From contig NZ_CAXQBR010000102.1 of the NCBI RefSeq assembly GCF_964222135.1, positions 1 to 63,118 of the forward strand: a DNA stretch of 63,118 nucleotides, read 5' to 3'. The DNA is from Euzebya sp. (GTDB lineage Bacteria; Actinomycetota; Nitriliruptoria; Euzebyales; Euzebyaceae). The notes under the pieces were generated by a model that ran no database searches, was not told the DNA's origin, and saw only the letters and a program-made list of their open reading frames with translations. This document shows positions 1 to 63,118 of the stretch, one piece after another. Positions within the stretch are counted from its first letter, which is position 1, and every line of letters starts with the position of its first letter. The position numbers and the translations under genes are program-made.

Positions 1-19
1 CCCGACGCTCTTCCGATCT
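1..19. other. Illumina adapter remnant at contig end
   Basis: Bases 3-19 are identical to the last 17 bases of the Illumina TruSeq read-1 adapter (ending GCTCTTCCGATCT). This is library adapter left at the edge of a draft contig, not genomic sequence. It reads in frame into the truncated protease gene and would add about six artificial residues to its end. Confidence 0.93.
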
Positions 20-3000
20 CAGCAGCAGGGGCGCCCCGGCGGCTGCGGCCGCCGGGCCGGCGGCCAGCGCGTCGGCGAACGCCGCGCCGGTGGCGGCGAA
101 CACCGTCGACGGTGCCTCGTCGGACACCTGGCCGGACGACGCGCCGAAGGCCTCGGCGCCCGCCACCGCGGTGGCGAACCGGTCGGCGCCGGCCAGGCGC
201 TCGACGGTCCCGTAGGCCGCCAGCTCCTCGGCGACGGCGTCGCTGATGACGGCCGTGCCGCCCAGCAGCACGATGCGCTGCGGTGACAGCTGGCTGAGCT
301 GGTCGGCGGTCGCCTGCGGCACGCCGGCGGCGTTGACCAGCAGGATCGGGGCGTCCACCGCGGCGGCGGCAGCACCGCCGGCCAGGGCGTCGGCGAAGCC
401 GTCCCCGGTGGCGATGAACACCGTGCCGCTGTCGGCGTAGCCGGGCTGGCTGGTCAGCCACCCGGCCACCGCGGACGCGGTCGTGAACCGGTCGCGACCC
501 TCGAGCCGCTCGACGGACAGGCCGCGTGCCTCGAGCGCGGCCACGGCGTCCTGGGACACCGCGGCGATGCCGCCGAGGACGACGACCCGCTCGACGCCGA
601 GCCGGTCGAGCTCGTCGAGGGTCGCCTGGGGCACCACGTCGGTGCCGGTCAGCAGGATCGGGGCGTCCGCGCTGCGGGCCGCCGGGGCGGCGGTCAGCGC
701 GTCGGGGAAGGTCCCCGCGGTCGCCAGGACGGCCGTGGTCGCCCCGTCGGGGAACGACGCCCGGCTGATCTCGACGGCGGTCGACATCCGATCGGCGCCG
801 GCGACCCGGCTGACCGACTCGGGGATCGTCACCGGCTCCTCGACCGGATCGTCGACGGGGTCGTCGAACCCGTCGTCGCCGGCGTCGGCGGCGTCCTCTG
901 CCGGCGGGTCGGTGACCCCGCCGACGCTCGGGCCGCCGGGGTTGCCGGCCCCGGTGCCCGGTGCGGGCGCGCCGGGCTGGTCGCCGTCGCCGGAGCCGTC
1001 GGAGCCGTCGTCACCCCCGTCGCCGCCGGGGGCGCCGAAGACGGTGACGAACGTGCGGTCGGTCGCGGTGCCCCGGAAGACGTCCGGTGCGGTCGCGCTG
1101 GTCGTGACCGCGCCACGTCCGGTCTGGGCACCGCGGACGGTCAGGGTGTAGCTGTCCGTCCCGCCGGGCGCGCCCGGCGCGGCGGTGACGAGGTAGTCCG
1201 TCGTCGGCGGGCCGTCGATCTGGTCGCCGGCCGTGCCGTTGGCGTTCTCCGCCCCGACGGTCAGGCCGTACGCCGGCGGTGGCGCCTGCGGCAGGTCCTC
1301 CGGGTCGTAGGTGAAGGTGACCTCCTCGGTGTCGCCGACCATGATCCAGAGCTGGAAGGTCCGGACCTGGTCGTCGACGGTCTCGCCGCTGGCGCCCCAC
1401 AGCTGCATGCGCCACTCGGCGACGATCCAGTCGTCCACGTTGTCGGTGAGGATCGTGTAGGCGATCCCCTCCGAGCCGGCTTCCTCGCCGTTCAGGTCGG
1501 TCCAGAACGGTGCCATCACCGCGTTGGGCGCGGTCGGGTCGGGCAGGTCCTGGGGTTCGAACTCGGTGCCCGACGCGCCGCCGGCGACGGCGTACCCGTT
1601 CGAGGTCAGCGACAGCCGGGTCCAGGTCCGTCCCGCGTAGGTGAACGCGGGGGTGTTGAGGGTGATGACCTGCTCGTCGCCGACGGGGTTGAACGGGATC
1701 GGCGTGGAGAGGGCGGGGTCGTCGAGGGCGAAGTACGTCAGCGACCCGGCGGGTGCCGGGACGATGCCGGGGGCGGCGTCCTCGCGGCCGGGCAAGGTCA
1801 TCTGCGTCCGGACGACGCCGTTCTGGGTGACCTGCGCACCGTCGGCGCTGACCAGCGAGAGCCGGTCGTTCAGGCGGGTGCGCACGTCGACGCTCGCGTC
1901 GTCGAGGGAGTCGTTCGACACCGTCACGGTGCACGTGCTGGTCGCGGCCGGGTCGCCGTTCGCGATCGCGTCGGGCGCGCAGTCCGAGGCGACGCGCACG
2001 TCGGCGGCCGTCTTGGTGAACGCGACCGGCAGGTGCAGGGGCACCGGCCCGCCGGCGAGGCGGATCTCGCCGAAGTGGTCGCCGGCGTCGAGGTTGGTGC
2101 CGTCGATGCGGATCGACAGCTCGACGCTCTCGCCGGGCGCGACGGTGAACGTGGACGGCTCGACGACGATCCGGCTGCCCTGCGGCGCGGAGGTCTCGAC
2201 GGTGTAGGTGGCGGTCTCGTCGGTGACGTTGACCGCGGTCCTGGTGGTCTCGACCACGCCCGGCATCACCGGGGCGTTGATCGAGGGGAGGTTCAGGTCG
2301 ATGCGCTGCAGCGGCGTGCCGGCGGACGCGGTGAAGGCGTCCGCGGACTCGTCGAAGGTCAGGCCGACCTCGGCGGCCACGGTCAGGTCGACGTGGCCGG
2401 CGCCGTAGTCGAACGGGTCGGCCGGCGTCGTGCCGTCCTCCTTCACGACGTCCTGGCGGGCCGACGTCATCAGCGCCGAGCGCACCTGACCGGGGGTCCA
2501 GTCGGGGTGGGCGGCCATGACCAGCGCGGCGGACCCGGCGATGTGCGGGCTCGACATCGAGGTGCCGGCGATCGCCTGGTAGTACTGCCCCTGCGCGCCG
2601 CCGTCCGGCGGCGGGCCGTTGGTCGGGGTCTGCCCGGCGAGGATCTGCACGCCGGGAGCGGTGATGTCGGGCTTCAGGAAGTCCCCACCCGGACCGCGGG
2701 AGCTGAACGTCGCCATGATGTCGCCGAACGACTCGTCGGTCACGGCGACGCCCTGGGTGAACGACGCCTGCGGGTTCGCGGCGTCGGTGATGAAGTCGAC
2801 GACCTCGGCGCCCTCGTCGGGGTTGATCTGGACCGCCGGCAGGTAGTGGTTGTCGCTCACCAGGTCGGTCGTGCCCGGCGGGTTGTAGAGGATCATCCCG
2901 ACCGCGCCGCCCTGGAGGACGTTCCAGCCCTTGGCGACGCGGGCGATCACGCCGCGCTCGCAGACCACGATCTGCCCCTCGAACGTGCCGGGCGGGGCCG

Positions 3001-4414
3001 GCTCGAGGCAGTCGATGTCGTAGCCCTCGGCCTCGGAGGCGAGGACGACGTCGGTCGGGGTCGACACGCCGTTCGTGATGGACACGCCGTCGACCTGCAG
3101 CTGCTCGCTGCCGTCGGTGAGGGTGATCGTCGAGATGAACGCCCGGTCCTGGGTGGACGCGGCGACGCTGGTCAGCCACGGCGAGACGTGGTTGACCGTC
3201 CCGGCCCCGGGGCCGTCGTTGCCGGCGGAGGCGGCGACGAACACGCCGGCGGCGTAGGCGTCGAGGAAGGCGAGCTCGACCGGGTCGGTGTAGGGGTTCG
3301 TCCCGCCCGAGATCGAGAAGTTGATGACGTCGACGTCGTCCTCGATGGCTGCGGCGACCGCGGCGGCGGAGTCCGAGCCGAAGCAGCCCTGCGGGCCGCA
3401 GACCTTGTAGACGCTGACGTGGGCGCCGGGGGCGATGCCAGTCACCGGGCCGCGGTCGACGCCGAACAGGTTGGCGACGTCGGTGGGTGTGCCGGCTGCC
3501 GTGGTGGCGGTGTGGGTGCCGTGCCCGTCGGAGTCGCGCGCGGAGTCCGGGTACTCCTCGTCGCCGACGAAGGCGTTGTAGCTGTCGATGAACGGCGCGC
3601 CGCCGATCAGCTTGTCGTTGCACTCGAAGACGTCCTCGCCGGACGTGAGCGGGTTGTCGCCGAAGTTGCACTCCCGCGGGAACCCGTCCGGGCGCTCGGG
3701 CGCCGGCGGCAGGTCGACGTCCTGGCGCTCGCGGAACTCAGGGTGCTCGGGCCAGGCGCCCGAGTCGAGGATGCCGACGATCACGCCCTCCCCGGCGGTG
3801 GCGGTGTTCCCGTCCTCGCCGACCAGGTCGGCCCACAGCTCGGTGGCGCCGATGAACTCCGGGGAGGAGTCGGTGAGGGCCTGGTGGAGGGTGTCGCGCT
3901 GCACGGCGACGACGCCGTCGATCGCGGCGATGTCACGGATCTTGACCCCGCTGGCCTGGATGGCGACCCCGCCGTAGACGGTGCGCAGGCGCTGACCCAC
4001 GACGGCGCTGGGGTCGATGGCGCGCAGCTGGTCGATGAAGGCCTGCTCGGCCGGCTCGGCGACGCCGGCTTCGTAGCTCCGGACCGCGGCGGCGTCCGGG
4101 TTGAGGCTCTGGCCGGTGACCGACGGGCTGGTGGCCTCGAACCCGTCTCGACCCCCGACGTAGGCGGCGGTGGCGTCGTAGTCGAGCTTGACGACCACGT
4201 TGACCGGCGCGGGGTCGTCGAGCTCGAGGAGGGACTCGTCGCTCTGGGCCAGGCGGCTCGACGCCGCGCGGCCCGATGACGTCGTCGTCCCCTCGAGCGG
4301 GATCGCCTCGAAGGACCCGGGATCACCGGGCTGTTGGGCACCCGCTGCCGGGGCGAGGGCAGCAGCGAGCACGAGCGCCGCGAGCAACGCGACGGAACGC
4401 CTCAGAGAAGGCAT
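20..4414 (-). CDS. Secreted subtilisin-like (S8) serine protease with CWB2 cell-wall-binding repeats, 3' end missing
   Basis: A large exported endopeptidase of the lactocepin/subtilase type. ATG at 4414 is preceded by GGGGAG at good spacing and followed by a typical signal peptide (MPSLRRSVALLAALVLAAAL...GAQ). An inhibitor-I9-like propeptide (about residues 50-180) precedes the S8 domain with Asp217 (GILDSG), His298 (DGHGTH) and Ser619 (GTSMSSPH). A protease-associated (PA) insert lies at about 450-550, between His and Ser. Beta-sandwich/Fn3-like domains follow, then a Gly/Asp/Pro linker and three CWB2 repeats from about residue 1190 (motifs [21 protein letters not shown], with ILLGG-type strands). 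The third repeat runs off the window edge. It is expected to sit in the cell wall and digest extracellular protein. No other gene lies with it on this strand except the small lipoprotein upstream. Confidence 0.93.
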
Positions 4415-4591
4415 CTGGTAACTCCCCGTTAGGTGTCGATCGGTGGCGAGACACGCCACCCGGACGGCTCGACGCCCAGTGGTGACTAGGCCGTTCGAGC
4501 TATCCGCCCACCCAAGAGCACGCCCGGCCGGTAGGGCATTGTCCGATCGTGAGGGTTTGGACAGGTGATGACCGGTTGCACAACGCGGGGT

Positions 4592-4921
4592 CTAGTCAGA
4601 TCCGGCTGGTGCTCGGACGTCGGTCAGCTCCCACTCGACCCCGCCTGCGTCGTCGACCTGCTGGACCTCGACGGTGCCGATCGACCCGTCGACGGCGTGG
4701 GCGCGGCAGACGAACACGCGCCCCTCCTCCGGCTGGACGTCGTCCGGGCACTCCACGGAGTCGATGTCGATCCCGTCCGCCCGCGCCTCGATCCCGATCT
4801 CGATCTCCTGCTCGAGCGGCTCGGTGTCCAGCCCGCCGAAGGAGAACGACACGTCGCCGCACCCCCCGGCCAGCGCGCAGAGGCCGAGGAGGGTCAGGAG
4901 GGTGCGGGTGCGAAGGCTCAC
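4592..4921 (-). CDS. Small DUF4333-like lipoprotein
   Basis: A 109-residue exported lipoprotein. The GTG start at 4921 gives a short basic N-terminus, a hydrophobic segment and the lipobox LAGGC (Cys21). The mature part is acidic and contains two cysteines (VECPDDV and FVCRAHAVDG) spaced as in actinobacterial DUF4333 proteins, which share the pattern of a Cys-containing strand, a V-x-CP segment and a W-x-L ending. Function is unknown. It is divergent from the MarP-like protease gene, with only 51 bases between the starts, so they may share a control region. The longer reading frame in the same phase extends antisense through the protease gene and is not used. Confidence 0.72.
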   Translation of the reverse strand: MSLRTRTLLTLLGLCALAGGCGDVSFSFGGLDTEPLEQEIEIGIEARADGIDIDSVECPDDVQPEEGRVFVCRAHAVDGSIGTVEVQQVDDAGGVEWELTDVRAPAGSD

Positions 4922-4972
4922 GTCCCCAATCCTTCCACGGCGACGGCGGGCACGAGGGCACACTGGGTCGTC

Positions 4973-6154
4973 GTGAACGCCGTCGACGTCGTCCTGCTCG
5001 TCATGTTGGCGGCCGCGGTGTTCCGCGGGTGGCGGCAGGGGGCGCTCAGCCAGGTGTTCGCCTTCGGCGGCGCGGCGGGCGGCCTGGTCGCGGGAGGGAT
5101 CCTCGCCCCTGTCATCGCCGGTGAGCTGGTCGACCAGCCCGGCGTCGCGCTGGCCCTGACCACGTTCGGGATCCTCATCGCATCGGTCCTGGCCGGCCAG
5201 GCGCTCGGGTTCGTGCTCGGCCTGCGGCTGCGGGACGCCGCGCACCGCTCCGGCGTCGGGCCGGTCGACTCGGTGCTCGGCGTCGGCGTGGGGGTCGCGG
5301 TGCTGGCCCTCAGCGTCTGGATCGCCGGGTCGGTGCTCGCCCAGGGCCCCGTCCCGGCCCTGGCGCGGCAGGTCCGCGGCTCGACCGTGCTGGCCACGAT
5401 CGACGAGGTGCTCCCCACCCCACCCGACCTGTTCGGGCGCGTCGCGGCGTTCCTCGACACCCAGGGCTTCCCGCAGGTCTTCGCCGGACTGGGCGGCGGC
5501 TCCACCGCGCCGCCCGTCGAACCGCCGGGGGAGGGGGCGGTGGCCGCCGCGGGGGCCGCGGGCACCCCCTCGACGGTGCAGGTGGAGGCGCTCGGCTGCG
5601 GCGGGGTCTCCACCGGCAGCGGGGTGGTCGTCCGCGACGGCTTCGTCGTCACCAACGCCCACGTGGTCGCCGGTGGTGAGGTCCTCAGCGTCCGCGACGC
5701 CGCCGGCACGCACGATGCGGTCGCCGTCCACGTCGACCCGAACCTCGACCTCGCGGTGCTGAGCTCCCCGACGGCGACCGCCACCCCGCTGCCGTGGGCC
5801 TCGACCCCGGCCGAGCGGGGGACCAGCGGCGCCACGCGCGGCTTCCCCGGCGGCCAGCGGGAGCTCAACGTCCGACCGGCGGCGGTGCGCTCCCGCGAGG
5901 AGGCGCTGGGCCGCGACATCTACGGCGGCAGCGTGACCGCCCGCGAGATCCTCACCCTGGAGGCGGGCGTGCGCCCCGGCGACTCAGGCGGCCCGTTCGT
6001 GACCGAGGCCGGCGAGATCGGCGGCATCGTCTTCGCCGCGGCGACGGCCGACGGCGACATCGGCTACGCCCTCACCGCCGAGCGGGTCCGCCCCGACGTC
6101 GACGCCGCCATCGCCCGCAACACCACCGCCCCCACCGGCGCCTGCCGCTACTGA
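4973..6154 (+). CDS. MarP-like membrane-anchored periplasmic serine protease (CvpA + trypsin-like domain)
   Basis: A 393-residue protein matching mycobacterial MarP (acid-resistance periplasmic protease) in length and order: a CvpA-like domain of four membrane segments (about residues 5-135), a linker, then a chymotrypsin-fold protease. The triad is visible as His230 (TNAHVV), Asp259 (NLDLAVL) and Ser338 (GDSGGPF). In MarP the protease domain lies outside the membrane and acts in acid or oxidative stress; that role here is inferred. Two cysteines, in ALGCGG and TGACRY near the C-terminus, may form the redox-sensitive disulfide known in MarP. The start was set at GTG 4973 because the first membrane helix begins six codons later; the upstream in-frame extension overlaps the divergent lipoprotein gene. 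Confidence 0.88.
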   Translation: MNAVDVVLLVMLAAAVFRGWRQGALSQVFAFGGAAGGLVAGGILAPVIAGELVDQPGVALALTTFGILIASVLAGQALGFVLGLRLRDAAHRSGVGPVDSVLGVGVGVAVLALSVWIAGSVLAQGPVPALARQVRGSTVLATIDEVLPTPPDLFGRVAAFLDTQGFPQVFAGLGGGSTAPPVEPPGEGAVAAAGAAGTPSTVQVEALGCGGVSTGSGVVVRDGFVVTNAHVVAGGEVLSVRDAAGTHDAVAVHVDPNLDLAVLSSPTATATPLPWASTPAERGTSGATRGFPGGQRELNVRPAAVRSREEALGRDIYGGSVTAREILTLEAGVRPGDSGGPFVTEAGEIGGIVFAAATADGDIGYALTAERVRPDVDAAIARNTTAPTGACRY

Positions 6155-6429
6155 CCCGCCCCACCCCTCCCCAGCCCAGGAGGTTGGCCGATCCGGCCAG
6201 ATCCCGCCGGATCCCCACCCACCGCCACAGCCGGACCGAACGACGTCGCAGGACCCCCCACGTCCTCCACCCAACCAGACCGCCGAGGCCGGCGTCTCGG
6301 CGACCGCTGACGAGGAGCAGACCGCAAGCCGGGTTTCAAGCGGAGCTCCGAGCTTGCTCGGAGCGCAGCCCCGGCGAGGATCTGCACCGCAGGCAGCGGG
6401 TGGCGAGACCGCCAGCCGGACCGACGCGG
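6155..6429. other. Intergenic region between convergent genes
   Basis: 275 bases between the 3' ends of the MarP-like gene and the DAHP synthase gene. No convincing reading frame. It contains the perfect hairpin annotated separately at 6345-6364 and otherwise shows nothing recognisable. Confidence 0.6.
6345..6364. terminator. Candidate bidirectional terminator hairpin
   Basis: A perfect 8-bp stem (GCTCCGAG/CTCGGAGC) with a CTTG loop between two convergent genes. There is no T tract, which is common for hairpins in very GC-rich actinobacteria, so termination is inferred from position. Confidence 0.45.
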
Positions 6430-7782
6430 TCAGCTCCTGAGCATCTCCGCCACCTGGAACGCGAGCTCCAGGGACTGGGCGTTGTTGAGGCGGGGATCGC
6501 AGGCGGTCTCGTACCGCTGGGCGAGGTCGAGGTCGGCGATGTTCTGGTCGCCGCCGAGGCACTCGGTGACGTCCTCGCCGGTCAGCTCCATGTGCACCCC
6601 GCCCGGCACGGTCCCGGCGGTGGTGTGGGCGGCGAAGAAGCCGCGGATCTCACCGAGGACGTCGTCGAAGCGGCGGGTCTTGTAGCCCGACTCCGACGTG
6701 ATCGTGTTCCCGTGGCAGGGGTCGCAGACCCAGACGACGTTGCGGCCGCCCTCCCGGGTGGCGGTGAGGAGGGGCGGGAGGACCTCCTCGATCGCGTCCA
6801 CGCCCATGCGGCTGATGAGGGTCAGCCGGCCCGGGACGTTGTCGGGGTTGAGCAGGTCGCAGACCTCGAGGAGCTCGTCTGGCGTCATGGTCGGCCCGAC
6901 CTTGCACCCGATGGGGTTGTGGACGCCGGAGAGGAAGTGCATGTGGGCGCCGTCGAGCTGGCGGGTCCGCTCACCGATCCACAGCATGTGGGCGCTGCAG
7001 TCGTACCAGTCGCCGGTGAGGGAGTCCTGGCGGGTCATCGCCTCCTCGTAGTCGAGGAGGAGCGCCTCGTGTGAGGTGAAGACGTCGACGGTGTTGAACG
7101 TCGGCTGCCGGTCGATGTCCAGGCCGATCGCCCGCATGAAGTTGAGGGCGCGGTCGATCTCCTGGGCCACCTGCTCGTAGCGCTGCCCCTGCGGTGAGCC
7201 GGCGACGAACTCCTGGTTCCACGCGTGCACCCGCTGGAGGTCTGCGAACCCGCCCTGGGTGAAGGCGCGCACCAGGTTCAACGTCGAGGCGGAGTGGTGG
7301 TACATCCGCTCGAGCCGGGTCGGGTCGGGGATGCGGTTCTCGAGGATCGGCGCCAGGCCGTTCACCGCGTCGCCCTTGTAGCTGGGCATCTCGACGCCGT
7401 CGACGACCTCGGTGGGGCTGGAGCGCGGCTTGGCCATCTGCCCGGCGATCCGGCCGACCTTCACGATCGGCATCTGCGCGCCGTAGGTCAGCACGATCGC
7501 CATCTGCAGGATGACCTTCAGCTTGTCCCGCGTGATGTCCGCGCCGGCGGCGTCGAAGGTCTCCGCGCAGTCGCCGCCCTGGAGCAGGAACGCCTCGCCG
7601 CGGCTGACCCGCGCCAGCTGCTCGGTGAGGTCCCGCGCCTCACCCGCGAAGACGAGCGGCGGCTGGGCGGCGATCCGCTCGAGCACCTGCTTCAGCTGGT
7701 CCGCGTCGGGGTACTCCGGCAGCTGCTGTGCGGGCAGGTCGTGCCAGGAGGACGGGGTCCAGCGAGTTGTTGCGGCGCTCAT
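6430..7782 (-). CDS. aroG: Class II 3-deoxy-7-phosphoheptulonate (DAHP) synthase
   Basis: Condenses phosphoenolpyruvate with erythrose 4-phosphate in the first step of the shikimate pathway, in the cytoplasm. The 450-residue product has the usual length of plant/mycobacterial type II enzymes and their conserved blocks: [94 protein letters not shown]. The metal-binding Cys (GGDCAE), His (CDPCHGN) and Glu (MELTGE) are present. The start is ATG 7782; other in-frame starts further out lie in the divergent SDR gene. It is transcribed alone and is divergent from the SDR gene. Confidence 0.96.
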
Positions 7783-7829
7783 GGTGGCCCCATGGTCCCA
7801 CCGGTTCGGAGGGTCCGCAAAGTGTGCGG

Positions 7830-7835
7830 TAGCGT
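7830..7835 (+). promoter_or_regulatory. -10-like box TAGCGT of a probable leaderless promoter
   Basis: TAGCGT ends 8 bases before the ATG of the SDR gene, which has no Shine-Dalgarno sequence. The spacing predicts a transcript starting at or near the start codon. Confidence 0.5.
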
Positions 7836-7843
7836 CCCGCGCC

Positions 7844-8605
7844 ATGGACCTCGAGGGAACCGTCGCGCTCGTCACCGGAGGGGCCTCGGGCCTCGGCAAG
7901 GCCACGGCCAGGATGCTGCTCGACCGGGGGGCTCGGGTGGTGCTCGTCGACCTGCCCTCCTCCCCGGGTGCCGAGGTGGCGGGGGAGTGGGGCGACGCCG
8001 CCACCTTCGTCCCCGCCGACGTGACCGATCCCGACGCGGTGGGGGAGGCGGTCAAGACGGCCACCGGTCTGGGTGATCTGCGGACCGCGGTCAACTGCGC
8101 CGGCATCGGTCCGCCCAACCGCGTGCTCAGCCGCAAGGGCCCCCACCCCCTCGACGCGTTCGAGACCGTCATCCGCGTCAACCTGATCGGCACGTTCAAC
8201 GTGATCCGGCTGGCCGCCGCGGCGATGGCCGAGACCGAGCCGGTCGACGGCGAGCGCGGAGTGATCGTCAACACCGCGTCGGTCGCGGCGTTCGAGGGCC
8301 AGATCGGCCAGGCGGCCTACTCCGCCTCGAAGGGCGGGATCGTCGGCATGACCCTGCCGATCGCACGGGACCTGGCCGACAAGCTCATCCGGGTCTGCAC
8401 GATCGCGCCCGGGCTCTTCTCGACCCCGCTGCTGCACGGGCTCCCGCCGGAGGCGAAGCAGGCCCTCGAGGCGTCGGTCCCCATGCCCGCGCGGCTCGGC
8501 GAGCCGGAGGAGTACGCCAAGCTCGCGGTCCACATCTGCGAGAACCCGATGCTGAACGGCGAGACGATCCGCCTCGACGGCGCGATCCGCATGGCGCCGA
8601 GGTAG
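7844..8605 (+). CDS. Short-chain dehydrogenase, 3-hydroxyacyl-CoA dehydrogenase type-2-like
   Basis: A 253-residue classical SDR using NAD(P)(H). It has the glycine-rich TGGASGLG (11-18), an Asp after the second strand (LVDLP, favouring NAD), NCAG (84-87), Asn113, and the catalytic Ser146, Tyr159 and Lys163 (YSASK). The pattern [30 protein letters not shown] and the ending [16 protein letters not shown] resemble the HSD17B10/FabG-like 3-hydroxyacyl-CoA dehydrogenases, so a step in beta-oxidation or branched-chain acyl-CoA breakdown is likely; the exact substrate cannot be read. It is monocistronic, convergent with pruA 13 bases downstream. Confidence 0.88.
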
Positions 8606-8618
8606 CGTCGCCGACCGG

Positions 8619-10256
<1,638 letters not shown>

Positions 10257-10262
10257 GTCGAG

Positions 10263-10268
10263 ACCGTA
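10263..10268 (-). promoter_or_regulatory. -10-like box TACGGT of a probable leaderless promoter
   Basis: Read on the minus strand, TACGGT ends six bases before the pruA ATG. No ribosome-binding site is seen between them. Confidence 0.5.
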
Positions 10269-10285
10269 GCGCCTGGCGCGGCGCC

Positions 10286-10645
10286 TCAGGCCAGGAGCTC
10301 GACGGCCTCGTCGGTCAGCCGCTGGAGCTTGTCGATCAGCACGGCGCGGACGAGCTGCTCGACGTCGGGGGAGATGTCCTCGACCCCGCCGCGGGCCAGC
10401 CGCTCGTCGACGCGGGCGTGCAGCAGGTGGAGGGATTCGAGCGCCTCGCGGTGGGCGTCCGGAAGCTCAGCGGCCGCGACGAGCAGGAGCGTCCAGCAGT
10501 GGATGCTGTCCTCCTCGCTCTGGAGCGACAGGATGGTGCGGGCCGGGTGGCCGAGCACGCGCTGGAGCGCGCTGCACCGGTCGCGCAGGAACGTGACGGC
10601 CCAGTCGGGGACCCGACCCGTCACATCACGCTCAGCTAGCCTCAT
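10286..10645 (-). CDS. Hypothetical protein, 119 aa
   Basis: I do not recognise a family. The ATG at 10645 is preceded by GAGGAAGCG, a good ribosome-binding site, so this start is preferred over an upstream in-frame extension. The product is soluble, predicted mostly helical, rich in Leu, Glu, Arg and Ala, with pairs such as RVPDWAVTFLRDRC and a C-terminal run of acidic helices (DVEQLVRAVLIDKLQRLTDEAVELLA). It lies just upstream of pruA in the same direction and divergent from mutM, and could be a small accessory or regulatory protein; nothing in the sequence shows which. Confidence 0.6.
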   Translation of the reverse strand: MRLAERDVTGRVPDWAVTFLRDRCSALQRVLGHPARTILSLQSEEDSIHCWTLLLVAAAELPDAHREALESLHLLHARVDERLARGGVEDISPDVEQLVRAVLIDKLQRLTDEAVELLA

Positions 10646-10742
10646 CGCTTCCTCGTCACTCTCGGTTATCGCGTTGAGGCGGTGATCGGCAGGATCCCGC
10701 AGAACCCTTAACCCGAATTCCGACCCACCCCTCATCCCGCGC

Positions 10743-11561
10743 ATGCCAGAGCTCCCCGAGGTCGAGAGCGTGCGGCGCCAGCTGGCGCCGCGCCTGGTCG
10801 GGCTGGCCATCGACAGGGTCGAGGCCGACCCGGCGATGCCGCGCTACCTGCGCCCGACCGACGCCGAGGGGTTGACCATCACGTCCGTCGAGCGGCGGGG
10901 GAAGTACCTGGTCGCATCGCTCGAGGACGCCCTCGACCTGATCCTCCACCTGGGCATGACCGGTGTGCTCCGCTGGCGCGACGAGGACGGCTGGGAGCCC
11001 GACGCCTACGTCCGCGCGAGCCTGCACATGGTGGACCCAGACGGCCGGCCGGCGATCCTCGACTTCCGGGACGTCCGCCGCTTCGGCACCCTGGCCGTCA
11101 CCCGCCACGGCGAGCACGACGAGCTGCCGACCCTCGCGGCCCTCGGCCCCGAGCCGCTCGGCGAGGACTTCACCCTCGCCGGGTTCGCCGCGGCGCTCCG
11201 CGCGACCGGGCAGCAGGTCAAGCCGTTCCTGCTGTCCCAGCGGCCCGTCGCGGGCGTCGGCAACATCTACGCCGACGAGGCGCTGTGGCGCGCCCGGATC
11301 CACCCGGCGTCGCGGCGCGTCGGGCGGGCCCGCAGCGACCGGCTCCACGCCGCCATCCGCGAGGTGCTCGCGGAGGCGATCGAGCGGGAGGGCACGACGT
11401 TCCGCGACTACCAGATGGTCAACGGCGCGTCGGGGCGCAACGCCGCCTTCCTGGTCGCCTACGGGCAGGAGGGCAAGCCGTGCCCGCGCTGCGCGACCGC
11501 GATGCGGAAGACGACGATCGGCGGGCGGGGGACCACCTACTGCCCCGGCTGCCAGCGCTGA
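10743..11561 (+). CDS. mutM: Formamidopyrimidine-DNA glycosylase (Fpg/MutM)
   Basis: Base-excision repair enzyme that removes 8-oxoguanine and ring-opened purines and nicks the abasic site. The 272-residue product starts MPELPEVE, where Pro2 is the catalytic nucleophile after Met removal and Glu3 the acid. Lys54 (RRGKYL) is the conserved beta-turn lysine. The helix-two-turn-helix segment (VAGVGNIYADEALWRARIHP) and the C-terminal zinc finger (CPRC...CPGC) are intact. The gene stands alone, convergent with clpP. Confidence 0.97.
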   Translation: MPELPEVESVRRQLAPRLVGLAIDRVEADPAMPRYLRPTDAEGLTITSVERRGKYLVASLEDALDLILHLGMTGVLRWRDEDGWEPDAYVRASLHMVDPDGRPAILDFRDVRRFGTLAVTRHGEHDELPTLAALGPEPLGEDFTLAGFAAALRATGQQVKPFLLSQRPVAGVGNIYADEALWRARIHPASRRVGRARSDRLHAAIREVLAEAIEREGTTFRDYQMVNGASGRNAAFLVAYGQEGKPCPRCATAMRKTTIGGRGTTYCPGCQR

Positions 11562-11583
11562 CCGACCGGGGGAGGGGAGGCGG

Positions 11584-12207
11584 CTACAGCCCGCCCTGCT
11601 GGCGGACCTCGTCGATGAGGCCGTACTCGACGGCGTCGTCGGCGCTGAGCCAGAAGTCGCGCAGCGTGTCCTTCTCGACCTTGTCGAGGGGCTGACCCGA
11701 GCGCTCGGCGAGGATCTCGTTGATCCGCTGGCGCATGAACGTCATCTGCTGGGCCTGGATCTGGATGTCCGACGCCTGGCCGCGCGCCCCGCCGAGGGGC
11801 TGGTGGATCATGATGCGGGCGTTCGGGGTGGCCGAGCGCGTCCCCGTGCCGGTGGCGAGCAGGAACGCCCCTGCCGACGCGGCCATGCCGACGCAGACGG
11901 TGTTGACCTTCGCGTCGATCAGGTTCATCACGTCGTACATCGCGAACATCCCGCTGATCACGCCGCCGGGGGAGTTGATGTACATCGTGATGTCCTCGTC
12001 GGACTCCGAGCCGAGGGACAGCAGCTGCGCGACGATGTCGTCGGCCTTGGTCTCCTCGATCGGCCCGCGGAGGTAGAGGACCCGGCGGTCGTACAGCTTC
12101 TTGTAGGGGTTCAGCTGGAGCGCCTGGGCGATCGCACCCGCCTCCTCGGGCTTGGGCTCCTCGTCGTCGTCCATCCGAGGCATGCCGTGCATGGAGAACA
12201 GGCTCAC
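11584..12207 (-). CDS. clpP: ATP-dependent Clp protease proteolytic subunit
   Basis: Peptidase ring subunit that partners with a Clp ATPase. The catalytic triad is Ser111 (GMAASAGAF), His135 (IMIHQPLGG) and Asp184 (TLRDFWLSA), and the 207-residue length is normal. The GTG start at 12207 is supported by AGGAG seven bases upstream; the next in-frame starts lie inside the N-terminal loop region. Only one clpP is present here, without clpX, tig or a second clpP, although actinobacteria usually carry at least two copies. The N-terminus is rich in Glu/Asp and Pro (MDDDEEPKPEEAG), possibly a propeptide. Confidence 0.95.
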   Translation of the reverse strand: MSLFSMHGMPRMDDDEEPKPEEAGAIAQALQLNPYKKLYDRRVLYLRGPIEETKADDIVAQLLSLGSESDEDITMYINSPGGVISGMFAMYDVMNLIDAKVNTVCVGMAASAGAFLLATGTGTRSATPNARIMIHQPLGGARGQASDIQIQAQQMTFMRQRINEILAERSGQPLDKVEKDTLRDFWLSADDAVEYGLIDEVRQQGGL

Positions 12208-12280
12208 TACTCGCTCCTGGCGGTCGCGTCGTCGGGGGGCGCACAGGGTAATCGGACCGCCCGGCGCCTGCCGGGCTGGC

Positions 12281-12286
12281 TAGGCT
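12281..12286 (+). promoter_or_regulatory. -10-like box TAGGCT of a probable leaderless promoter
   Basis: TAGGCT ends seven bases before the GTG start of the IclR-type regulator, with no Shine-Dalgarno sequence between. Confidence 0.45.
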
Positions 12287-12293
12287 CCGAGAC

Positions 12294-13007
12294 GTGGCGG
12301 ACTCGAGCGGATCGCGGACCCTCGCGAGGGGGTTGTCGGTGCTGCGGGCGCTCGGCACGTCGGACGACGGCGCGACCGTGGCCGAGATCTCGACGAGGAC
12401 CGGCCTCGACCGTGCGGTGCTGTACCGGTTGCTGTCCACACTGCTGGACGAGGGGTTCGTCACCCGCGACGAGTCGACCCGCGAGTTCCACCTCGGGGTG
12501 GCGCTGGTCGAGCTCGGCGCCCGCGCCAGCGAGGACCTCGAGGTGACCCGCCTGGCGGCGACGGGGATGCAGCAGCTCATGGAGCTGAGCCGCGAGGCGG
12601 TGTGCCTGGCGGTCCGCGACGGCGACGAGGCCGTCGTCGTGGATCGGGTCGAGCCGCCGGGCCTGTTCGTCCGCATCGGCTACGCCGTCGGCTTCCGGCA
12701 CGCCCTGGGGGTCGGCGCGCACGGCCGGGCCCTGCTGGCCAGCCTGCCGGCCGCCCCCGGTCTGCCGGCGCTGCCCCGCGCGGTCCGCGACGGGATCCGC
12801 CGCGCCGGCTACGCGGTGTCGACCGACGAGCTCGAGCTCGGCGCCTCCGGGGTCGCCGCCCCGATCCTTGACGCCCGCGGCCAAGCGGTGGCGGCGCTGG
12901 GCGTCGTCGCCCCGACCGCGCGGCTGCCCGACCCCTCGACGCTCGGCACCCCGATCGCGACGACCGCCGCGGAGATCAGCCGACGGCTCGGCTTCACCGC
13001 CCGCTGA
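12294..13007 (+). CDS. IclR-family transcriptional regulator
   Basis: A 237-residue DNA-binding repressor or activator with an N-terminal winged helix (about residues 7-65; GLSVLRALG, TVAEISTRTGLDRAVLYRLLSTL, GFV) and a C-terminal GAF-like effector domain (about 80-235; SREAVCLAVRDGDEAVVVDRVE, LGVGAHGRALLA, GYAVSTDELELGASGVAAPI). The ligand and the targets are unknown; IclR proteins often control aromatic or organic acid catabolism, but no such operon is beside it. It is divergent from clpP and convergent with the sigma-like gene. The GTG start rests on the leaderless-type promoter box just upstream. Confidence 0.9.
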   Translation: MADSSGSRTLARGLSVLRALGTSDDGATVAEISTRTGLDRAVLYRLLSTLLDEGFVTRDESTREFHLGVALVELGARASEDLEVTRLAATGMQQLMELSREAVCLAVRDGDEAVVVDRVEPPGLFVRIGYAVGFRHALGVGAHGRALLASLPAAPGLPALPRAVRDGIRRAGYAVSTDELELGASGVAAPILDARGQAVAALGVVAPTARLPDPSTLGTPIATTAAEISRRLGFTAR

Positions 13008-13022
13008 CCGCGGGACCGGCCG

Positions 13023-14702
13023 TCAGGACGGCAGGCCGAAGACCTGGATGGCGATGAGGATGCCGAGCGCGCTGCCGCCGAGGATCGGCAGCACCCACGA
13101 CAGGAGCGCCGCCATCCGGTTGGACCCCGCGGGTTCGACATCGGCGTCGTGGTGGTCCACGTGGTGGTCCTGGCCCTCGACGTAGCCGCCGACCAGCCCT
13201 GCGTCCTCGTCGTCGAACACGACCGGGCCGGGGCGCGGCGTGGCCGCCGGCGCGGGCTCGTCGCCGAGGTGCTGCAGGTCGGCGTAGGGGTCGGCTGGCC
13301 GCCCAGGTGCGGGCTCCGGTTCGGGGTCGGCGTCGAACCCGGCGAACGGGTCGTCATCGTCGTCGCCCTCGGCCAGGATGTCGCTGAGCCGCAGCTCGGC
13401 CGTGGACCCGGGATCGGGCCGCCAGTCCACGTCCTCCTCGGGGGCGTCGGCCCCGGCCTGCGGCATGTCGGCGGTGTCCCCGACCGCCCCGTCCCCGACC
13501 GCCCCGTCCCCGCCCGTTGCGTCCCCGACCGGGCGGAACGGGTCGTCCTCGACGGGCGTACCGGCGTCGACCGGCGGCATGGGGCCCGTGGCCTCGAGGG
13601 GAGCGGCCTCGAGGGGAGCGGCCTCCGCAGGAGCGCCCTCGAGGGGACCAGTGGCGTCGAGCGGCCCGAACGGGTCGTCCGGGTCCGCGTCGTCGACGAG
13701 CGCCGCGTCGCGCAGGTCCTCGGGGGCGGCCTCCCCGATCTGCGACCCCCCACCGGCCGGCTCCCCGGTCAGGTCGTCTGCCGTGAGGTCGTCTGCGGTC
13801 AGGAGGTCCTGGTCCCCCTCGTCCCCGAGCGGCGGCTGCTCGGCCACCGGGCCGTCGACGGCCGGTCCACCGACGAGGAGGTCATCGTCCAAGGGCCCCT
13901 CGGCAGCCGGTCCCTCACCCGGGGGCACGGCGACCGGGCGGTCGCCGCTGGTCAGGACCGTCACCAGGATCCGCTGGCCCATGTCCGGGGTGGCGGGCAG
14001 GCCCTCGATGCGACGGCGGCCGCGGCGCACGGTGCGGGACTTGGCGGCGCACCCGGGGCGCTCGTCGATGGCGGCGGACGTCTCGTCAGCGACCTCGGGT
14101 GAGGCCACGCCGAGGCACCAGTCGCCGAGGCCCGGCAGGTCGTCGCAGCCGTCCTCGTGCAGGGACGCGCGGTCCGCGGTCGAGGTCTCCGGGCCGGCCA
14201 GCGCCACCAGGGCGCGGGCGAGGGCTTCGTCGGCGCCGGGGTCCTGCTCGGTGCTCGGGATGCCCCGGTCGTGGGCCAGCAGCAGCGCGTGGCGCTCGTC
14301 GTCGTCGAGCTCGGCGATGGCCCGCTCGGCCGCGTCCAGGAACCGGACGTCCGGGGCCGGCAGGTCGGGCAGCAGCCCGGCGGCCGACGGGGACGACGGT
14401 GCGGTGCCGTCGCGGCGGAGCCGCTCGGTCCCGATCTCCCACGTGGCGCGGCGCACCCAGCCCTCGAGCGGACCGGTCGTCGGCGGATCGGCCCACAGGC
14501 GGGCGTACACCCCGAGGAGGACCGCCTCGACCTCGTCGGCGCCGGCCATAAGGCGGCGGGCGACCGCGTGGGCGGCGGGGACGGACCGGTGGTACGCCTC
14601 GGCCAGCGCCAACGGGTGGCCGGCGGCCAGGGAGTCGAGGATGACGCCCTCGCCGGCACGGCGGAAGTCGAGTGCATCGCGTGGCTGAGTCATCACCGAC
14701 AC
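13023..14702 (-). CDS. Sigma/anti-sigma-like protein with acidic disordered region and C-terminal membrane helix
   Basis: A 559-residue protein of unknown function. Residues about 15-100 resemble ECF sigma region 2 (ALAEAYHRSVPAAHAVARRL, VEAVLLGVYARLWADPP, GWVRRATWEIGTERLRR). Residues about 120-175 resemble a degenerate region 4. Residues about 180-250 have Cys spacing like a zinc-containing anti-sigma domain (CDDLPGLGDWC...GC). A long acidic, Pro/Ala/Gly-rich and probably unstructured stretch (260-525) follows, with short tandem repeats, and then one membrane helix at the C-terminus (about 533-555, WVLPILGGSALGILIAIQVF). If real, this is a membrane-tethered sigma-like regulator. The family resemblance is by eye and weak. 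GTG 14702 is taken as start; ATG 14693 is equally possible. It is divergent from ftsH. Confidence 0.6.
   Translation of the reverse strand: MSVMTQPRDALDFRRAGEGVILDSLAAGHPLALAEAYHRSVPAAHAVARRLMAGADEVEAVLLGVYARLWADPPTTGPLEGWVRRATWEIGTERLRRDGTAPSSPSAAGLLPDLPAPDVRFLDAAERAIAELDDDERHALLLAHDRGIPSTEQDPGADEALARALVALAGPETSTADRASLHEDGCDDLPGLGDWCLGVASPEVADETSAAIDERPGCAAKSRTVRRGRRRIEGLPATPDMGQRILVTVLTSGDRPVAVPPGEGPAAEGPLDDDLLVGGPAVDGPVAEQPPLGDEGDQDLLTADDLTADDLTGEPAGGGSQIGEAAPEDLRDAALVDDADPDDPFGPLDATGPLEGAPAEAAPLEAAPLEATGPMPPVDAGTPVEDDPFRPVGDATGGDGAVGDGAVGDTADMPQAGADAPEEDVDWRPDPGSTAELRLSDILAEGDDDDDPFAGFDADPEPEPAPGRPADPYADLQHLGDEPAPAATPRPGPVVFDDEDAGLVGGYVEGQDHHVDHHDADVEPAGSNRMAALLSWVLPILGGSALGILIAIQVFGLPS
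13591..13635. repeat. 15-bp tandem repeat inside the sigma-like gene
   Basis: Two perfect 15-bp units (13591-13605, 13606-13620) and a third diverged copy encode repeated Glu-Ala-Ala-Pro-Leu in the disordered region. Confidence 0.8.
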
Positions 14703-14808
14703 CGTAGTCCGTCACCGGCTGATCCGGACCGATCTGCCACGGCCGTGCGGGCAGGGCGGGGAGCACGGCCGCGGGCAGGGGTGGCGAAGGCCCAGCCATC
14801 CCGCGACA

Positions 14809-16878
14809 GTGGGGAGCGTGAACGGCTCCTCGCGCAACCGCATCATCACGATCGTCCTGGTGGTGCTCGTGCTCATGCTGGCCTTCAGCAGCTTCAGCAC
14901 GGTGGCGGGCGGTGAGGAGCTGTCCTACACCGAGTTCCGCGAGGCCGTCCGGGACGACCGGGTGGCGTCGGTGACCTTCACCGGCCAGAACGTCAGCGGC
15001 GAGTACGCCGAGGACGCCGTCGACGAGGGCGAGCCGCAGACGTTCTCCTCGTTCCTGCCAGTCGAGACCGTCGTCGGCACCGGCGGCATCGAGGGCTTCC
15101 TCGCCGAGAACGACGTCGAGATCCGCGCCGCCGCGGACGATGGCGGGATCGCCGGCCTGCTCCTGCCCCTCCTCTTCCCCCTCCTGCTCTTCGGCGGGTT
15201 CATCTACTTCCTCAACCGCCAGGCCCGCGGGCAGATGGGCGGGCTCGGCCAGATCGGCAAGTCCCAGGCCAAGATCCACAAGACCGACGAGCCGTCGACC
15301 ACGTTCGACGACATCGCGGGGTACGCGGAGGTGAAGGAGGAGATCAAGGAGGTCGTCCAGTTCCTCCGCGACCCCTCGAAGTTCCGCCAGGCCGGCGCCG
15401 AGGTGCCGAAGGGCATGTTGATGGTCGGCCCGCCCGGGACCGGGACGACGCTGCTGGCCCGCGCGGTGGCCGGCGAGGCGGGGGTGCCGTTCATCTCCGT
15501 CACCGGCTCGGACTTCATGGAGATGTTCGTCGGCGTGGGCGCGAGCCGGGTCCGGGACCTCTTCAAGACCGCCCGCGAGAACGCCCCGTCGATCATCTTC
15601 ATCGACGAGCTCGACTCCATCGGGCGCAAGCGCGGTGCCGGGCTGGGCGGCGGGCACGACGAGCGCGAGCAGACCCTCAACCAGATGCTGGGTGAGATCG
15701 ACGGCTTCGAGGGGTCGAGCGGCGTCGTCATCATGGCGGCCACCAACCGGCCCGACGTGCTGGACCCCGCCCTCACCCGGCCCGGTCGGTTCGACCGCCA
15801 GATCGTGGTGCCCCTGCCCACGCTCGAGGAGCGCGAGGAGATCCTCCGCATCCACATGCGCGGCAAGCCGATCGGCGCCGACGTCGACGCGAAGACCCTC
15901 GCCCGCGGCACGCCCGGCATGGCCGGCGCGGACCTGAAGAACCTGGTGAACGAGGCCGCGCTGATCGCCGTCCGCTCCGGATCCGCCGAGATCCGCATGG
16001 ACGACCTCGAGCGGGCCCGCGAGCGCCAGACCATCGGTCGGGAGCGGTCGACGCTGCACCTCAGCGAGAAGGAGAAGGAGTCCGTCGCCTACCACGAGGG
16101 CGGCCACGCGCTGGCGGCGTTCCTCGAGTCAGAGGCCGACCCGGTCTACAAGGTGACGGTCCTCCCCGTCGGCATGGCCCTCGGCGTCACGACCCAGCTG
16201 CCCGTCGACGAGCGGCACATCCACACCCTCAGCTACCTCGAGGCCAAGCTCCGGGTCATGCTCGGCGGCCGCGCAGCCGAGCTGGTCGCCCTCGGGCAGC
16301 CGACCACCGGCGCGTCGAACGACCTGCTGCAGGCCACCAAGCTGGCCCGCGCGATCGTCCGCGAGTTCGGCATGACCGAGGCCGTCGGCCCGGTCGGCTA
16401 CGGCGAGGACCGGCCGGTCTTCCTCGGCGAGGAGCTCGGGAAGGGCCACGACTACTCCGACGACTTCGCCCGGGCCGTGGACGCCGAGGCGCACCGGATC
16501 CTGAGCGAGAACCTCGCGCAGCTGGTGGAGCGCTTCCGCGATCTCCGCGGGGGGCTCGACTCGATGGCGGAGCTGCTCGTCGAGCGCGAGGCCATCAGCG
16601 GGAACGAGGCGCTGCAGGCGGTGAAGGAGGGGATACCCGAGCACCTCCACCACCTGCTGACCGGCCAGGCCTCGGAGGTCAAGACCGTGGCCGCCCAGGG
16701 CACGAACGGTCACGGCCCGCCGGTCGGCCTCGGCGTGCCGGCCGGGCAGCCGACCCCGCCGTCCAACGGCAACGGCGGCGGCATCGGACGACCGGGTCCC
16801 GGTGGTCGCCCGCCGACCGGCGGCCCCGGCACACCCCCGCCGCCCCCGCCGGGCGCGCCCGTCCCGCCACCGCGGTGA
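14809..16878 (+). CDS. ftsH: FtsH-family membrane AAA+ zinc protease with altered Walker A motif
   Basis: Complete FtsH architecture: TM1 (about 11-33), an external domain (to about 112), TM2 (115-134), AAA+ ATPase (165-420), M41 peptidase and a Pro/Gly-rich tail. The peptidase has HEGGH (His429, Glu430, His433) and Asp505, so zinc binding looks intact. Walker B (IIFIDELDS, Asp266/Glu267), the pore loop (MEMFVGVG) and the arginine fingers (Arg327/Arg330 in RPGRFDR) are present. The odd feature is Walker A, which reads GPPGTGTT where FtsH proteins have GPPGTGKT: the catalytic lysine codon is ACG (15445-15447). In AAA+ proteins loss of this lysine normally abolishes ATP binding. The start is GTG 14809 or GTG 14818. 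First gene of a four-gene operon. Confidence 0.93.
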
Positions 16879-17525
16879 TCGGAATCATCGGCGGCACCGG
16901 GCCGCAGGGACGGGGGCTGGCGCTCCGCTTCGCCCGGGCTGGCCTGGACGTCCTCATCGGGTCCCGCGACCCGGCGCGGGCGGCTGACGTCGCTGCGGAC
17001 GTCCCGCGGGGCGACGGGGCGGGCGTCGTCGAGGGGGCGGCGAACGGCGACCTGCCGGGCCGGTGCGACGTGCTGGTGCTGACCGTGCCCTACGACGCCC
17101 TCGATGCCACCCTCGGCCAGCTCGCTGACGCGGTCGGCGACCACCTCGTCCTGTCAGCGGTCAACAACATGGGCTTCGAGGACGGCCGGCCGGTGCCGCT
17201 CGAGGTGCCCGCCGGGTCCGCCGCCCACGAGATCGCGGCCCGTTGGCCGGATGCCCGGGTGTGCACCGCCTTCAACACCGTCTCCGCGGTCCACCTGCGC
17301 AACCTCGACCACGACTTCGACGAGGACGTCCTGGTGTGCGGTGACGACCGCGACGCCGTGGCAGCCGTCACGGCGCTGATCGACCGCATCGAGGGGCTGC
17401 GCGGCGTCGACGTCGGCGACCTCGCCCAGGCCGCGACCGTCGAGGCGATGACGCCCATGATCGTGAGCATCAACAAGCGCAACGGCGTCAACGCCGGTGT
17501 CCGGATCGTGGGGCTCGACCCGTGA
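16875..17525 (+). CDS. NADPH-dependent F420 reductase family protein
   Basis: A 216-residue Rossmann-fold oxidoreductase. It starts with a dinucleotide site ([23 protein letters not shown]) and continues with GSRDPARA, LTVPYDAL, NNMGFEDG and the CTAFNTVSA motif typical of Fno/NpdG-type NADP+:F420 reductases and relatives. Those move hydride between NADP(H) and deazaflavin F420; some relatives act on other substrates. The GTG start overlaps the ftsH stop codon in GTGA, so it is co-translated with ftsH. It overlaps the next gene in the same way. Confidence 0.88.
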   Translation: MIGIIGGTGPQGRGLALRFARAGLDVLIGSRDPARAADVAADVPRGDGAGVVEGAANGDLPGRCDVLVLTVPYDALDATLGQLADAVGDHLVLSAVNNMGFEDGRPVPLEVPAGSAAHEIAARWPDARVCTAFNTVSAVHLRNLDHDFDEDVLVCGDDRDAVAAVTALIDRIEGLRGVDVGDLAQAATVEAMTPMIVSINKRNGVNAGVRIVGLDP

Positions 17526-18085
17526 AGGTCTACACGAAGCGCGGGGACGACGGCACGACCGGCCTGCTCTACGGCGGGCGGGTCGACAAGGACGACCTGC
17601 GGACCAGCGCCTACGGCACCGTCGACGAGACCGTCAGCGCCCTGGGCATGGCCCGCGCCGCGCTGCCCGAGGGGGAGGGGCCGGAGGGCCGCTGGCACGA
17701 CGCCGTCCTCACGATCCAGCGCGAGCTGTTCGTCGTCGGCGCCCAGCTGGCCACCCACTCCGACCACTGGCCCAAGCTGACCGTCGGCGTGTCGCTGACG
17801 ACCCCGGAGATGGTCGACGTGCTCGAGTCGCGCATCGACGCGCTGACCGAGGCCCACCCGCTCCCGCAGGCCTTCGTCGTCCCGGGCGCGTCACCCGCCG
17901 GGGCGGCGATCGACCTGGCCCGCACGATCTGCCGGCGCGCGGAGCGCTACGTCGTCGCGATGCAGCGGGCCGACCTGCTGCCCGACGACGCGCCGCTGCG
18001 GTACCTGAACCGGTTGAGCGACTACCTGTTCGTCCTGGCCAGGGCGGTCGAGGGCGGCCGGCACACCCCCACCCGCGCGGAGTAG
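17522..18085 (+). CDS. PduO-type cob(I)alamin adenosyltransferase
   Basis: Transfers adenosyl from ATP to cob(I)alamin to make coenzyme B12. The 187-residue product has the PduO N-terminal ATP loop (TKRGDDGTTGLLYGGRV), the conserved Asp in GTVDETVSALG, the RRAER motif (residues 138-142) and LRYLNRLSDYLFVLAR near the end. The GTG start overlaps the preceding stop codon (GTGA). It is followed six bases later by a BtuF-like gene, suggesting a link to corrinoid handling. Confidence 0.95.
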   Translation: MKVYTKRGDDGTTGLLYGGRVDKDDLRTSAYGTVDETVSALGMARAALPEGEGPEGRWHDAVLTIQRELFVVGAQLATHSDHWPKLTVGVSLTTPEMVDVLESRIDALTEAHPLPQAFVVPGASPAGAAIDLARTICRRAERYVVAMQRADLLPDDAPLRYLNRLSDYLFVLARAVEGGRHTPTRAE

Positions 18086-18091
18086 GCCGAG

Positions 18092-18835
18092 GTGCGGATC
18101 GTCTCGATCGTGCCGTCGCTGACCGACCTGGTCGCCTCCCTCGGCGCGGGTGAGGACCTGGTCGCCGTCACCGACTGGTGCACCGACGGGGCCCCCGCGA
18201 CCGCGGCGCGCATCCGGGGCACGAAGAACCCCGACGTCCAGCGGATCGTCGCGCTGCGCCCCGACGTCGTGCTGGCGAACACCGAGGAGAACACCGCCGA
18301 ATCCCTCGACCGGCTGCGCGAGGCCGGGCTGGCCGTCGAGGAGACCTACCCGCGGACGGTGGTGGACGCCGCGGCGATGATCCGCCGGGTCGGGGAGGTC
18401 CTCGACCGCCGCTCTGCGGCCGAGCCACTGGCCGCCGCCGTCGACGCCGCGCGCGAGGCGGCGTCCTGGCCCGACGACCGTCCCCGGGTGATGGCGCTGA
18501 CCCTCGTGTGGCGCAAGCCCTGGATGGGGCTCGGCCCGACGACCTACGCCGACGACCTCTTGTGGACGTGCGGGTTCGCGAACGTCCTGAGCGGCGCGGA
18601 CGAGCCCTACCCGCGGCTCGACCCCGCGCTCGTGCTGGGACCGGACGTCGTGCTGCTGCCGAGCGAGCCGTACGAGTTCGGCGAGGCCGACCTCGAGGCG
18701 GTCGCCGAGCTCGTCGGCGCCGACGTCCCCGCCCGGTTCGTCGACGGCCAGGCGCTGACGTGGCACGGACCGCGGACCGCAGAGGCGATCACGACGTTCT
18801 CGGCGCTGGCGCGCGAGCTGGCCGGCCTCGGCTGA
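18092..18835 (+). CDS. BtuF-like helical-backbone metal/corrinoid-binding protein without signal peptide
   Basis: A 247-residue protein of the type III periplasmic-binding fold (two lobes joined by a helix). The N-lobe begins at once with MRIVSIVPSLTDLVASLGAGEDLVAVT; NPDVQRIVALRPDVVLAN, TVVDAAAMIRRVGEVL, WRKPWMGLGPTTYADDLLWTCGFANV and a C-lobe ending in FVDGQALTWHGPRTAEA follow. Such proteins normally bind cobalamin or iron complexes outside the membrane for an ABC importer. This one has no signal peptide or lipobox and no BtuCD genes next to it, so it may act in the cytoplasm. Its operon with an adenosyltransferase makes a corrinoid the likely ligand, which is inference. Confidence 0.85.
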   Translation: MRIVSIVPSLTDLVASLGAGEDLVAVTDWCTDGAPATAARIRGTKNPDVQRIVALRPDVVLANTEENTAESLDRLREAGLAVEETYPRTVVDAAAMIRRVGEVLDRRSAAEPLAAAVDAAREAASWPDDRPRVMALTLVWRKPWMGLGPTTYADDLLWTCGFANVLSGADEPYPRLDPALVLGPDVVLLPSEPYEFGEADLEAVAELVGADVPARFVDGQALTWHGPRTAEAITTFSALARELAGLG

Positions 18836-18857
18836 CCGGCCCTCGGCTGACCGGCCC

Positions 18858-19649
18858 TCAGCTCACCAGCGCCCGGCGCAGCATGCGGACCGCGAGCAGC
18901 CAGGCCGCGGCGGTGAACGCCACCACGACCGCGCCGCTGATCAGGAGCTGGCCGACGCCGGTGTCGGCGAAGGCCGCCGCGCGGAACAGCGACACGACGT
19001 GGGTGAGGGGGTTGACCCTCGCCGGCAGCCGCAGCCAGGCCGGGGCGTCCTCGACCGGGAAGAAGGACCCGGCCACGACGAACATCGGCACGACCACGCC
19101 GGAGATCACGAAGTCGAACTGGTGGGTGCTGCGCAGCTTCGCCGCGAACGCGGCGCCGAAGCAGGCGAACGCGAACCCGCCGACGAACCCGATCAGCGGC
19201 ACCGTGACCACCCACGGGGAGAGGTCCACCCCGAAGATCGCCGCGATCGTCAGCGTGACGGCCGCGGTCGCCGCGCAGCGGATCCCCGTCCACACCGCCT
19301 CGCCGGTCACCAGCTCGGCGACCGTGATCGGGGCTGCCATCAGCCCGTCGTAGAGGTGGTTCTCCGCCCGGCGGAAGTAGCCGTTGATGAACCCCGGGAA
19401 GAAGCCGGTGAACAGCACGCCGACGCCGGCCGCGCCCGTGGCCATGAAGTCGATGTAGGGGATGCCCGCCACCTCGGCGACCAGCGCCCCGAACCCGTAG
19501 CCGAACGCGAGGAGGTAGACGACCGGCTCGACGATCGACCCGAACATGATCGAGCGCCACACCCGCTTGAAGACCCGCCACTCGCGGTCCACGATCCCGG
19601 CGACCGCGTCGGGGCGGAACCGCACGTCGGCGGGGGCTGGCGCGCTCAT
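18858..19649 (-). CDS. ABC-2 type transporter permease
   Basis: Membrane partner of the ATPase gene just upstream; together they should form an exporter of the DrrAB/NodIJ type. The 263-residue product has about six helices and the ABC-2 features: an N-terminal amphipathic segment (DREWRVFKRVWRSIMFGSIVEPVVYLLAFGYGFG), an ENHLYDGLMAAPIT loop and the C-terminal block VAGSFFPVEDAPAWLRLPARVNPLTHVVSLFR. The start was set at ATG 19649, which has GAGGGGG seven bases upstream; a GTG at 19664 overlapping the ATPase stop is possible. Substrate unknown (drug, lipid or glycan). Confidence 0.92.
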   Translation of the reverse strand: MSAPAPADVRFRPDAVAGIVDREWRVFKRVWRSIMFGSIVEPVVYLLAFGYGFGALVAEVAGIPYIDFMATGAAGVGVLFTGFFPGFINGYFRRAENHLYDGLMAAPITVAELVTGEAVWTGIRCAATAAVTLTIAAIFGVDLSPWVVTVPLIGFVGGFAFACFGAAFAAKLRSTHQFDFVISGVVVPMFVVAGSFFPVEDAPAWLRLPARVNPLTHVVSLFRAAAFADTGVGQLLISGAVVVAFTAAAWLLAVRMLRRALVS

Positions 19650-19660
19650 GGCCCACCCCC

Positions 19661-20593
19661 TCACAGCTCAGCCCCGGTCAGGGCCACGAAGACGTCCTCG
19701 AGGTTGGCGGGACGGCGGGTCCGGTGGTCGAGGTCGTGGGGGTCGAGCACGCGCACGTCGCCCGGACCCTCCAGCCGCTCGGTGGACCCGGTGAAGAGCG
19801 CGACGGACGTGCCCGCGGGTCGCGAGGCGATGCCGGCGGCGTCAGCGGCCTCGGCGATGCGGCGGCGGCGGTCGGCGTCGCCGTGCACCTCGATCACGAT
19901 GTCCGACCCGACGTGGGCGTCGATCAGCGCCGACGGGGATCCGAGCGCGAGCAGCCGGCCGTGGTGGACGATCGCGACGGTGTCGCAGAGCCGCTCGGCC
20001 TCCTCGATGTAGTGCGTGGTCAGCACCACGGTCGCGCCGGTCTCCCGCACCCGGCCGATCGTCTGCCACAGCTCCTGGCGGATCTGGGGGTCCAGGCCCA
20101 CGGTGGGCTCGTCGAGCAGGACCAGGTCGGGGCGGTGCAGCAGGCCGCGGGCGATGAGGAGCCGCCGCCGCATCCCGCCGGAGAGCTCGTCGACGAACGC
20201 GTCGGCCTTGTCCTCGAGCTGGGCCAGGGCCAGGCCGTCGTCGACGGCGCGGTCCCGGGCGCCGGCGTCGATCCCGTACAGCCGGGCGAAGACCTCGAGG
20301 GTGTCCCGGCAGGTGATCTCGCCGTCGAGGGTGTCGAGCTGGGGCACCAGCCCGGTGCGGGTGCGGACCGCCCGGGACCGTGCCGGCATCGCCATGCCGA
20401 GCACCTCGACGCGGCCGGACGTGGGGGTGGCGGCGCCCGTCAGCAGCGACATCAGCGTCGACTTGCCAGCCCCGTTCGGTCCGAGCAGGCCGAAGCAGAC
20501 CCCGGTCGGCACGACCAGGTCCAGGGCGTCCACGGCGGTGGTCGTCCCGAAGGTCTTGGTGACGCCCTCGATCAGGACGTCGGGTGCGGGCAT
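19661..20593 (-). CDS. ABC transporter ATP-binding protein, DrrA/NodI-like
   Basis: A 310-residue nucleotide-binding subunit that powers the neighbouring ABC-2 permease. Walker A is GPNGAGKST, the Q-loop lies in VPQLDTLDGEITCRD, the signature is LSGGMRRRL, Walker B is LVLLDEPTVGLDP and the switch His is in LTTHYIEEAERL. The C-terminal part (about 220-310) is the usual small regulatory domain of drug and polyether exporters. A TACTGT box lies six bases before the ATG, with no Shine-Dalgarno sequence. Confidence 0.94.
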   Translation of the reverse strand: MPAPDVLIEGVTKTFGTTTAVDALDLVVPTGVCFGLLGPNGAGKSTLMSLLTGAATPTSGRVEVLGMAMPARSRAVRTRTGLVPQLDTLDGEITCRDTLEVFARLYGIDAGARDRAVDDGLALAQLEDKADAFVDELSGGMRRRLLIARGLLHRPDLVLLDEPTVGLDPQIRQELWQTIGRVRETGATVVLTTHYIEEAERLCDTVAIVHHGRLLALGSPSALIDAHVGSDIVIEVHGDADRRRRIAEAADAAGIASRPAGTSVALFTGSTERLEGPGDVRVLDPHDLDHRTRRPANLEDVFVALTGAEL

Positions 20594-20599
20594 CCGGAC

Positions 20600-20605
20600 A
20601 CAGTA
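20600..20605 (-). promoter_or_regulatory. -10-like box TACTGT of a probable leaderless promoter
   Basis: Read on the minus strand, TACTGT ends six bases before the ATG of the ABC ATPase gene. Confidence 0.45.
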
Positions 20606-20630
20606 CGCCGCCCCTGTGACGCCGTCCGGC

Positions 20631-20882
20631 CTACTGGGTCCCCTCGTCGACGCAGAAGATGGAGCCCTGGTCGATGACGGGTGCCGCCTCCCGCGTCGTC
20701 GTGATGATGGCCGTGTCCTCGAAGCACAGCACCGAGAGGTTCGGGAACTGGTCGGCGTTCCGCACGATGATCGCGCGGTCGGGGTCGACGACCTCGAGGC
20801 CCTCGAGGTCCTGGTACGCCTGCTGGCAGCCGGCGGCGAGCAGCACCAGGGTCAACAGGAGCAGGGTGGGCAGGCGGCGCAT
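20631..20882 (-). CDS. Small lipoprotein, 83 aa
   Basis: Exported lipoprotein of unknown function. MRRLPTLLLLTLVLLAAGC is a clear lipoprotein signal with the modified Cys at residue 19. The mature part is short, with two further cysteines (LSVLCFEDT and SIFCVDEG) that could pair. The ribosome-binding sequence GAGAGGG lies within the 3' arm of a strong hairpin directly upstream. Confidence 0.75.
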   Translation of the reverse strand: MRRLPTLLLLTLVLLAAGCQQAYQDLEGLEVVDPDRAIIVRNADQFPNLSVLCFEDTAIITTTREAAPVIDQGSIFCVDEGTQ

Positions 20883-20886
20883 GGCA

Positions 20887-20921
20887 GATCCCTCTCGTCG
20901 CGGGGGCGGACGAGAGGGGTC
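20887..20921 (-). terminator. Hairpin after panB that overlaps the next gene's ribosome-binding site
   Basis: A 13-bp inverted repeat (one G-T pair) with a 9-base loop, between the panB stop and the lipoprotein start. It probably terminates panB transcripts. In read-through RNA its 3' arm holds the GAGAGGG of the lipoprotein gene and could limit translation. Confidence 0.6.
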
Positions 20922-20932
20922 TACCAGCCCGG

Positions 20933-21760
20933 TCAGTACTGGTGCTCGGGACCGGGGTAGTCGCCGGACGCCACCTCGGCCGAGTAGGCCTTGGCCGCGG
21001 CGACGATCTCGCCGCGCAGGTTGGCGTACTGCTTGACGAAGCGCGGCAGGTGCCCGCCCGTCATGCCGAGGAAGTCGTGGAAGACCAGCACCTGCCCGTC
21101 GGTGTCCGGGCCGGCGCCGATGCCGATGACCGGGATGCGCAGGACCTCGGCGACCCGGCGGCCGACGTCGCTCGGCACGGACTCGAGCACCAGCGAGAAG
21201 GCGCCGGCGGCCTCCAGCTCGCGGGCCTGGGCGACCAGGCGGTCCGCCGCCTCCTCACCGCGGCCCTGGACCTTGTAGCCGCCCAGCTGGTTGACCGACT
21301 GGGGGGTCAGGCCGAGGTGGCCCATGACGGGCACGCCCGCGGCGACCAGGCGGCGGGTCAGCTCGGGGTGGTGGCCCTCCAGCTTCACGGCGTTCGCCCC
21401 GGCCTCCTTCAGGACGCGCATGCCGTTGACGAGCCCCTCCTCGAGGCTGGCCTGGTAGCTGCCGAACGGCAGGTCGCCCACGACCAGGGCACGTCGGGCT
21501 CCCCGCCGGACGGCGCGGGTGTGGTGGATCATCTCGTCCATGGTGACCGGCACGGTGGAGTCGTGGCCGAGGACCACCATGCCGAGGGAGTCCCCGACGA
21601 GGATCACCGGGATCCCGGCCTCGTCGAGGATCGCCGCGGACGTGAAGTCGTACGCGGTCAGCATGGCGAACTTCTCACCAGCGTCGGCGTAGGCCTGCAG
21701 GTCCGCGATCGTCACGGGTCGCCCGGCACCGCCGGGCTGAGGGGATGCGTGCACGCTCAT
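20933..21760 (-). CDS. panB: 3-methyl-2-oxobutanoate hydroxymethyltransferase (ketopantoate hydroxymethyltransferase)
   Basis: Adds a hydroxymethyl group from methylene-tetrahydrofolate to 2-oxoisovalerate in pantothenate synthesis. The 275-residue protein has the conserved TAYDFTSAAILDEAGIPVILVGDSLGMVVLGHDSTVPVTMDEMIHHTRAV block with the metal-binding Asp, GDLPFGSYQ, VKLEG, GVPVMGHLGLTPQSVNQLGGYKVQGR, the catalytic Glu in LVLESVPSDVGRRV, and GIGAGPDTDGQVLVFHDFLG. ATG 21760 has AGGAAGG upstream. No panC or panD is nearby. Confidence 0.96.
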   Translation of the reverse strand: MSVHASPQPGGAGRPVTIADLQAYADAGEKFAMLTAYDFTSAAILDEAGIPVILVGDSLGMVVLGHDSTVPVTMDEMIHHTRAVRRGARRALVVGDLPFGSYQASLEEGLVNGMRVLKEAGANAVKLEGHHPELTRRLVAAGVPVMGHLGLTPQSVNQLGGYKVQGRGEEAADRLVAQARELEAAGAFSLVLESVPSDVGRRVAEVLRIPVIGIGAGPDTDGQVLVFHDFLGMTGGHLPRFVKQYANLRGEIVAAAKAYSAEVASGDYPGPEHQY

Positions 21761-21950
21761 GACGTGCGTCCTTCCTGTCCTGCCAGCCGGGGCGTCCCCC
21801 CGGTCCAGCGGTCGTCCAGCTCTGCACACCCACGCTACCCCGTCCGCCCGCCCGACACGCAGCGCGAAGGTCTGGGGTGGGTCCCCGATGCGGACGGCAC
21901 ACCCGGCGGATCAGGGTCGGGTCATCGCAACGGGACGACGGAGGTGGTCC

Positions 21951-22607
21951 ATGACAGGAGATGTGCGGCGCCTCGGCGCTGCTGTGCTGGTGGCGGTGAT
22001 GATCGCGGCGTGCGGCGGCGCGGACGAGCCGACGGTTGAGCCGGACGACACCGCGGACGCCGCGGCGGGGGTAGAGGCGACCGACGCGGTGGAGGCGACC
22101 GACGCGGTGGAGGCGTCCGAGGGTGAGACCCCAGCGGAGGGCACCGTGGCGGGAGGGACCGGATCGGAAGGGGGGACGGCGGCGCCGGCGGCCGTCGAGG
22201 GGGAGACCTGGACCGCCGACATCGCGTTCGACGACCCCTCCGGCGCGATCGACTACACGACGTCCATCACGTTCGGCATCCCGGCCGACGACCCCGATCT
22301 GGCTGCCGTGGAGGCCTCCGGCTACGCCCCGCGCTTGGACCCCGACGAGGGTGGCGGGTACGTCGCGAACCCCGTGTGCGCCTTCATCAACGACTGGGTC
22401 CGGGGCACGGGGACCGACGAGGAGCTCATCGGGCTCGCCGAGGCGGCGGCTGCAGAGCACGGTGGCTGCGAGAGCCTCGGCGCGGGGGTCGAGGTGCCGA
22501 CCGGCGAGACCGGGACGTTCTACCTGGCGGTCCCCGTCGAGGAGATGCCTGACGCCATCGCCGGCATCGAGGGCCCGAACTTCACCCGGTTCGAGCCGGC
22601 CGGCTGA
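21951..22607 (+). CDS. Hypothetical lipoprotein with acidic repeat region
   Basis: A 218-residue exported lipoprotein of unknown function. ATG 21951 has GGAGG six bases upstream. The N-terminus MTGDVRRLGAAVLVAVMIAAC is a lipoprotein signal (IAAC, Cys21). A low-complexity acidic region (about 25-80, rich in Ala, Thr, Glu, Asp) follows, with a tandem repeat of VEATDA. The C-terminal part (about 85-218) looks folded and has two cysteines (NPVCAFINDW and HGGCESLG). It sits divergent from panB and convergent with the flavoprotein gene five bases away. Confidence 0.75.
   Translation: MTGDVRRLGAAVLVAVMIAACGGADEPTVEPDDTADAAAGVEATDAVEATDAVEASEGETPAEGTVAGGTGSEGGTAAPAAVEGETWTADIAFDDPSGAIDYTTSITFGIPADDPDLAAVEASGYAPRLDPDEGGGYVANPVCAFINDWVRGTGTDEELIGLAEAAAAEHGGCESLGAGVEVPTGETGTFYLAVPVEEMPDAIAGIEGPNFTRFEPAG
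22074..22109. repeat. 18-bp tandem repeat (two perfect copies)
   Basis: Two identical 18-bp units at 22074-22091 and 22092-22109, in frame, encode repeated Glu-Ala-Thr-Asp-Ala-Val in the lipoprotein linker. Confidence 0.85.
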
Positions 22608-22611
22608 GGGC

Positions 22612-23328
22612 TCACCTCCCCAACAGCGCCCGCACGGACGGCGGCACGTCGATCCCCTCCGCCAGGTCGGGGGAGGGGAGGGGCGCGCCGTAGGCCGTCG
22701 ACAGCGGGACGACACCGGCCCAGATCGGCAGGTCGAGGTCCTCCGGCTCGTCGTTCACCCCGCCGGTCCGGGCCTTGGCGGACGCCTCGGCCAGCGGCAG
22801 GCGGGCGACGGCGGTGGCCTCCAGCTCCCGGGCGGTCGGCGGGCGGACCTCGGCCGCCCGGCCCGGCACGACGTGGTCGACGGTCGCGTCCAGGGCCTGC
22901 AGCTTCTCCGCCGGGTCGGTCACCAGGACCGCGTCGCCCATGACCACGACCGAGCGGTAGTTGACGGAGTGGTGGAAGCCCGAGCGGGCCAGCACGAGCC
23001 CGTCGTGGAGGGTGACGCTGACGCACACCGGCCAGGGCTCGTGCGCGCTGAGCCCCAGGCGGCTCCCCGTCGACGCGTGCAGGTACATCACGTCGTCCAC
23101 GCGGACCTGCAGGGTCGGGATGACGACGGGGCGCCCGTCCTGGACGTAGGCCAGGTGGCAGAACGGCGTCGCGTCGAGGATCGAGTGGATCGTCGCGGCG
23201 TCGTAGCGGCCCCGGTGCTTGGTGTCGCGTCGCACCTTGACCCGGTCGCTCGCCGGGTGGCCGCGGTCCGGATCGGGTTCGGAGAAGGTGCGCTCGGCGC
23301 TGCGGGATGGACGGGGGCTGGCGGTCAT
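22612..23328 (-). CDS. Pyridoxamine 5'-phosphate oxidase-fold flavin-binding protein
   Basis: A 238-residue split-beta-barrel flavoprotein like the NimA-related PPOX family (COG3467). Visible family features are the N-terminal VRRDTKHRGRYDAATIHSILDATPFCHLAYVQDGRPVVIPTL and YLHASTGSRLGL, VCVSVTLHDGLVLARSGFHHSVNYRSVVVMGDA and ALDATVDHVVPGRAAEVRPPTARELEAT. These proteins bind FMN, heme or F420; the reaction is not known from sequence. Convergent with the lipoprotein gene and divergent from dtd with a 48-base gap. Confidence 0.87.
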   Translation of the reverse strand: MTASPRPSRSAERTFSEPDPDRGHPASDRVKVRRDTKHRGRYDAATIHSILDATPFCHLAYVQDGRPVVIPTLQVRVDDVMYLHASTGSRLGLSAHEPWPVCVSVTLHDGLVLARSGFHHSVNYRSVVVMGDAVLVTDPAEKLQALDATVDHVVPGRAAEVRPPTARELEATAVARLPLAEASAKARTGGVNDEPEDLDLPIWAGVVPLSTAYGAPLPSPDLAEGIDVPPSVRALLGR

Positions 23329-23363
23329 GGCGCCGAGTGTGCCGCGGCGCCGGGGGCCACCTC

Positions 23364-23369
23364 TACGCT
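23364..23369 (+). promoter_or_regulatory. -10-like box TACGCT of a probable leaderless promoter
   Basis: TACGCT ends seven bases before the dtd ATG, with no ribosome-binding site between. Confidence 0.45.
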
Positions 23370-23376
23370 GAGTGGC

Positions 23377-23838
23377 ATGCGCGTCGTCCTGCAGCGGGTC
23401 CACCGGGCCGCCGTGACCGTCGACGGTCGGGTGACGGGCGCGATCGACCACGGCCTGGTGGCGCTGGTCGGGGTCGGCCGCACGAGCACCGACGAGGACG
23501 CCCGCTGGCTGGCCGCCAAGGCCGAGGGCCTGCGGATCTTCCCCGACGACGGGGGCCGGATGAACCGCTCGGTCGTCGACGCCGGGGGCGGGGTCCTCGC
23601 GATCAGCCAGTTCACGCTGTACGGGGACGCGACGCGGGGGCGTCGCCCCTCCTTCGTCGCCGCAGCGGACCCCGCCGAGGGGGACCGGCTCTACCGGCTG
23701 TTCTGCGACAGCCTCACGGTCCCGGTCGGCCGCGGTGTGTTCGGCGCCCACATGGACATCGACATGGTCTGCGACGGGCCGGTCACCATCACGCTCGAGC
23801 GGGAGGGTGCAGGCCAGCCGGGCATGGCCGGCAGCTGA
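23377..23838 (+). CDS. dtd: D-aminoacyl-tRNA deacylase
   Basis: Hydrolyses D-amino acids and glycine mischarged to tRNA. The 153-residue product has the family N-terminus MRVVLQRVHRAAVTVDG, the active-site SQFTLYGD segment with GRRPSF, and near the end the Gly-cisPro motif (DGPVTITLE). The length is normal. The ATG at 23377 follows a TACGCT box. It is divergent from the PPOX flavoprotein gene. Confidence 0.96.
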   Translation: MRVVLQRVHRAAVTVDGRVTGAIDHGLVALVGVGRTSTDEDARWLAAKAEGLRIFPDDGGRMNRSVVDAGGGVLAISQFTLYGDATRGRRPSFVAAADPAEGDRLYRLFCDSLTVPVGRGVFGAHMDIDMVCDGPVTITLEREGAGQPGMAGS

Positions 23839-24144
23839 CGCACCGAGTGACGCGAACGCCACTGGCGCGCCCGTGTCAGCTCGATCCGGGGGCACCTGCA
23901 CGCTGTCCGGTGCGCGCTGCCGGGCACCTGCACGTCGTCGGGCACCCTCCGGGACGATGTGCAGGTCGGCCGCGTCCCGCACCCGACGACGGGCAGATCG
24001 ACCTCCCCGTGCACCCGACGACGTGCAGGGCGACCGCGTCCCGCACCTGACGACGTGCACCCGCACCCGGGCCCGACCGCCCCGCCCGCGCGCCAGCCCC
24101 GCCGGACGGGTTCAGCGCCGCCGGCCGTGGGCAAGGATCTCCCG
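23839..24144. repeat. Intergenic region with clustered direct and inverted repeats
   Basis: 306 bases without a convincing gene. A 16-base sequence at 23927-23942 (CCTGCACGTCGTCGGG) returns inverted at 24014-24029. A 26-base direct repeat (23970-23995 and 24034-24059) differs at two positions. Further partial copies of GCACCTGCACG lie at 23892 and 23925. The pattern is like REP-type palindromic elements; whether it recurs elsewhere in the genome cannot be seen here. An in-frame upstream extension of the next gene runs through these repeats but lacks coding character. Confidence 0.75.
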
Positions 24145-24681
24145 ATGGCTCGCTTCACCACCACCGTGCGCACCGACGACGTGTTCGACGCGGACCCCGC
24201 CGACGTCTGGTCGGTGATGCAGGACCCCGACGCCCTGGCCGACCTCGCCCCCACCGTCGCGTCGATCACGACCGACGGAGACCGCTGGTGCTGGCGCCTC
24301 GTCGGGATCAGCGCCCTCGGGGTGTCTGCCGCCCCCTCGTTCACCGAGCGGATGCGCTACGACCACGACGACCGCCGGATCGACTTCGCCCACGACCCGC
24401 CGGCCGGCAAGTCCGAGGCCGCCGGCGCGAGCGGGACCTACCACCTCCGCGAGGTGGATGCGGGCACCTACGTGGCGATCGAGCTGACCGCCCACGTCGA
24501 CCTCCCCCTCCCCTCGATGATGGGCGGTGCGGTCCGCCGCGTGATGGACCGGGCGATCGTCCTCGGTGGGCAGCGCTTCGCCGACAACCTGCTGCGCCAC
24601 CTGGGGGTCACCGAGAGCCGCGGCATGGAGGTCGTCGCCCACGACGTCCCGTTCCCGCGGACCCCCGACCGGACCCCCTGA
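24145..24681 (+). CDS. SRPBCC (START-like) family protein
   Basis: A 178-residue single-domain protein of the polyketide cyclase/CoxG-like superfamily, which binds hydrophobic ligands in a helix-grip fold. MARFTTTVRTDDVFDADPADVWSVMQDPDALADLAP is the usual first strand plus helix; strands such as CWRLVGISALGVS and FTERMRYDHDDRRIDF follow, and a long C-terminal helix (GGAVRRVMDRAIVLGGQRFADNLLRHLG) closes it. ATG 24145 has AAGGA eight bases upstream. The ligand and role are unknown. Confidence 0.82.
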   Translation: MARFTTTVRTDDVFDADPADVWSVMQDPDALADLAPTVASITTDGDRWCWRLVGISALGVSAAPSFTERMRYDHDDRRIDFAHDPPAGKSEAAGASGTYHLREVDAGTYVAIELTAHVDLPLPSMMGGAVRRVMDRAIVLGGQRFADNLLRHLGVTESRGMEVVAHDVPFPRTPDRTP

Positions 24682-24698
24682 CCCCACCCCGGACAGGC

Positions 24699-24714
24699 TT
24701 TACACCGGCGAAAC
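24699..24714 (+). promoter_or_regulatory. Candidate GlnR-type nitrogen-control box upstream of amt
   Basis: TTTAC-N6-GAAAC matches the streptomycete/mycobacterial GlnR pattern (gTnAc-N6-GaAAc) and lies about 95 bases before the amt start, where GlnR sites are found upstream of amtB in other actinobacteria. Binding is inferred; no glnR gene is in the window. Confidence 0.55.
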
Positions 24715-24807
24715 AGTCGGGCAATCGAGAGGGAACCCCCCCTTCCTAGCTTCCTCCCACGTCACGAGTCCGAGCCGATCGCGGGCTCCACCATGGGAGG
24801 TACCCCT

Positions 24808-26232
24808 TTGCGCAAGAAGCTCCTTCTCACCAGTGCGGCGGTGCTCGCCGGCCTGGTGGCGTTCGCCGGCCCCGCGGCCGCGCAGGACGCCGCGACCGTC
24901 GACGACGTCGCACTGGTCCAGTTCAACCTCGACGTCGTGTACTTCATGTTGGCCGCGGGCCTGGTCTTCTGGATGCAGGCGGGCTTCGCGATGCTCGAGA
25001 CGGGCATGACCCGCTCGAAGAACGCCTCCAACATCATGATGAAGAACATGGCGGATGCCCTCTTCGGCATCATCGCCTACTTCCTGATCGGGTTCGGCCT
25101 GATGTACGGCGCGTCGGCCGGCGGCTTCATCGGCACCGACACCTTCGCGCTCAGCGCGGGGGCGTACTCCGAGGCGGGCCTGTACGGCGGGGACAGCTTC
25201 CTCGCCGCGGACTTCCTGTTCCAGGCCGTCTTCGCCGCCACGGCCGCGACGATCGTGTCCGGCGCGGTGGCCGGTCGGATGAAGTTCTCCGGCTACATCG
25301 TCATCACGTTGGTCATGACGACCCTCATCTACCCGATCGTCGGGCACTGGAAGTGGGGCGGGGGCTGGCTCGACGGACTCGGCTTCTACGACTTCGCCGG
25401 CTCGACCCTCGTGCACATGACCGGCGGTGTCGCCGCCCTCGTGATCGCCGGGATCCTCGGCCCGCGGATCGGCAAGTTCGGCAAGGACGGCAAGCCGCGA
25501 GCCATCCCCGGGCACTCCATGCCCCTCGCCGCGCTCGGCATGTTCATCCTCTTCTGGGGCTGGTTCGGCTTCAACGGCGGGTCGGTCCTGTCCGCTGACG
25601 GCGCGCTGGTCGCCCCGGTGCTCCTCACGACGGTCCTGGCCGGCTGCGCCGGCGGGGCGGTCGCGATGGTCTACACCTGGGTCCGCTACGGCAAGCCGGA
25701 CATCGGCATGACGATCAACGGCGTGCTCGCCGGCCTGGTGGGCATCACCGCCGGCGCGGACCAGGTCGGTGCGCTCGCCGCCCTCGCCATCGGCGTCGTC
25801 GCCGGCGTGCTCGTCGCTGTGTCGGTCACCACCGTCGACCGGCTCAGGATCGACGACGCGGTCGGCGCGTTCAGCGTCCACGGCGCCTGCGGCGCCTGGG
25901 GCACCCTGGCGGTCGGCATCTGGGCCAACACCGGGTCCGAGGGGCTGACCGGCCTGTGGCACGGCGGCGGGGCCGGCCTGCTGGTCGACCAGCTCATCGG
26001 CGTGGTCGCAGTGGCCGCCTTCGTGGCCGCCGCCGCCGCAGCCCTCGCCTACGGGCTGAAGGCCGCCGGGCTCCTGCGGGTCTCCGAGACCGAGGAGATC
26101 GAGGGCCTCGACATCCACGAGCACGGCATGTACGGCTACCCGGAGGCCGCGCTCGGCGCCTCCGCCTACCCGGGCGGTCCCGTCACCGCCCCCACGGGCG
26201 AGGTCGCCCGCGCCACCGAGGCACCGGCCTAG
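24808..26232 (+). CDS. amt: Ammonium transporter (Amt/AmtB)
   Basis: Trimeric ammonium channel of the cytoplasmic membrane. A cleavable signal (KKLLLTSAAVLAGLVAFAGPAAAQ) precedes eleven helices. The pore signature is complete: the aromatic gate region (FWMQAGFAMLETGMTRSKN), twin histidines in VGHWKWGGGW and SVHGACGAWG, and the DFAGSTLVHMTGGVAAL segment. TTG 24808 is chosen because GGGAGG lies seven bases upstream; ATG 24793, which starts before that ribosome-binding site, has none of its own. A GlnR-like box precedes it. No glnK or glnD follows, unlike the usual amtB-glnK-glnD order. Confidence 0.96.
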   Translation: MRKKLLLTSAAVLAGLVAFAGPAAAQDAATVDDVALVQFNLDVVYFMLAAGLVFWMQAGFAMLETGMTRSKNASNIMMKNMADALFGIIAYFLIGFGLMYGASAGGFIGTDTFALSAGAYSEAGLYGGDSFLAADFLFQAVFAATAATIVSGAVAGRMKFSGYIVITLVMTTLIYPIVGHWKWGGGWLDGLGFYDFAGSTLVHMTGGVAALVIAGILGPRIGKFGKDGKPRAIPGHSMPLAALGMFILFWGWFGFNGGSVLSADGALVAPVLLTTVLAGCAGGAVAMVYTWVRYGKPDIGMTINGVLAGLVGITAGADQVGALAALAIGVVAGVLVAVSVTTVDRLRIDDAVGAFSVHGACGAWGTLAVGIWANTGSEGLTGLWHGGGAGLLVDQLIGVVAVAAFVAAAAAALAYGLKAAGLLRVSETEEIEGLDIHEHGMYGYPEAALGASAYPGGPVTAPTGEVARATEAPA

Positions 26233-26252
26233 GCCGGACGACCTCCTGGGAC

Positions 26253-26287
26253 CCACGGGCCACGGCACCCCTCGCCGTGGCCCGTGG
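26253..26287 (+). terminator. Strong terminator hairpin between amt and glnA2
   Basis: A perfect 14-bp stem (26253-26266 with 26274-26287) and a 7-base loop, 20 bases after the amt stop. No T tract follows. It should separate amt transcripts from the glnA2 promoter downstream. Confidence 0.75.
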
Positions 26288-26303
26288 CCGTCCGGATAGG
26301 CCG

Positions 26304-26309
26304 TAGGAT
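26304..26309 (+). promoter_or_regulatory. -10-like box TAGGAT of glnA2
   Basis: TAGGAT ends seven bases before the glnA2 ATG. AGGA within it could also serve as a ribosome-binding site if transcription starts further upstream. Confidence 0.45.
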
Positions 26310-26316
26310 CTGGCCA

Positions 26317-27642
26317 ATGGACCGTCAGCAGGAATACGTGCTCCGCACCATCGAGGAACGCGACATCGGGTTCGTGCGCCTCTGGTTCTCCGACGTGCTC
26401 GGGAACCTCAAGTCCGTGGCCGTCACCGAGAGCGAGGTCGAGGGGGCGTTCGCCGAGGGGATCGGCTTCGACGGCAGCGCGGTCGACGGGTTCGCCCGCG
26501 TGCAGGAGAGCGACATGCTGGCGCGGCCCGACGCGTCCACCTTCCAGGTGCTGCCGTGGAAGGAGGGGACGCCCGGCGTGGCCCGCATGTTCTGCGACAT
26601 CCACACCCCCGAGGGCGAGCCCTTCGCCGCGGACCCCCGCCAGGTGCTCAAGCGCAACATGAGCCGCGCGGCGGAGATGGGCTTCAGCTACTACGTCCAC
26701 CCCGAGATCGAGTTCTTCCTCTTCGAGGGCGCCGACGACCCCACACCCCTCGACCGCGGCGGCTACTTCGACCTGACGCCGAACGAGATCCAGTCGGACT
26801 TCCGCCGCCAGGCGATCACGACGCTCGAGGCGATGGGCATCAGCGTCGAGTACTCCCACCACGAGGTCGCGCCCTCCCAGCACGAGATCGACCTGCGCTA
26901 CGCCGACGGGCTGACGATGGCGGACAACATCATGACGTACCGCCACGTCATCAAGCAGACCGCGATGCGCAACGGGGTGCACGCGACGTTCATGCCCAAG
27001 CCGCTGACCGGCACGTGGGGCAACTCCATGCACACCCACCTGTCGCTGTTCGACGGTGACGCGAACGCCTTCCACGACGCCGACGACCCCTACCACCTGT
27101 CGACCGTCGCCCGGCAGTTCACGGCCGGGCTGTTGCGCCACGCACGGGAGATCACCGCGGTCACCTGCCAGTGGGTCAACTCCTACAAGCGGCTGGTCCC
27201 CGGCTTCGAAGCGCCCGTCCACGTGTCCTGGGGCCGCCACAACCGGTCGTCGCTGGTCCGCATCCCCCGGTACAAGCCGAACAAGGGCGCCTCGACCCGC
27301 ATCGAGTACCGGGCGCCGGACCCGGCCTGCAACCCCTACCTCGCCTTCGCGGTCATGCTCGCCGCGGGCCTGAAGGGGATCGAGGAGGGCTACGAGCTGC
27401 CGCCGGAGGCCGAGGACAACATCTACGAGATGACCGACGCCGAGCGGCGGGCGGCGGGCATCACGAACCTGCCGACGTCCCTCGACCAGGCCCTCGTCGC
27501 GATGGAGGAGTCCGAGCTGGTCGCCGAGGCCCTCGGCGAGCACGTGTTCGACTTCTTCCTCCGCAACAAGTGGCAGGAGTGGGAGGACTACCGGTCCCAG
27601 GTCACGCCGTTCGAGCTGGAGCGCTACCTGCCGACCCTGTGA
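26317..27642 (+). CDS. glnA: Type I glutamine synthetase, GlnA2-like
   Basis: Makes glutamine from glutamate, ammonia and ATP. The 441-residue protein follows mycobacterial GlnA2 almost block by block (RQQEYVLRTIEERDIGFVRLWFSDVLG at the start, ELVAEALGEHVFDFFLRNKW near the end). Metal and substrate sites are present: VHPEIEFF, HHEVAPSQHEIDLRY, KPLTGTWGNSMHTHLSLF, NSYKRLVPGFEAP and RIEYRAPDP. In the region of the adenylylation loop it reads AEDNIYEMTDAERR, with a Tyr as in many GlnA2 proteins but not the NLYDLPP context of adenylylated GlnA1, so control by GlnE is uncertain. ATG 26317. Its stop overlaps the glnE start (GTGA). Confidence 0.96.
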   Translation: MDRQQEYVLRTIEERDIGFVRLWFSDVLGNLKSVAVTESEVEGAFAEGIGFDGSAVDGFARVQESDMLARPDASTFQVLPWKEGTPGVARMFCDIHTPEGEPFAADPRQVLKRNMSRAAEMGFSYYVHPEIEFFLFEGADDPTPLDRGGYFDLTPNEIQSDFRRQAITTLEAMGISVEYSHHEVAPSQHEIDLRYADGLTMADNIMTYRHVIKQTAMRNGVHATFMPKPLTGTWGNSMHTHLSLFDGDANAFHDADDPYHLSTVARQFTAGLLRHAREITAVTCQWVNSYKRLVPGFEAPVHVSWGRHNRSSLVRIPRYKPNKGASTRIEYRAPDPACNPYLAFAVMLAAGLKGIEEGYELPPEAEDNIYEMTDAERRAAGITNLPTSLDQALVAMEESELVAEALGEHVFDFFLRNKWQEWEDYRSQVTPFELERYLPTL

Positions 27643-30503
27643 TCGACCTCGCGGCCGCCGCCAACCCCGACTGGGCCGCCGAGGCCGTCGAGCGGCTCGA
27701 CGCCGACGCGCTGCCCGCGGGGGAGGACGCGCGACGCCGCCTGGCGGTGCTGCTCGGGTCGTCCCAGGCCTTCGGGGACCTCCTCGCCAGCCGACCCCAG
27801 CTCCTCGAGGTGCTGGACGAGGCCGAACCCACCGCCTGGGACGCCGCGACGATCCGCGAGCGGGCCCGCACGACCGGGCGGGACGCCGGCTGGCTGCTCG
27901 ACATCCAGCGCGAGGGGTTGCTGCGCGTCGCCCTCCGCGACCTCCTCGGCCTGGTCGACACCCCGCAGACCGCGGAGGAGCTGAGCGACCTCGCCGACGG
28001 CGTCCTCGGCGCCGCCCTGGACGAGGCCGTCGCCGACGAGGCAGCCGACGCCGCGGAGGTCGCCGTCCTCGCGATGGGGAAGCTCGGCGGGCAGGAGCTC
28101 AACTACGTCTCGGACGTCGACGTCATCTTCGTCCACCGCGGCGACACCGCCGCGGCCGAGCGGGTCGCCCGCCGCGTGATGCAGGTGGCGGGCGGCCACG
28201 GACCGGGCGGGGTCTGCTACGAGGTCGACGCGAACCTCCGGCCGGAGGGTCGCAACGGGCCGCTGACCCGCACCCTCGAGAGCTACGAGGCCTACTACGA
28301 GCGCTGGGCGAAGACCTGGGAGTTCCAGGCGCTGCTCAAGGTGCGCCCGATCGCCGGGCCGCCGGACCTCGGCGAGGCGTTCGAGGCGCTCGTCGCGCCG
28401 CGGGTGTGGCCGGAGTCGCTCGGCGGGGACGCGGTCGAGGAGATCCAGGCCATGAAGCGCCGCGTCGAGCGGTCGAAGCCGGTGGTGCGGGACGGGGAGC
28501 GGCAGCTCAAGCTCGCCCCCGGCGGGCTGCGCGACATCGAGTTCGCCGTGCAGCTGCTCCAGCTGGTCCACGGCCCCGCCGACCCGGAGCTGCGGGCGCG
28601 CGGCACCCTGCCGGCGCTGTCGGCCCTGGCCCACGGCGGGTACGTCGACGACGGCGACGCCAACCTGTTCGACGACGCCTACCGGTTCCTCCGCACCGTC
28701 GAGCACCGCCTCCAGCTCCGCCAGCTGCGCCGCACCCACACCATCCCCGCAGACGATGCCGAGCGGCAGCGGCTGGCCCGCACCGTCGGGTTCCGCGACC
28801 TGCCGGTCCGCAGCGCCGTCGAGGCGTTCGACCGCGAGCTCGCCCGCGTCCGGACCGGCGTGCGGCGCATCCACCAGCAGCTCTTCTACCGGCCGCTGCT
28901 CGCCACGATCGCCTCCTGGGGCATCGACGAGCGCGTCGCCGACGGGCAGCTCGTGGACGGGCAGGTCGCCGAGGATCGCCGACTCGACGCGGACGCGGTC
29001 CGCACCCGCCTGCACGCCCTGTCCTTCGACGCGCCCGGGCAGGCCCTCCGCCACCTCGAGGCGATGCTGCGCGGATCGGGGCGCACCGCCCGCCAGCTGC
29101 GCGTGGTCCTGCCGGCCATGCTCGAGGCGCTGAGCGACACCCCCGACCCCGACGCCGGCCTGGCCGCCCTCCGGTCGCTCGCGGAGTCCCTGCGGGACAA
29201 CCCGCGGTTCCTCCGGACCGTGCGGGACAACCCGGCGGCCGCCCGGCACCTCGCCCGCGTCCTCGGGGCCAGCCCGCGCCTGGGGGAGTGGTTCGGACGC
29301 CAGCCCGAGGTGCTGCGGCTCTTCGACGAACCCGAGGCGCTCGCCCGACCGCGCACCCGCGAGGAGCTGCACGCCGGCGCCGCCGGGTTGGTCCGCCGCG
29401 GGGGCGGGGGGACCAGCGGTGACGCGCTGCGGCGCTACAAGCGGCGCGAGGCGCTCCGCGCGGCTGTCCGGTCGGTCACGGGGGAGGCGGATGTCGTCAC
29501 CGTCGGCCAGGAGCTCACCTGGCTGTCAGAGGGGCTGTTGCAGGCGGCCCTCGCGACCGTGCTGGCGGACGAGGACGTCCGCCTGTCGATCATCGCCCTC
29601 GGCCGGTTCGGGGCGGGGGAGCTGAGCCACTCCTCGGACCTCGACGTCATGTTCGTCCACGAGGGGGACACCGCGGTGGCCGAGGAGGCGGCGACCGCCG
29701 TCGTCGACCTGCTGGCCCAGATCACGCCGGAGGGTGCGGCGTTCCGCATCGACACCGGCCTGCGCCCCGAGGGGCGGCACGGGCCGCTGTCGCGCAGCCT
29801 CGACTCCCACCTGGCCTACTACGGCCGGTGGGCGGGGGACTGGGAGCTGCTTGCGATGACCCAGGCCCGCCCCGTCGCGGGTGACGAGGCGCTCGGACAG
29901 GCCTTCATCGACGGGATGCGGCCCCTGGTCTACGCCGACCCGGTCCCGACCGAGCGCCTGGTGGCGGTGCGGAAGATGAAGGCCCGCCTCGAGTCCGAGC
30001 GCGCCGGGGGGAAGGCGCCGCGACCCGCCGCCCAGCGGCCGCGCCGGACCCCCCCGTCACGCCCGCGGAGCGTCCGGTCCATCACCGCCCAGGGGAGCGG
30101 CCGCGGCGGGCCGCGGACCTCGCGCGACGACCTCAAGCTCGGTCCGGGCGGGCTCAGCGACGTCGAGTGGACCGTCCAGCTCCTCGGGCTGGTGCACGGC
30201 GCGACCGACCCGTCGGTCCGTGTGCCGGGGACGCTGCCGGCACTCGACGCCCTGGTGGCGGCCGGGGCGCTGACGGGGGAGGAGGGGGTGTGGCTCAGGT
30301 CCGGCTGGACGCTGCTCAGCCAGGTCCGCAACACCCTCTACCTGGTGGGGGAGCGGGAGACCTCGTCGCTCCCGCAGTCACCCGACCGCCTGGCCCGCCT
30401 CGCCCACGCCATGCACTACGACGCCATCCAGGAGCTGACCCAGGACGTCGACCGGGCGCGCCGCCGGATCCGCAAGGTCTTCGACCGGCGGTTCTTCGCC
30501 TGA
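27639..30503 (+). CDS. glnE: Bifunctional glutamine synthetase adenylyltransferase/adenylyl-removing enzyme
   Basis: Controls glutamine synthetase by adding or removing AMP. The 954-residue protein (about 40 shorter than mycobacterial GlnE) has two nucleotidyltransferase-like halves: the adenylyl-removing domain with GKLGGQELNYVSDVDVIF (about 146-163) and the adenylyltransferase domain with GRFGAGELSHSSDLDVMF (about 654-671). Each is followed by an RPEGR and a KLxPGGL block. A basic, low-complexity insert of about 40 residues (787-828) interrupts the second half. The GTG start at 27639 overlaps the glnA2 stop. The glnA2-glnE order is that of Mycobacterium. Long antisense and other-frame reading frames here are shadows. 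Confidence 0.94.
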   Translation: MIDLAAAANPDWAAEAVERLDADALPAGEDARRRLAVLLGSSQAFGDLLASRPQLLEVLDEAEPTAWDAATIRERARTTGRDAGWLLDIQREGLLRVALRDLLGLVDTPQTAEELSDLADGVLGAALDEAVADEAADAAEVAVLAMGKLGGQELNYVSDVDVIFVHRGDTAAAERVARRVMQVAGGHGPGGVCYEVDANLRPEGRNGPLTRTLESYEAYYERWAKTWEFQALLKVRPIAGPPDLGEAFEALVAPRVWPESLGGDAVEEIQAMKRRVERSKPVVRDGERQLKLAPGGLRDIEFAVQLLQLVHGPADPELRARGTLPALSALAHGGYVDDGDANLFDDAYRFLRTVEHRLQLRQLRRTHTIPADDAERQRLARTVGFRDLPVRSAVEAFDRELARVRTGVRRIHQQLFYRPLLATIASWGIDERVADGQLVDGQVAEDRRLDADAVRTRLHALSFDAPGQALRHLEAMLRGSGRTARQLRVVLPAMLEALSDTPDPDAGLAALRSLAESLRDNPRFLRTVRDNPAAARHLARVLGASPRLGEWFGRQPEVLRLFDEPEALARPRTREELHAGAAGLVRRGGGGTSGDALRRYKRREALRAAVRSVTGEADVVTVGQELTWLSEGLLQAALATVLADEDVRLSIIALGRFGAGELSHSSDLDVMFVHEGDTAVAEEAATAVVDLLAQITPEGAAFRIDTGLRPEGRHGPLSRSLDSHLAYYGRWAGDWELLAMTQARPVAGDEALGQAFIDGMRPLVYADPVPTERLVAVRKMKARLESERAGGKAPRPAAQRPRRTPPSRPRSVRSITAQGSGRGGPRTSRDDLKLGPGGLSDVEWTVQLLGLVHGATDPSVRVPGTLPALDALVAAGALTGEEGVWLRSGWTLLSQVRNTLYLVGERETSSLPQSPDRLARLAHAMHYDAIQELTQDVDRARRRIRKVFDRRFFA

Positions 30504-30526
30504 TCGGGGCAGACGTCCCGGACCGC

Positions 30527-30532
30527 TAGCAT
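30527..30532 (+). promoter_or_regulatory. -10-like box TAGCAT of a probable leaderless promoter
   Basis: TAGCAT ends nine bases before the GTG of the VOC gene, which lacks a Shine-Dalgarno sequence. Confidence 0.5.
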
Positions 30533-30541
30533 CCCCCGCGC

Positions 30542-30874
30542 GTGCTAGCCGAGATCATCATCACCGTCGCCGATGTCGACGAGGCCGTCAGCTTCTACAC
30601 CGAGACCGTCGGCCTCGAGTACCTCCGCCGCGTCCGCGTCGACGAGACGAGCCTGGTGCTCCTCGACGCCGGCGGCACGCGCGTGGCGCTGATGGCCGGT
30701 CCCGACCCCTCGATCCGGCTGGCCTTCGCCAGCAGCGACGTGGAAGCCGACCACCGGCGGCTCGGACGACGCCAGGTCGACACCCCGATCGCCCCGACCC
30801 GCGCGCAGGGCGGCATGGTCCTGCCCTTCGCCGACCCGTGGGGGAACCCCCTCGCGTTCTGGGAGGCGACGTGA
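30542..30874 (+). CDS. VOC (glyoxalase/bleomycin-resistance) family protein
   Basis: A 110-residue single VOC domain. It opens with EIIITVADVDEAVSFYTETVGLEYLRRV and ends with MVLPFADPWGNPLAFWEAT, the two halves of the beta-alpha-beta-beta-beta fold. The metal positions are unclear: the first-strand His typical of glyoxalase I is absent (Glu4 instead), so it may be non-catalytic or bind a ligand. Its stop overlaps the next start in GTGA, so the two genes are co-translated. Confidence 0.85.
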   Translation: MLAEIIITVADVDEAVSFYTETVGLEYLRRVRVDETSLVLLDAGGTRVALMAGPDPSIRLAFASSDVEADHRRLGRRQVDTPIAPTRAQGGMVLPFADPWGNPLAFWEAT

Positions 30875-31302
30875 GCGGCGGCGGGCTCGTGATCGGCTGG
30901 CGGGAGTGGATCACCCTGCCCGACCTCGGCGTCACCGTGAAGGCGAAGGTCGACACCGGCGCCAGGACCTCCGCCATCCACGCGTTCGACATCGTCCGCG
31001 ACGGCGACGAGCTGTCCTTCGCGTTGCACCCCCGCCAGCACGACGACGAGCACGTCGTCGCCGTCACCTGTCCCCTCCTCGACGTCCGGGAGGTCCGCTC
31101 GTCCTCGGGGCAGGTGCAGGAGCGGTACGTCATCAAGACGTGGGCGAAGCTGCACCGGCGCCGCTGGCAGATCGAGCTGACCCTGGCCAGCCGCGACGAG
31201 ATGGGCTTCCGGATGCTGCTCGGGCGCACCGCCATGCGCGGTCGCTTCCTCGTCGACCCGGCGGCCAGCTACCTCGCCGGCGGCGGTGAGGACGCCGCCT
31301 AG
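30871..31302 (+). CDS. Retropepsin-like aspartic protease, putative ATP-dependent zinc protease family (COG4067)
   Basis: A 143-residue protein of the RimK-associated retropepsin-like family. The N-terminal IGWREWITLPDLG, the aspartyl motif AKVDTGARTSAIHA, a long strand pair (RYVIKTWAKLHRRRWQIELTLASRDEMGFRMLLGRTAMRGRFLVDP) and the ending SYLAGG are diagnostic. Relatives occur with RimK-type ATP-grasp ligases; none is nearby. The protease label comes from the fold and the DTGA motif; the substrate is unknown. GTG 30871 overlaps the VOC stop codon. Confidence 0.87.
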   Translation: MSGGGLVIGWREWITLPDLGVTVKAKVDTGARTSAIHAFDIVRDGDELSFALHPRQHDDEHVVAVTCPLLDVREVRSSSGQVQERYVIKTWAKLHRRRWQIELTLASRDEMGFRMLLGRTAMRGRFLVDPAASYLAGGGEDAA

Positions 31303-31379
31303 CACCGCCTACCCTGCGCGACCCGCACCGGTTCCACGTCACCGTGCGTCCACACCACTACGGTCTCCTTCGCGACAAC

Positions 31380-31496
31380 TTCACGCTTCGTGCCCGAAAC
31401 CGTGGCACCATTACGCAATGTGACGGGCTTGCCCGTCACGATCACGCCGCACGCGGGGCTCAAGCCACCCGGGGGGCGTGACGATCAGGACGAGAG
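31380..31496 (+). promoter_or_regulatory. Structured leader of the exopolysaccharide locus
   Basis: Part of the 194-base gap before the first polysaccharide gene. It holds a perfect inverted repeat GTGACGGGC-TT-GCCCGTCAC (31420-31439) and a second stem TCACGCC/GGCGTGA (31442-31448 with 31475-31481) enclosing a GC-rich loop. As RNA the first folds as an 8-bp stem with a CTTG loop. It could be an operator, an attenuator or a cis-acting RNA; no known riboswitch consensus was recognised. AGGA at 31487 is the ribosome-binding site of the next gene. Confidence 0.5.
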
Positions 31497-31988
31497 ATGC
31501 ACCACGCCCCTGCAGCACCACCGCGCCACGGCCCACGGCAGACCGTGCTCATCGTCGGGTCCTCCGGCGGGCACCTCACCCAGATGCGCGCGCTCGAGCC
31601 GTGGTGGTCCAAGCACGACCGGGTCTGGGTCACCTTCGACATGGTGGACGCGAACAGCTCGCTCGAGGGCGAGGAGGTCGTCTACGCCTACCACCCGACG
31701 ACCCGCCACATCCCGAACCTGCTGCGCAACCTGTGGCTGGCCTGGCGGGTGCTGCGGCGCACCCGGCCTGACGTGATCGTGTCGTCCGGGGCCGGCGTGG
31801 CGCTCCCGTTCTTCCTGCTCGGGCGCCTCTTCGGGGTGACCACCGCCTACATCGAGGTGTACGACCGCATCGACACCCCGAGCCTGACCGGCCGGCTGTG
31901 CCGTCCCCTCAGCACGCTCTTCTTCCTGCAGTGGGAGGAGCAGCTGCGGAACTACCCTGGCGCCGTGGTGATCGGACGGCTGCTGTGA
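31497..31988 (+). CDS. ALG14/PssD-like glycosyltransferase subunit
   Basis: The membrane-associated half of a two-subunit UDP-sugar glycosyltransferase (ALG14-ALG13 in eukaryotes, PssD-PssE or EpsF-EpsE in bacteria) that adds the second sugar to a lipid-linked carrier. The 163-residue protein has the N-terminal VLIVGSSGGHLTQMRALEPWWSKHDRVWVTFD, the central NLWLAWRVLRRTRPDVIVSSGAGVALPFFLLGRLFG helix region and AYIEVYDRIDTPSLTGRL. ATG 31497 has AGGA six bases upstream. Its stop overlaps the start of its partner gene (GTGA). First gene of the polysaccharide locus. Confidence 0.92.
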   Translation: MHHAPAAPPRHGPRQTVLIVGSSGGHLTQMRALEPWWSKHDRVWVTFDMVDANSSLEGEEVVYAYHPTTRHIPNLLRNLWLAWRVLRRTRPDVIVSSGAGVALPFFLLGRLFGVTTAYIEVYDRIDTPSLTGRLCRPLSTLFFLQWEEQLRNYPGAVVIGRLL

Positions 31989-33427
31989 CCGCACTCGACC
32001 AGGCGAGGCCCGCGGCGTCGCCGTTGCCCGAACGTCCCTTCGTCCTCGTCACCGTCGGTACCGACCACCACCCCTTCGACCGGCTGGTCGAGTGGGTGGA
32101 CCGCTGGGTGGCCGCGCGGGGGCCCGCGGTGGCCTGCGTCGTGCAGTACGGCACGTCGGCGTCGCCGACGGCGTCGACGGGGACCGCCTACCTCGAGCAC
32201 GACGTCCTCGTGTCCGCGATGAGCCGGGCGACCGCGGTGGTGTGCCACGGCGGGCCCGGGACGATCCTCGAGGCGCGCGCCGCCGGCCACGTCCCGATCG
32301 TCGTGCCGCGGTCGAAGGCGCTGGGCGAGCACGTCGACGACCACCAGGTCCACTTCTCCCGCCGGCTGGCGGACAACGGCGACGTGGTGCTGGTGGGATC
32401 CGCCGACGCCCTGGCCGAGGCCCTCGACCAGGTCCTGGACGGTGAGTCCGAGCCGGCGGCCGTGACCGGGGACGACGGGACCTGCTCGGCGGTCGAGGTG
32501 TTCGAGGCGATGGTGGACGACGCGGTCGCCCAACGGCAGCGGTCCTCACGCCGACGTCGCCGCCGTGGGCAGACCGCGGGCCTGGACCACCTCGGGGCGG
32601 GCTCGACGGCGACCGCGGAGCCTGCGTCCGACCAGGTCGGGGTCCTGCTGATCGCGGGGATGGGCCGGAGCGGCAGCACGCTGCTCGACCGCATGCTCGG
32701 CGAGGTGGAGGGGTGCGTCTCGCTCGGCGAGGTCGTGCACCTGTGGAGCCGCGGGGTCCGCGACGACGAGCGCTGCGCCTGCGGGGAGCGCTTCAGCCGC
32801 TGCGCGTTCTGGACCGCGGTGGGCGAGGAGGCCTTCGGCGGCTGGGCGAACGTCGACGTGGAGGCGGTGCTCGCCGCGCAGCGGGCCGTCGAGCGGGACC
32901 GCCACCTGTTGAAGCTCGCCACCCGCCCGGGGGTCCTGCGCGGGTTCGACGCCGACGTCGAGGCCTACGGCCGGTCACTGCTGGCGGTGTACCGCGCCGT
33001 GCAGCGCCTGACCGGCGCCCGGTGGCTGGTCGTCTCGAGCACGGACGTGGCGACGATGTACCTGCTGCGCCGCCTCGACAGGGTCGACCTCCGGATCGTG
33101 CACCTCGTCGGCGACGCGGGCGCCCGCGGCGACGCTGGCCTCGGGCGCGCTGCGAGCGCGGTCGTACGGTCCCTGTGGTACAACTCACGCCTGCACCCGT
33201 TCGGGGCGACCGGTGTGCCGTCGTCGCGGGTGCGCGTCAGATCACTGGTCGCACATCCGCGATCGCACCTGGAGCACGTACTGGACCTCATCGAGATGTC
33301 CGATGCCTCGCCGCCCGTCCCAGAGGGCGCGCGACGGGCGACGCTCGACCAGTGGGGCATCGACCCCTCGGCGCACGCGGTCCCACGTCCCACCTCTTCC
33401 CGCTCCACGCCGCGTCGGCGGCTGTGA
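31985..33427 (+). CDS. ALG13/PssE-like glycosyltransferase fused to a sulfotransferase domain
   Basis: A 480-residue two-domain protein. Residues 18-180 are the PssE/ALG13 catalytic half (LVTVGTDHHPFDRLVEWVD, CHGGPGTILEARAAGHVPIVVPR, EHVDDHQ), expected to dock on the preceding protein. An Arg-rich linker (181-216) leads to a sulfotransferase-like domain with the PAPS phosphate loop GMGRSGSTLLDRML (225-238) and the bacterial C-x-CG...SRCAFW cluster. The usual 3'-phosphate motif (LVRDPR...S) is changed to LVGDAGARGD, so catalytic activity of this half is uncertain. PssE proteins normally end after the first domain. The reading frame is continuous; GTG 31985 overlaps the previous stop. Confidence 0.88.
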   Translation: MTALDQARPAASPLPERPFVLVTVGTDHHPFDRLVEWVDRWVAARGPAVACVVQYGTSASPTASTGTAYLEHDVLVSAMSRATAVVCHGGPGTILEARAAGHVPIVVPRSKALGEHVDDHQVHFSRRLADNGDVVLVGSADALAEALDQVLDGESEPAAVTGDDGTCSAVEVFEAMVDDAVAQRQRSSRRRRRRGQTAGLDHLGAGSTATAEPASDQVGVLLIAGMGRSGSTLLDRMLGEVEGCVSLGEVVHLWSRGVRDDERCACGERFSRCAFWTAVGEEAFGGWANVDVEAVLAAQRAVERDRHLLKLATRPGVLRGFDADVEAYGRSLLAVYRAVQRLTGARWLVVSSTDVATMYLLRRLDRVDLRIVHLVGDAGARGDAGLGRAASAVVRSLWYNSRLHPFGATGVPSSRVRVRSLVAHPRSHLEHVLDLIEMSDASPPVPEGARRATLDQWGIDPSAHAVPRPTSSRSTPRRRL

Positions 33428-33452
33428 TCCTCGCAAGACCCTAGGCGGAACC

Positions 33453-36400
33453 ATGTACCCCTCCCGATCGCAGACCCGCATCCGCACGGTGGTGCTCGCA
33501 GTCCTCACCGTGCTGTGCACGGTGGCGCCGCTCGTGCCGGCCGCCGCGGTGCAGGTGCCCCTCGACGTCCTCGTCAGCGCCGACCCGGCGAACAACACGC
33601 CGCACGCGCTGAACGGACGCGTCAACGCGATCATGCCGGTCGGTGACCGGGTGATCGTCGGCGGATCGTTCACACGCATCGCCAACGAGGGCGACGGCAC
33701 GCCCATCGACCGCCCCTACCTGTTCGCCTTCGACGCCGCCACCGGCGTGATCGACACCGGGTTCAACCCCGCGGTGAACGGGACGGTGGAGGCCATCGAC
33801 GTGTCGGATGACGGCACGGCGCTGTTCGTCGGCGGCGCGTTCAGCTCCGCCGGCGGTCGCGCGCAGCAGAACTTGGCGAAGCTCGACGCCGCGACCGGCG
33901 CGGCGGATCCCGCCTTCGACGCTGCGCCCAGCCACCGTGTGCGTGACGTCGTGCTGTCAGGCAGTCGCGTGTTCATCGGCGGTCTGTTCTGGAACGTGAG
34001 CGGCGCCCACCGCAGCGGCTTCGCAGCCGTCGACGCGGTGACCGGTGCCGTCGATCCCGGTGTGGACCTCGAGTTCGCCGACCCGTTCGGGAACGGTGGC
34101 GTCGTCCAGACGATGAAGCTGGACGTGACGCCGGACGGGACCCGTGTGGTGGCGATCGGGAACTTCGGCACAGTCGAGGGCCAGCCGCGGTCGCAGATCG
34201 TGGTGATCGAGGTCGACGGGCCGCAGGCACGTGTCTCCGATTGGCACACCGGCCTGTACGCCCAGACCGCCTCCAACGGGGCTTCCTGGTGTTCCCCCTC
34301 GTTCCACAGCTACATGCGCGATGTGGACATCGCCCCCGACGGGTCGTACATGGTGGTGGTCACGACCGGCGCCTACCGCGCGGGGCGGTTGTGCGACTCA
34401 TCGGCGCGCTGGGAGCTGGGTACGTCCGGGCCGAACCAGACGCCCACGTGGGTCAACCACACCGGTGGTGACACCCTCTACGGCGTGGCGGTCACCGGTG
34501 AAGCGGTCTACATCGGTGGGCACAACCGCTGGGTGAACAACCCCTTCGCGGGCGACCGGCAGGGGCCGGGGGCCGTCCCGCGCGAAGGGCTCGCGTCCCT
34601 CGATCCGACGAACGGGCTGCCGTTCTCCTGGGACCCGGGCCGCGACCTCGGCGTCGGTGTGTTCGACATGGTGACCTCGCCCAGGGGGCTGTACATCGGC
34701 AGCGACACCGATCGCGTGGGTCGTTGGGAGTATCACGGCCGGTTGGCGATGTTCCCGTCGGCGACCGGTGCTCCCATCCCGCCCGCTCACCCCGGACCCA
34801 TCCCCGGGCAGCTGCTCACCGGGTCCGGGAACGCGCTGACGTCAGCGGCCTTCGACGGGACGACGGTCGGGACTCCCGCGCCGATCGCGGGGCTGGACTG
34901 GTCCCGGGTCCGGGCGGCGATGGTGTTGAGCGGATCGCTCTACACCGCCGAGTCCGACGGGACCTTCCGGGTCCGCCCCTTCGACGGCGCCACCGCAGGC
35001 CCGTCCACCTCCCTCGACCTCCGCGGGCTCACCAGCAGCCACTTCCCGGTGGGCTTCCTCAACGGGATGGCCTTCGACGCAACGCGTGGGCGGCTGTACT
35101 ACACCGTCCAGGGGCAGAACCGCCTCTACTACCGGTACTTCACCCCTGAGAACGGCGTCTTCGGCGCCGAGACCTTCATCGCCGCCGAGGGTGGCCCGCT
35201 CAACTGGAGCAACGTCCGAGGCCTGCACCTCCACGGCGATCAGCTGTACACGACCGGCACGGACGGCAACCTCTCACGGACGTCCTTCGTGGACGACGCG
35301 GTCGTCCCGGGGACCACGACGGTGGTGTCCGGACCGGCGGTCGGGGACGGTCGCACCTACTCCGGTCGCGGGCTGACGGTCCACTCGCCGTCCGGTCACG
35401 TCGGCCCGAACGTCCCACCCGCCGCACGGGCCACCGTGACGTGCGTCGAGGCGACGTGTCGGTTCGGGTCCACGGGGAGCCACGACCCTGACGGGATCCT
35501 GTCGTCGTTCAGCTGGGACTTCGGAGACGGCACGACCGCCTCGGGTCCCGGCGCCGAGCACACGTTCGGCGACGGCGCCTTCACGGTCACCCTCACTGTC
35601 ACCGACGCCCGTGGGGCGAGCGCATCGACCACCGTCCCCGTGTCGATCTCCCAGCCCCCGGTCGCGGCGTTCGACGTGACCTGCACCCACCTCGAGTGCC
35701 AGTTCGACGCGTCGACCTCCACCGACGGGAGCGAGATCACCTCCTACGCCTGGGACCTGGGCGACGGTACGACCGCGACGGGGGTGACGGCGGCGCACAC
35801 CTACGCGAACCCCGGCACCTACGAGGTGGTCCTGACGGTCACCGACGACACCGGCCTGACCGCGACGACCAGCCGCGAGGTCAACGTCAGCGACGCCTTG
35901 GAAGCCATCACCTTCCTGGGTTCGTCGTCGGTGACGGACAACCGCACATCGTTCACCGTCGAGGTGCCTGACAGCGTCCGGCCCGGCGACCTGATGGTCC
36001 TGTTCGCCTCGTTCAACGAGACCGACCAGAACCCGCAACCCACCACCCTCCCTGGCTGGACCAGCCTGGACACCGTCGTGGCCGGCCGCCTGAGGACCAG
36101 CGCCTGGTGGCGGATCGCTGAGGTCGGCGACGAGACCAGGGCGGAGACGCTGAGCCTGAACCGGTACCTCAAGGGTGACGTGACGCTGCTGGCCTACGGC
36201 GGCACCAGTCCGACCGTGCCGGTGGCGATCGCCGCCGGGCAGGCAGAGACCGAGTACCGGACCGAGCACACCACCCCGGTCGTCCCATCGGGTCTGAACG
36301 AGGGCACGGTCGTGTCGTACTGGGCCGACCGCACCTCCGGGACCACCTCCTGGTCGGTCCCCGCCGGCCAGAACGTGCGTCACGAGGGCTACGGCCTGGG

Positions 36401-37430
36401 TGGCGGGCGGGTGTCCGCCGTCGTGGCCGATGCGGCCTTCACGACCCCGGGCGACGTGGGCGGCATCACCGCGGTCTCGGACGAGACGAACCGCAACGCG
36501 ACGACGTGGTCGATCGTCCTGGCGCCCGTCGGCGTGACCGAGACCACGAACCGCGTGCCGGTCGCTGAGCCGACGACGAGCTGCATCGACCTGCAGTGCC
36601 AGTTCGATGCATCCGCATCCTTCGACGTCGACGGCGAGATCGTCGACCACGTGTGGGACTTCGGGGATGGGACAACGGCATCTGGCGTGACGGCAACCCA
36701 CGCGTACGCGGCGGCTGGCGTCTACGAGGCGACCCTGACCGTCACCGACGACGACGGCGAATCGTCCATCGCGCCGTTCAAGGTCACCGTGCAGGCTCCG
36801 GCGGCCGGCATCCGGTTCATCGGGGCGTCCGGGGTGAACGACAACGCGTCGAGCTTCGAGGTCGAGGTGCCGCCCGGCACCGAGCCCGGCGACGCGATGG
36901 TGTTGGCGGTCTCCACCAACGTCGCGGCCGCCCAGGCGACCCCGCCCGCCGGGTGGACGTCGCTCGGGCGGATCGAGGACCAGTCGATGTCCACCCAGCT
37001 GTTCGCCCGCGTGGCGTCGGCCGAGGACATCGGCGGTCTCGTGCAGGTCGGCACGTCGGCGTTCACGAAGGCCGACCTGAGCCTGAGCGTGTGGGAGGGT
37101 ACCTCGCTCACGGCCCCCGTCGCCGCGGTCGGCTACGCGGTTGAGGAGGCCGACACGGCATCGCACACCACCCCCGTGCTGGAGAACCCCGTCGACGGCG
37201 GGCTCGTCGTCTCCTACTGGGCGGACAAGACGTCCGCGACCACGAACATCGCGCCACCACCGGGTCACACCACTCGGCGTCTGGGCGTCGGGTCGGGCGG
37301 CGGGCGGATCACCTCCCTGGTCGCCGACAGCGGCATCCACGCTGCGGGGCCGGTCGGCGGTGCGACGGCGACGTCCGACTCGGTCAACGGCAAGGCGACG
37401 ATGTGGACCATCGTCCTCGCGCCTCGCTAG
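33453..37430 (+). CDS. Giant secreted protein: beta-propeller, three PKD domains and two C-terminal repeat modules
   Basis: A 1325-residue exported surface protein. The signal peptide (RIRTVVLAVLTVLCTVAPLVPAAAVQ) is followed by a beta-propeller of delta-60/kelch-like repeats (about 50-640; NAIMPVGDRVIVGGSFTRI, VEAIDVSDDGTALFVGGAF, RVRDVVLSGSRVFIGG). PKD domains lie at about 653-730, 735-815 and 1033-1115 (WDFGDGTTASG, WDLGDGTTATG, WDFGDGTTASG), each with a C-x4-C pair near its start. Two related modules of about 200 residues (819-1028 and 1120-1325) begin ITFLGSSSVTDN and IRFIGASGVNDN. It has no CWB2 repeat, so its anchoring is unclear. Its place in the locus suggests it binds or displays the polysaccharide. 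Start ATG 33453. Confidence 0.9.
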   Translation: MYPSRSQTRIRTVVLAVLTVLCTVAPLVPAAAVQVPLDVLVSADPANNTPHALNGRVNAIMPVGDRVIVGGSFTRIANEGDGTPIDRPYLFAFDAATGVIDTGFNPAVNGTVEAIDVSDDGTALFVGGAFSSAGGRAQQNLAKLDAATGAADPAFDAAPSHRVRDVVLSGSRVFIGGLFWNVSGAHRSGFAAVDAVTGAVDPGVDLEFADPFGNGGVVQTMKLDVTPDGTRVVAIGNFGTVEGQPRSQIVVIEVDGPQARVSDWHTGLYAQTASNGASWCSPSFHSYMRDVDIAPDGSYMVVVTTGAYRAGRLCDSSARWELGTSGPNQTPTWVNHTGGDTLYGVAVTGEAVYIGGHNRWVNNPFAGDRQGPGAVPREGLASLDPTNGLPFSWDPGRDLGVGVFDMVTSPRGLYIGSDTDRVGRWEYHGRLAMFPSATGAPIPPAHPGPIPGQLLTGSGNALTSAAFDGTTVGTPAPIAGLDWSRVRAAMVLSGSLYTAESDGTFRVRPFDGATAGPSTSLDLRGLTSSHFPVGFLNGMAFDATRGRLYYTVQGQNRLYYRYFTPENGVFGAETFIAAEGGPLNWSNVRGLHLHGDQLYTTGTDGNLSRTSFVDDAVVPGTTTVVSGPAVGDGRTYSGRGLTVHSPSGHVGPNVPPAARATVTCVEATCRFGSTGSHDPDGILSSFSWDFGDGTTASGPGAEHTFGDGAFTVTLTVTDARGASASTTVPVSISQPPVAAFDVTCTHLECQFDASTSTDGSEITSYAWDLGDGTTATGVTAAHTYANPGTYEVVLTVTDDTGLTATTSREVNVSDALEAITFLGSSSVTDNRTSFTVEVPDSVRPGDLMVLFASFNETDQNPQPTTLPGWTSLDTVVAGRLRTSAWWRIAEVGDETRAETLSLNRYLKGDVTLLAYGGTSPTVPVAIAAGQAETEYRTEHTTPVVPSGLNEGTVVSYWADRTSGTTSWSVPAGQNVRHEGYGLGGGRVSAVVADAAFTTPGDVGGITAVSDETNRNATTWSIVLAPVGVTETTNRVPVAEPTTSCIDLQCQFDASASFDVDGEIVDHVWDFGDGTTASGVTATHAYAAAGVYEATLTVTDDDGESSIAPFKVTVQAPAAGIRFIGASGVNDNASSFEVEVPPGTEPGDAMVLAVSTNVAAAQATPPAGWTSLGRIEDQSMSTQLFARVASAEDIGGLVQVGTSAFTKADLSLSVWEGTSLTAPVAAVGYAVEEADTASHTTPVLENPVDGGLVVSYWADKTSATTNIAPPPGHTTRRLGVGSGGGRITSLVADSGIHAAGPVGGATATSDSVNGKATMWTIVLAPR

Positions 37431-37479
37431 TGGTGGACATGCCCCAGGGCGCGGGCGCTGGCCCGTCGCCCAGATCCGC

Positions 37480-39078
37480 ATGAGCGCGACGCCACCGGAC
37501 CTCCCGACCGCGGGTGACTACCTCGCCGTCCTCCGTCGCCGCTGGGCACTGATCGTCGTGTCCGTCGTGGTGGCGGGGATGGCAGCGCAGCTGTACGTCG
37601 CGGTGGTGCCCGACGAGTACGAGAGCTCCGCGACGGTGCTTGTCCGACCGATCACGCGAGATCCCCTGGAGGCGTACGACCGCGCGGGGGATCTCGTGGA
37701 CCTGCAGACCGAGCTCCAGCTGGTGACCTCCCCGTTGGTGGTGGATCGCGCGCGACCCGTCATCGGGGATGCACCGGTCGACGAGGTGCAAGAGCGGATG
37801 GCGGTCGAGGCTCCGGGCGACGCCGATGTGATGCGGATCACGTACCGGGCGCCGGGTCCGTCGCAGGCCGCCGCGGGGGCCAACGCGCTGGCCGAGGCGT
37901 ACCTCGCGGTGCGGCTCGACAGGGGCTCCGCGGCGATCTCGGGGTCCACCGACGCGATCGAGGAGCGCCTCGCCGAGCTGAGCGACGAGTTGGAGGACGT
38001 CTCGGCGACCATCGCCGCCACCGCGGACGACCCGGAGTCGCTCGACGCCATCGACGCGCAGAACCGCCGAACCCTCCTGCAGGGGCAGATCAGCTTGCTC
38101 TCCGCCGAGCTGGCACAGCGCCTGTCGACCAGCATCGACGCCGGAGAGGTCATCGCGCCGGCCGTCGAACCTGCCGCGCCCAGCAGCCCCCAACCCGTGC
38201 GCGCGATGATCGTCGCGCTGCTCGCTGGTGCGGTCCTCGGTGTCCTGGCGGCGTTCGTGCGCGACCGGTTGGACGACAACCTGCGAGATGCCGGTGTCGC
38301 CGGGCGAGCGCTGCACGCCCGCGTCCTCGCGGTCGTCCCCGGGGGAGGCGGGCTCCGCACCCGCAACCGGTCCATGGTGAACGCGTACCGGCGGCTCGCG
38401 GTCACCCTTGACGACCGGCGGCCTGACGCGCTGATCGTCGCCAGCTACGAGCCGCTCGCTGAACGCACCTCGACGGCGGTCAACCTCGCGATCACGTTGG
38501 CGGAGGAGCACCGGGTGCTGCTCGTCGACGTGCCGAGCGGACACCCGGCGGTGCAGGAGCTGCTCAACTCGAACCTCGACGCAGCCCGCCGCGGCCTGGT
38601 CGTCGAGTCGGGTGTGGGTAGGGAGATCGTGGAGCTCCACCAGCCGGCGCCCCTCCACCTGATCGCGGCGGAGTCGTCCAGTCCGGCCTCGTCGCGGTAC
38701 GGCCAGAGCAAGGGGACCATGACCGCGCTGCTCGACGTCGTCGGCGGTGCCTACGACTTCGTGATCGTGGACGCCGCCCCGCTGTCGGAGTCGACGGATG
38801 CCCTCGAGCTGCGCGAGGTGTCGAGCGGCGTCGTGTTCGCCGTCCGCGTCGGCGACACCCGCTTGTCGGACCTGGCAGAGGCGGCGGAGACCCTGGACCA
38901 GGTCGGCTTGCGGATCCTGGGCGTCGTCGTGCACACGAAGCGTCGCCGCCGGGGCAGGGTGGACAGCGGCCTGGCCCGGCAGGTCGCCGATGCAGGTGCG
39001 TCGGCGACCGGTCGGGGTGACCTCACCAGCGCTGCCGGCCGACGCGCGGGAGGGACGGCAGACGCCAGGCGGTCATGA
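37480..39078 (+). CDS. Wzz/polysaccharide co-polymerase with tyrosine-kinase-like domain lacking Walker A
   Basis: A 532-residue membrane protein controlling chain length in Wzy-dependent assembly. It has an N-terminal Wzz domain (DYLAVLRRRWALIVVSVVVAGMAAQLYVAV, then EYESSATVLVRP), a coiled-coil middle and a second helix (MIVALLAGAVLGVLAAFV). Then comes a cytoplasmic part resembling a BY-kinase/MinD fold: LIVASYEPLAERTSTAVNLAITLAEEHRVLLVDVPS and YDFVIVDAAPLSESTDALEL. The Walker A position reads LAERTST with no GK, so ATP binding is doubtful, while the Walker B-like strands remain. No Tyr cluster is seen at the C-terminus. ATG 37480; convergent with the glycosidase-like gene nine bases away. 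Confidence 0.88.
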   Translation: MSATPPDLPTAGDYLAVLRRRWALIVVSVVVAGMAAQLYVAVVPDEYESSATVLVRPITRDPLEAYDRAGDLVDLQTELQLVTSPLVVDRARPVIGDAPVDEVQERMAVEAPGDADVMRITYRAPGPSQAAAGANALAEAYLAVRLDRGSAAISGSTDAIEERLAELSDELEDVSATIAATADDPESLDAIDAQNRRTLLQGQISLLSAELAQRLSTSIDAGEVIAPAVEPAAPSSPQPVRAMIVALLAGAVLGVLAAFVRDRLDDNLRDAGVAGRALHARVLAVVPGGGGLRTRNRSMVNAYRRLAVTLDDRRPDALIVASYEPLAERTSTAVNLAITLAEEHRVLLVDVPSGHPAVQELLNSNLDAARRGLVVESGVGREIVELHQPAPLHLIAAESSSPASSRYGQSKGTMTALLDVVGGAYDFVIVDAAPLSESTDALELREVSSGVVFAVRVGDTRLSDLAEAAETLDQVGLRILGVVVHTKRRRRGRVDSGLARQVADAGASATGRGDLTSAAGRRAGGTADARRS

Positions 39079-39087
39079 CCCCGCGAC

Positions 39088-41001
39088 CTACAGCCGGGCG
39101 GTGCGCGGGTCCGCCAGCAACGCGTGGAAGGCGTGGAGCTGCGAGGGCGGCAGCTCCCAGGACCCCGTCCGCGAGTTGAGGTGGGAGTCGAACGCCGCGA
39201 GTCCGATGACACGTGCGCCAGCGCCGTCCGTCGCGGACCCGGCCGCGGCGGCGTACCAGTCGCGGACGTGCTGCGCCGCTGCCTCGTCGTCCCCCCGCAT
39301 GCCCCACTCGCCGACCGCGACGACGGTGCCCTGCTCCGCAGCCCAACGGCGGATGTCAGCCCACGTCTCCGTGAGCAGCCCACCGGGTTCGTCGCGGTAG
39401 GGGTCGATCCCGACGAAGTCGTACAGGCCCGGCTCCCACCACTCGTCGGGATCACGACCGGAGCGGGGATCCCAGGTCCAGCCCATCAGGATCAGGGACA
39501 GGGCGATGTTGTCGGTACCGAGAGCCTCCATCCGCTCGCGGACCCGCCGGTTGGCGGCTCGGTGGCCCTCCGGACCGGCCGGGTCGTCGGGGTGGTTCAC
39601 CCCTCCGCCGCCCTCGGGTTCGTGGTGCACGGTCAACCACACGGGACCGTCCAGTCCGTCGAGGTTCCTCAGCAGCTCGTCGATCTCCGCGTCCGCCGTG
39701 CCGTCGGCCATGGCTGTCCAGCCGGGCGTCTTGATCGACACCCACGGCAGCCGGCCGACGGCCAGGTCCTCGGCCGCGATGCGTGGCAGGTAGCCGTTGC
39801 GCTGATCCCAGCGGAAGAACGTGCGCCGGAGCGACAGGGGGACGCCGGCGGGCTGCTCGTGACGTTGGGTCGGGTCGCCGTTGCCCCCGACCGCAGCACC
39901 CCAGTACACGGTCCCGGGTGCCGGGTCGCCCGGGAAGGACGCCGGTTCGGCGGGATCCGGGGCCGCGCAGGTGGCAGAGGCGTGTGTGAACGCGTCCACC
40001 AGAGCCTGCGGGACCGCGGTCGTCCCGCCGACGACGACCAGTTCCGCCAGCGTGCCACACCGCTCGGCCGCCCACCGGACGGTGTCGTCGGACAGCCAGG
40101 TCCGATCGGCGGAGAGCAGGATCGGGGCCCCCAGCGCACCTGCGACGGGCGCCGCCGCCAGGTCGTCGGCGAAGTCGTCCCCCCGCACGAGGACAGCTGC
40201 GTCCCGCTCCAGTAGACCCGTCGCGGTGAAGTGCTCTGCGGCCGCCGTCGCAGTGGCGGTGCGCGTCGGCCCCGCCAGCCGCAGGACGTCCGGGCCGAGG
40301 GCCGCCACCTGGTCTGCGACGTGCTCGTCCACCGCCGCGGGACCGCCGAAGAGGATCACCTGCTCGGGCGCCAGAGCCAGAAGCGCCTCGATCGTCGCTG
40401 CGGGCAGCGATTCTGGAGCCGTGAGCAGGAGCGGCACGCGCCCGACGAACGCGGGGCCGCTCGCTGACAGGGCGTCGGGGAAGTCCTCTCCGCTGGCAAG
40501 CAGCACGGTGCGGCCACCCTCGAGGGAGGGCAGCGCACCGGTGAGGCGGACCACCTCATCTGCCACGGCCGCGGCCGTGCCGTATGTGGAGCTCCCCTCT
40601 ACGCGGGTGACATCCACGCCGTCGATGGACGCCGCGTACCGGGTGCTGAAGACCGTCTCGTCACCGACCAACGTGATCCGCTCAGCACCCAGTTCGGAGA
40701 GCGCCTCCTGGGTGACGTCGTCCATCTCGTCATCGGCGGAGAGGAGGATGGGGGCCTGGAGCGCGCCAGCCAGTGGCGCGGCGACGAGTGCTTCCTGGAA
40801 GCGGTCCGAACGCACCACGACGACGTGGTCGGTACCGTCGGGGTGCAACGAGGTGGCGACGTGCGCGGCCGTCTCGGTCCGCGTCGCCCCGCCCAGCCGC
40901 GTGACGTCCACGACCGCCCCGGCGGTCACCGGGGGAGGGGCGGACACGAGCACTGACGCGCACGCGATGAACACCGCCATGTACCTGCTTGCCAGGGTCA
41001 C
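39088..41001 (-). CDS. Secreted CWB2-repeat protein with glycoside-hydrolase-like domain
   Basis: A 637-residue exported protein, the only minus-strand gene between the leader and the distal wzz-like gene. The GTG at 41001 has GGGAG eight bases upstream; the signal peptide is MAVFIACASVLVSAPPPVTA. Three CWB2 repeats fill about 31-335 (RLGGATR, RVEGSSTYGTA, RLAGPTR, with ILLSAD, LLLTAP and ILFGGPAA segments). Residues about 345-637 form a TIM-barrel-like hydrolase, possibly GH26-related, with Glu461 (HHEPEGGGG) and Glu565 (VGEWG) as likely acid/base and nucleophile. Its hydrolase half is closely similar to the protein at 43446. A role in trimming or anchoring the polysaccharide is inferred. 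Confidence 0.85.
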   Translation of the reverse strand: MTLASRYMAVFIACASVLVSAPPPVTAGAVVDVTRLGGATRTETAAHVATSLHPDGTDHVVVVRSDRFQEALVAAPLAGALQAPILLSADDEMDDVTQEALSELGAERITLVGDETVFSTRYAASIDGVDVTRVEGSSTYGTAAAVADEVVRLTGALPSLEGGRTVLLASGEDFPDALSASGPAFVGRVPLLLTAPESLPAATIEALLALAPEQVILFGGPAAVDEHVADQVAALGPDVLRLAGPTRTATATAAAEHFTATGLLERDAAVLVRGDDFADDLAAAPVAGALGAPILLSADRTWLSDDTVRWAAERCGTLAELVVVGGTTAVPQALVDAFTHASATCAAPDPAEPASFPGDPAPGTVYWGAAVGGNGDPTQRHEQPAGVPLSLRRTFFRWDQRNGYLPRIAAEDLAVGRLPWVSIKTPGWTAMADGTADAEIDELLRNLDGLDGPVWLTVHHEPEGGGGVNHPDDPAGPEGHRAANRRVRERMEALGTDNIALSLILMGWTWDPRSGRDPDEWWEPGLYDFVGIDPYRDEPGGLLTETWADIRRWAAEQGTVVAVGEWGMRGDDEAAAQHVRDWYAAAAGSATDGAGARVIGLAAFDSHLNSRTGSWELPPSQLHAFHALLADPRTARL

Positions 41002-41106
41002 GCAGAAGCTCCCAGTCGACGACTAGTCTTCCCATCGGCGGTGGCTCGACCCGGTTTAGCGCGTGGAGTGGCGCCACGGGGAAGGTTCCGACACCGTGAT
41101 GGCCGC

Positions 41107-41112
41107 TACACT
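41107..41112 (+). promoter_or_regulatory. -10-like box TACACT upstream of the glycosyltransferase gene
   Basis: TACACT lies 37 bases before the ATG at 41150, within the divergent gap between the CWB2-glycosidase gene and the second polysaccharide operon. A TTCC-type -35 is weak. Confidence 0.4.
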
Positions 41113-41149
41113 CCGTCAGCGGACGCAGCAGACGGACGCGGGTTGAGGG

Positions 41150-42115
41150 ATGTCGACGGACACTGGAGTCAACGGGGTTCAGGACGTCGACGGGACACGC
41201 GGTCCGCGGCCGACGGTCTCGGCCGTCATCGCGACCCACGACCGGCCCCAGTTGCTGCGAGAGGCCATCGAGGGCGTGCGCGTCCAGACCTACGACGGCG
41301 TCCTCGAGTGCGTCGTGGTCTTCGACCGGAACGAGCCCGACGAGACCCTGGTGTCCGACGACCCCCGCCGACCGGTCGTCGTCCTCCGCAACGCCCGCAC
41401 CCCCGGGCTGGCGGGCGCACGCAACACCGGCGCGCTGGCTGCGAGAGGTGAGCTCCTGGCCTTCTGCGACGACGACGACGTGTGGCTGCCCGACAAGACG
41501 TCCGCGCAGGTCGACATCCTGGACGCGGAACCCGACCGCCAGGTCGTGGTCGGCGGGATGGTGATCGACTACGAGGGCGACCGCATCGAACGCGTGTGGC
41601 CCAGCGACGAGGTCACCGTCGCGGACCTGTGCCGGTCCCGCGTGCAGGACGCCCACCCCTCGACCGTCCTCGTCCGGACCACGGCGTTCACCGGTGACAT
41701 CGGTCTGGTCGACGAGGCGATCCCGGGGAGCTACGGCGAGGATCACGACTGGTTGATCCGCGCGGCGAAGGTGCACCCGCTCGCCTACGTCCGCAGGCCG
41801 CTGGCGGTGGTCGCCTGGCATCGCGCCTCCCACTTCAGCGGCCGCTGGCCGACGATGATCGAGGCGCTGGACTACCTGATCGACAAGCACCCGGAGCTGC
41901 GACAGGACAGCCGCGGGTTGGCGAACCTGCGTGGACGACAGGCCTTCGCACGAGCCGCGATGGGGGATCGGCGCGCCGCGATGCGGACAGCCTTCGAGAG
42001 CTTGCGGCTGAACCCGCTCGACCGGCGCGCCGCGGTCGCACTGGTGGTGAGCACCGGTCTCTTGTCGGTAACTCGTGCCCAGCGGATGGCGAACGCAGTC
42101 GGGAGGGGCATCTGA
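41150..42115 (+). CDS. Family 2 glycosyltransferase
   Basis: A 321-residue GT-A-fold enzyme that transfers a sugar from a nucleotide donor, probably building the repeat unit on the inner membrane face. It has TVSAVIATHDRPQLLREAIEGVRVQTY, the nucleotide-binding RNARTPGLAGARNTGALAARGELLAFCDDDDVW block with the metal-binding DDDD motif, and a C-terminal acceptor region (YGEDHDWLIRAAKVHPLAYVRRPLAVVAWHR) with the ED pair of family 2 enzymes. No initiating phosphosugar transferase is beside it. It leads the operon that runs to 48146 or beyond. Confidence 0.93.
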   Translation: MSTDTGVNGVQDVDGTRGPRPTVSAVIATHDRPQLLREAIEGVRVQTYDGVLECVVVFDRNEPDETLVSDDPRRPVVVLRNARTPGLAGARNTGALAARGELLAFCDDDDVWLPDKTSAQVDILDAEPDRQVVVGGMVIDYEGDRIERVWPSDEVTVADLCRSRVQDAHPSTVLVRTTAFTGDIGLVDEAIPGSYGEDHDWLIRAAKVHPLAYVRRPLAVVAWHRASHFSGRWPTMIEALDYLIDKHPELRQDSRGLANLRGRQAFARAAMGDRRAAMRTAFESLRLNPLDRRAAVALVVSTGLLSVTRAQRMANAVGRGI

Positions 42116-42165
42116 CCCGCGCGCACGCGCCCCGTTCCCGGTCGAGCTGGACCGGGGGGGCCTCC

Positions 42166-43449
42166 GTGGGGCGACCCGACCTTACGGGCGTGGCCCTCCC
42201 GCAGGCGTGGCCGCTGCTGATCGGCCTGGTCGGGTTCCCCGCGCTCTGGATCACCGGCCTGGCGCCGATGGCCTGGGTGGTCCTCGCGGCGCCGATGGCG
42301 GCGCACCTCGCGACCAGCCGGATCGTGAGGGTGCCCCCCGGCTTCTCGTTGCTCCTGCTGTTCCTCGGGTGGGTGCTCGTGACCGGCAGCCAGGTCGACA
42401 CCACCGGGCGGGCGATCGCGTTCACGTATCGCTGGGCGCAGTTCCTGGCTGCTGGCATCGTGCTGCTGTACGTGTACAACCTCGACCGCCGGGTCCGCAC
42501 CGGCACGGTGCTCGGCTGGCTGGCCGTCTTCTGGATCATCGTGGTCGTGGGTGGCTACCTCGGTCTGCTCCTCCCAGCCGCCACGTTGCCGAACCCCCTG
42601 CTCTCGGTCCTGCCCACCGGTGTGTCGGGCGACGAGTTCACCCGCACGCTGCTCGAACCCACCTTCGGTGCGGTCCAGAACTTCCTCGGCTACCCCATCC
42701 CGCGACCGGCAGCGCCCTTCCCCTACACCAACACCTGGGGCGCGAACTTCGCACTGCTGCTGCCCGTGGTCGCGGCGGTCCTGCTGGACCCGACGACCAG
42801 CGTCGCCCTCCGCCGTGCCCTCAAGGTCGCGATCGCGGCGGCCGCGGTGCCGGCGGTGCTGTCCCTGAACCGCGGCATGTGGCTGAGCATCGGGGTCTGG
42901 CTGGCCTTCATGTTGTCCCAGCGCTCGACGCCCAGGGTCCGACGCGCTGCGGGGATCTTCGCGTTGGTGCTGGCGCTCGCGCTGGTCTTCGGCAGCTTCA
43001 CGCCCCTCGGCGACGTGGTGCGAGATCGTCTCGACACACCGCACAGCAACAACGCGCGCAGCGATGTCGCGGCTGGGACCATCGAGGCGATCGCCGAGTC
43101 GCCGCTGCTGGGCTACGGGGCGCCGAGGCCCTACGAGGGACCCGGCATCCGGCCACCGCTCGGGACGCAGGGCCAGCTCTGGTACATCGTGTTCGCGCAC
43201 GGGATCCCATCTCTGGTCCTGTTCCTCGCCTTCCTCGCGATCCTCTACCTCCGGTCGAGGCCAGCCGAGTGCCCGCAGACGGGCGTGTGGATGCGGAGCA
43301 TGCTCATCGTCCTGGGGGTGCTGCTGCCGATCTACGACGTCGAGGGCGTCCCGATGACGTTGGTCTTCGTGGTCGCGGGCCTGGCGATGCGGGAGGCGCG
43401 CTCCTCCCGGGTTCCCGTCCCCACCGGCGTCGGGGACGGATCCCCGTGA
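42166..43449 (+). CDS. O-antigen polymerase/ligase-like membrane protein (Wzy type)
   Basis: A multi-spanning protein of 427 residues expected to polymerise repeat units outside the membrane. About ten hydrophobic segments and a large external loop (about 135-190, including YPIPRPAAPFPYTNTWGANFALLLPVV) match the Wzy_C/O-antigen ligase family, and SLNRGMWLSIGVWLAF contains the NRG motif typical of these proteins. GTG 42166 is used; the frame is open upstream to a CTG at 42112 that overlaps the previous stop codon and has GGGAGGGG just before it. Its stop overlaps the next gene's GTG start. Confidence 0.85.
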   Translation: MGRPDLTGVALPQAWPLLIGLVGFPALWITGLAPMAWVVLAAPMAAHLATSRIVRVPPGFSLLLLFLGWVLVTGSQVDTTGRAIAFTYRWAQFLAAGIVLLYVYNLDRRVRTGTVLGWLAVFWIIVVVGGYLGLLLPAATLPNPLLSVLPTGVSGDEFTRTLLEPTFGAVQNFLGYPIPRPAAPFPYTNTWGANFALLLPVVAAVLLDPTTSVALRRALKVAIAAAAVPAVLSLNRGMWLSIGVWLAFMLSQRSTPRVRRAAGIFALVLALALVFGSFTPLGDVVRDRLDTPHSNNARSDVAAGTIEAIAESPLLGYGAPRPYEGPGIRPPLGTQGQLWYIVFAHGIPSLVLFLAFLAILYLRSRPAECPQTGVWMRSMLIVLGVLLPIYDVEGVPMTLVFVVAGLAMREARSSRVPVPTGVGDGSP

Positions 43450-44468
43450 CCCGCACCGTCGTCGCGCTGCTGGCGATGGGGGTGGCGTTGGCCGCGGTGG
43501 CGGCGGTCAGCCCGGTCGGCCCCCCCTCCAAGGTGGCGGCCGTGCAGTGGGTCGCTCTCGGACCGCCCCGGGACGACCCGCCGCCCGGGACTCCTGGAGG
43601 TGCAGCCACGACGGCGACCTATCCCGGTCGACCGGACCCCGGGACGCTCTGGTGGGGCGCTGCCGTGGGTGGCAACGCGGACCCGGCGACGCGTCACGAG
43701 CAACCCACCGGGCTGCCCCTGTCGCTGCGTCGCACCTTCTACCGGTGGGACCAGCGCACGTCGACGTTGGTCCCAGCGGTCCGAGCTGATCTCTCCGCAG
43801 GCCGCTTGCCGTGGGTGTCGATCAAGCCCCCCGGCTGGGCGGAGGTGGCCGACGGGCTCCACGACCCGGCCATCGACGAGCTGCTGCTCGAGCTCGAGGC
43901 CACCGGGGGACCGGTGTGGCTGACGGTCCACCACGAGCCGGAGGGCGGCGGCGGGGTGAACGCCCCGGATGACCCCGCCGGGCCGGCTGGGCACGTCGCG
44001 ATGAACCGCCACATCCGCGAGCGCATGGACCTCCTGGGCATCCAGGACGTCGCGCTGGTGCTGATCCTGATGGACTGGACGTGGGATCCGAGGTCGGGTC
44101 GCGACGTGGAGGAGTGGTGGGAACCCGGCATCTACGACGTCCTGGGTGTCGACGTGTACCGCGACGAGCCGGTGTCCTTGGTCACGGACAACTGGTTGGA
44201 GATCAGGCGTTGGGCTGGCGAGCAGGGCATCGACGTCGCCGTCGGGGAGTGGGGGTTCCGGGGGATGGACGCGACGGCAGGCCAGCACGTGCGGGAGTGG
44301 TACGAGCATGCGGCCGCCTCCCACGACGACGGCCTCGGCGCCCGGGTCGTCGCGATGGCGGCCTTCGACTCCGGGCTGAACGCCCCCACCGGGTCGTGGG
44401 AGCTGCGCGGCGCGCAGCTGGCGACGTTCCACGAGCTCCTCGCCGATGCCCGGACAGCCCGGCTGTGA
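43446..44468 (+). CDS. Exported glycoside-hydrolase-like protein, paralog of the CWB2 glycosidase
   Basis: A 340-residue protein with an N-terminal signal or anchor (VVALLAMGVALAAVAAVSPVG) and a hydrolase-like domain (about 60-340). It shares long blocks with the C-terminal half of the protein at 39088: WGAAVGGN, LPLSLRRTF, RWDQR, GRLPWVSIK, WLTVHHEPEGGGGVN, WTWDPRSGRD, EWWEPG, VGEWG. Putative catalytic residues are Glu164 and Glu268. It lacks the CWB2 repeats, so it should be soluble or membrane-held rather than wall-bound. It may cut or transfer the locus polysaccharide; the fold assignment to GH26 or a relative is by motif only. Confidence 0.82.
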   Translation: MTRTVVALLAMGVALAAVAAVSPVGPPSKVAAVQWVALGPPRDDPPPGTPGGAATTATYPGRPDPGTLWWGAAVGGNADPATRHEQPTGLPLSLRRTFYRWDQRTSTLVPAVRADLSAGRLPWVSIKPPGWAEVADGLHDPAIDELLLELEATGGPVWLTVHHEPEGGGGVNAPDDPAGPAGHVAMNRHIRERMDLLGIQDVALVLILMDWTWDPRSGRDVEEWWEPGIYDVLGVDVYRDEPVSLVTDNWLEIRRWAGEQGIDVAVGEWGFRGMDATAGQHVREWYEHAAASHDDGLGARVVAMAAFDSGLNAPTGSWELRGAQLATFHELLADARTARL

Positions 44469-45682
44469 TGGCAGCGCGCGATGCGTCATCGCCGGGTGCT
44501 GGCCGCGACCTGGTGCAGGTCGTGGGCAGGTTGTGGCCCGCCGCGGAGGCGGTCGATGTCGTCCGAGCCCGGTCCGCTCGCCGGACGGGGTCGACCGACG
44601 ACTTGCTGTTCGTCCCCACGGCGCGGCGGCCGTGGCTGTTGGTGCCCGACCAGTCGCGTGCGGCAGCGGCCGGCGTCCTGCGCGTCAGCCAGACCAGCAC
44701 CGCAGCCGACAGGCTGGTGCGGGCGGTCCTCGCGGGTGCGTTTCGAGCCGGCATCGCCCAGCTGTGCCTCGTCGATCGGGTTCGGATCACGGGGGCGCGG
44801 GCTGGTGAGTCCATCGTCAGCCACCTCTCCGCGGTGCTCGGCCGGGCCGTGGTCGTCAGCCTCGGGGTGGGGACGCTCCGGGCCAACCAGAAGCCCATCC
44901 TCCAGGTGTTCGACCAGAACGGGTCGGTCCTCGCGTTCGTCAAGGTGGGCGACGACGAGGTCTCCACGGCGCTCGTCGACCGGGAGGCGCGGAGTCTCGC
45001 ACGGCTGGCGGGCCTGCGGCTGCGGCACCTCACCCTCCCCCGCGTGCTGCACCACGGCAGCTGGCGTGGTTTGCGCCTCCTCGTCATCGGCGCCCTGCCA
45101 ACTCCGGTGACGGCCTGGGCGCCCCGACGGGCGGTGCCGGTTGCAGCCTTGGCCGAACTCGCGCGCGCGGAGGGTGTCGAGCAGGTGCCGGTCGGTGCGG
45201 GTCCGGTCGTGGCGGCGCTCCGGAGCTGCGCCGGCGCCGTGGAGGACCGTGCGGTTGGGCGAAGCGTGGGCGCACTGGCCGACGCGCTCGTCGCGCGCCA
45301 CGGGGCGGTCGCCGTCGAGCACGGGATCTGGCACGGCGACTGGACGCCCTGGAACATGGCCTTCGCCGGGCGGCAGGTCTCGCTGTGGGACTGGGAGCGA
45401 TGCGCCGACGGCGTGCCCGTCGGCGCCGACGCGCTGCACTACGTGATGCAGCGGCGCGCACGGGAGACCAGCGATTGGGACGATGCGCTCGCGGCGACCA
45501 CCAGGATCGCCCCGGCGCTCCTGGGGGCGCTCGGCGTCCGCGCGCCCGCGGCCCCGGTCGTCGACGCCTACCTGGCGCTCCTGTGCGCGCGGTACCTGCT
45601 GGCGGCCGAGGGACCGAACGGTGCGGCGCTGGCCCTACGTGCGCGGTGGGCACTCGAGGTGACCGAGCGGAGGTTGTCATGA
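44468..45682 (+). CDS. Aminoglycoside-phosphotransferase-fold kinase-like protein
   Basis: A 404-residue cytoplasmic protein with an APH/choline-kinase type C-terminal domain. The catalytic loop is HGDWTPWNMAF (about 289-299), followed by the metal-binding VSLWDWERCADG. N-terminal strands include VFDQNGSVLAFVKVGDDEVSTALVDREARSLARL, with the Lys and Glu expected in the small lobe. The first 130 residues are not recognised. Probably it phosphorylates a sugar or other small molecule for the polysaccharide; this is inference from the neighbours. The ATG at 44468 overlaps the previous stop (TGATG). Confidence 0.8.
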   Translation: MAARDASSPGAGRDLVQVVGRLWPAAEAVDVVRARSARRTGSTDDLLFVPTARRPWLLVPDQSRAAAAGVLRVSQTSTAADRLVRAVLAGAFRAGIAQLCLVDRVRITGARAGESIVSHLSAVLGRAVVVSLGVGTLRANQKPILQVFDQNGSVLAFVKVGDDEVSTALVDREARSLARLAGLRLRHLTLPRVLHHGSWRGLRLLVIGALPTPVTAWAPRRAVPVAALAELARAEGVEQVPVGAGPVVAALRSCAGAVEDRAVGRSVGALADALVARHGAVAVEHGIWHGDWTPWNMAFAGRQVSLWDWERCADGVPVGADALHYVMQRRARETSDWDDALAATTRIAPALLGALGVRAPAAPVVDAYLALLCARYLLAAEGPNGAALALRARWALEVTERRLS

Positions 45683-46575
45683 CCGATCCCCGACGAGGCA
45701 TGGCCGCCCGCATGCCGACGATGAGATCCCGCGCGCCCGACGAGGTCAAGGCGCTGGGGCGACGGGTCGCGCGTGGCGTGGGCCGCGCGACGGCACCGGC
45801 TCGCATGCTGCCGGCGTTCCTCGTGGTGGGTGCCCAACGTGCCGGCACGACGTCGCTGCACCGCGCCCTGATGGCCCACCCCGACGTCGTTCCGCCCCTC
45901 TTCCACAAGGGGATCCACTACTTCGACGTCGCCTACGGACGCGGCATGCGGTGGTACCGCGGCCACTTCCCGGTGACGGCCGTGGCCCGGAGACGCGTCG
46001 CAGGGCTCCCGCAGACCTTCGAGTCGAGCGGGTACTACATGCACCACCCGCTCGCCATCGAGCGCATCGCGGCGGACCTCCCCGATGTGCGCCTGGTGGT
46101 GATGCTGCGTGATCCCGTGGAGCGGGCCTACTCGGCCCATCGGCATGAGTGCGCGCGGGGCTTTGACCACCTGCCGTTCGAGGAGGCGCTCGACCGGGAG
46201 CCCGAGCGGTTGGTGGGCGAGGTGGCGCGCATGCGGGCTGATCCGAGCTACGTCAGCGTCTCCCACCGCCACCACTCCTACGTCGACCGCGGTCAGTACG
46301 CGGGCCAGCTCGTGCGGATGTTCGATGCCGTGGGGCGTGATCGCGTGCACGTCCTCGGGAGCGAGGACTTCTTCGAACGGCCTGAGGAAGAGTTCGCACG
46401 TCTCCTCGACTTCCTGGGGCTGACGCGGTGGCAGCCGGACGGCTTCGAGCGGTGGAACGCCCGGCCGAGGGCGCCGATGGCCGCGGCCACCCGAGCACGC
46501 CTGGAAGCCCACTTCGCCCCGCACGACGACGCCCTGGCCCGCCTGCTGGGCTACGAGCCGAGCTGGCGCCGATGA
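45679..46575 (+). CDS. PAPS-dependent sulfotransferase
   Basis: A 298-residue sulfotransferase that moves sulfate from 3'-phosphoadenosine 5'-phosphosulfate to an acceptor. The 5'-phosphosulfate loop VGAQRAGTTSLHRAL (50-64) and the 3'-phosphate motif MLRDPVERAYSAHRH are intact, and the C-terminal VLGSEDFFERPEEEFARLLDFLGL is typical of the heparan/NodH-like bacterial group. No membrane anchor is seen. In this locus the glycan repeat unit is the likely acceptor. The ATG start overlaps the preceding stop (ATGA), and so does its own stop with the flippase start. Confidence 0.92.
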   Translation: MTDPRRGMAARMPTMRSRAPDEVKALGRRVARGVGRATAPARMLPAFLVVGAQRAGTTSLHRALMAHPDVVPPLFHKGIHYFDVAYGRGMRWYRGHFPVTAVARRRVAGLPQTFESSGYYMHHPLAIERIAADLPDVRLVVMLRDPVERAYSAHRHECARGFDHLPFEEALDREPERLVGEVARMRADPSYVSVSHRHHSYVDRGQYAGQLVRMFDAVGRDRVHVLGSEDFFERPEEEFARLLDFLGLTRWQPDGFERWNARPRAPMAAATRARLEAHFAPHDDALARLLGYEPSWRR

Positions 46576-48146
46576 CGCGACCGACGGGTGGAGGCGTGGC
46601 GGTCGAGGACGACCGCCACCTCCACCGGCTGGCACGCGGGAGCGGCCTCAACCTCATCGGTGCCGCGACGTCGAGCGCGGCGTCCTTCGGGGTCATCTTC
46701 GTCGTCACCAACGCGTTCGACCAGGCGACCGCCGGCGGCTTGTTCGCCGGCACCGCACTGTTCATGCTCATCGTCACCGTCGCCGGGCTCGGAGCCGACG
46801 TCGGTCTGGCTCGCTGGGTGCCGCACCTGATGGCCAGCGGCCGCACCGCTGACGTCCGGAGGTGCATGCGCAGCGCGGGCACGGCGGTCCTGGTCACGAG
46901 CGGGGTTGCCGCAGCGGTCATGGCCGTGCCCTCGTCACCACTGACGGGGCTGGTGGGCGGCGACGCGCCCGGCGTCGACCTCGCGCAGGGGATCCGCGTG
47001 CTGGCCGCCTTCGTCCCGGTCATGACGGTCTTCATGTTGCTGCTCGCCGCCACCCGCGCGTACGGGACGATGCGTCCCACGGTGGTCGTCGACAAAATCG
47101 TCCGCTCGACCGGCCAGGTCGTGCTGGTCGTGGTGGCGGCGGTGATCGGGACGGAGCTCGGGTGGTTGGCCGCGGCCTGGGCGCTCCCGCTGCTCCCGGC
47201 GACCGCCTGGGCCGGTCTCTGGCTCCGCCGCGTGGCAACCCGCGCACGCGATGCTGTGCGCCCCCACCTCGACACCGCCCCGGACGGGGACGACGCCGTC
47301 CGAGCGTTCTGGCGGTTCACGCTCCCACGTGCACTGGGTCAGGTGGTCCAGACGGCGATCCAGCGGGTGGATGTGCTGTTGATCGCCGCCCTCCTGGGCG
47401 TGCGGGACGCCGCCGTCTACACGGCCGCGACGCGCTTCATGGTGTTCGGCCAGATGGGCATCCAAGCGATCCAGCAGATGCTCCAGCCGCAGCTGAGCCG
47501 TCTGTTCGCCGACGGCGACCACCCGGCCGCGAAGAGTGTGTTCGCCGCAGCGACCACGTGGACGATCCTGCTCACGTGGCCGCCCTACATCCTCTTCGCC
47601 GGGCTGGCCCCGTCCCTGCTCGTCGTGTTCGGGGACGGCTACGGCGAGGGTGCGACGACCGTGTCGATCCTCTGTGCGGCCATGCTCGTCAGCACGGCGA
47701 CCGGTCCGGTCGACGTGGTCCTGCTGATGGCCGGGCGCAGCGGGCTGAGCCTCGGGAACAACGCGGTGGCGCTGGTGCTGAACGTCGTGCTGAACATCGT
47801 GCTGCTGCCGCGCGTCGGGATCACCGGTGCAGCCATCGCCTGGTCGGTGGCCATCGTGGTCCGCAACCTCCTGCCGCTGTGGCAGATCCGACGCGAGGTC
47901 GGGTTCACACTCGCCGGGGGCAAGGCGCTGCGCGCGGCGGTCCTGGCCGGTGCCACCTTCGGCCCGGCGGCGCTGGTGGCCAGGTCGGCCGTCGAGCTGC
48001 GGTGGGCGCCCACCCTCGTCCTGGTGGGCGTCGCGACGGCCGCCTACGGGCTCGGCGTGTGGCGGGCTCGTGGGAGACTGGAAGTTGATATCCTTGCCCG
48101 CGCCCTCCGGCGACGCCGCACGCCGACCGCGGCCAGCCGTCCGTGA
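46572..48146 (+). CDS. Polysaccharide flippase (Wzx/MATE-like)
   Basis: A 524-residue membrane protein of the MOP superfamily with about 14 helices. It moves lipid-linked repeat units across the cytoplasmic membrane for polymerisation. Typical blocks are the N-terminal RGSGLNLIGAATSSAASFGVIFVVTNAF, FWRFTLPRALGQVVQTAIQRVDVLLIAALLG at the start of the second half, AAVYTAATRFMVFGQMGIQAIQQMLQPQLSRLF and the repeated ALVLNVVLNIVLLPRVGITGAAIAW. The ATG at 46572 overlaps the sulfotransferase stop (ATGA). Confidence 0.93.
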   Translation: MTRPTGGGVAVEDDRHLHRLARGSGLNLIGAATSSAASFGVIFVVTNAFDQATAGGLFAGTALFMLIVTVAGLGADVGLARWVPHLMASGRTADVRRCMRSAGTAVLVTSGVAAAVMAVPSSPLTGLVGGDAPGVDLAQGIRVLAAFVPVMTVFMLLLAATRAYGTMRPTVVVDKIVRSTGQVVLVVVAAVIGTELGWLAAAWALPLLPATAWAGLWLRRVATRARDAVRPHLDTAPDGDDAVRAFWRFTLPRALGQVVQTAIQRVDVLLIAALLGVRDAAVYTAATRFMVFGQMGIQAIQQMLQPQLSRLFADGDHPAAKSVFAAATTWTILLTWPPYILFAGLAPSLLVVFGDGYGEGATTVSILCAAMLVSTATGPVDVVLLMAGRSGLSLGNNAVALVLNVVLNIVLLPRVGITGAAIAWSVAIVVRNLLPLWQIRREVGFTLAGGKALRAAVLAGATFGPAALVARSAVELRWAPTLVLVGVATAAYGLGVWRARGRLEVDILARALRRRRTPTAASRP

Positions 48147-48218
48147 GGCATCGGTCAAGTCGCGTTGCGAGCAGCCGAACGTACGTGGGATGAGCGCGGC
48201 GACGGAGAGGACCCCGAC

Positions 48219-49529
48219 ATGACCGTGATGCGGCACGTCCGCGACCGTGTGCGGCGCGAAGCCCGGCGATCCGCACGGCGGGTGGCCCCCGCAGCCCGCA
48301 CGGCGGCGCAGCGAGTCCGCGAGGCCGTGCCGGAGTCGGTCCGGAAGGAGCTGTACCCCGTCGTGCCGTGGCGGCCCTGGCGCGTCGACGTGCGGTTGGA
48401 GGACCTGCTGCTCGGTGTCATGGGTCCCCAGACGGCGTCTGAGTTCGCAGAGTCCTCGCACGACCTGCTGTGGCCATCGACCCGGCTGGCCGAGGGACCT
48501 CACGTCCAGCTGCTCGCCGACGTCGATCGGGGCGAGCTGACCGACGCCGAGATCCTCGCGCACCCGTACGGCGAGATGGGTCGCACGTGCCTGCGGCTGC
48601 ATGGCCGCTACTTCTGGGCCACGGACGACGAGGGCGTCGTGGACGTGGCTCGCGACTTCATCCGACGGTACCGAGGTGAGGTGCCGACGCGGACCCGCGC
48701 GCACCAGAGCCCGGCGGGATCGCCGCTCATGGTCGCGCCGGTGCGGTGGACGTCGGGGTTGCACCAGATCGTCGACGGGCACCACCGAGCGGCGATCGAG
48801 TTCCGACGTGGCCGGCGGACGCTGCCCGCGAAGGTGAAGTGGCTGCCGGTCACCACGCCGCTCCAGGACCTGCTCAACCAGATGAGCTGGATCGGCGGGG
48901 AGAAGGAGCTCTACCAGCCCATCGACGCCCCCGAGCTCCGCGAGGCCTGGGTCACGGTCCGCCGTTGCACCGATCGCCTCGAGAAGATGGTGGCGTTGCT
49001 CGACGACCTCGGCATCTCCGCAGGTGGACGCCGCTACCTGGATGTGGCGTGCTGCTACGGCTGGTTCCCGGCGCAGATGGAGGCGCGCGGGTTCGATGCG
49101 CGCGGCATCGAGCGCGATCCCCTGGCGCCGCGGCTGGCAGAGGCTGCCTACGGGCTGTCCCCCGATCGCGTCCTCGTGGGGGACGCCGTCGACCTGCTCG
49201 CGTCGCAGGAGTCCCCACACGACGTCGTGTCCTGCTTCAGCCTGCTGCACCACTTCGTGCTCGGTCGGGGGAGCACGACCGCGGAGGAGCTGCTGTCCGC
49301 CCTCGACAGGGCGACCGGATCCGTGCTCTTCATCGACACGGGCCAGGGTGACGAGGCGTGGTTCGCGGACAGCCTGGCCGGCTGGAACCCCGCGCACATC
49401 GAGGCATACCTCCGCCGGCACACGTCATTCGACGACATCATCGACTTGGGACCAGACGAGGACGCGGTCGGACCGTTCCGCGACAACTACGGCCGGCACC
49501 TCTTCGCATGCGTTCGCCGGGACAGGTGA
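48219..49529 (+). CDS. Fusion of a ParB/sulfiredoxin-like domain and a SAM-dependent methyltransferase
   Basis: A 436-residue protein. The first 60 residues are basic and helical. Residues about 107-205 contain HPYGEMGRTC and GLHQIVDGHHRAAIEFRRG, which resemble the GxHR-type core of ParB/sulfiredoxin nucleotide-binding domains. Residues about 267-400 are a class I methyltransferase: RRYLDVACCYGWFPAQMEARGFDARGIERDP, VGDAVDLL, VSCFSLLHHF. The motif I glycine pattern is altered (DVACCYG). It could methylate a sugar or a carrier in the pathway; the role of the first domain is unknown. ATG 48219 has GGAGAGG eight bases upstream. Confidence 0.78.
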   Translation: MTVMRHVRDRVRREARRSARRVAPAARTAAQRVREAVPESVRKELYPVVPWRPWRVDVRLEDLLLGVMGPQTASEFAESSHDLLWPSTRLAEGPHVQLLADVDRGELTDAEILAHPYGEMGRTCLRLHGRYFWATDDEGVVDVARDFIRRYRGEVPTRTRAHQSPAGSPLMVAPVRWTSGLHQIVDGHHRAAIEFRRGRRTLPAKVKWLPVTTPLQDLLNQMSWIGGEKELYQPIDAPELREAWVTVRRCTDRLEKMVALLDDLGISAGGRRYLDVACCYGWFPAQMEARGFDARGIERDPLAPRLAEAAYGLSPDRVLVGDAVDLLASQESPHDVVSCFSLLHHFVLGRGSTTAEELLSALDRATGSVLFIDTGQGDEAWFADSLAGWNPAHIEAYLRRHTSFDDIIDLGPDEDAVGPFRDNYGRHLFACVRRDR

Positions 49530-49601
49530 GGCGGCCAAGTCTCATCCCGCGCACCGTCCTACGATCGACGGACCGGCCCGCTGCCGCCGCGCTCGGTCGG
49601 T

Positions 49602-51155
49602 TCAACGACGTCCACGGTCCCACAGGCGGGGTGCAGCGTGGACGACGACCCCCAACGCCGGAAGCCCGACCTGTTCGAGGAGGTCAGCTGCCTGCGCCAG
49701 GTCACGTCGACGCGTGACGCCCACCGTCGCCACCAGGACGACTCCCCGCACCAGGTCGCCGAGCTCGAGGGCATCCGTCGACCCCCCGAGTGGCGAGCTG
49801 TCGATGAGCACGACGTCGTAGTGGCGCCCGACGGCGCCGAGGGACGATGTGATGAGCACCCTGGTGCCGCCGAACCGGGAGTGGGCTACCGCGTCCGGTC
49901 CGACGGCGATCACGTCAGGCGCGGTCGTCGGGAAGCGCCACATCGTCAACCCGTCGCCGAGACCCCCCGCGTCGTGCGGCGTCGGGGCGGCATCGACGTG
50001 GGTCGTCACGTCGTCGACGAGCTGGCGATCACCCACGACGAGCACTCGGTGCGCGTCAGCGAGGGTGGTCGCCAGGCCCACCGCCGTCGCCGTCCGCCGG
50101 CGCGATCGTTCCCAGCTCGCGACCGCCACGACCCCGGCGTCCGCCCCCCCGAGGGACACGGCCAGTCGACGGTATGCCCTGGACGTGGTGGCACGTCCCC
50201 GTCGCGTGGTGGAGGTCGGGAGTACGGTCAGGACCCGTGCGCGCAGGGCTGCTGCCGCCTGGTCCGGAGACCGCACCCGGTCATCTACCCGATCCCGGAC
50301 CAGCGCCGCGCCGAACGCGATGACCGCGCCCGCGGCTGCCGCGATCGCCAGGGACCGGGTTGGGCGTGGGGACGAGGGCGACTCCGGCGGACGGGCACGC
50401 GCGATGACCGTCCCAGGGTCGACCTCCACGGCCAGGCGCTCCGTGAGGTCGTTGCTCAGCAACGCGATCTGCCCCTGGAGCACGGCGGCCTCAGCCTCTG
50501 CGTCCAGGTGTCGTAGCGACTCGGGCTCGTCGATGGTCTCGGCGAGGGTCGCGGTGACGTCCCGGAGATCAGCCCGCAAGGCCGCGAGGCGGTCTCGCAC
50601 GCTGCTCGCCGACCGGTCGATCGCCTCTTGGCCCAGCTCCGCGCGAAAGTCGATGTAGGCATCCGCGAGGGCGTTCGCACCTCGGGCGGCCCGTTCGGCC
50701 GAGCCGGAGCTGTAGGCGATCTCGAGGATGCGAGAGTCGTCCGGGGACGAGACGTCGACCACCTCCCGCACGTCGGCGTGTTCGAGGTCCGGTTCCACCG
50801 GGCCCAGAGCTTCGTCGATGACGAGCTCGGATACGATCAGCTGCTGCTCGGTGGCCAGGTCGATCAGTCGCGCGGGGGGGCCGAGGGCGTTGACGGGATC
50901 CTGGCTGAGGGGCTCGATCAAGACGACCGCACTCGAGACGTACCGCGTTGGCTGCTGGGCGATTGCGAAAGCTGCACCCATGACGACGGCCAGCACGACC
51001 ACCGTCATCAGGATCCACCGACGCCGGAGGATCGCCACGTAGTCGCCGAGCACAGGGTCGTCGGAGCCGTCTCGTCCACCGTCGGCTGCTGCGCCCCCGC
51101 CGGTATCCGTCGGTGTGTCGGGGGCGCGCACCGCACGCTGGCTGGCAGTCGTCAC
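49602..51155 (-). CDS. Second Wzz/polysaccharide co-polymerase with degenerate kinase-like domain
   Basis: A 517-residue paralog of the protein at 37480, on the opposite strand at the far end of the locus. It has a Wzz domain (DYVAILRRRWILMTVVVLAVVMGAAFAIA, then YVSSAVVLIEPLSQDPVNALG), coiled coils, a second membrane helix (SLAIAAAAGAVIAFGAALV) and a cytoplasmic MinD/BY-kinase-like part (VVAVASWERSRRRTATAVGLATTLADAHRVLVV, YDVVLIDSSPLGGSTDALEL). The Walker A site reads ERSRRRTAT with no GKT. The GTG start at 51155 has GAGAGGG seven bases upstream. It is convergent with the methyltransferase gene and divergent from the trypsin-like gene. Confidence 0.88.
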   Translation of the reverse strand: MTTASQRAVRAPDTPTDTGGGAAADGGRDGSDDPVLGDYVAILRRRWILMTVVVLAVVMGAAFAIAQQPTRYVSSAVVLIEPLSQDPVNALGPPARLIDLATEQQLIVSELVIDEALGPVEPDLEHADVREVVDVSSPDDSRILEIAYSSGSAERAARGANALADAYIDFRAELGQEAIDRSASSVRDRLAALRADLRDVTATLAETIDEPESLRHLDAEAEAAVLQGQIALLSNDLTERLAVEVDPGTVIARARPPESPSSPRPTRSLAIAAAAGAVIAFGAALVRDRVDDRVRSPDQAAAALRARVLTVLPTSTTRRGRATTSRAYRRLAVSLGGADAGVVAVASWERSRRRTATAVGLATTLADAHRVLVVGDRQLVDDVTTHVDAAPTPHDAGGLGDGLTMWRFPTTAPDVIAVGPDAVAHSRFGGTRVLITSSLGAVGRHYDVVLIDSSPLGGSTDALELGDLVRGVVLVATVGVTRRRDLAQAADLLEQVGLPALGVVVHAAPRLWDRGRR

Positions 51156-51342
51156 GCGGGAGCCCTCTCAGATCGGCGGCCGCCGGTCATCCGGTGCGCA
51201 GGAGCTGACACGACGCTCTCGGGTCTCGAGGCCCGACGGCCGCTGCCGCCGAGGTACCGGGATCGGGGATCTCGGAGCCGGTTGGATGGTACCGCCAGTT
51301 CCAGATCCCGGTGCGCGTGCCAGACCTCGCAGTCCCGTGCCC

Positions 51343-51348
51343 TATCAT
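51343..51348 (+). promoter_or_regulatory. -10-like box TATCAT of a probable leaderless promoter
   Basis: TATCAT ends six bases before the ATG of the trypsin-like gene; no ribosome-binding site lies between. Its -35 region is not obvious. Confidence 0.5.
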
Positions 51349-51354
51349 GCGCCG

Positions 51355-53841
51355 ATGCGTCGCTCCGGGTTCCTCACCGTCCTGCTCCTCCTCATCGCCC
51401 TGGCCGTCCCCGGTCCCGTGGGCGCGGCCGACTACCAGGTCATCAACGGCCGGCCGGCGGACCCGGGGGAGTACCCCGCCAGGGCGGCCCTGATCGACGT
51501 CGACTTCGGCCAGTTCTGCGGCGGCACCCTGGTCGACCCCGAGTGGGTGGTCACCGCCGCGCACTGCTTCTACGACTCCCGCACGGGCGGGTCGTCCGTC
51601 CCGCCGGAGTCGCTCGAGATCGCGCTCGACACGACCCGCTGGGACACCGGCGGCGAGCGCCTCGGGGTCGACCAGATCGTCCTCCACCCGAGCTACGACG
51701 AGTTCCGCACGGTCAACGACATCGCCCTGCTGCACCTCTCCACCCCGGCGACAACCCCGCCGGCCGCGGTGGTCGCCGCCGCCGACGGCGCCCTGTACGA
51801 GCCGGGCCGCCAGGCGGTCGTGACCGGCTACGGCACCACGACACCGTACGGCGAGAACCCGTCCCTCGACCTGCTGGAGGTCGAGGTCCCGCTCGTCTCG
51901 GACGCCGACTGCGCGACCGCCTACGACATCGAGGCCGACCGGCATGCCTGCGCCGGCGCTCCTGGCACCGAGCAGGCCCCCGGTCCGGACACCTGCCAGG
52001 GCGACTCCGGCGGCCCGCTGTGGACCGATCCGGGCGACGGCGTCCTCCGCCTGATCGGCATCACCTCCTTCGGTGGCCTCTGCGGCGTGGAGCGGCCCGG
52101 CGTCTACACCGAGCTGATCACCTACCTCGACTGGGTGAGCGGCATCATCGGGGGGACCATCGACCCGGGCACCCCGGTCGACCCGACGACCCCTGAGCTG
52201 CCCGACGGCGCCGACGCGCCAATCGCGCGGATCGCCGCGACGCCGGGGGCCCCCTCGGACCCGGTCAGCCAGGCGGTCGCGATCTCCCGCGAGGCCTTCT
52301 TCGAGGCATCCGCGCCCTTCGGCGTCCTGGCCACCTCCGCGGTGTTCCCCGACGCGCTCGCGGGATCGTCGCTCGCGTGGGGCGTCGGCCCGTTGCTGTT
52401 CACCGATCCCGACGGGACGGTCCGCGCTGACGTGGCGGAGGAGCTCCGGCGAGCACTCGAACCCGGTGCGACCCTGTTCATCCTCGGCGGCACGGCCGCG
52501 ATCCCCACGTCGACGGAGGCCGAGCTGGCCGCCGCCGGCTACGAGGTCGTCCGCCTCGCCGGTGCCGGTCGCGAGCAGACGGCCGCCGCGGTGTCCGACG
52601 TCATCCTCGAGCGGTTCGGCGAGCTGCCCCTCGACACGGTCATCGTCGCGACGGGCAGCAACTGGCCTGACGCGGTCACCGTCGGCGAGATCGGCTCCTG
52701 GTGGGGCACACCGGTGCTGCTGACCCAGACCGGTCAGCCGCTCAACGCCGCGACCGCCGACCGGCTGGCCTCGCTGGCTCCCTCCACCGTGCTCGTCGCC
52801 GGCGGTCCGGCGGCGCTCGGCGACGACGTCGTGGCCCAGATCGAGGCGATCACGGGGGAGGGCAGCGTCCTCCGGCTGGGCGGCACGACCCGGTTCGGGA
52901 CGGCCGCGGCGGTGACCAGCTACAACGTCGACGAGCTCTACGTCGGCAGGCCCTCCTACGTCGTCGCGGTGAACCTGCGCCGCGAGCCCGACGCGTTCGC
53001 CCACGTGCTGGCCGCCTCGATGCTGACCGGCGCCTTCGCCGGCGTCATGGCGCCCGTCGAGGGCGACGGCGGCACCGACGTCCCGGCTGACGTCCTCAAC
53101 GCGATCTGCGGGCTCGACCTGCCGGTCATCGTGGCCGGCGGCACCGACCTGGTCTCCGACATCGCCGCCGAGGCGGTGCGAGCCGCGTCGGGCGGGTCGG
53201 GCTGCGAGGCGGATCGGACGGTCGCGATCGGCGACTTCGTGTCCTCCTCGATCACCGGGTCGCTCTCGGTCCGCTCGTACACCTTGGCCGGCACCGCCGG
53301 CGAGGCCGTCCGCATCCGGATGGACGCGCTGTTCGGCCAGGCGCTCGACCCGATCCTCGAGCTGTACGGCCCGGACGGCCAGCTCGTCGCGAGCAACGAC
53401 GACTCCCGTGAGGGCGGGCTGAACTCCCTGCTCGAGGCCACCCTGCCGAGCGACGGGGTCTACCGGATCGACGCCACGAGCTTCCAGGCCACGACCGGTG
53501 ACTTCGTGCTGAGCGTCGACCCGGCGCCGGCCTTCGAGACCGAGGGCGTGCTGACCGCCGAGCAGCCGGAGACGTCGATCGTGGTGACCGGCGAGCCCGG
53601 CACACGGGTGATCGTCGAGATGCGCGGCCTCGATGACCAGACCGACCCGCTGCTGCTCGCCTTCGACGGCGCGGAGGAGATCGCCTTCGACGACGACGGC
53701 GGCGGCTACCCGCACGCCCGCATGGACCTGCGGATCCCCCCGTCGGGGCAGGTCGAGGTCGTCGCGACGGTCTACTCCGACTCCGTCGGCGCCTACTCGC
53801 TGGCCGTGTTCGCCCCGGAGGGCGGGGTGTCCTTCGGCTGA
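51355..53841 (+). CDS. Secreted trypsin-like (S1) serine protease with CWB2 repeats and pre-peptidase-like C-terminal domains
   Basis: An 828-residue exported protease. The signal peptide (MRRSGFLTVLLLLIALAVPGPVGA) is followed by an S1 domain (about 28-265) with VINGRPADPGEYP, His70 (TAAHC), Asp122 (NDIALLHL) and Ser218 (CQGDSGGP). A short Pro/Asp linker leads to CWB2-type repeats (about 285-610; RLAGAGREQTA, RLGGTTRFGTA, ILGG and VAGG strands). One or two bacterial pre-peptidase C-terminal domains follow (about 620-735 and beyond; SYTLAGTAGEAVRIRMDA, LELYGPDGQLVASNDDS, YRIDATSF). A wall-bound extracellular digestive or processing protease is likely. ATG 51355 follows a TATCAT box. Confidence 0.93.
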   Translation: MRRSGFLTVLLLLIALAVPGPVGAADYQVINGRPADPGEYPARAALIDVDFGQFCGGTLVDPEWVVTAAHCFYDSRTGGSSVPPESLEIALDTTRWDTGGERLGVDQIVLHPSYDEFRTVNDIALLHLSTPATTPPAAVVAAADGALYEPGRQAVVTGYGTTTPYGENPSLDLLEVEVPLVSDADCATAYDIEADRHACAGAPGTEQAPGPDTCQGDSGGPLWTDPGDGVLRLIGITSFGGLCGVERPGVYTELITYLDWVSGIIGGTIDPGTPVDPTTPELPDGADAPIARIAATPGAPSDPVSQAVAISREAFFEASAPFGVLATSAVFPDALAGSSLAWGVGPLLFTDPDGTVRADVAEELRRALEPGATLFILGGTAAIPTSTEAELAAAGYEVVRLAGAGREQTAAAVSDVILERFGELPLDTVIVATGSNWPDAVTVGEIGSWWGTPVLLTQTGQPLNAATADRLASLAPSTVLVAGGPAALGDDVVAQIEAITGEGSVLRLGGTTRFGTAAAVTSYNVDELYVGRPSYVVAVNLRREPDAFAHVLAASMLTGAFAGVMAPVEGDGGTDVPADVLNAICGLDLPVIVAGGTDLVSDIAAEAVRAASGGSGCEADRTVAIGDFVSSSITGSLSVRSYTLAGTAGEAVRIRMDALFGQALDPILELYGPDGQLVASNDDSREGGLNSLLEATLPSDGVYRIDATSFQATTGDFVLSVDPAPAFETEGVLTAEQPETSIVVTGEPGTRVIVEMRGLDDQTDPLLLAFDGAEEIAFDDDGGGYPHARMDLRIPPSGQVEVVATVYSDSVGAYSLAVFAPEGGVSFG

Positions 53842-53850
53842 TCGGTCAGA

Positions 53851-53879
53851 CCCCGGGCGTCGCGCGCCGACGCCCGGGG
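53851..53879 (+). terminator. Terminator hairpin after the trypsin-like gene
   Basis: A perfect 12-bp stem (CCCCGGGCGTCG with its complement at 53868-53879) and a 5-base loop, nine bases after the stop codon. No T tract. Confidence 0.75.
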
Positions 53880-53891
53880 CAGGGTCCGGCC

Positions 53892-54887
53892 ATGGCACAG
53901 CCAGCGGGACCCGACGGCCACGAGTCCCCGCCCCTCCCCGAGCGCTGGGTGCGGGCCTTCGACGCCTGGCAGGGCCGCCACGGCGTCGTCGGCTACCCGG
54001 TGGCGGTGATCCGGAAGTACGCCGACGACCGGGGCAGCGCGTTCGCCGCCCTCGTCACCCACTACGGGTTCCTGGCCCTGTTCCCGCTGCTCGCGCTCCT
54101 CGTCACGGGACTGACCTGGGCGGCGGACCTCGACGAGGGGTTCCGCGACCGGATCCTCGACTCCGTCGTCGCGCAGCTGCCGGTCATCGGCGCACGGCTG
54201 CGCGAGGAGGCGGCGCCCCTCGAGGTCGAGGGGGTGGTCGTGGTCGTGTCCGTCCTCTCGCTCCTGTGGGGGGCGACCGGCCTGTACAACTCCGGGCAGC
54301 TGGTGATGAGCCAGGTCTGGAACGTCGAGGGGGTCGACCGCCCCGGGTTCGTCGAGCGGCTCCTCCGCTCCCTCGGCCTGTACCTCACCCTCGGCCTGGG
54401 GGTGGTGGCGTCGGCGGGGGCGTGGTGGCTGGGCGTGTTCCGGCCGGCGACGTCCACGGAGGTCCTCGCCTCGAGCGTCGTGGGCACGGCCGTCCTCAAC
54501 GTGCTCATCCTCCTGGTGGTCCTGCGCCTGGTCACCCCGCCGTCGGTCCGCTGGCGCCGGCTGGTGGCACCGGCGGTGCTGACCGGCGTGATGTGGGAGG
54601 CGCTGCAGCTCGGGGGCCACTGGTTGGTCCTGCGCCAGCTGACCCGCCTGCAAGACCTCTACGGCATCTTCGGGCTCGTGCTCGTGACGATCGCCTGGTT
54701 GAACCTGGCGGCCCGGGCGGCGGTGCTCGCCGTCGAGGCCGCCGTCGTCGCCGCCGACGGGCTGTGGCCCCGACGCATCGCCCAGCCGCCCCTCACCGAC
54801 GCCGACCGGGAGGTCCTCGAGCGCATCACCCGCAACGAGCGGCGGCGACCCGAGCAGCAGGTCACGATCACCTGGGACGATCGCTGA
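53892..54887 (+). CDS. YihY/BrkB-family membrane protein
   Basis: A 331-residue inner-membrane protein with about six helices. YPVAVIRKYADDRGSAFAALVTHYGFLALFPLLALLV is the conserved first block (YxxFPLLLLL), followed by VSVLSLLWGATGLYNSGQLVMSQVWNVEGVDRPGF and TRLQDLYGIFGLVLVTIAWLNLAARAAVLAVEA, all typical of the family once misnamed ribonuclease BN. Transport or envelope function is suspected but not established. It starts 12 bases after the terminator stem of the upstream gene; the N-terminal 30 residues are polar. Confidence 0.92.
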   Translation: MAQPAGPDGHESPPLPERWVRAFDAWQGRHGVVGYPVAVIRKYADDRGSAFAALVTHYGFLALFPLLALLVTGLTWAADLDEGFRDRILDSVVAQLPVIGARLREEAAPLEVEGVVVVVSVLSLLWGATGLYNSGQLVMSQVWNVEGVDRPGFVERLLRSLGLYLTLGLGVVASAGAWWLGVFRPATSTEVLASSVVGTAVLNVLILLVVLRLVTPPSVRWRRLVAPAVLTGVMWEALQLGGHWLVLRQLTRLQDLYGIFGLVLVTIAWLNLAARAAVLAVEAAVVAADGLWPRRIAQPPLTDADREVLERITRNERRRPEQQVTITWDDR

Positions 54888-54942
54888 GGACGGCGGCGCG
54901 GAGCCCGAACCCCGTCGCCGCGAACCCCTCCCGGTCCGACCG

Positions 54943-54948
54943 TATGAT
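54943..54948 (+). promoter_or_regulatory. -10 box TATGAT of a probable leaderless promoter
   Basis: TATGAT, close to the consensus TATAAT, ends nine bases before the ATG of the inositol monophosphatase family gene, with no Shine-Dalgarno sequence. Confidence 0.6.
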
Positions 54949-54957
54949 CCGGGACCG

Positions 54958-56028
54958 ATGGCCAACGATCCCGCACCCGGCGCGATCGCCGGTGCCGACG
55001 ACCTGGACGTGCTCGCCGCGGCGCTCGGCGCCGGTCCGGCCCTGGCCGGCGTGACCCGTGCCCTGGCCAACCCGTGGCGCCGGGTCGTGGTGCGGCGCGA
55101 GGGGACGGCGATCGCGGAGGTGGCGGTCGTCGACGTGGAGGGCGAGGTCGGCCGGGTCGAGGTCCTGACCGGGCACCCGACGGCCGCGCTGGGTGCGGCC
55201 GTCGGGGAGGCGGCGAGCGAGGCCGGCTGCCGGGAGGTGGTCGGCGTCGAGGCCCCCGTCCCCCCGCCGCCGACGGACCTCCCCGCCCGGTTCGTCCACC
55301 TCGCGGCGCGGGCCGCGACGGCCGCGGCCACCGCCGCCGCCCGGACGGCGGGCATCGCCGAGGTCCGCACCAAGGCGGACGGCAGCCCGTCCGCCGCGGC
55401 GGACGAGGCGGCCGACCGCGACGCGGCGGTGATCCTGGCCGACCTCGGCGTCCCGATGCTCAGCGAGGAGCGCGCCGACGCCGCGTTGGACCCGACCGCT
55501 GCGTGGCTCGTCGTCGACCCCATCGACGGGACCGGCAACTACCGGGCGGGCTTCCCGCCGTGGGCCTTCGCGGCCGGTCTCGTTGCCGACGGCCGACCCC
55601 TGGCGGGCTATGTGATGGACCTGTCGTCGGGTCGTCGCTGGTCGGGGGTCGTCGGGCCCGGCGCACGGCGGGACGGCCGACCCGCCGGGACCCGGCCGGG
55701 CTCGACGTTGGTGGTCCCCACCCCGCCCCCCGGCGAGGTGGCCGTGGTGCCCGACGGGTTCAGGCGGATCAGGATCACGGGGTGCACCGCGGTCGACCTG
55801 TGCCTCGTGGCGGACGGGTCGGCGGCCGCGTGGCACGACCTGGACCGCGCCGGCACGCACGTCCACGACGTCGCCGGTGCGCTCGGGGTCCTCGTCGCCG
55901 GCGGGGGCGTGGTCGTCGATCCCGACGGGCAGGACCTGGCGCTGCCGCCCGACACCGAGGGGCTCATCCGGTTCGCGGCGGCTGCGGACGCGGCCACCGC
56001 GGAGGGGCTCGTCGCGGCGTTCCGCTGA
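54958..56028 (+). CDS. Inositol monophosphatase family protein with N-terminal extension
   Basis: A 356-residue Mg2+-dependent phosphatase-fold protein. Metal sites are visible: GSPSAAADEAAD, a first-metal Glu in MLSEERAD, and the signature WLVVDPIDGTGNY (183-195). The C-terminal block reads CTAVDLCLVADGSAAAWHDLDRAGTHVHDVAGALGVL, where the usual WDxAAG motif is modified. The first ~120 residues are not part of the standard domain and are Ala/Val-rich. Substrates in this family include inositol phosphates, histidinol phosphate, PAP and fructose bisphosphate. A PAP phosphatase role would fit the sulfotransferases nearby, but that is speculation. Confidence 0.82.
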   Translation: MANDPAPGAIAGADDLDVLAAALGAGPALAGVTRALANPWRRVVVRREGTAIAEVAVVDVEGEVGRVEVLTGHPTAALGAAVGEAASEAGCREVVGVEAPVPPPPTDLPARFVHLAARAATAAATAAARTAGIAEVRTKADGSPSAAADEAADRDAAVILADLGVPMLSEERADAALDPTAAWLVVDPIDGTGNYRAGFPPWAFAAGLVADGRPLAGYVMDLSSGRRWSGVVGPGARRDGRPAGTRPGSTLVVPTPPPGEVAVVPDGFRRIRITGCTAVDLCLVADGSAAAWHDLDRAGTHVHDVAGALGVLVAGGGVVVDPDGQDLALPPDTEGLIRFAAAADAATAEGLVAAFR

Positions 56029-56119
56029 GCCCGCCGGCGGTGCGGTGCATGGCCGCCCCGGACGCTCAGATCGACCGCGGGGTGGCCGATCAGGTGTCGA
56101 ACCCCGAGGAGGTCCCCCG

Positions 56120-57346
56120 TTGGTCGTCGTCAAGTCCGTCATGTCGTCGCAGCCGACGACCGCCGCGGTGATCGCCGATCTCGGCGACCAGATCGACGCC
56201 GCGGGGGTGGTCCCTGACTTCGTCTTCGCCTTCTACAGCCACTCCCACGACGACGCGGCGCTGTCCGACCTCATCCGCGACCGCTTCGGTGACGTCGCGG
56301 TGGTGGGCGGCACCTCCTGCGGCGGCGTGATGGGCGACGCGGGTCTGTCGGAGGGGCCGTCGGTCGGGCTGCTGCTGGTCGCGGACCCCGACGGGGCGTA
56401 CGGCGCGGCGGCCGCGCCGCTCGGCGACGATCCCGCGGCGGCGGCGCAGACGGCGTTGGCGCAGGCGCTCGACGCCGCCGACTCCCCAGGCGAGCTGCCC
56501 GAGCTGGTCTGGATCTACCAGTCGCCGGGGCAGGAGGAAGCCGTCGTCGAGGGACTCCGGCGCATCGTCGGGGACCGCTGCCCGATCATCGGCGGCAGCG
56601 CCGCGGACGACGACGTCGCGGGGCTCTGGCGCCAGCTCGGCCCCGACGGACCCCTCATCGACGGCGTCGTCGTCGGCGTCCTCTTCTCCTCCGGCGGGAT
56701 CGGGGTGGCGTTCCAGGGCGGGTACGAGCCGACCGGCACCACCGGGGTGGTGACCGAGCTGGGCTTCGACTCCGGCGAGGGCGGGGTCGTGACCAGCGCC
56801 AGCGGGCGGAACATCCGCCAGATCGACGGCGAGCCCGCCGCGGTGGTGTACGACCGCTGGACGGGCGGGGTGCTGGGCGAGGACGTCCTCCGCGACGGCG
56901 GCACGATCCTCGCCGCCACCACCATGACCCCGCTCGGCCTGAGCGCCGGCCGGGTCGACGAGGTCACGCGGTTCCGGTTGGTGCACCCCGAGACGGTGAC
57001 CCCCGAGGGCGGGCTGACCACCTTCGCCCGCGTCGAGCGGGGTGACCGCATCTTCGGGATGCGCGGTGACCGCGACCGGCTGGTGCAGCGGGTCGGGCGG
57101 GTCACCTCCGCCGCCATCGCGTCGCTGTCGAGCACCGCGGCCGACGTCGCCGGCGGCCTGGTCGTGTACTGCGGCGGGTGCCGCCTGGCCGTCGGCGACC
57201 AGGTCGACATGGTCGCCAAGACCGCCGGGGCGGCCTTCGGGGGCCTGCCGTTCATCGGCTGCTTCACCTTCGGGGAGCAGGGCCAGATCCTCGACGAGAA
57301 CGTGCACGCCAACCTGATGATCTCCGCCATCGCCTTCGGACGCTGA
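56120..57346 (+). CDS. FIST-domain sensor protein
   Basis: A 408-residue protein with a FIST_N domain (about 5-215; FVFAFYSHSHDDAALSDLIRDRFGDVAVVGGTSCGGVMGDAGLSEGPSVGLLLV, VWIYQSPGQEEAVVEGLRRIVGDRCPIIGGSAADDDVAG) and a FIST_C domain (about 220-385; ending LVVYCGGCRLAVG and LPFIGCFTFGEQGQ). FIST domains are thought to bind small ligands such as amino acids and feed two-component or cyclic-di-GMP signalling. TTG 56120 has GAGGAGG seven bases upstream; ATG 56141 is an alternative. The GGDEF-EAL gene starts 13 bases downstream, so the two probably act together. Confidence 0.9.
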   Translation: MVVVKSVMSSQPTTAAVIADLGDQIDAAGVVPDFVFAFYSHSHDDAALSDLIRDRFGDVAVVGGTSCGGVMGDAGLSEGPSVGLLLVADPDGAYGAAAAPLGDDPAAAAQTALAQALDAADSPGELPELVWIYQSPGQEEAVVEGLRRIVGDRCPIIGGSAADDDVAGLWRQLGPDGPLIDGVVVGVLFSSGGIGVAFQGGYEPTGTTGVVTELGFDSGEGGVVTSASGRNIRQIDGEPAAVVYDRWTGGVLGEDVLRDGGTILAATTMTPLGLSAGRVDEVTRFRLVHPETVTPEGGLTTFARVERGDRIFGMRGDRDRLVQRVGRVTSAAIASLSSTAADVAGGLVVYCGGCRLAVGDQVDMVAKTAGAAFGGLPFIGCFTFGEQGQILDENVHANLMISAIAFGR

Positions 57347-57359
57347 GCGGACCCGCGCC

Positions 57360-59342
57360 GTGTCCGCCGACCTGCCCCCGGAGGTGCTCGAGAGCCCGGA
57401 GGCGTTGCGCGAGGTGATCGTCGGCCAGCGCCGCGAGCTCGATGCGCTGCGCCGCGAGACCGCCGACGTGGCGCTGCTCCTCGACGCCCTCGGCGCGCTG
57501 CTCGAGGTCGGTCCGGACGAGGACCCGTTCGCCGGCGTGTTCGCGCGGCTGGAGCCGGTCTTCGCCTTCTCCCACGCCCTGGTGCTCAGCGAGGCCGGCG
57601 ACCCGGGGTCGCCGCTCCGCTGCATCGTGGCGACCGTGCCGGACCTGGTCGACGTGGTGTGGCCGCCAGGCCGGTTCCTCGAGAAGGTCCTGTCCGGCAA
57701 GGTCACCGCCACGCTGACCAACGAGGTGGTGGAGGGGTGGCCCGCCGCCGCGGTCGCCGCCGGGCTGGTGCCGGCGCAACCAGCCATCTACCTGCCGCTC
57801 ACCGTCAAGGACCGCCGTGCGCTGGTGGTGCTGGCCCGCCCGGTCGGTGACGACGGGTTCGACCGCCGCCACGTCGCGCTGGCACGGAAGTTCTCGCTGC
57901 TGGCCTCCCACGCCTTCGCGACCCGGTCGGCCAACCGCAGCGAGCACGAGCGCCGGCGCCTCCACGACCTGACCGAGGAGCTCAAGGCCGCGCAGGCGCG
58001 CCTGGCCCACCGCGCCGACCACGACGCCCTGACCGGGCTGCCGAACCGCGGGACGCTCGAGGAACGGGTCCGCCGGGCCCTCGACCGCGCCGGCGACGAC
58101 GGCCGGGTCGGGTTGGCGTTCGTCGACCTCGACGGCTTCAAGCAGGTCAACGACCGGTACGGCCACGCCGTCGGGGACGGGCTGCTCGTCGCGGTGGCCG
58201 AGCGGATCCGCCGGGAGCTGCGCCCCACCGACGTGCTCGCCCGCATCAGCGGCGACGAGTTCGTCATCCTCGTCGATCCCCTCGACGACCCCCCCGCGCT
58301 GCAGGCCATCGGCGAGCGGATCATCGCCCGCCTGTGGGAGCCGTTCACCATCGACGGTCACGGCCTGGCGATATCCGCGTCCATCGGCGTGGCGATGCAC
58401 CCCGAGCACGGCGGGTCCTACGACGAGCTGACCCGCAACGCCGACATGGCGATGTACCGGGCGAAGGCCGCCGAGAAGGGCTCCGTGGCCTGGTACGACG
58501 TCGAGTTGGGCCGCGAGGCCGCCGAGCGCCGGGAGCTCGAGGACGTCATCCGGTCGGCCGTCCGCGACCGCCGGATCGTGCCGGTCCTGCAGCCGCTCGT
58601 GGACCCCGAGACGATGGCGGTCACCGGGTTCGAGGCGCTGGCCCGGCGCGTCGACGCTGCCGGCCGGCTCCGACCCCCCGCCGATTTCATCGACGTCGCC
58701 GCGCAGCTCGGGCTGCTGGACGCGATCACCCACCTGCTCCTCGACGAGCTGATCGACGCGCTGCCGGCCCTCGACGCCGCCTACGGCGACGCCACGACGT
58801 TGAGCCTGAACCTCTCCGCCCGCCAGGCGACGGACCCCGCCGCGATGCAGGCGCTTCTCGAGCGCCTGATCGCCTGCGGGCAGCCCGACCGGTTCGTGAT
58901 CGAGCTCACCGAGGACGCCTACCTGCAGGCCGGCGTGTTCCAGCGCCACGTGCTGCCGCGGTTCCGCGAGTTCGGCGTGGAGGTCGCCATCGACGACTTC
59001 GGGACCGGCTACGCATCCCTGTCGACGCTGCTCGAGGTGTCCGCCCAGGAGCTGAAGGTGGACCGGGCCTTCGTCACCGGCGTGCACGAGCGGCCCCGCA
59101 GCCAGATCATCCTCGGCGGGATCGCGATGGCCGGCCAGGCCCTCGGCCTCCGCGTGGTCGCCGAGGGCGTCGAGACCGCCGAGGAGCTCGCCCACCTCCG
59201 CGGCGTCCAGGGCGTCACGCGCGTGCAGGGCTACCTCTTCGCCGAGCCGGCCCAGATCGCCGAGCTGATCGACGGGCGCGACGCGCTGCTGCACCGGATC
59301 TCGACGCTGTGCCGGGCGACCTCGGGCCCGGTGCCGCGCTGA
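57360..59342 (+). CDS. GGDEF-EAL protein, cyclic-di-GMP synthesis/breakdown
   Basis: A 660-residue cytoplasmic signalling protein. A coiled-coil start and a GAF-like domain (about 40-195) are followed by a GGDEF domain (about 210-375): the active loop is SGDEF (297-301) and an inhibitory site RPTD (288-291) lies five residues before it. Thr or Ser in the first loop position is compatible with activity. The EAL domain (about 385-645) has EAL (425-427), NLSARQ, IELTED, DDFGTGYASL, KVD, AEGVET and QGYLF, so the phosphodiesterase looks intact. Both activities are therefore possible. The GTG start lies 14 bases after the FIST gene. Targets, possibly the polysaccharide, are unknown. Confidence 0.94.
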   Translation: MSADLPPEVLESPEALREVIVGQRRELDALRRETADVALLLDALGALLEVGPDEDPFAGVFARLEPVFAFSHALVLSEAGDPGSPLRCIVATVPDLVDVVWPPGRFLEKVLSGKVTATLTNEVVEGWPAAAVAAGLVPAQPAIYLPLTVKDRRALVVLARPVGDDGFDRRHVALARKFSLLASHAFATRSANRSEHERRRLHDLTEELKAAQARLAHRADHDALTGLPNRGTLEERVRRALDRAGDDGRVGLAFVDLDGFKQVNDRYGHAVGDGLLVAVAERIRRELRPTDVLARISGDEFVILVDPLDDPPALQAIGERIIARLWEPFTIDGHGLAISASIGVAMHPEHGGSYDELTRNADMAMYRAKAAEKGSVAWYDVELGREAAERRELEDVIRSAVRDRRIVPVLQPLVDPETMAVTGFEALARRVDAAGRLRPPADFIDVAAQLGLLDAITHLLLDELIDALPALDAAYGDATTLSLNLSARQATDPAAMQALLERLIACGQPDRFVIELTEDAYLQAGVFQRHVLPRFREFGVEVAIDDFGTGYASLSTLLEVSAQELKVDRAFVTGVHERPRSQIILGGIAMAGQALGLRVVAEGVETAEELAHLRGVQGVTRVQGYLFAEPAQIAELIDGRDALLHRISTLCRATSGPVPR

Positions 59343-59360
59343 CCGACGCAGAGCCCGGAC

Positions 59361-60047
59361 TCAGCCGGTGGGCGCCACGGCCAGCAGGTCGGCGACCCGG
59401 AGGGTGAGGGGGGCCAGGACCTCGGGGTCCCGGTAGCCGCGGAGGTGGGTCATCAGCCCCCGGACCACGTCCCCGCCGTCCAGGTCGCAGACGGGGTCGC
59501 CGTCGAGGCACGTCGCCGCGGTCCGGTCCGCCCAGCCGTCGGGGAGGTCCGCGGCACTGCCCAGGACCGTGGACGGGTCGGCGAGGAGGACCACCGCCGC
59601 GACGGCGGGCGGGTCGCGGCGGCTCGAGTCGGCACGTCGCATCGCCGCCCGGACGACCGCGGCGCCCTGGCTGAACCCGGCCCACACCAGGGCGCTGGAG
59701 GGGCAACGTCGCGCCGCCGCGACGCTCTGCTTCAGCATCCGCGCACCGCCCAGGCGGACCGCGTCGCGGAACTGCACGGGGTCGAGCAGCGCACCGCCGA
59801 AGGGGCTGGCGTCGTAGACCACGCCGACGGCCTGCACCTCCCCCTCCACCCGGTGGGCCAGCTGGGTGGCGACGGCCTCGAGCTCCGGACCGGGTCCGGC
59901 CGCCTGGGCGGACCCGCGCGCGGCGACCACGATGACATCGGCGCACCGGGCCGTGCCCGCGGCGGTCTGCGCGCCGACGAGCCCCGGTTGGGTGGCCAGG
60001 AGGGTCAGGGCCGCGAGGACCGCAGCAGCCGGGCGGACGGAGGCCAT
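59361..60047 (-). CDS. Secreted cutinase-like esterase
   Basis: A 228-residue alpha/beta-hydrolase of the cutinase family, exported by a signal peptide (SVRPAAAVLAALTLLATQPGLVGA). The N-terminal CADVIVVAARGSAQAAGPG, the nucleophile Ser126 in AGFSQGA, Asp184 in CLDGDPVC and His201 (THLRGY) complete the triad; four cysteines (35, 115, 180, 187) sit where the family makes two disulfides. Mycobacterial relatives hydrolyse fatty-acid esters, phospholipids or arabinogalactan-linked lipids. It is convergent with the GGDEF-EAL gene. Confidence 0.92.
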   Translation of the reverse strand: MASVRPAAAVLAALTLLATQPGLVGAQTAAGTARCADVIVVAARGSAQAAGPGPELEAVATQLAHRVEGEVQAVGVVYDASPFGGALLDPVQFRDAVRLGGARMLKQSVAAARRCPSSALVWAGFSQGAAVVRAAMRRADSSRRDPPAVAAVVLLADPSTVLGSAADLPDGWADRTAATCLDGDPVCDLDGGDVVRGLMTHLRGYRDPEVLAPLTLRVADLLAVAPTG

Positions 60048-60110
60048 GGGGCAAGGGTAGGGCGCCCACGTCGGTGCGGGTGATGACTAGTCACGTCGGG
60101 TCATGACCGT

Positions 60111-61472
60111 ATGGCGGAGGGTGATGTCCCGATCACCGGGGAGAGTTTCGCCATGGCGGTGGTGCAGGAGCCCGACACCCCGGCGCGCGGCGTGGCGATC
60201 ACGCGCGCCGGCGACGGCGGCGACGACCCGTCCGGGGACACCCAGCCATCCGAAGACCAGTCATCCGATGACCGGCCATCCGCTGACGCGCGGTCCCGCG
60301 ACGCGGCGGTCGTGGCGTTGGTGCTCGAGGACGTGCTGCCCAGCACGCACGTGACGGTCGGGCCGGACGGCGTGCTGGTGGGCGTGCGGGACGGCCTACC
60401 GCTCACCGCGACCGAGGAGGAGCTGCTGGCGGCTGCACCCGCCGCCCGCGAGGTCGTCGCCGGCATGTCCCTCGCCGGCGCTCAGATGTCACACCGCCAG
60501 GTCCTCGAGGACGTGCTCGTCGTCGGTGTCCTGGAGGCCCGACTCCCCACCGCCGCTCGCGGGTCGGTGCCGGGCACGGTCCTGAGCGCGGTCCGCGCCT
60601 TGTCGGCACGGCGGGAGGAGGGGAAGGCCGCCTGCTCCGGCGTGCTGGTGGTCGACGACGTGGGGGAGTGGCGGGCGCACGTCGAGGGGCACGACGGGCT
60701 CCTGCTCGAGCCGCTCGCCGTCCCCCTCACCGTCGACGAGCGCTTCTTCGCCCACCCGGCCACCCACCACTACGTGGACGGGCGCCACAGCCTCTTCGTG
60801 GTGGGCCCCGACCGCTCGGTGGTCGGGATCCTGCGGCTGGACGGCGCGCACGACCCCCTCCGCGTGGCCGCGGGCGACCACCTGGCGCCTGCCCTGGACG
60901 GCCCGCCCGCGTTCGCGGCGGTGGCTGACGCGAACTCGGTGGTGACGGTCGTGGGCGCCGGCGGGCTGCACCTCCGACGCCGGACCTCGCACTGGCGCCT
61001 CGTCGATCCGACCCTCCTCCCGCGCTGCCTGCGCCTCGCCGGGATGGGGGAGGGGGACGCGGCCATCCTGGCCACCGCGCTGTCCGCGCTGTCGGACGCC
61101 CGGACCGGCACGTTCGTGCTCGTGCCCACCGCCGACCGCACACCGCGGCTCGCCGGTGTCGTGGACCCGAGCCGCAGCGGCGCGGTCCTGCTGACCCACC
61201 TGCTGGGTCGGTCCCTCCGCGAGCTCCGCGACCGCCACGCCCTGCTCGGACTGCTCGGCCACGACGGGCTGACCATGTTCTCGAGCGCCGGTGAGCTGCT
61301 CCTCACCGGCGCCATCATCGACCTCGACGGCATCGACGCCGCCCACTCCGGGGGCAGCCGCACCCACGCCGCGGCCAGCGCCTCGACGGCGGGGGTGACG
61401 CTGATGGTCTCCGCCGATGGGCAGATCACCGCGTTCAGCGACGGGCGGCAGCTGCTGCACCTCGAGCGCTGA
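60111..61472 (+). CDS. Diadenylate-cyclase-fold protein with altered catalytic motifs
   Basis: A 453-residue protein. The C-terminal part (about 345-453) looks like a DisA_N/DAC domain: LLTGAIIDLDGIDAAHSGGSRTHAAASAS, VTLMVSADGQITAFSDG. In active c-di-AMP synthases the two catalytic motifs are DGA and RHR; here they read TGA (399-401) and RTH (417-419). The middle part (about 60-340) is not recognised; the N-terminus has an Asp/Ser-rich low-complexity run. It may bind a nucleotide without making one, or be a divergent cyclase. The 3' end overlaps the convergent P-type ATPase gene by 38 bases. Confidence 0.65.
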   Translation: MAEGDVPITGESFAMAVVQEPDTPARGVAITRAGDGGDDPSGDTQPSEDQSSDDRPSADARSRDAAVVALVLEDVLPSTHVTVGPDGVLVGVRDGLPLTATEEELLAAAPAAREVVAGMSLAGAQMSHRQVLEDVLVVGVLEARLPTAARGSVPGTVLSAVRALSARREEGKAACSGVLVVDDVGEWRAHVEGHDGLLLEPLAVPLTVDERFFAHPATHHYVDGRHSLFVVGPDRSVVGILRLDGAHDPLRVAAGDHLAPALDGPPAFAAVADANSVVTVVGAGGLHLRRRTSHWRLVDPTLLPRCLRLAGMGEGDAAILATALSALSDARTGTFVLVPTADRTPRLAGVVDPSRSGAVLLTHLLGRSLRELRDRHALLGLLGHDGLTMFSSAGELLLTGAIIDLDGIDAAHSGGSRTHAAASASTAGVTLMVSADGQITAFSDGRQLLHLER

Positions 61473-63118
61473 CGCGGCGCCGCACGGCCTTCACGCACTC
61501 GAGCGCCACCAACACGACCGCGCCCAGGCCGACGCAGATCCCCAGCTCGGCGGCATCGAGCGCGTCGAGCCCGAGGAACGACGACAGGGGGGTGTAGAGC
61601 GCCGCGAGCTGGAGGGCGACGACCAGGCCGGCGATCGCGACCAGCACCCGGTTCGAGAGCGGACCGACCGACCACAGCGACGCCGTCGTCGACCGCGTCC
61701 CGAGCGCCTGGAAGACCTGCGCGAACGCGAGCGTCGTGAAGACCATCGACTGCCACGACTCGTTGCCGACCACGTAGGCGACCAGCCCCACCCCGAGGGA
61801 CAGCGCGCCGATCAGCGCACCGACCCAGGCGGTGCGCAGCCCGAGGCCGCCGTGCCACAGCCCCGCGGAGGGGGCGTGCGGGCCGCGTCGCATGACGCCG
61901 GGCTCCGCCGGCTCCATGCCCATCGACAGCCCCAGCAGGCCGTCGGTCATCAGGTTGAGCCACAGCAGCTGGAGGGGGAGGAGGGCCACCGTCGTCGCCT
62001 CGGACGAACCGCCCAGGAGGAACGGCAGCGGCCAGCCCAGCATCACGATGATCTTGCCGAGGTTGCCGGCGACCGCGAAGGAGACGAAGCGGCGCAGGTT
62101 GTCGTAGATGACCCGCCCCTCCTCCACCGCCGCGACGATCGTGGAGAAGTTGTCGTCGCGGAGGACGACGTCCGCCGCCTCCTTCGACACGTCCGTGCCG
62201 GTGATCCCCATCGCCACGCCGATGTCGGCCCGCTTGAGCGCCGGCGCGTCGTTCACGCCGTCGCCGGTCATCGCGACCACGTCGCCGCGCCGCTGCAGGG
62301 CGTCGACGATCCGCAGCTTGTGCTCGGGGGAGACGCGGGCGAAGACCGACGCGTCGACGACCACGGCGTCGAGCTCCTCGGCGGTCATGCGCTCGAGCTC
62401 GACGCCCGTGACCACCCGGTCGTCGGCCTCGGCGATGCCCAGCTCGGTTGCGATGGCACGCGCGGTCAGCGGGTGGTCGCCGGTGATCATCACCGGCCGG
62501 ATGCCGGCGGCGCGGCACGTCGCGACGGCGTCCCGGACCTCGGCGCGGGGCGGGTCGATGATGCCGACCAGACCGAGCAGGACCAGGTCCTCCTCTGCGT
62601 CGGCGACCGCGTCGGTGCTCGGGAGCTCGCGGTAGGCGACCCCCAGCACGCGCATCCCGTCGGCGGCCAGCGCGTCGTTCGCCTGCGTGACCCGCTGGCG
62701 CCAGCCGTCGTCGAGCGCGACGACGCCGTCCTCGGCGTGGACGTGCGCGGCCCGGCCGAGCAGGCCGTCGACCGCGCCCTTCACGAGCGCCAGCGGCACG
62801 TCCTGGGGGAGGGCGGCCAGGGCCGGCACCGCACCGCCGAGGGGCCCGTGGACGGTGCTCATCCGCTTGCGGTCGGAGTCGAAGGGTCGTTCGGCCGTGC
62901 GGGGGACGGCGGTGCGGAGCGCGTCGACGTCGACGCCGGCGCGGTGGGCGGCCAGCAGCAGCGCGGTCTCGGTCGGGTCGCCGATCGTCTCGAGGTCGCC
63001 GGTGGACCCGACGCGCAGGTCGCCGTCGTTGCAGAGCACGCCCACCGCGAGGGCGGCGGCACCCGGGGCGCCGGGGGCCGCCACGGCCTCGGCAGCCTCG
63101 ACCTGGTCGAGGACCAAC
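61435..63118 (-). CDS. P2-type cation-transporting ATPase, N-terminal part missing
   Basis: The C-terminal 560 residues of a calcium/sodium-type P-type ATPase. The fragment begins in the nucleotide-binding domain (DPTETALL, RPFDSDRKRMSTV, ALVKGAVDGLL), then DPPRAEVRDAV, the hinge MITGDHPLTARAIA, TGDGVNDAPALKRADIGVAMG and EAADVVLRDDNFSTIV. Six membrane segments follow, with the NLMTDG motif of M6 that binds cations in P2A pumps. The phosphorylation site DKTGT and the first membrane helices lie beyond the window. The gene is cut only because the window ends. The cation is not certain. Confidence 0.94.
   Translation of the reverse strand, partial: LVLDQVEAAEAVAAPGAPGAAALAVGVLCNDGDLRVGSTGDLETIGDPTETALLLAAHRAGVDVDALRTAVPRTAERPFDSDRKRMSTVHGPLGGAVPALAALPQDVPLALVKGAVDGLLGRAAHVHAEDGVVALDDGWRQRVTQANDALAADGMRVLGVAYRELPSTDAVADAEEDLVLLGLVGIIDPPRAEVRDAVATCRAAGIRPVMITGDHPLTARAIATELGIAEADDRVVTGVELERMTAEELDAVVVDASVFARVSPEHKLRIVDALQRRGDVVAMTGDGVNDAPALKRADIGVAMGITGTDVSKEAADVVLRDDNFSTIVAAVEEGRVIYDNLRRFVSFAVAGNLGKIIVMLGWPLPFLLGGSSEATTVALLPLQLLWLNLMTDGLLGLSMGMEPAEPGVMRRGPHAPSAGLWHGGLGLRTAWVGALIGALSLGVGLVAYVVGNESWQSMVFTTLAFAQVFQALGTRSTTASLWSVGPLSNRVLVAIAGLVVALQLAALYTPLSSFLGLDALDAAELGICVGLGAVVLVALECVKAVRRRVSARGAAAAARR

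Follow-up and report, generated by a model that had tools for sequence, protein, structure and literature searches.

Whether an actinobacterium can build and export a sulfated extracellular polysaccharide is the question raised by positions 31497-51155 of a 63,118-nucleotide stretch of Euzebya sp., an entire contig, which is referred to here as the window. In two papers, bacterial sulfated polysaccharides are stated to be only, or almost only, cyanobacterial (PMC8205485, PMC13390465). Our preferred reading, with a probability of about 0.78, is that the region is a Wzx/Wzy-dependent locus for a sulfated exopolysaccharide and a divergent relative of the wps-1 cluster of Actinoplanes missouriensis. 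This supports the product proposed in an earlier sequence-only reading, on the grounds of an intact sulfotransferase of the heparan sulfate family, conserved synteny, published mutants of wps-1, and sulfate-activation genes that are linked to the locus in relatives.

All parts named in that reading were found within 31497-51155 by open reading frame and profile scans, and the presence of Wzx, Wzy, two Wzz-like proteins, an ALG14/ALG13 pair, a family 2 glycosyltransferase, an APH-fold kinase, a methyltransferase, glycosidase-like paralogues and a propeller/PKD protein is thereby confirmed. Matches over the Pfam cut-offs were obtained for Alg14, Glyco_tran_28_C, PKD, Wzz (twice), CWB2, Glycos_transf_2, Wzy_C, Sulfotransfer_3 (at 45.8 kb), Polysacc_synt and Methyltransf_11, while the STF1 sulfotransferase domain, the kinase and the glycosidase-like paralogues fell under them and were assigned with other support.

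Genes lie on the forward strand unless stated otherwise. The locus starts with an ALG14-like protein of the PssD/Cps14F type, the partner of a second glycosyltransferase (31497..31988; Alg14, E 7.5e-12; 67% identity in the same-genus genome G002), followed by an ALG13-like GT28_C domain of the PssE/WelK type fused to STF1 (31985..33427; Glyco_tran_28_C, E 3e-12). The ALG13 part matches the NCBIfam families WelK (2.7e-21) and PssE (3.2e-19), both below their cut-offs. Wzx, Wzy and Wzz all occur within this one locus: a Wzz-like copolymerase (37480..39078; Pfam Wzz 1e-6; TIGR01007 1.3e-16, under its cut-off), a WpsA-like family 2 glycosyltransferase (41150..42115; Glycos_transf_2, 6.8e-21; 65% in G002), a WpsJ-like Wzy polymerase (42190..43449; Wzy_C, 5.8e-11), a WpsG-like Wzx flippase (46596..48146; Polysacc_synt, 1.1e-8) and, on the reverse strand, a second Wzz-like copolymerase (49602..51155; Pfam Wzz 8e-6). 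A motif scan revealed a BY-kinase-like domain in each of the two Wzz proteins; like that of their relatives, it lacks a Walker A motif. A SAM methyltransferase with an N-terminal extension (48165..49529; Methyltransf_11, 1.4e-4) lies beside wzx. Judged by their sequences, these genes would build and export an extracellular sugar polymer, the sulfation of which is strongly suggested.

The claim of two sulfotransferase domains holds for their presence, but not for two working enzymes. STF1 matches Sulfotransfer_3 with an E of 2e-4, under the Pfam cut-off, and has clear homologues; no relatives in the PDB were found by phmmer. It retains GMGRSGSTLL and is called degenerate because its 3'-phosphate-binding (3'-PB) motif, kept in all 57 homologues, is gone and its C-terminus is truncated. 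A hidden frameshift was considered and rejected, the lost motif being restored in none of the three forward frames. STF1 thus looks like a dead domain, and only STF2 (45679-46575) looks active.

By profile and predicted structure, STF2 is a WpsH-like member of the heparan sulfate sulfotransferase family, which includes 3-OST and NDST. Its best PDB profile matches are 3-OST-3 (2e-32) and NDST1 (1e-29), and its model (pLDDT 93) aligns to 3rnl, NDST1 and 3-OST with Z scores of 24-27, compared with at most 15 for other sulfotransferases. The PAPS motifs are intact (5'-PSB, GAQRAGTTS; 3'-PB, LRDPVERAYS), and fold, PAPS motifs and a conserved Glu are shared with 3-OST and NDST, from which the bacterial STF2 differs in being predicted to be cytosolic and in having only about 25% identity. 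The likely start at 45679, which replaces 45805, overlaps the stop codon of the preceding kinase gene as ATGA. This WpsI-like, APH-fold small-molecule kinase (44513..45682) stands beside a heparan-sulfate-type sulfotransferase as in wps-1-type clusters. The protein itself has no Pfam match, although eight of 31 aligned homologues match APH; a sequence search of the PDB gave nothing significant, whereas a fold search found choline kinase and APH folds at a Z of about 15. Its Brenner motif HGDWTPWN has the HGD in 72 of 72 sequences and it also carries WDWE (69/72), and the active residues of the kinase-STF2 module are kept. Among 61 relatives, the kinase was found solely in the four genomes that bear the cluster, next to STF2.

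The sequence-only reading had correctly noted that an initiating transferase and sulfate-activation genes are absent from the window; both are encoded elsewhere in the genome. A genome search identified three PF02397 initiators and, for sulfate activation, CysD, CysNC and a further, separate APS kinase. On contig C67, cysD and cysNC are immediately followed by the gene of a WcaJ-type initiator. This initiator exceeds the TIGR03025 cut-off (NCBIfam), and a paralogue lies on contig C2. A dedication of sulfate activation to the locus was rejected, as the congeners G001 and G003 carry cysD-cysNC without the locus. Conservation of the cysNC-initiator adjacency within the genus was likewise rejected, the two being 57 kb apart in G002. 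An inositol-phosphatase-family gene at 54958-56028 was considered as CysQ, but its best NCBIfam match is a fructose-bisphosphatase/inositol phosphatase, with CysQ far under cut-off.

Comparison with related genomes revealed the arrangement Wzz-Wzy-kinase-sulfotransferase-Wzx repeatedly in named Actinomycetota, which means that the grouping of these genes is more than chance. Carriers of the locus include Micromonospora, Microbispora and Nocardioides. The kinase is present in 71 of 80 loci, and Wzx and Wzy in 66. In 28 of the 80 loci an APS kinase is found no more than 10 kb away; this holds for 14 of 36 genus-level groups, where about one would be expected (P < 1e-12, at an assumed base rate of 3%). 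Loci L088, L140 and L154 contain a contiguous cysN-cysD-cysQ-initiator arrangement, while those of Virgisporangium (L122 and L155) have the core of the published wps-1 gene order. These data bear on an unlikely alternative, namely that the locus makes an unsulfated polysaccharide and STF2 sulfates another target, for instance a protein, a glycolipid or a small metabolite. Sulfotransferases do occur in many contexts among the relatives, and glycolipids and natural products are the substrates of known sulfotransferases from actinobacteria. Mycobacterial lipo-oligosaccharides are mentioned in one paper (PMC8205485). However, STF2 falls into the branch of heparan sulfate enzymes that act on glycans, its start codon and the stop codon of the kinase overlap, and it occurs together with Wzx and Wzy in 66/80 loci.

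This kind of cluster is already known, having been published in June 2026 as wps-1 of A. missouriensis (AMIS_7280-7380; Tezuka and Ohnishi 2026, PMC13390465). Single-gene mutants of its heparan-sulfate-type sulfotransferase, kinase, Wzx, Wzy and Wzz, as well as of AMIS_7390, an adjoining sulfate-activation gene, all have disturbed sporangia, and the authors termed the AMIS_7390 defect unexpected (PMC13390465). Judged by the published description and gene order, the two clusters, each with a presumably sulfated product, share a family 2 glycosyltransferase, a WpsB-kind and a heparan-sulfate-type sulfotransferase, a kinase-like protein, Wzx, Wzy, Wzz, a possible GH26-like protein, a methyltransferase beside wzx and, at the level of the family, genomic linkage between the machinery and a sulfate-activation gene. 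The window is nevertheless a variant rather than a plain member, because a WecG/TagA-type glycosyltransferase (WpsC) was found among none of the window proteins profiled and an ALG14/ALG13 pair is present instead. In the PssD/PssE and WelK systems, such a pair extends a lipid-linked hexose by the second sugar, although the window's proteins score under the equivalog cut-offs. Further differences are the addition of the PKD/propeller protein, a CWB2-GH protein and a second Wzz, the fusion of the WpsB-like domain to ALG13 and its loss of function, an initiator and PAPS genes that lie on a different contig, and a host not known to form sporangia. The methyltransferase is probably not homologous: similarity to the wzx-adjacent one of wps-1-ordered loci was sought and rejected, and its single homologue among 85 loci is in Fodinicola, where it adjoins wzx. 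The module of kinase, sulfotransferase, flippase and methyltransferase has apparently been exchanged horizontally. A plasmid search with STF2 returned one record, a Nonomuraea replicon of 11.9 Mb that is included in a plasmid collection. The xss (synechan) cluster of Synechocystis PCC 6803 (Maeda 2021) also specifies a Wzx/Wzy-type exopolysaccharide with two sulfotransferases; its product was chemically shown to be sulfated, and xss has eight glycosyltransferases, its own regulators and an internal priming transferase, with no kinase pairing described in the text available (PMC8205485).

The secreted proteins raise the question of where the polymer resides. A propeller/PKD protein with three PKD domains (33453..37430) has homologues in 39 of 80 loci and also in G002, G017 and G022. 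On the reverse strand, a protein with three CWB2 repeats (39088..41001; CW_binding_2, 1.4e-38) carries a GH26-like domain with 63% identity to the GH26-like paralogue at 43449..44468, in which a putative catalytic Glu can be read from HHEPE and VGEWG. The paralogues match a GH26 beta-1,3-xylanase in the PDB (E 6e-5), GH26 not being recognised by Pfam, and a GH26 gene is also present in related loci. A trypsin-CWB2-PPC secreted protein (51355..53841) is not conserved with the locus and is probably a neighbour, not a part of it. Quite improbable is a glycopolymer that is anchored to the wall or to a lipid and acts as ligand of CWB2 surface proteins, comparable to PSII of Clostridioides difficile, instead of a released exopolysaccharide. 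CWB2 proteins flank the locus and lie inside it, another is found within the cysD-cysNC operon, and the genome encodes four LCP ligase domains. Yet CWB2 repeats are very abundant across the genus with or without the locus, and therefore their co-location says little about wall association; as they are equally abundant in congeners that lack it (e.g. G001, G003 and G004), a role as general CWB2 ligand was rejected, and no CWB2 protein was detected in most loci elsewhere. Least probable is a locus in decay, for which the losses in STF1 and the missing Wzz Walker A could be cited, as all remaining reading frames are open with catalytic motifs kept, the missing Walker A is family-wide and the kinase-STF2 active residues are intact.

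Gene content, intact motifs, predicted fold, synteny and genomic linkage to sulfate activation are observed for the proposed sulfated-exopolysaccharide locus; the reactions, their order, the identity of the sugars, the substrate of the kinase and a possible attachment to the wall are what we infer. The WcaJ-type transferase from C67, or its C2 paralogue, would place a hexose phosphate onto undecaprenyl phosphate, to be extended by the ALG14/ALG13 pair and then the family 2 glycosyltransferase. At the cytosolic face, STF2 would transfer sulfate from PAPS, supplied by CysD/CysNC, onto a hydroxyl group in the lipid-linked repeat unit, while the coupled kinase may phosphorylate the lipid-linked glycan or a precursor and the methyltransferase may methylate the glycan. 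Wzx would flip the repeat unit and Wzy polymerise it under the control of Wzz, and outside the cell the GH26-like and PKD/propeller proteins may trim, bind or anchor the polymer.

New here are the breadth of the family, its genomic linkage to sulfate activation, the replacement of WecG by ALG14/ALG13, the dead sulfotransferase fusion and the apparently exchanged module. The AMIS_7390 defect may be explained by this linkage, because the family of that gene makes the sulfate donor and relatives have such genes inside or beside the locus. As a tentative generalisation, one modular Wzx/Wzy locus may serve Actinomycetota widely to make sulfated, heparan-sulfate-like polysaccharides outside the cell. 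Its kinase and sulfotransferase would be a coupled pair placing phosphate and sulfate on the repeat unit, and the decoration module would pass from lineage to lineage separately from the genes for the backbone. The comparison suggests a sulfation-competent locus over dozens of actinobacterial genera, far past the known sporangium formers, which matters since sulfated polysaccharides among bacteria were long held to be exclusive to cyanobacteria, and it identifies concrete strains suited to settling whether sulfation occurs.

Gene calls made in the window with a GC-position script, and comparison of the resulting proteins with Pfam, recover between 31497 and 51155 every element named in the sequence-only reading of this contig (C102, complete at 63,118 bases, from a draft genome of 5.06 Mb in 111 contigs). 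The 5′ half carries ALG14, ALG13 fused to the sulfotransferase domain STF1, the propeller/PKD protein, Wzz, a CWB2-GH gene on the minus strand and GT2; the 3′ half continues with Wzy, a GH-like gene, the APH-fold kinase, the sulfotransferase STF2, Wzx, the methyltransferase and a further Wzz gene on the minus strand. The kind of locus was read correctly, and it is a divergent variant of one published in 2026, but the proposed association of the product with the wall is unsupported. Both Wzz proteins (37480-39078 and 49602-51155) have BY-kinase-like domains without a Walker A motif, as do the relatives scanned (0 of 38 carry it), suggesting a family of pseudokinase copolymerases. Next to the locus, 51355-53841 encodes a trypsin-like protease that also carries CWB2 repeats and a PPC domain.

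The expectation of two working sulfotransferases was too generous. STF2 (45679-46575, forward strand) keeps both PAPS motifs, and its profile matches human heparan sulfate 3-O-sulfotransferase 3A1 (E 2e-32), NDST1 (1e-29) and the bacterial sulfotransferase 3rnl (4e-41). Its model (pLDDT 93) aligns with 3rnl, NDST1 and the 3-OST enzymes at Z 24-27 and with every other sulfotransferase at 15 or less. The invariant E73, numbered from 45805, aligns with the Glu in the 3-OST-3 motif MEKTPSYF, the catalytic base of that enzyme; the true start is probably the ATG at 45679, overlapping the kinase stop codon. STF1 (fusion gene 31985..33427, forward strand) retains the 5′ motif but reads HLVGDAGA where homologues read, for example, HLVRDSRGVA, and its C-terminal part is missing. 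It is the only one of 58 compared sequences without the 3′ motif, which no other reading frame restores. Activity is therefore predicted for only one of the two sulfotransferases.

The initiator and sulfate-activation genes, rightly reported as absent from the window, are encoded elsewhere: the genome holds three PF02397 proteins and two APS-kinase domains, with cysD and cysNC on contig C67. There the order is a sulfate-permease-like gene on the opposite strand, cysD, a CWB2 protein gene, cysNC and a WcaJ-type initiator scoring above the TIGR03025 cut-off. The secreted CWB2 protein (L010, the C67 stretch, 9570-11762) is encoded with a 4-base overlap with cysNC and is absent from this position in the three congeners. 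The separate APS kinase is encoded at the end of contig C61. This contig is probably the neighbour of C67, since the same Gly-Asn-rich repeat protein stands at both ends and in congeners leuC/leuD, the C61 block, is followed by cysD; this Gly-Asn-Gln-rich protein is split between L010 1-1706 and L016 1-309 (C61). A GGDEF-EAL protein encoded upstream of the sulfate-activation and initiator genes (L010 1734-4220) makes c-di-GMP control of the polymer possible. Each of the three congeners searched has cysD-cysNC too, so this pair is not reserved for the locus; sulfite/nitrite-reductase domains are also present in this genome. The initiator copy on contig C2 and two copies in G002, a congener with the locus, share 54-58% identity with the C67-type initiator; G001 and G003, congeners lacking it, have only distant copies.

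STF2 would act in the cytosol, sulfating the lipid-linked repeat unit before it is flipped, the likeliest order because inspection shows no signal peptide in the protein and its gene directly follows that of the kinase. The kinase (44513..45682, forward strand) is modelled as an APH/choline kinase fold (Z about 15, with a flat match list), and its HGD and WDWE motifs are conserved. For the ALG13 domain the nearest families are WelK, a glucuronosyltransferase, and PssE, both scoring under cut-off; that the second sugar is a uronic acid can therefore only be suggested.

Among 61 related genomes, only four have the kinase, spread over five clusters that each contain a close STF2 as well; these four, G000, G002, G017 and G022, share ALG14, ALG13, GT2, Wzy, Wzx, Wzz, kinase, STF2 and propeller/PKD genes. 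In a draw of 396 genomes across the phylum, 19 carried the kinase profile, and the locus is therefore patchy. A scan of named GTDB genomes gave 437 STF2 relatives, the best 80 of which are all from Actinomycetota; these 80 loci contain the kinase (71), Wzx plus Wzy (66), a GH26 or GH-like gene (63), STF1 (49) and the propeller (39), with WecG, additional sulfotransferases and methyltransferases as frequent extras. Within about 10 kb, an APS kinase is found in 28 of these best 80 loci (14 of 36 genus-level groups), where P values assume a chance rate of 1-3%, estimated from copy number and genome size and unmeasured, and related genera are non-independent; cysD (11), cysQ (10) and an initiator (15) also occur within that distance. 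Three Streptosporangiales loci (L088, L140, L154) have cysN, cysD, cysQ and an initiator contiguous with the locus. Outside the genus, an ATP sulfurylase-APS kinase gene lies directly beside a WcaJ-type initiator in G022 and G018 (L075 7059-8789, L076 6017-7732), the fusion being Pfam-confirmed in L075. One G017 locus has two sulfotransferase copies (L048 9986-14818), and a second, on another contig (L049 1833-3755), has the STF1 domain fused to GT2 instead of ALG13; this sulfotransferase domain has switched fusion partner.

ALG14, ALG13, propeller, Wzz, CWB2-GH, GT2, Wzy and GH are nearest to G002 or almost so (47-68% identity), ALG13 scoring marginally better to G017. The kinase, STF2, Wzx and methyltransferase have their nearest relatives outside G002: STF2 shares 64% identity with a Jiangellales protein versus 46% with G002, and the sole methyltransferase homologue is in Fodinicola (53%). 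In the STF2 tree the window groups with Actinopolymorpha, Fodinicola, Nocardioides, Paenarthrobacter and Phycicoccus (support 96/92), apart from G002. Replacement by transfer of the module at about 44.5-49.5 kb is the simplest reading, and the loss of STF1 function may be tied to it.

Closest among published systems is wps-1 of Actinoplanes missouriensis, a cluster ordered GT2, sulfotransferase, WecG, DUF4262, GH26, methyltransferase, Wzx, heparan-sulfate-type sulfotransferase, kinase-like, Wzy and Wzz (PMC13390465); Virgisporangium loci L122 and L155 show the core of this order. Its authors regard the production of sulfated polysaccharide as still to be verified; the main text does not use the word 'conserved', and no survey of the cluster's distribution stands in the parts read (PMC13390465); the chemically proven sulfated case is synechan in cyanobacteria (PMC8205485). 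In A. missouriensis, sporangia are squashed when the gene for the heparan-sulfate-type sulfotransferase or the kinase is deleted, loss of the adjacent sulfate adenylyltransferase/APS kinase gene causes severe defects, and deleting the other sulfotransferase, WpsB, leaves sporangia of normal appearance that release about ten times fewer spores (PMC13390465). This pattern fits a locus in the window that has kept its heparan-sulfate-type sulfotransferase and kinase and lost the WpsB-like activity.
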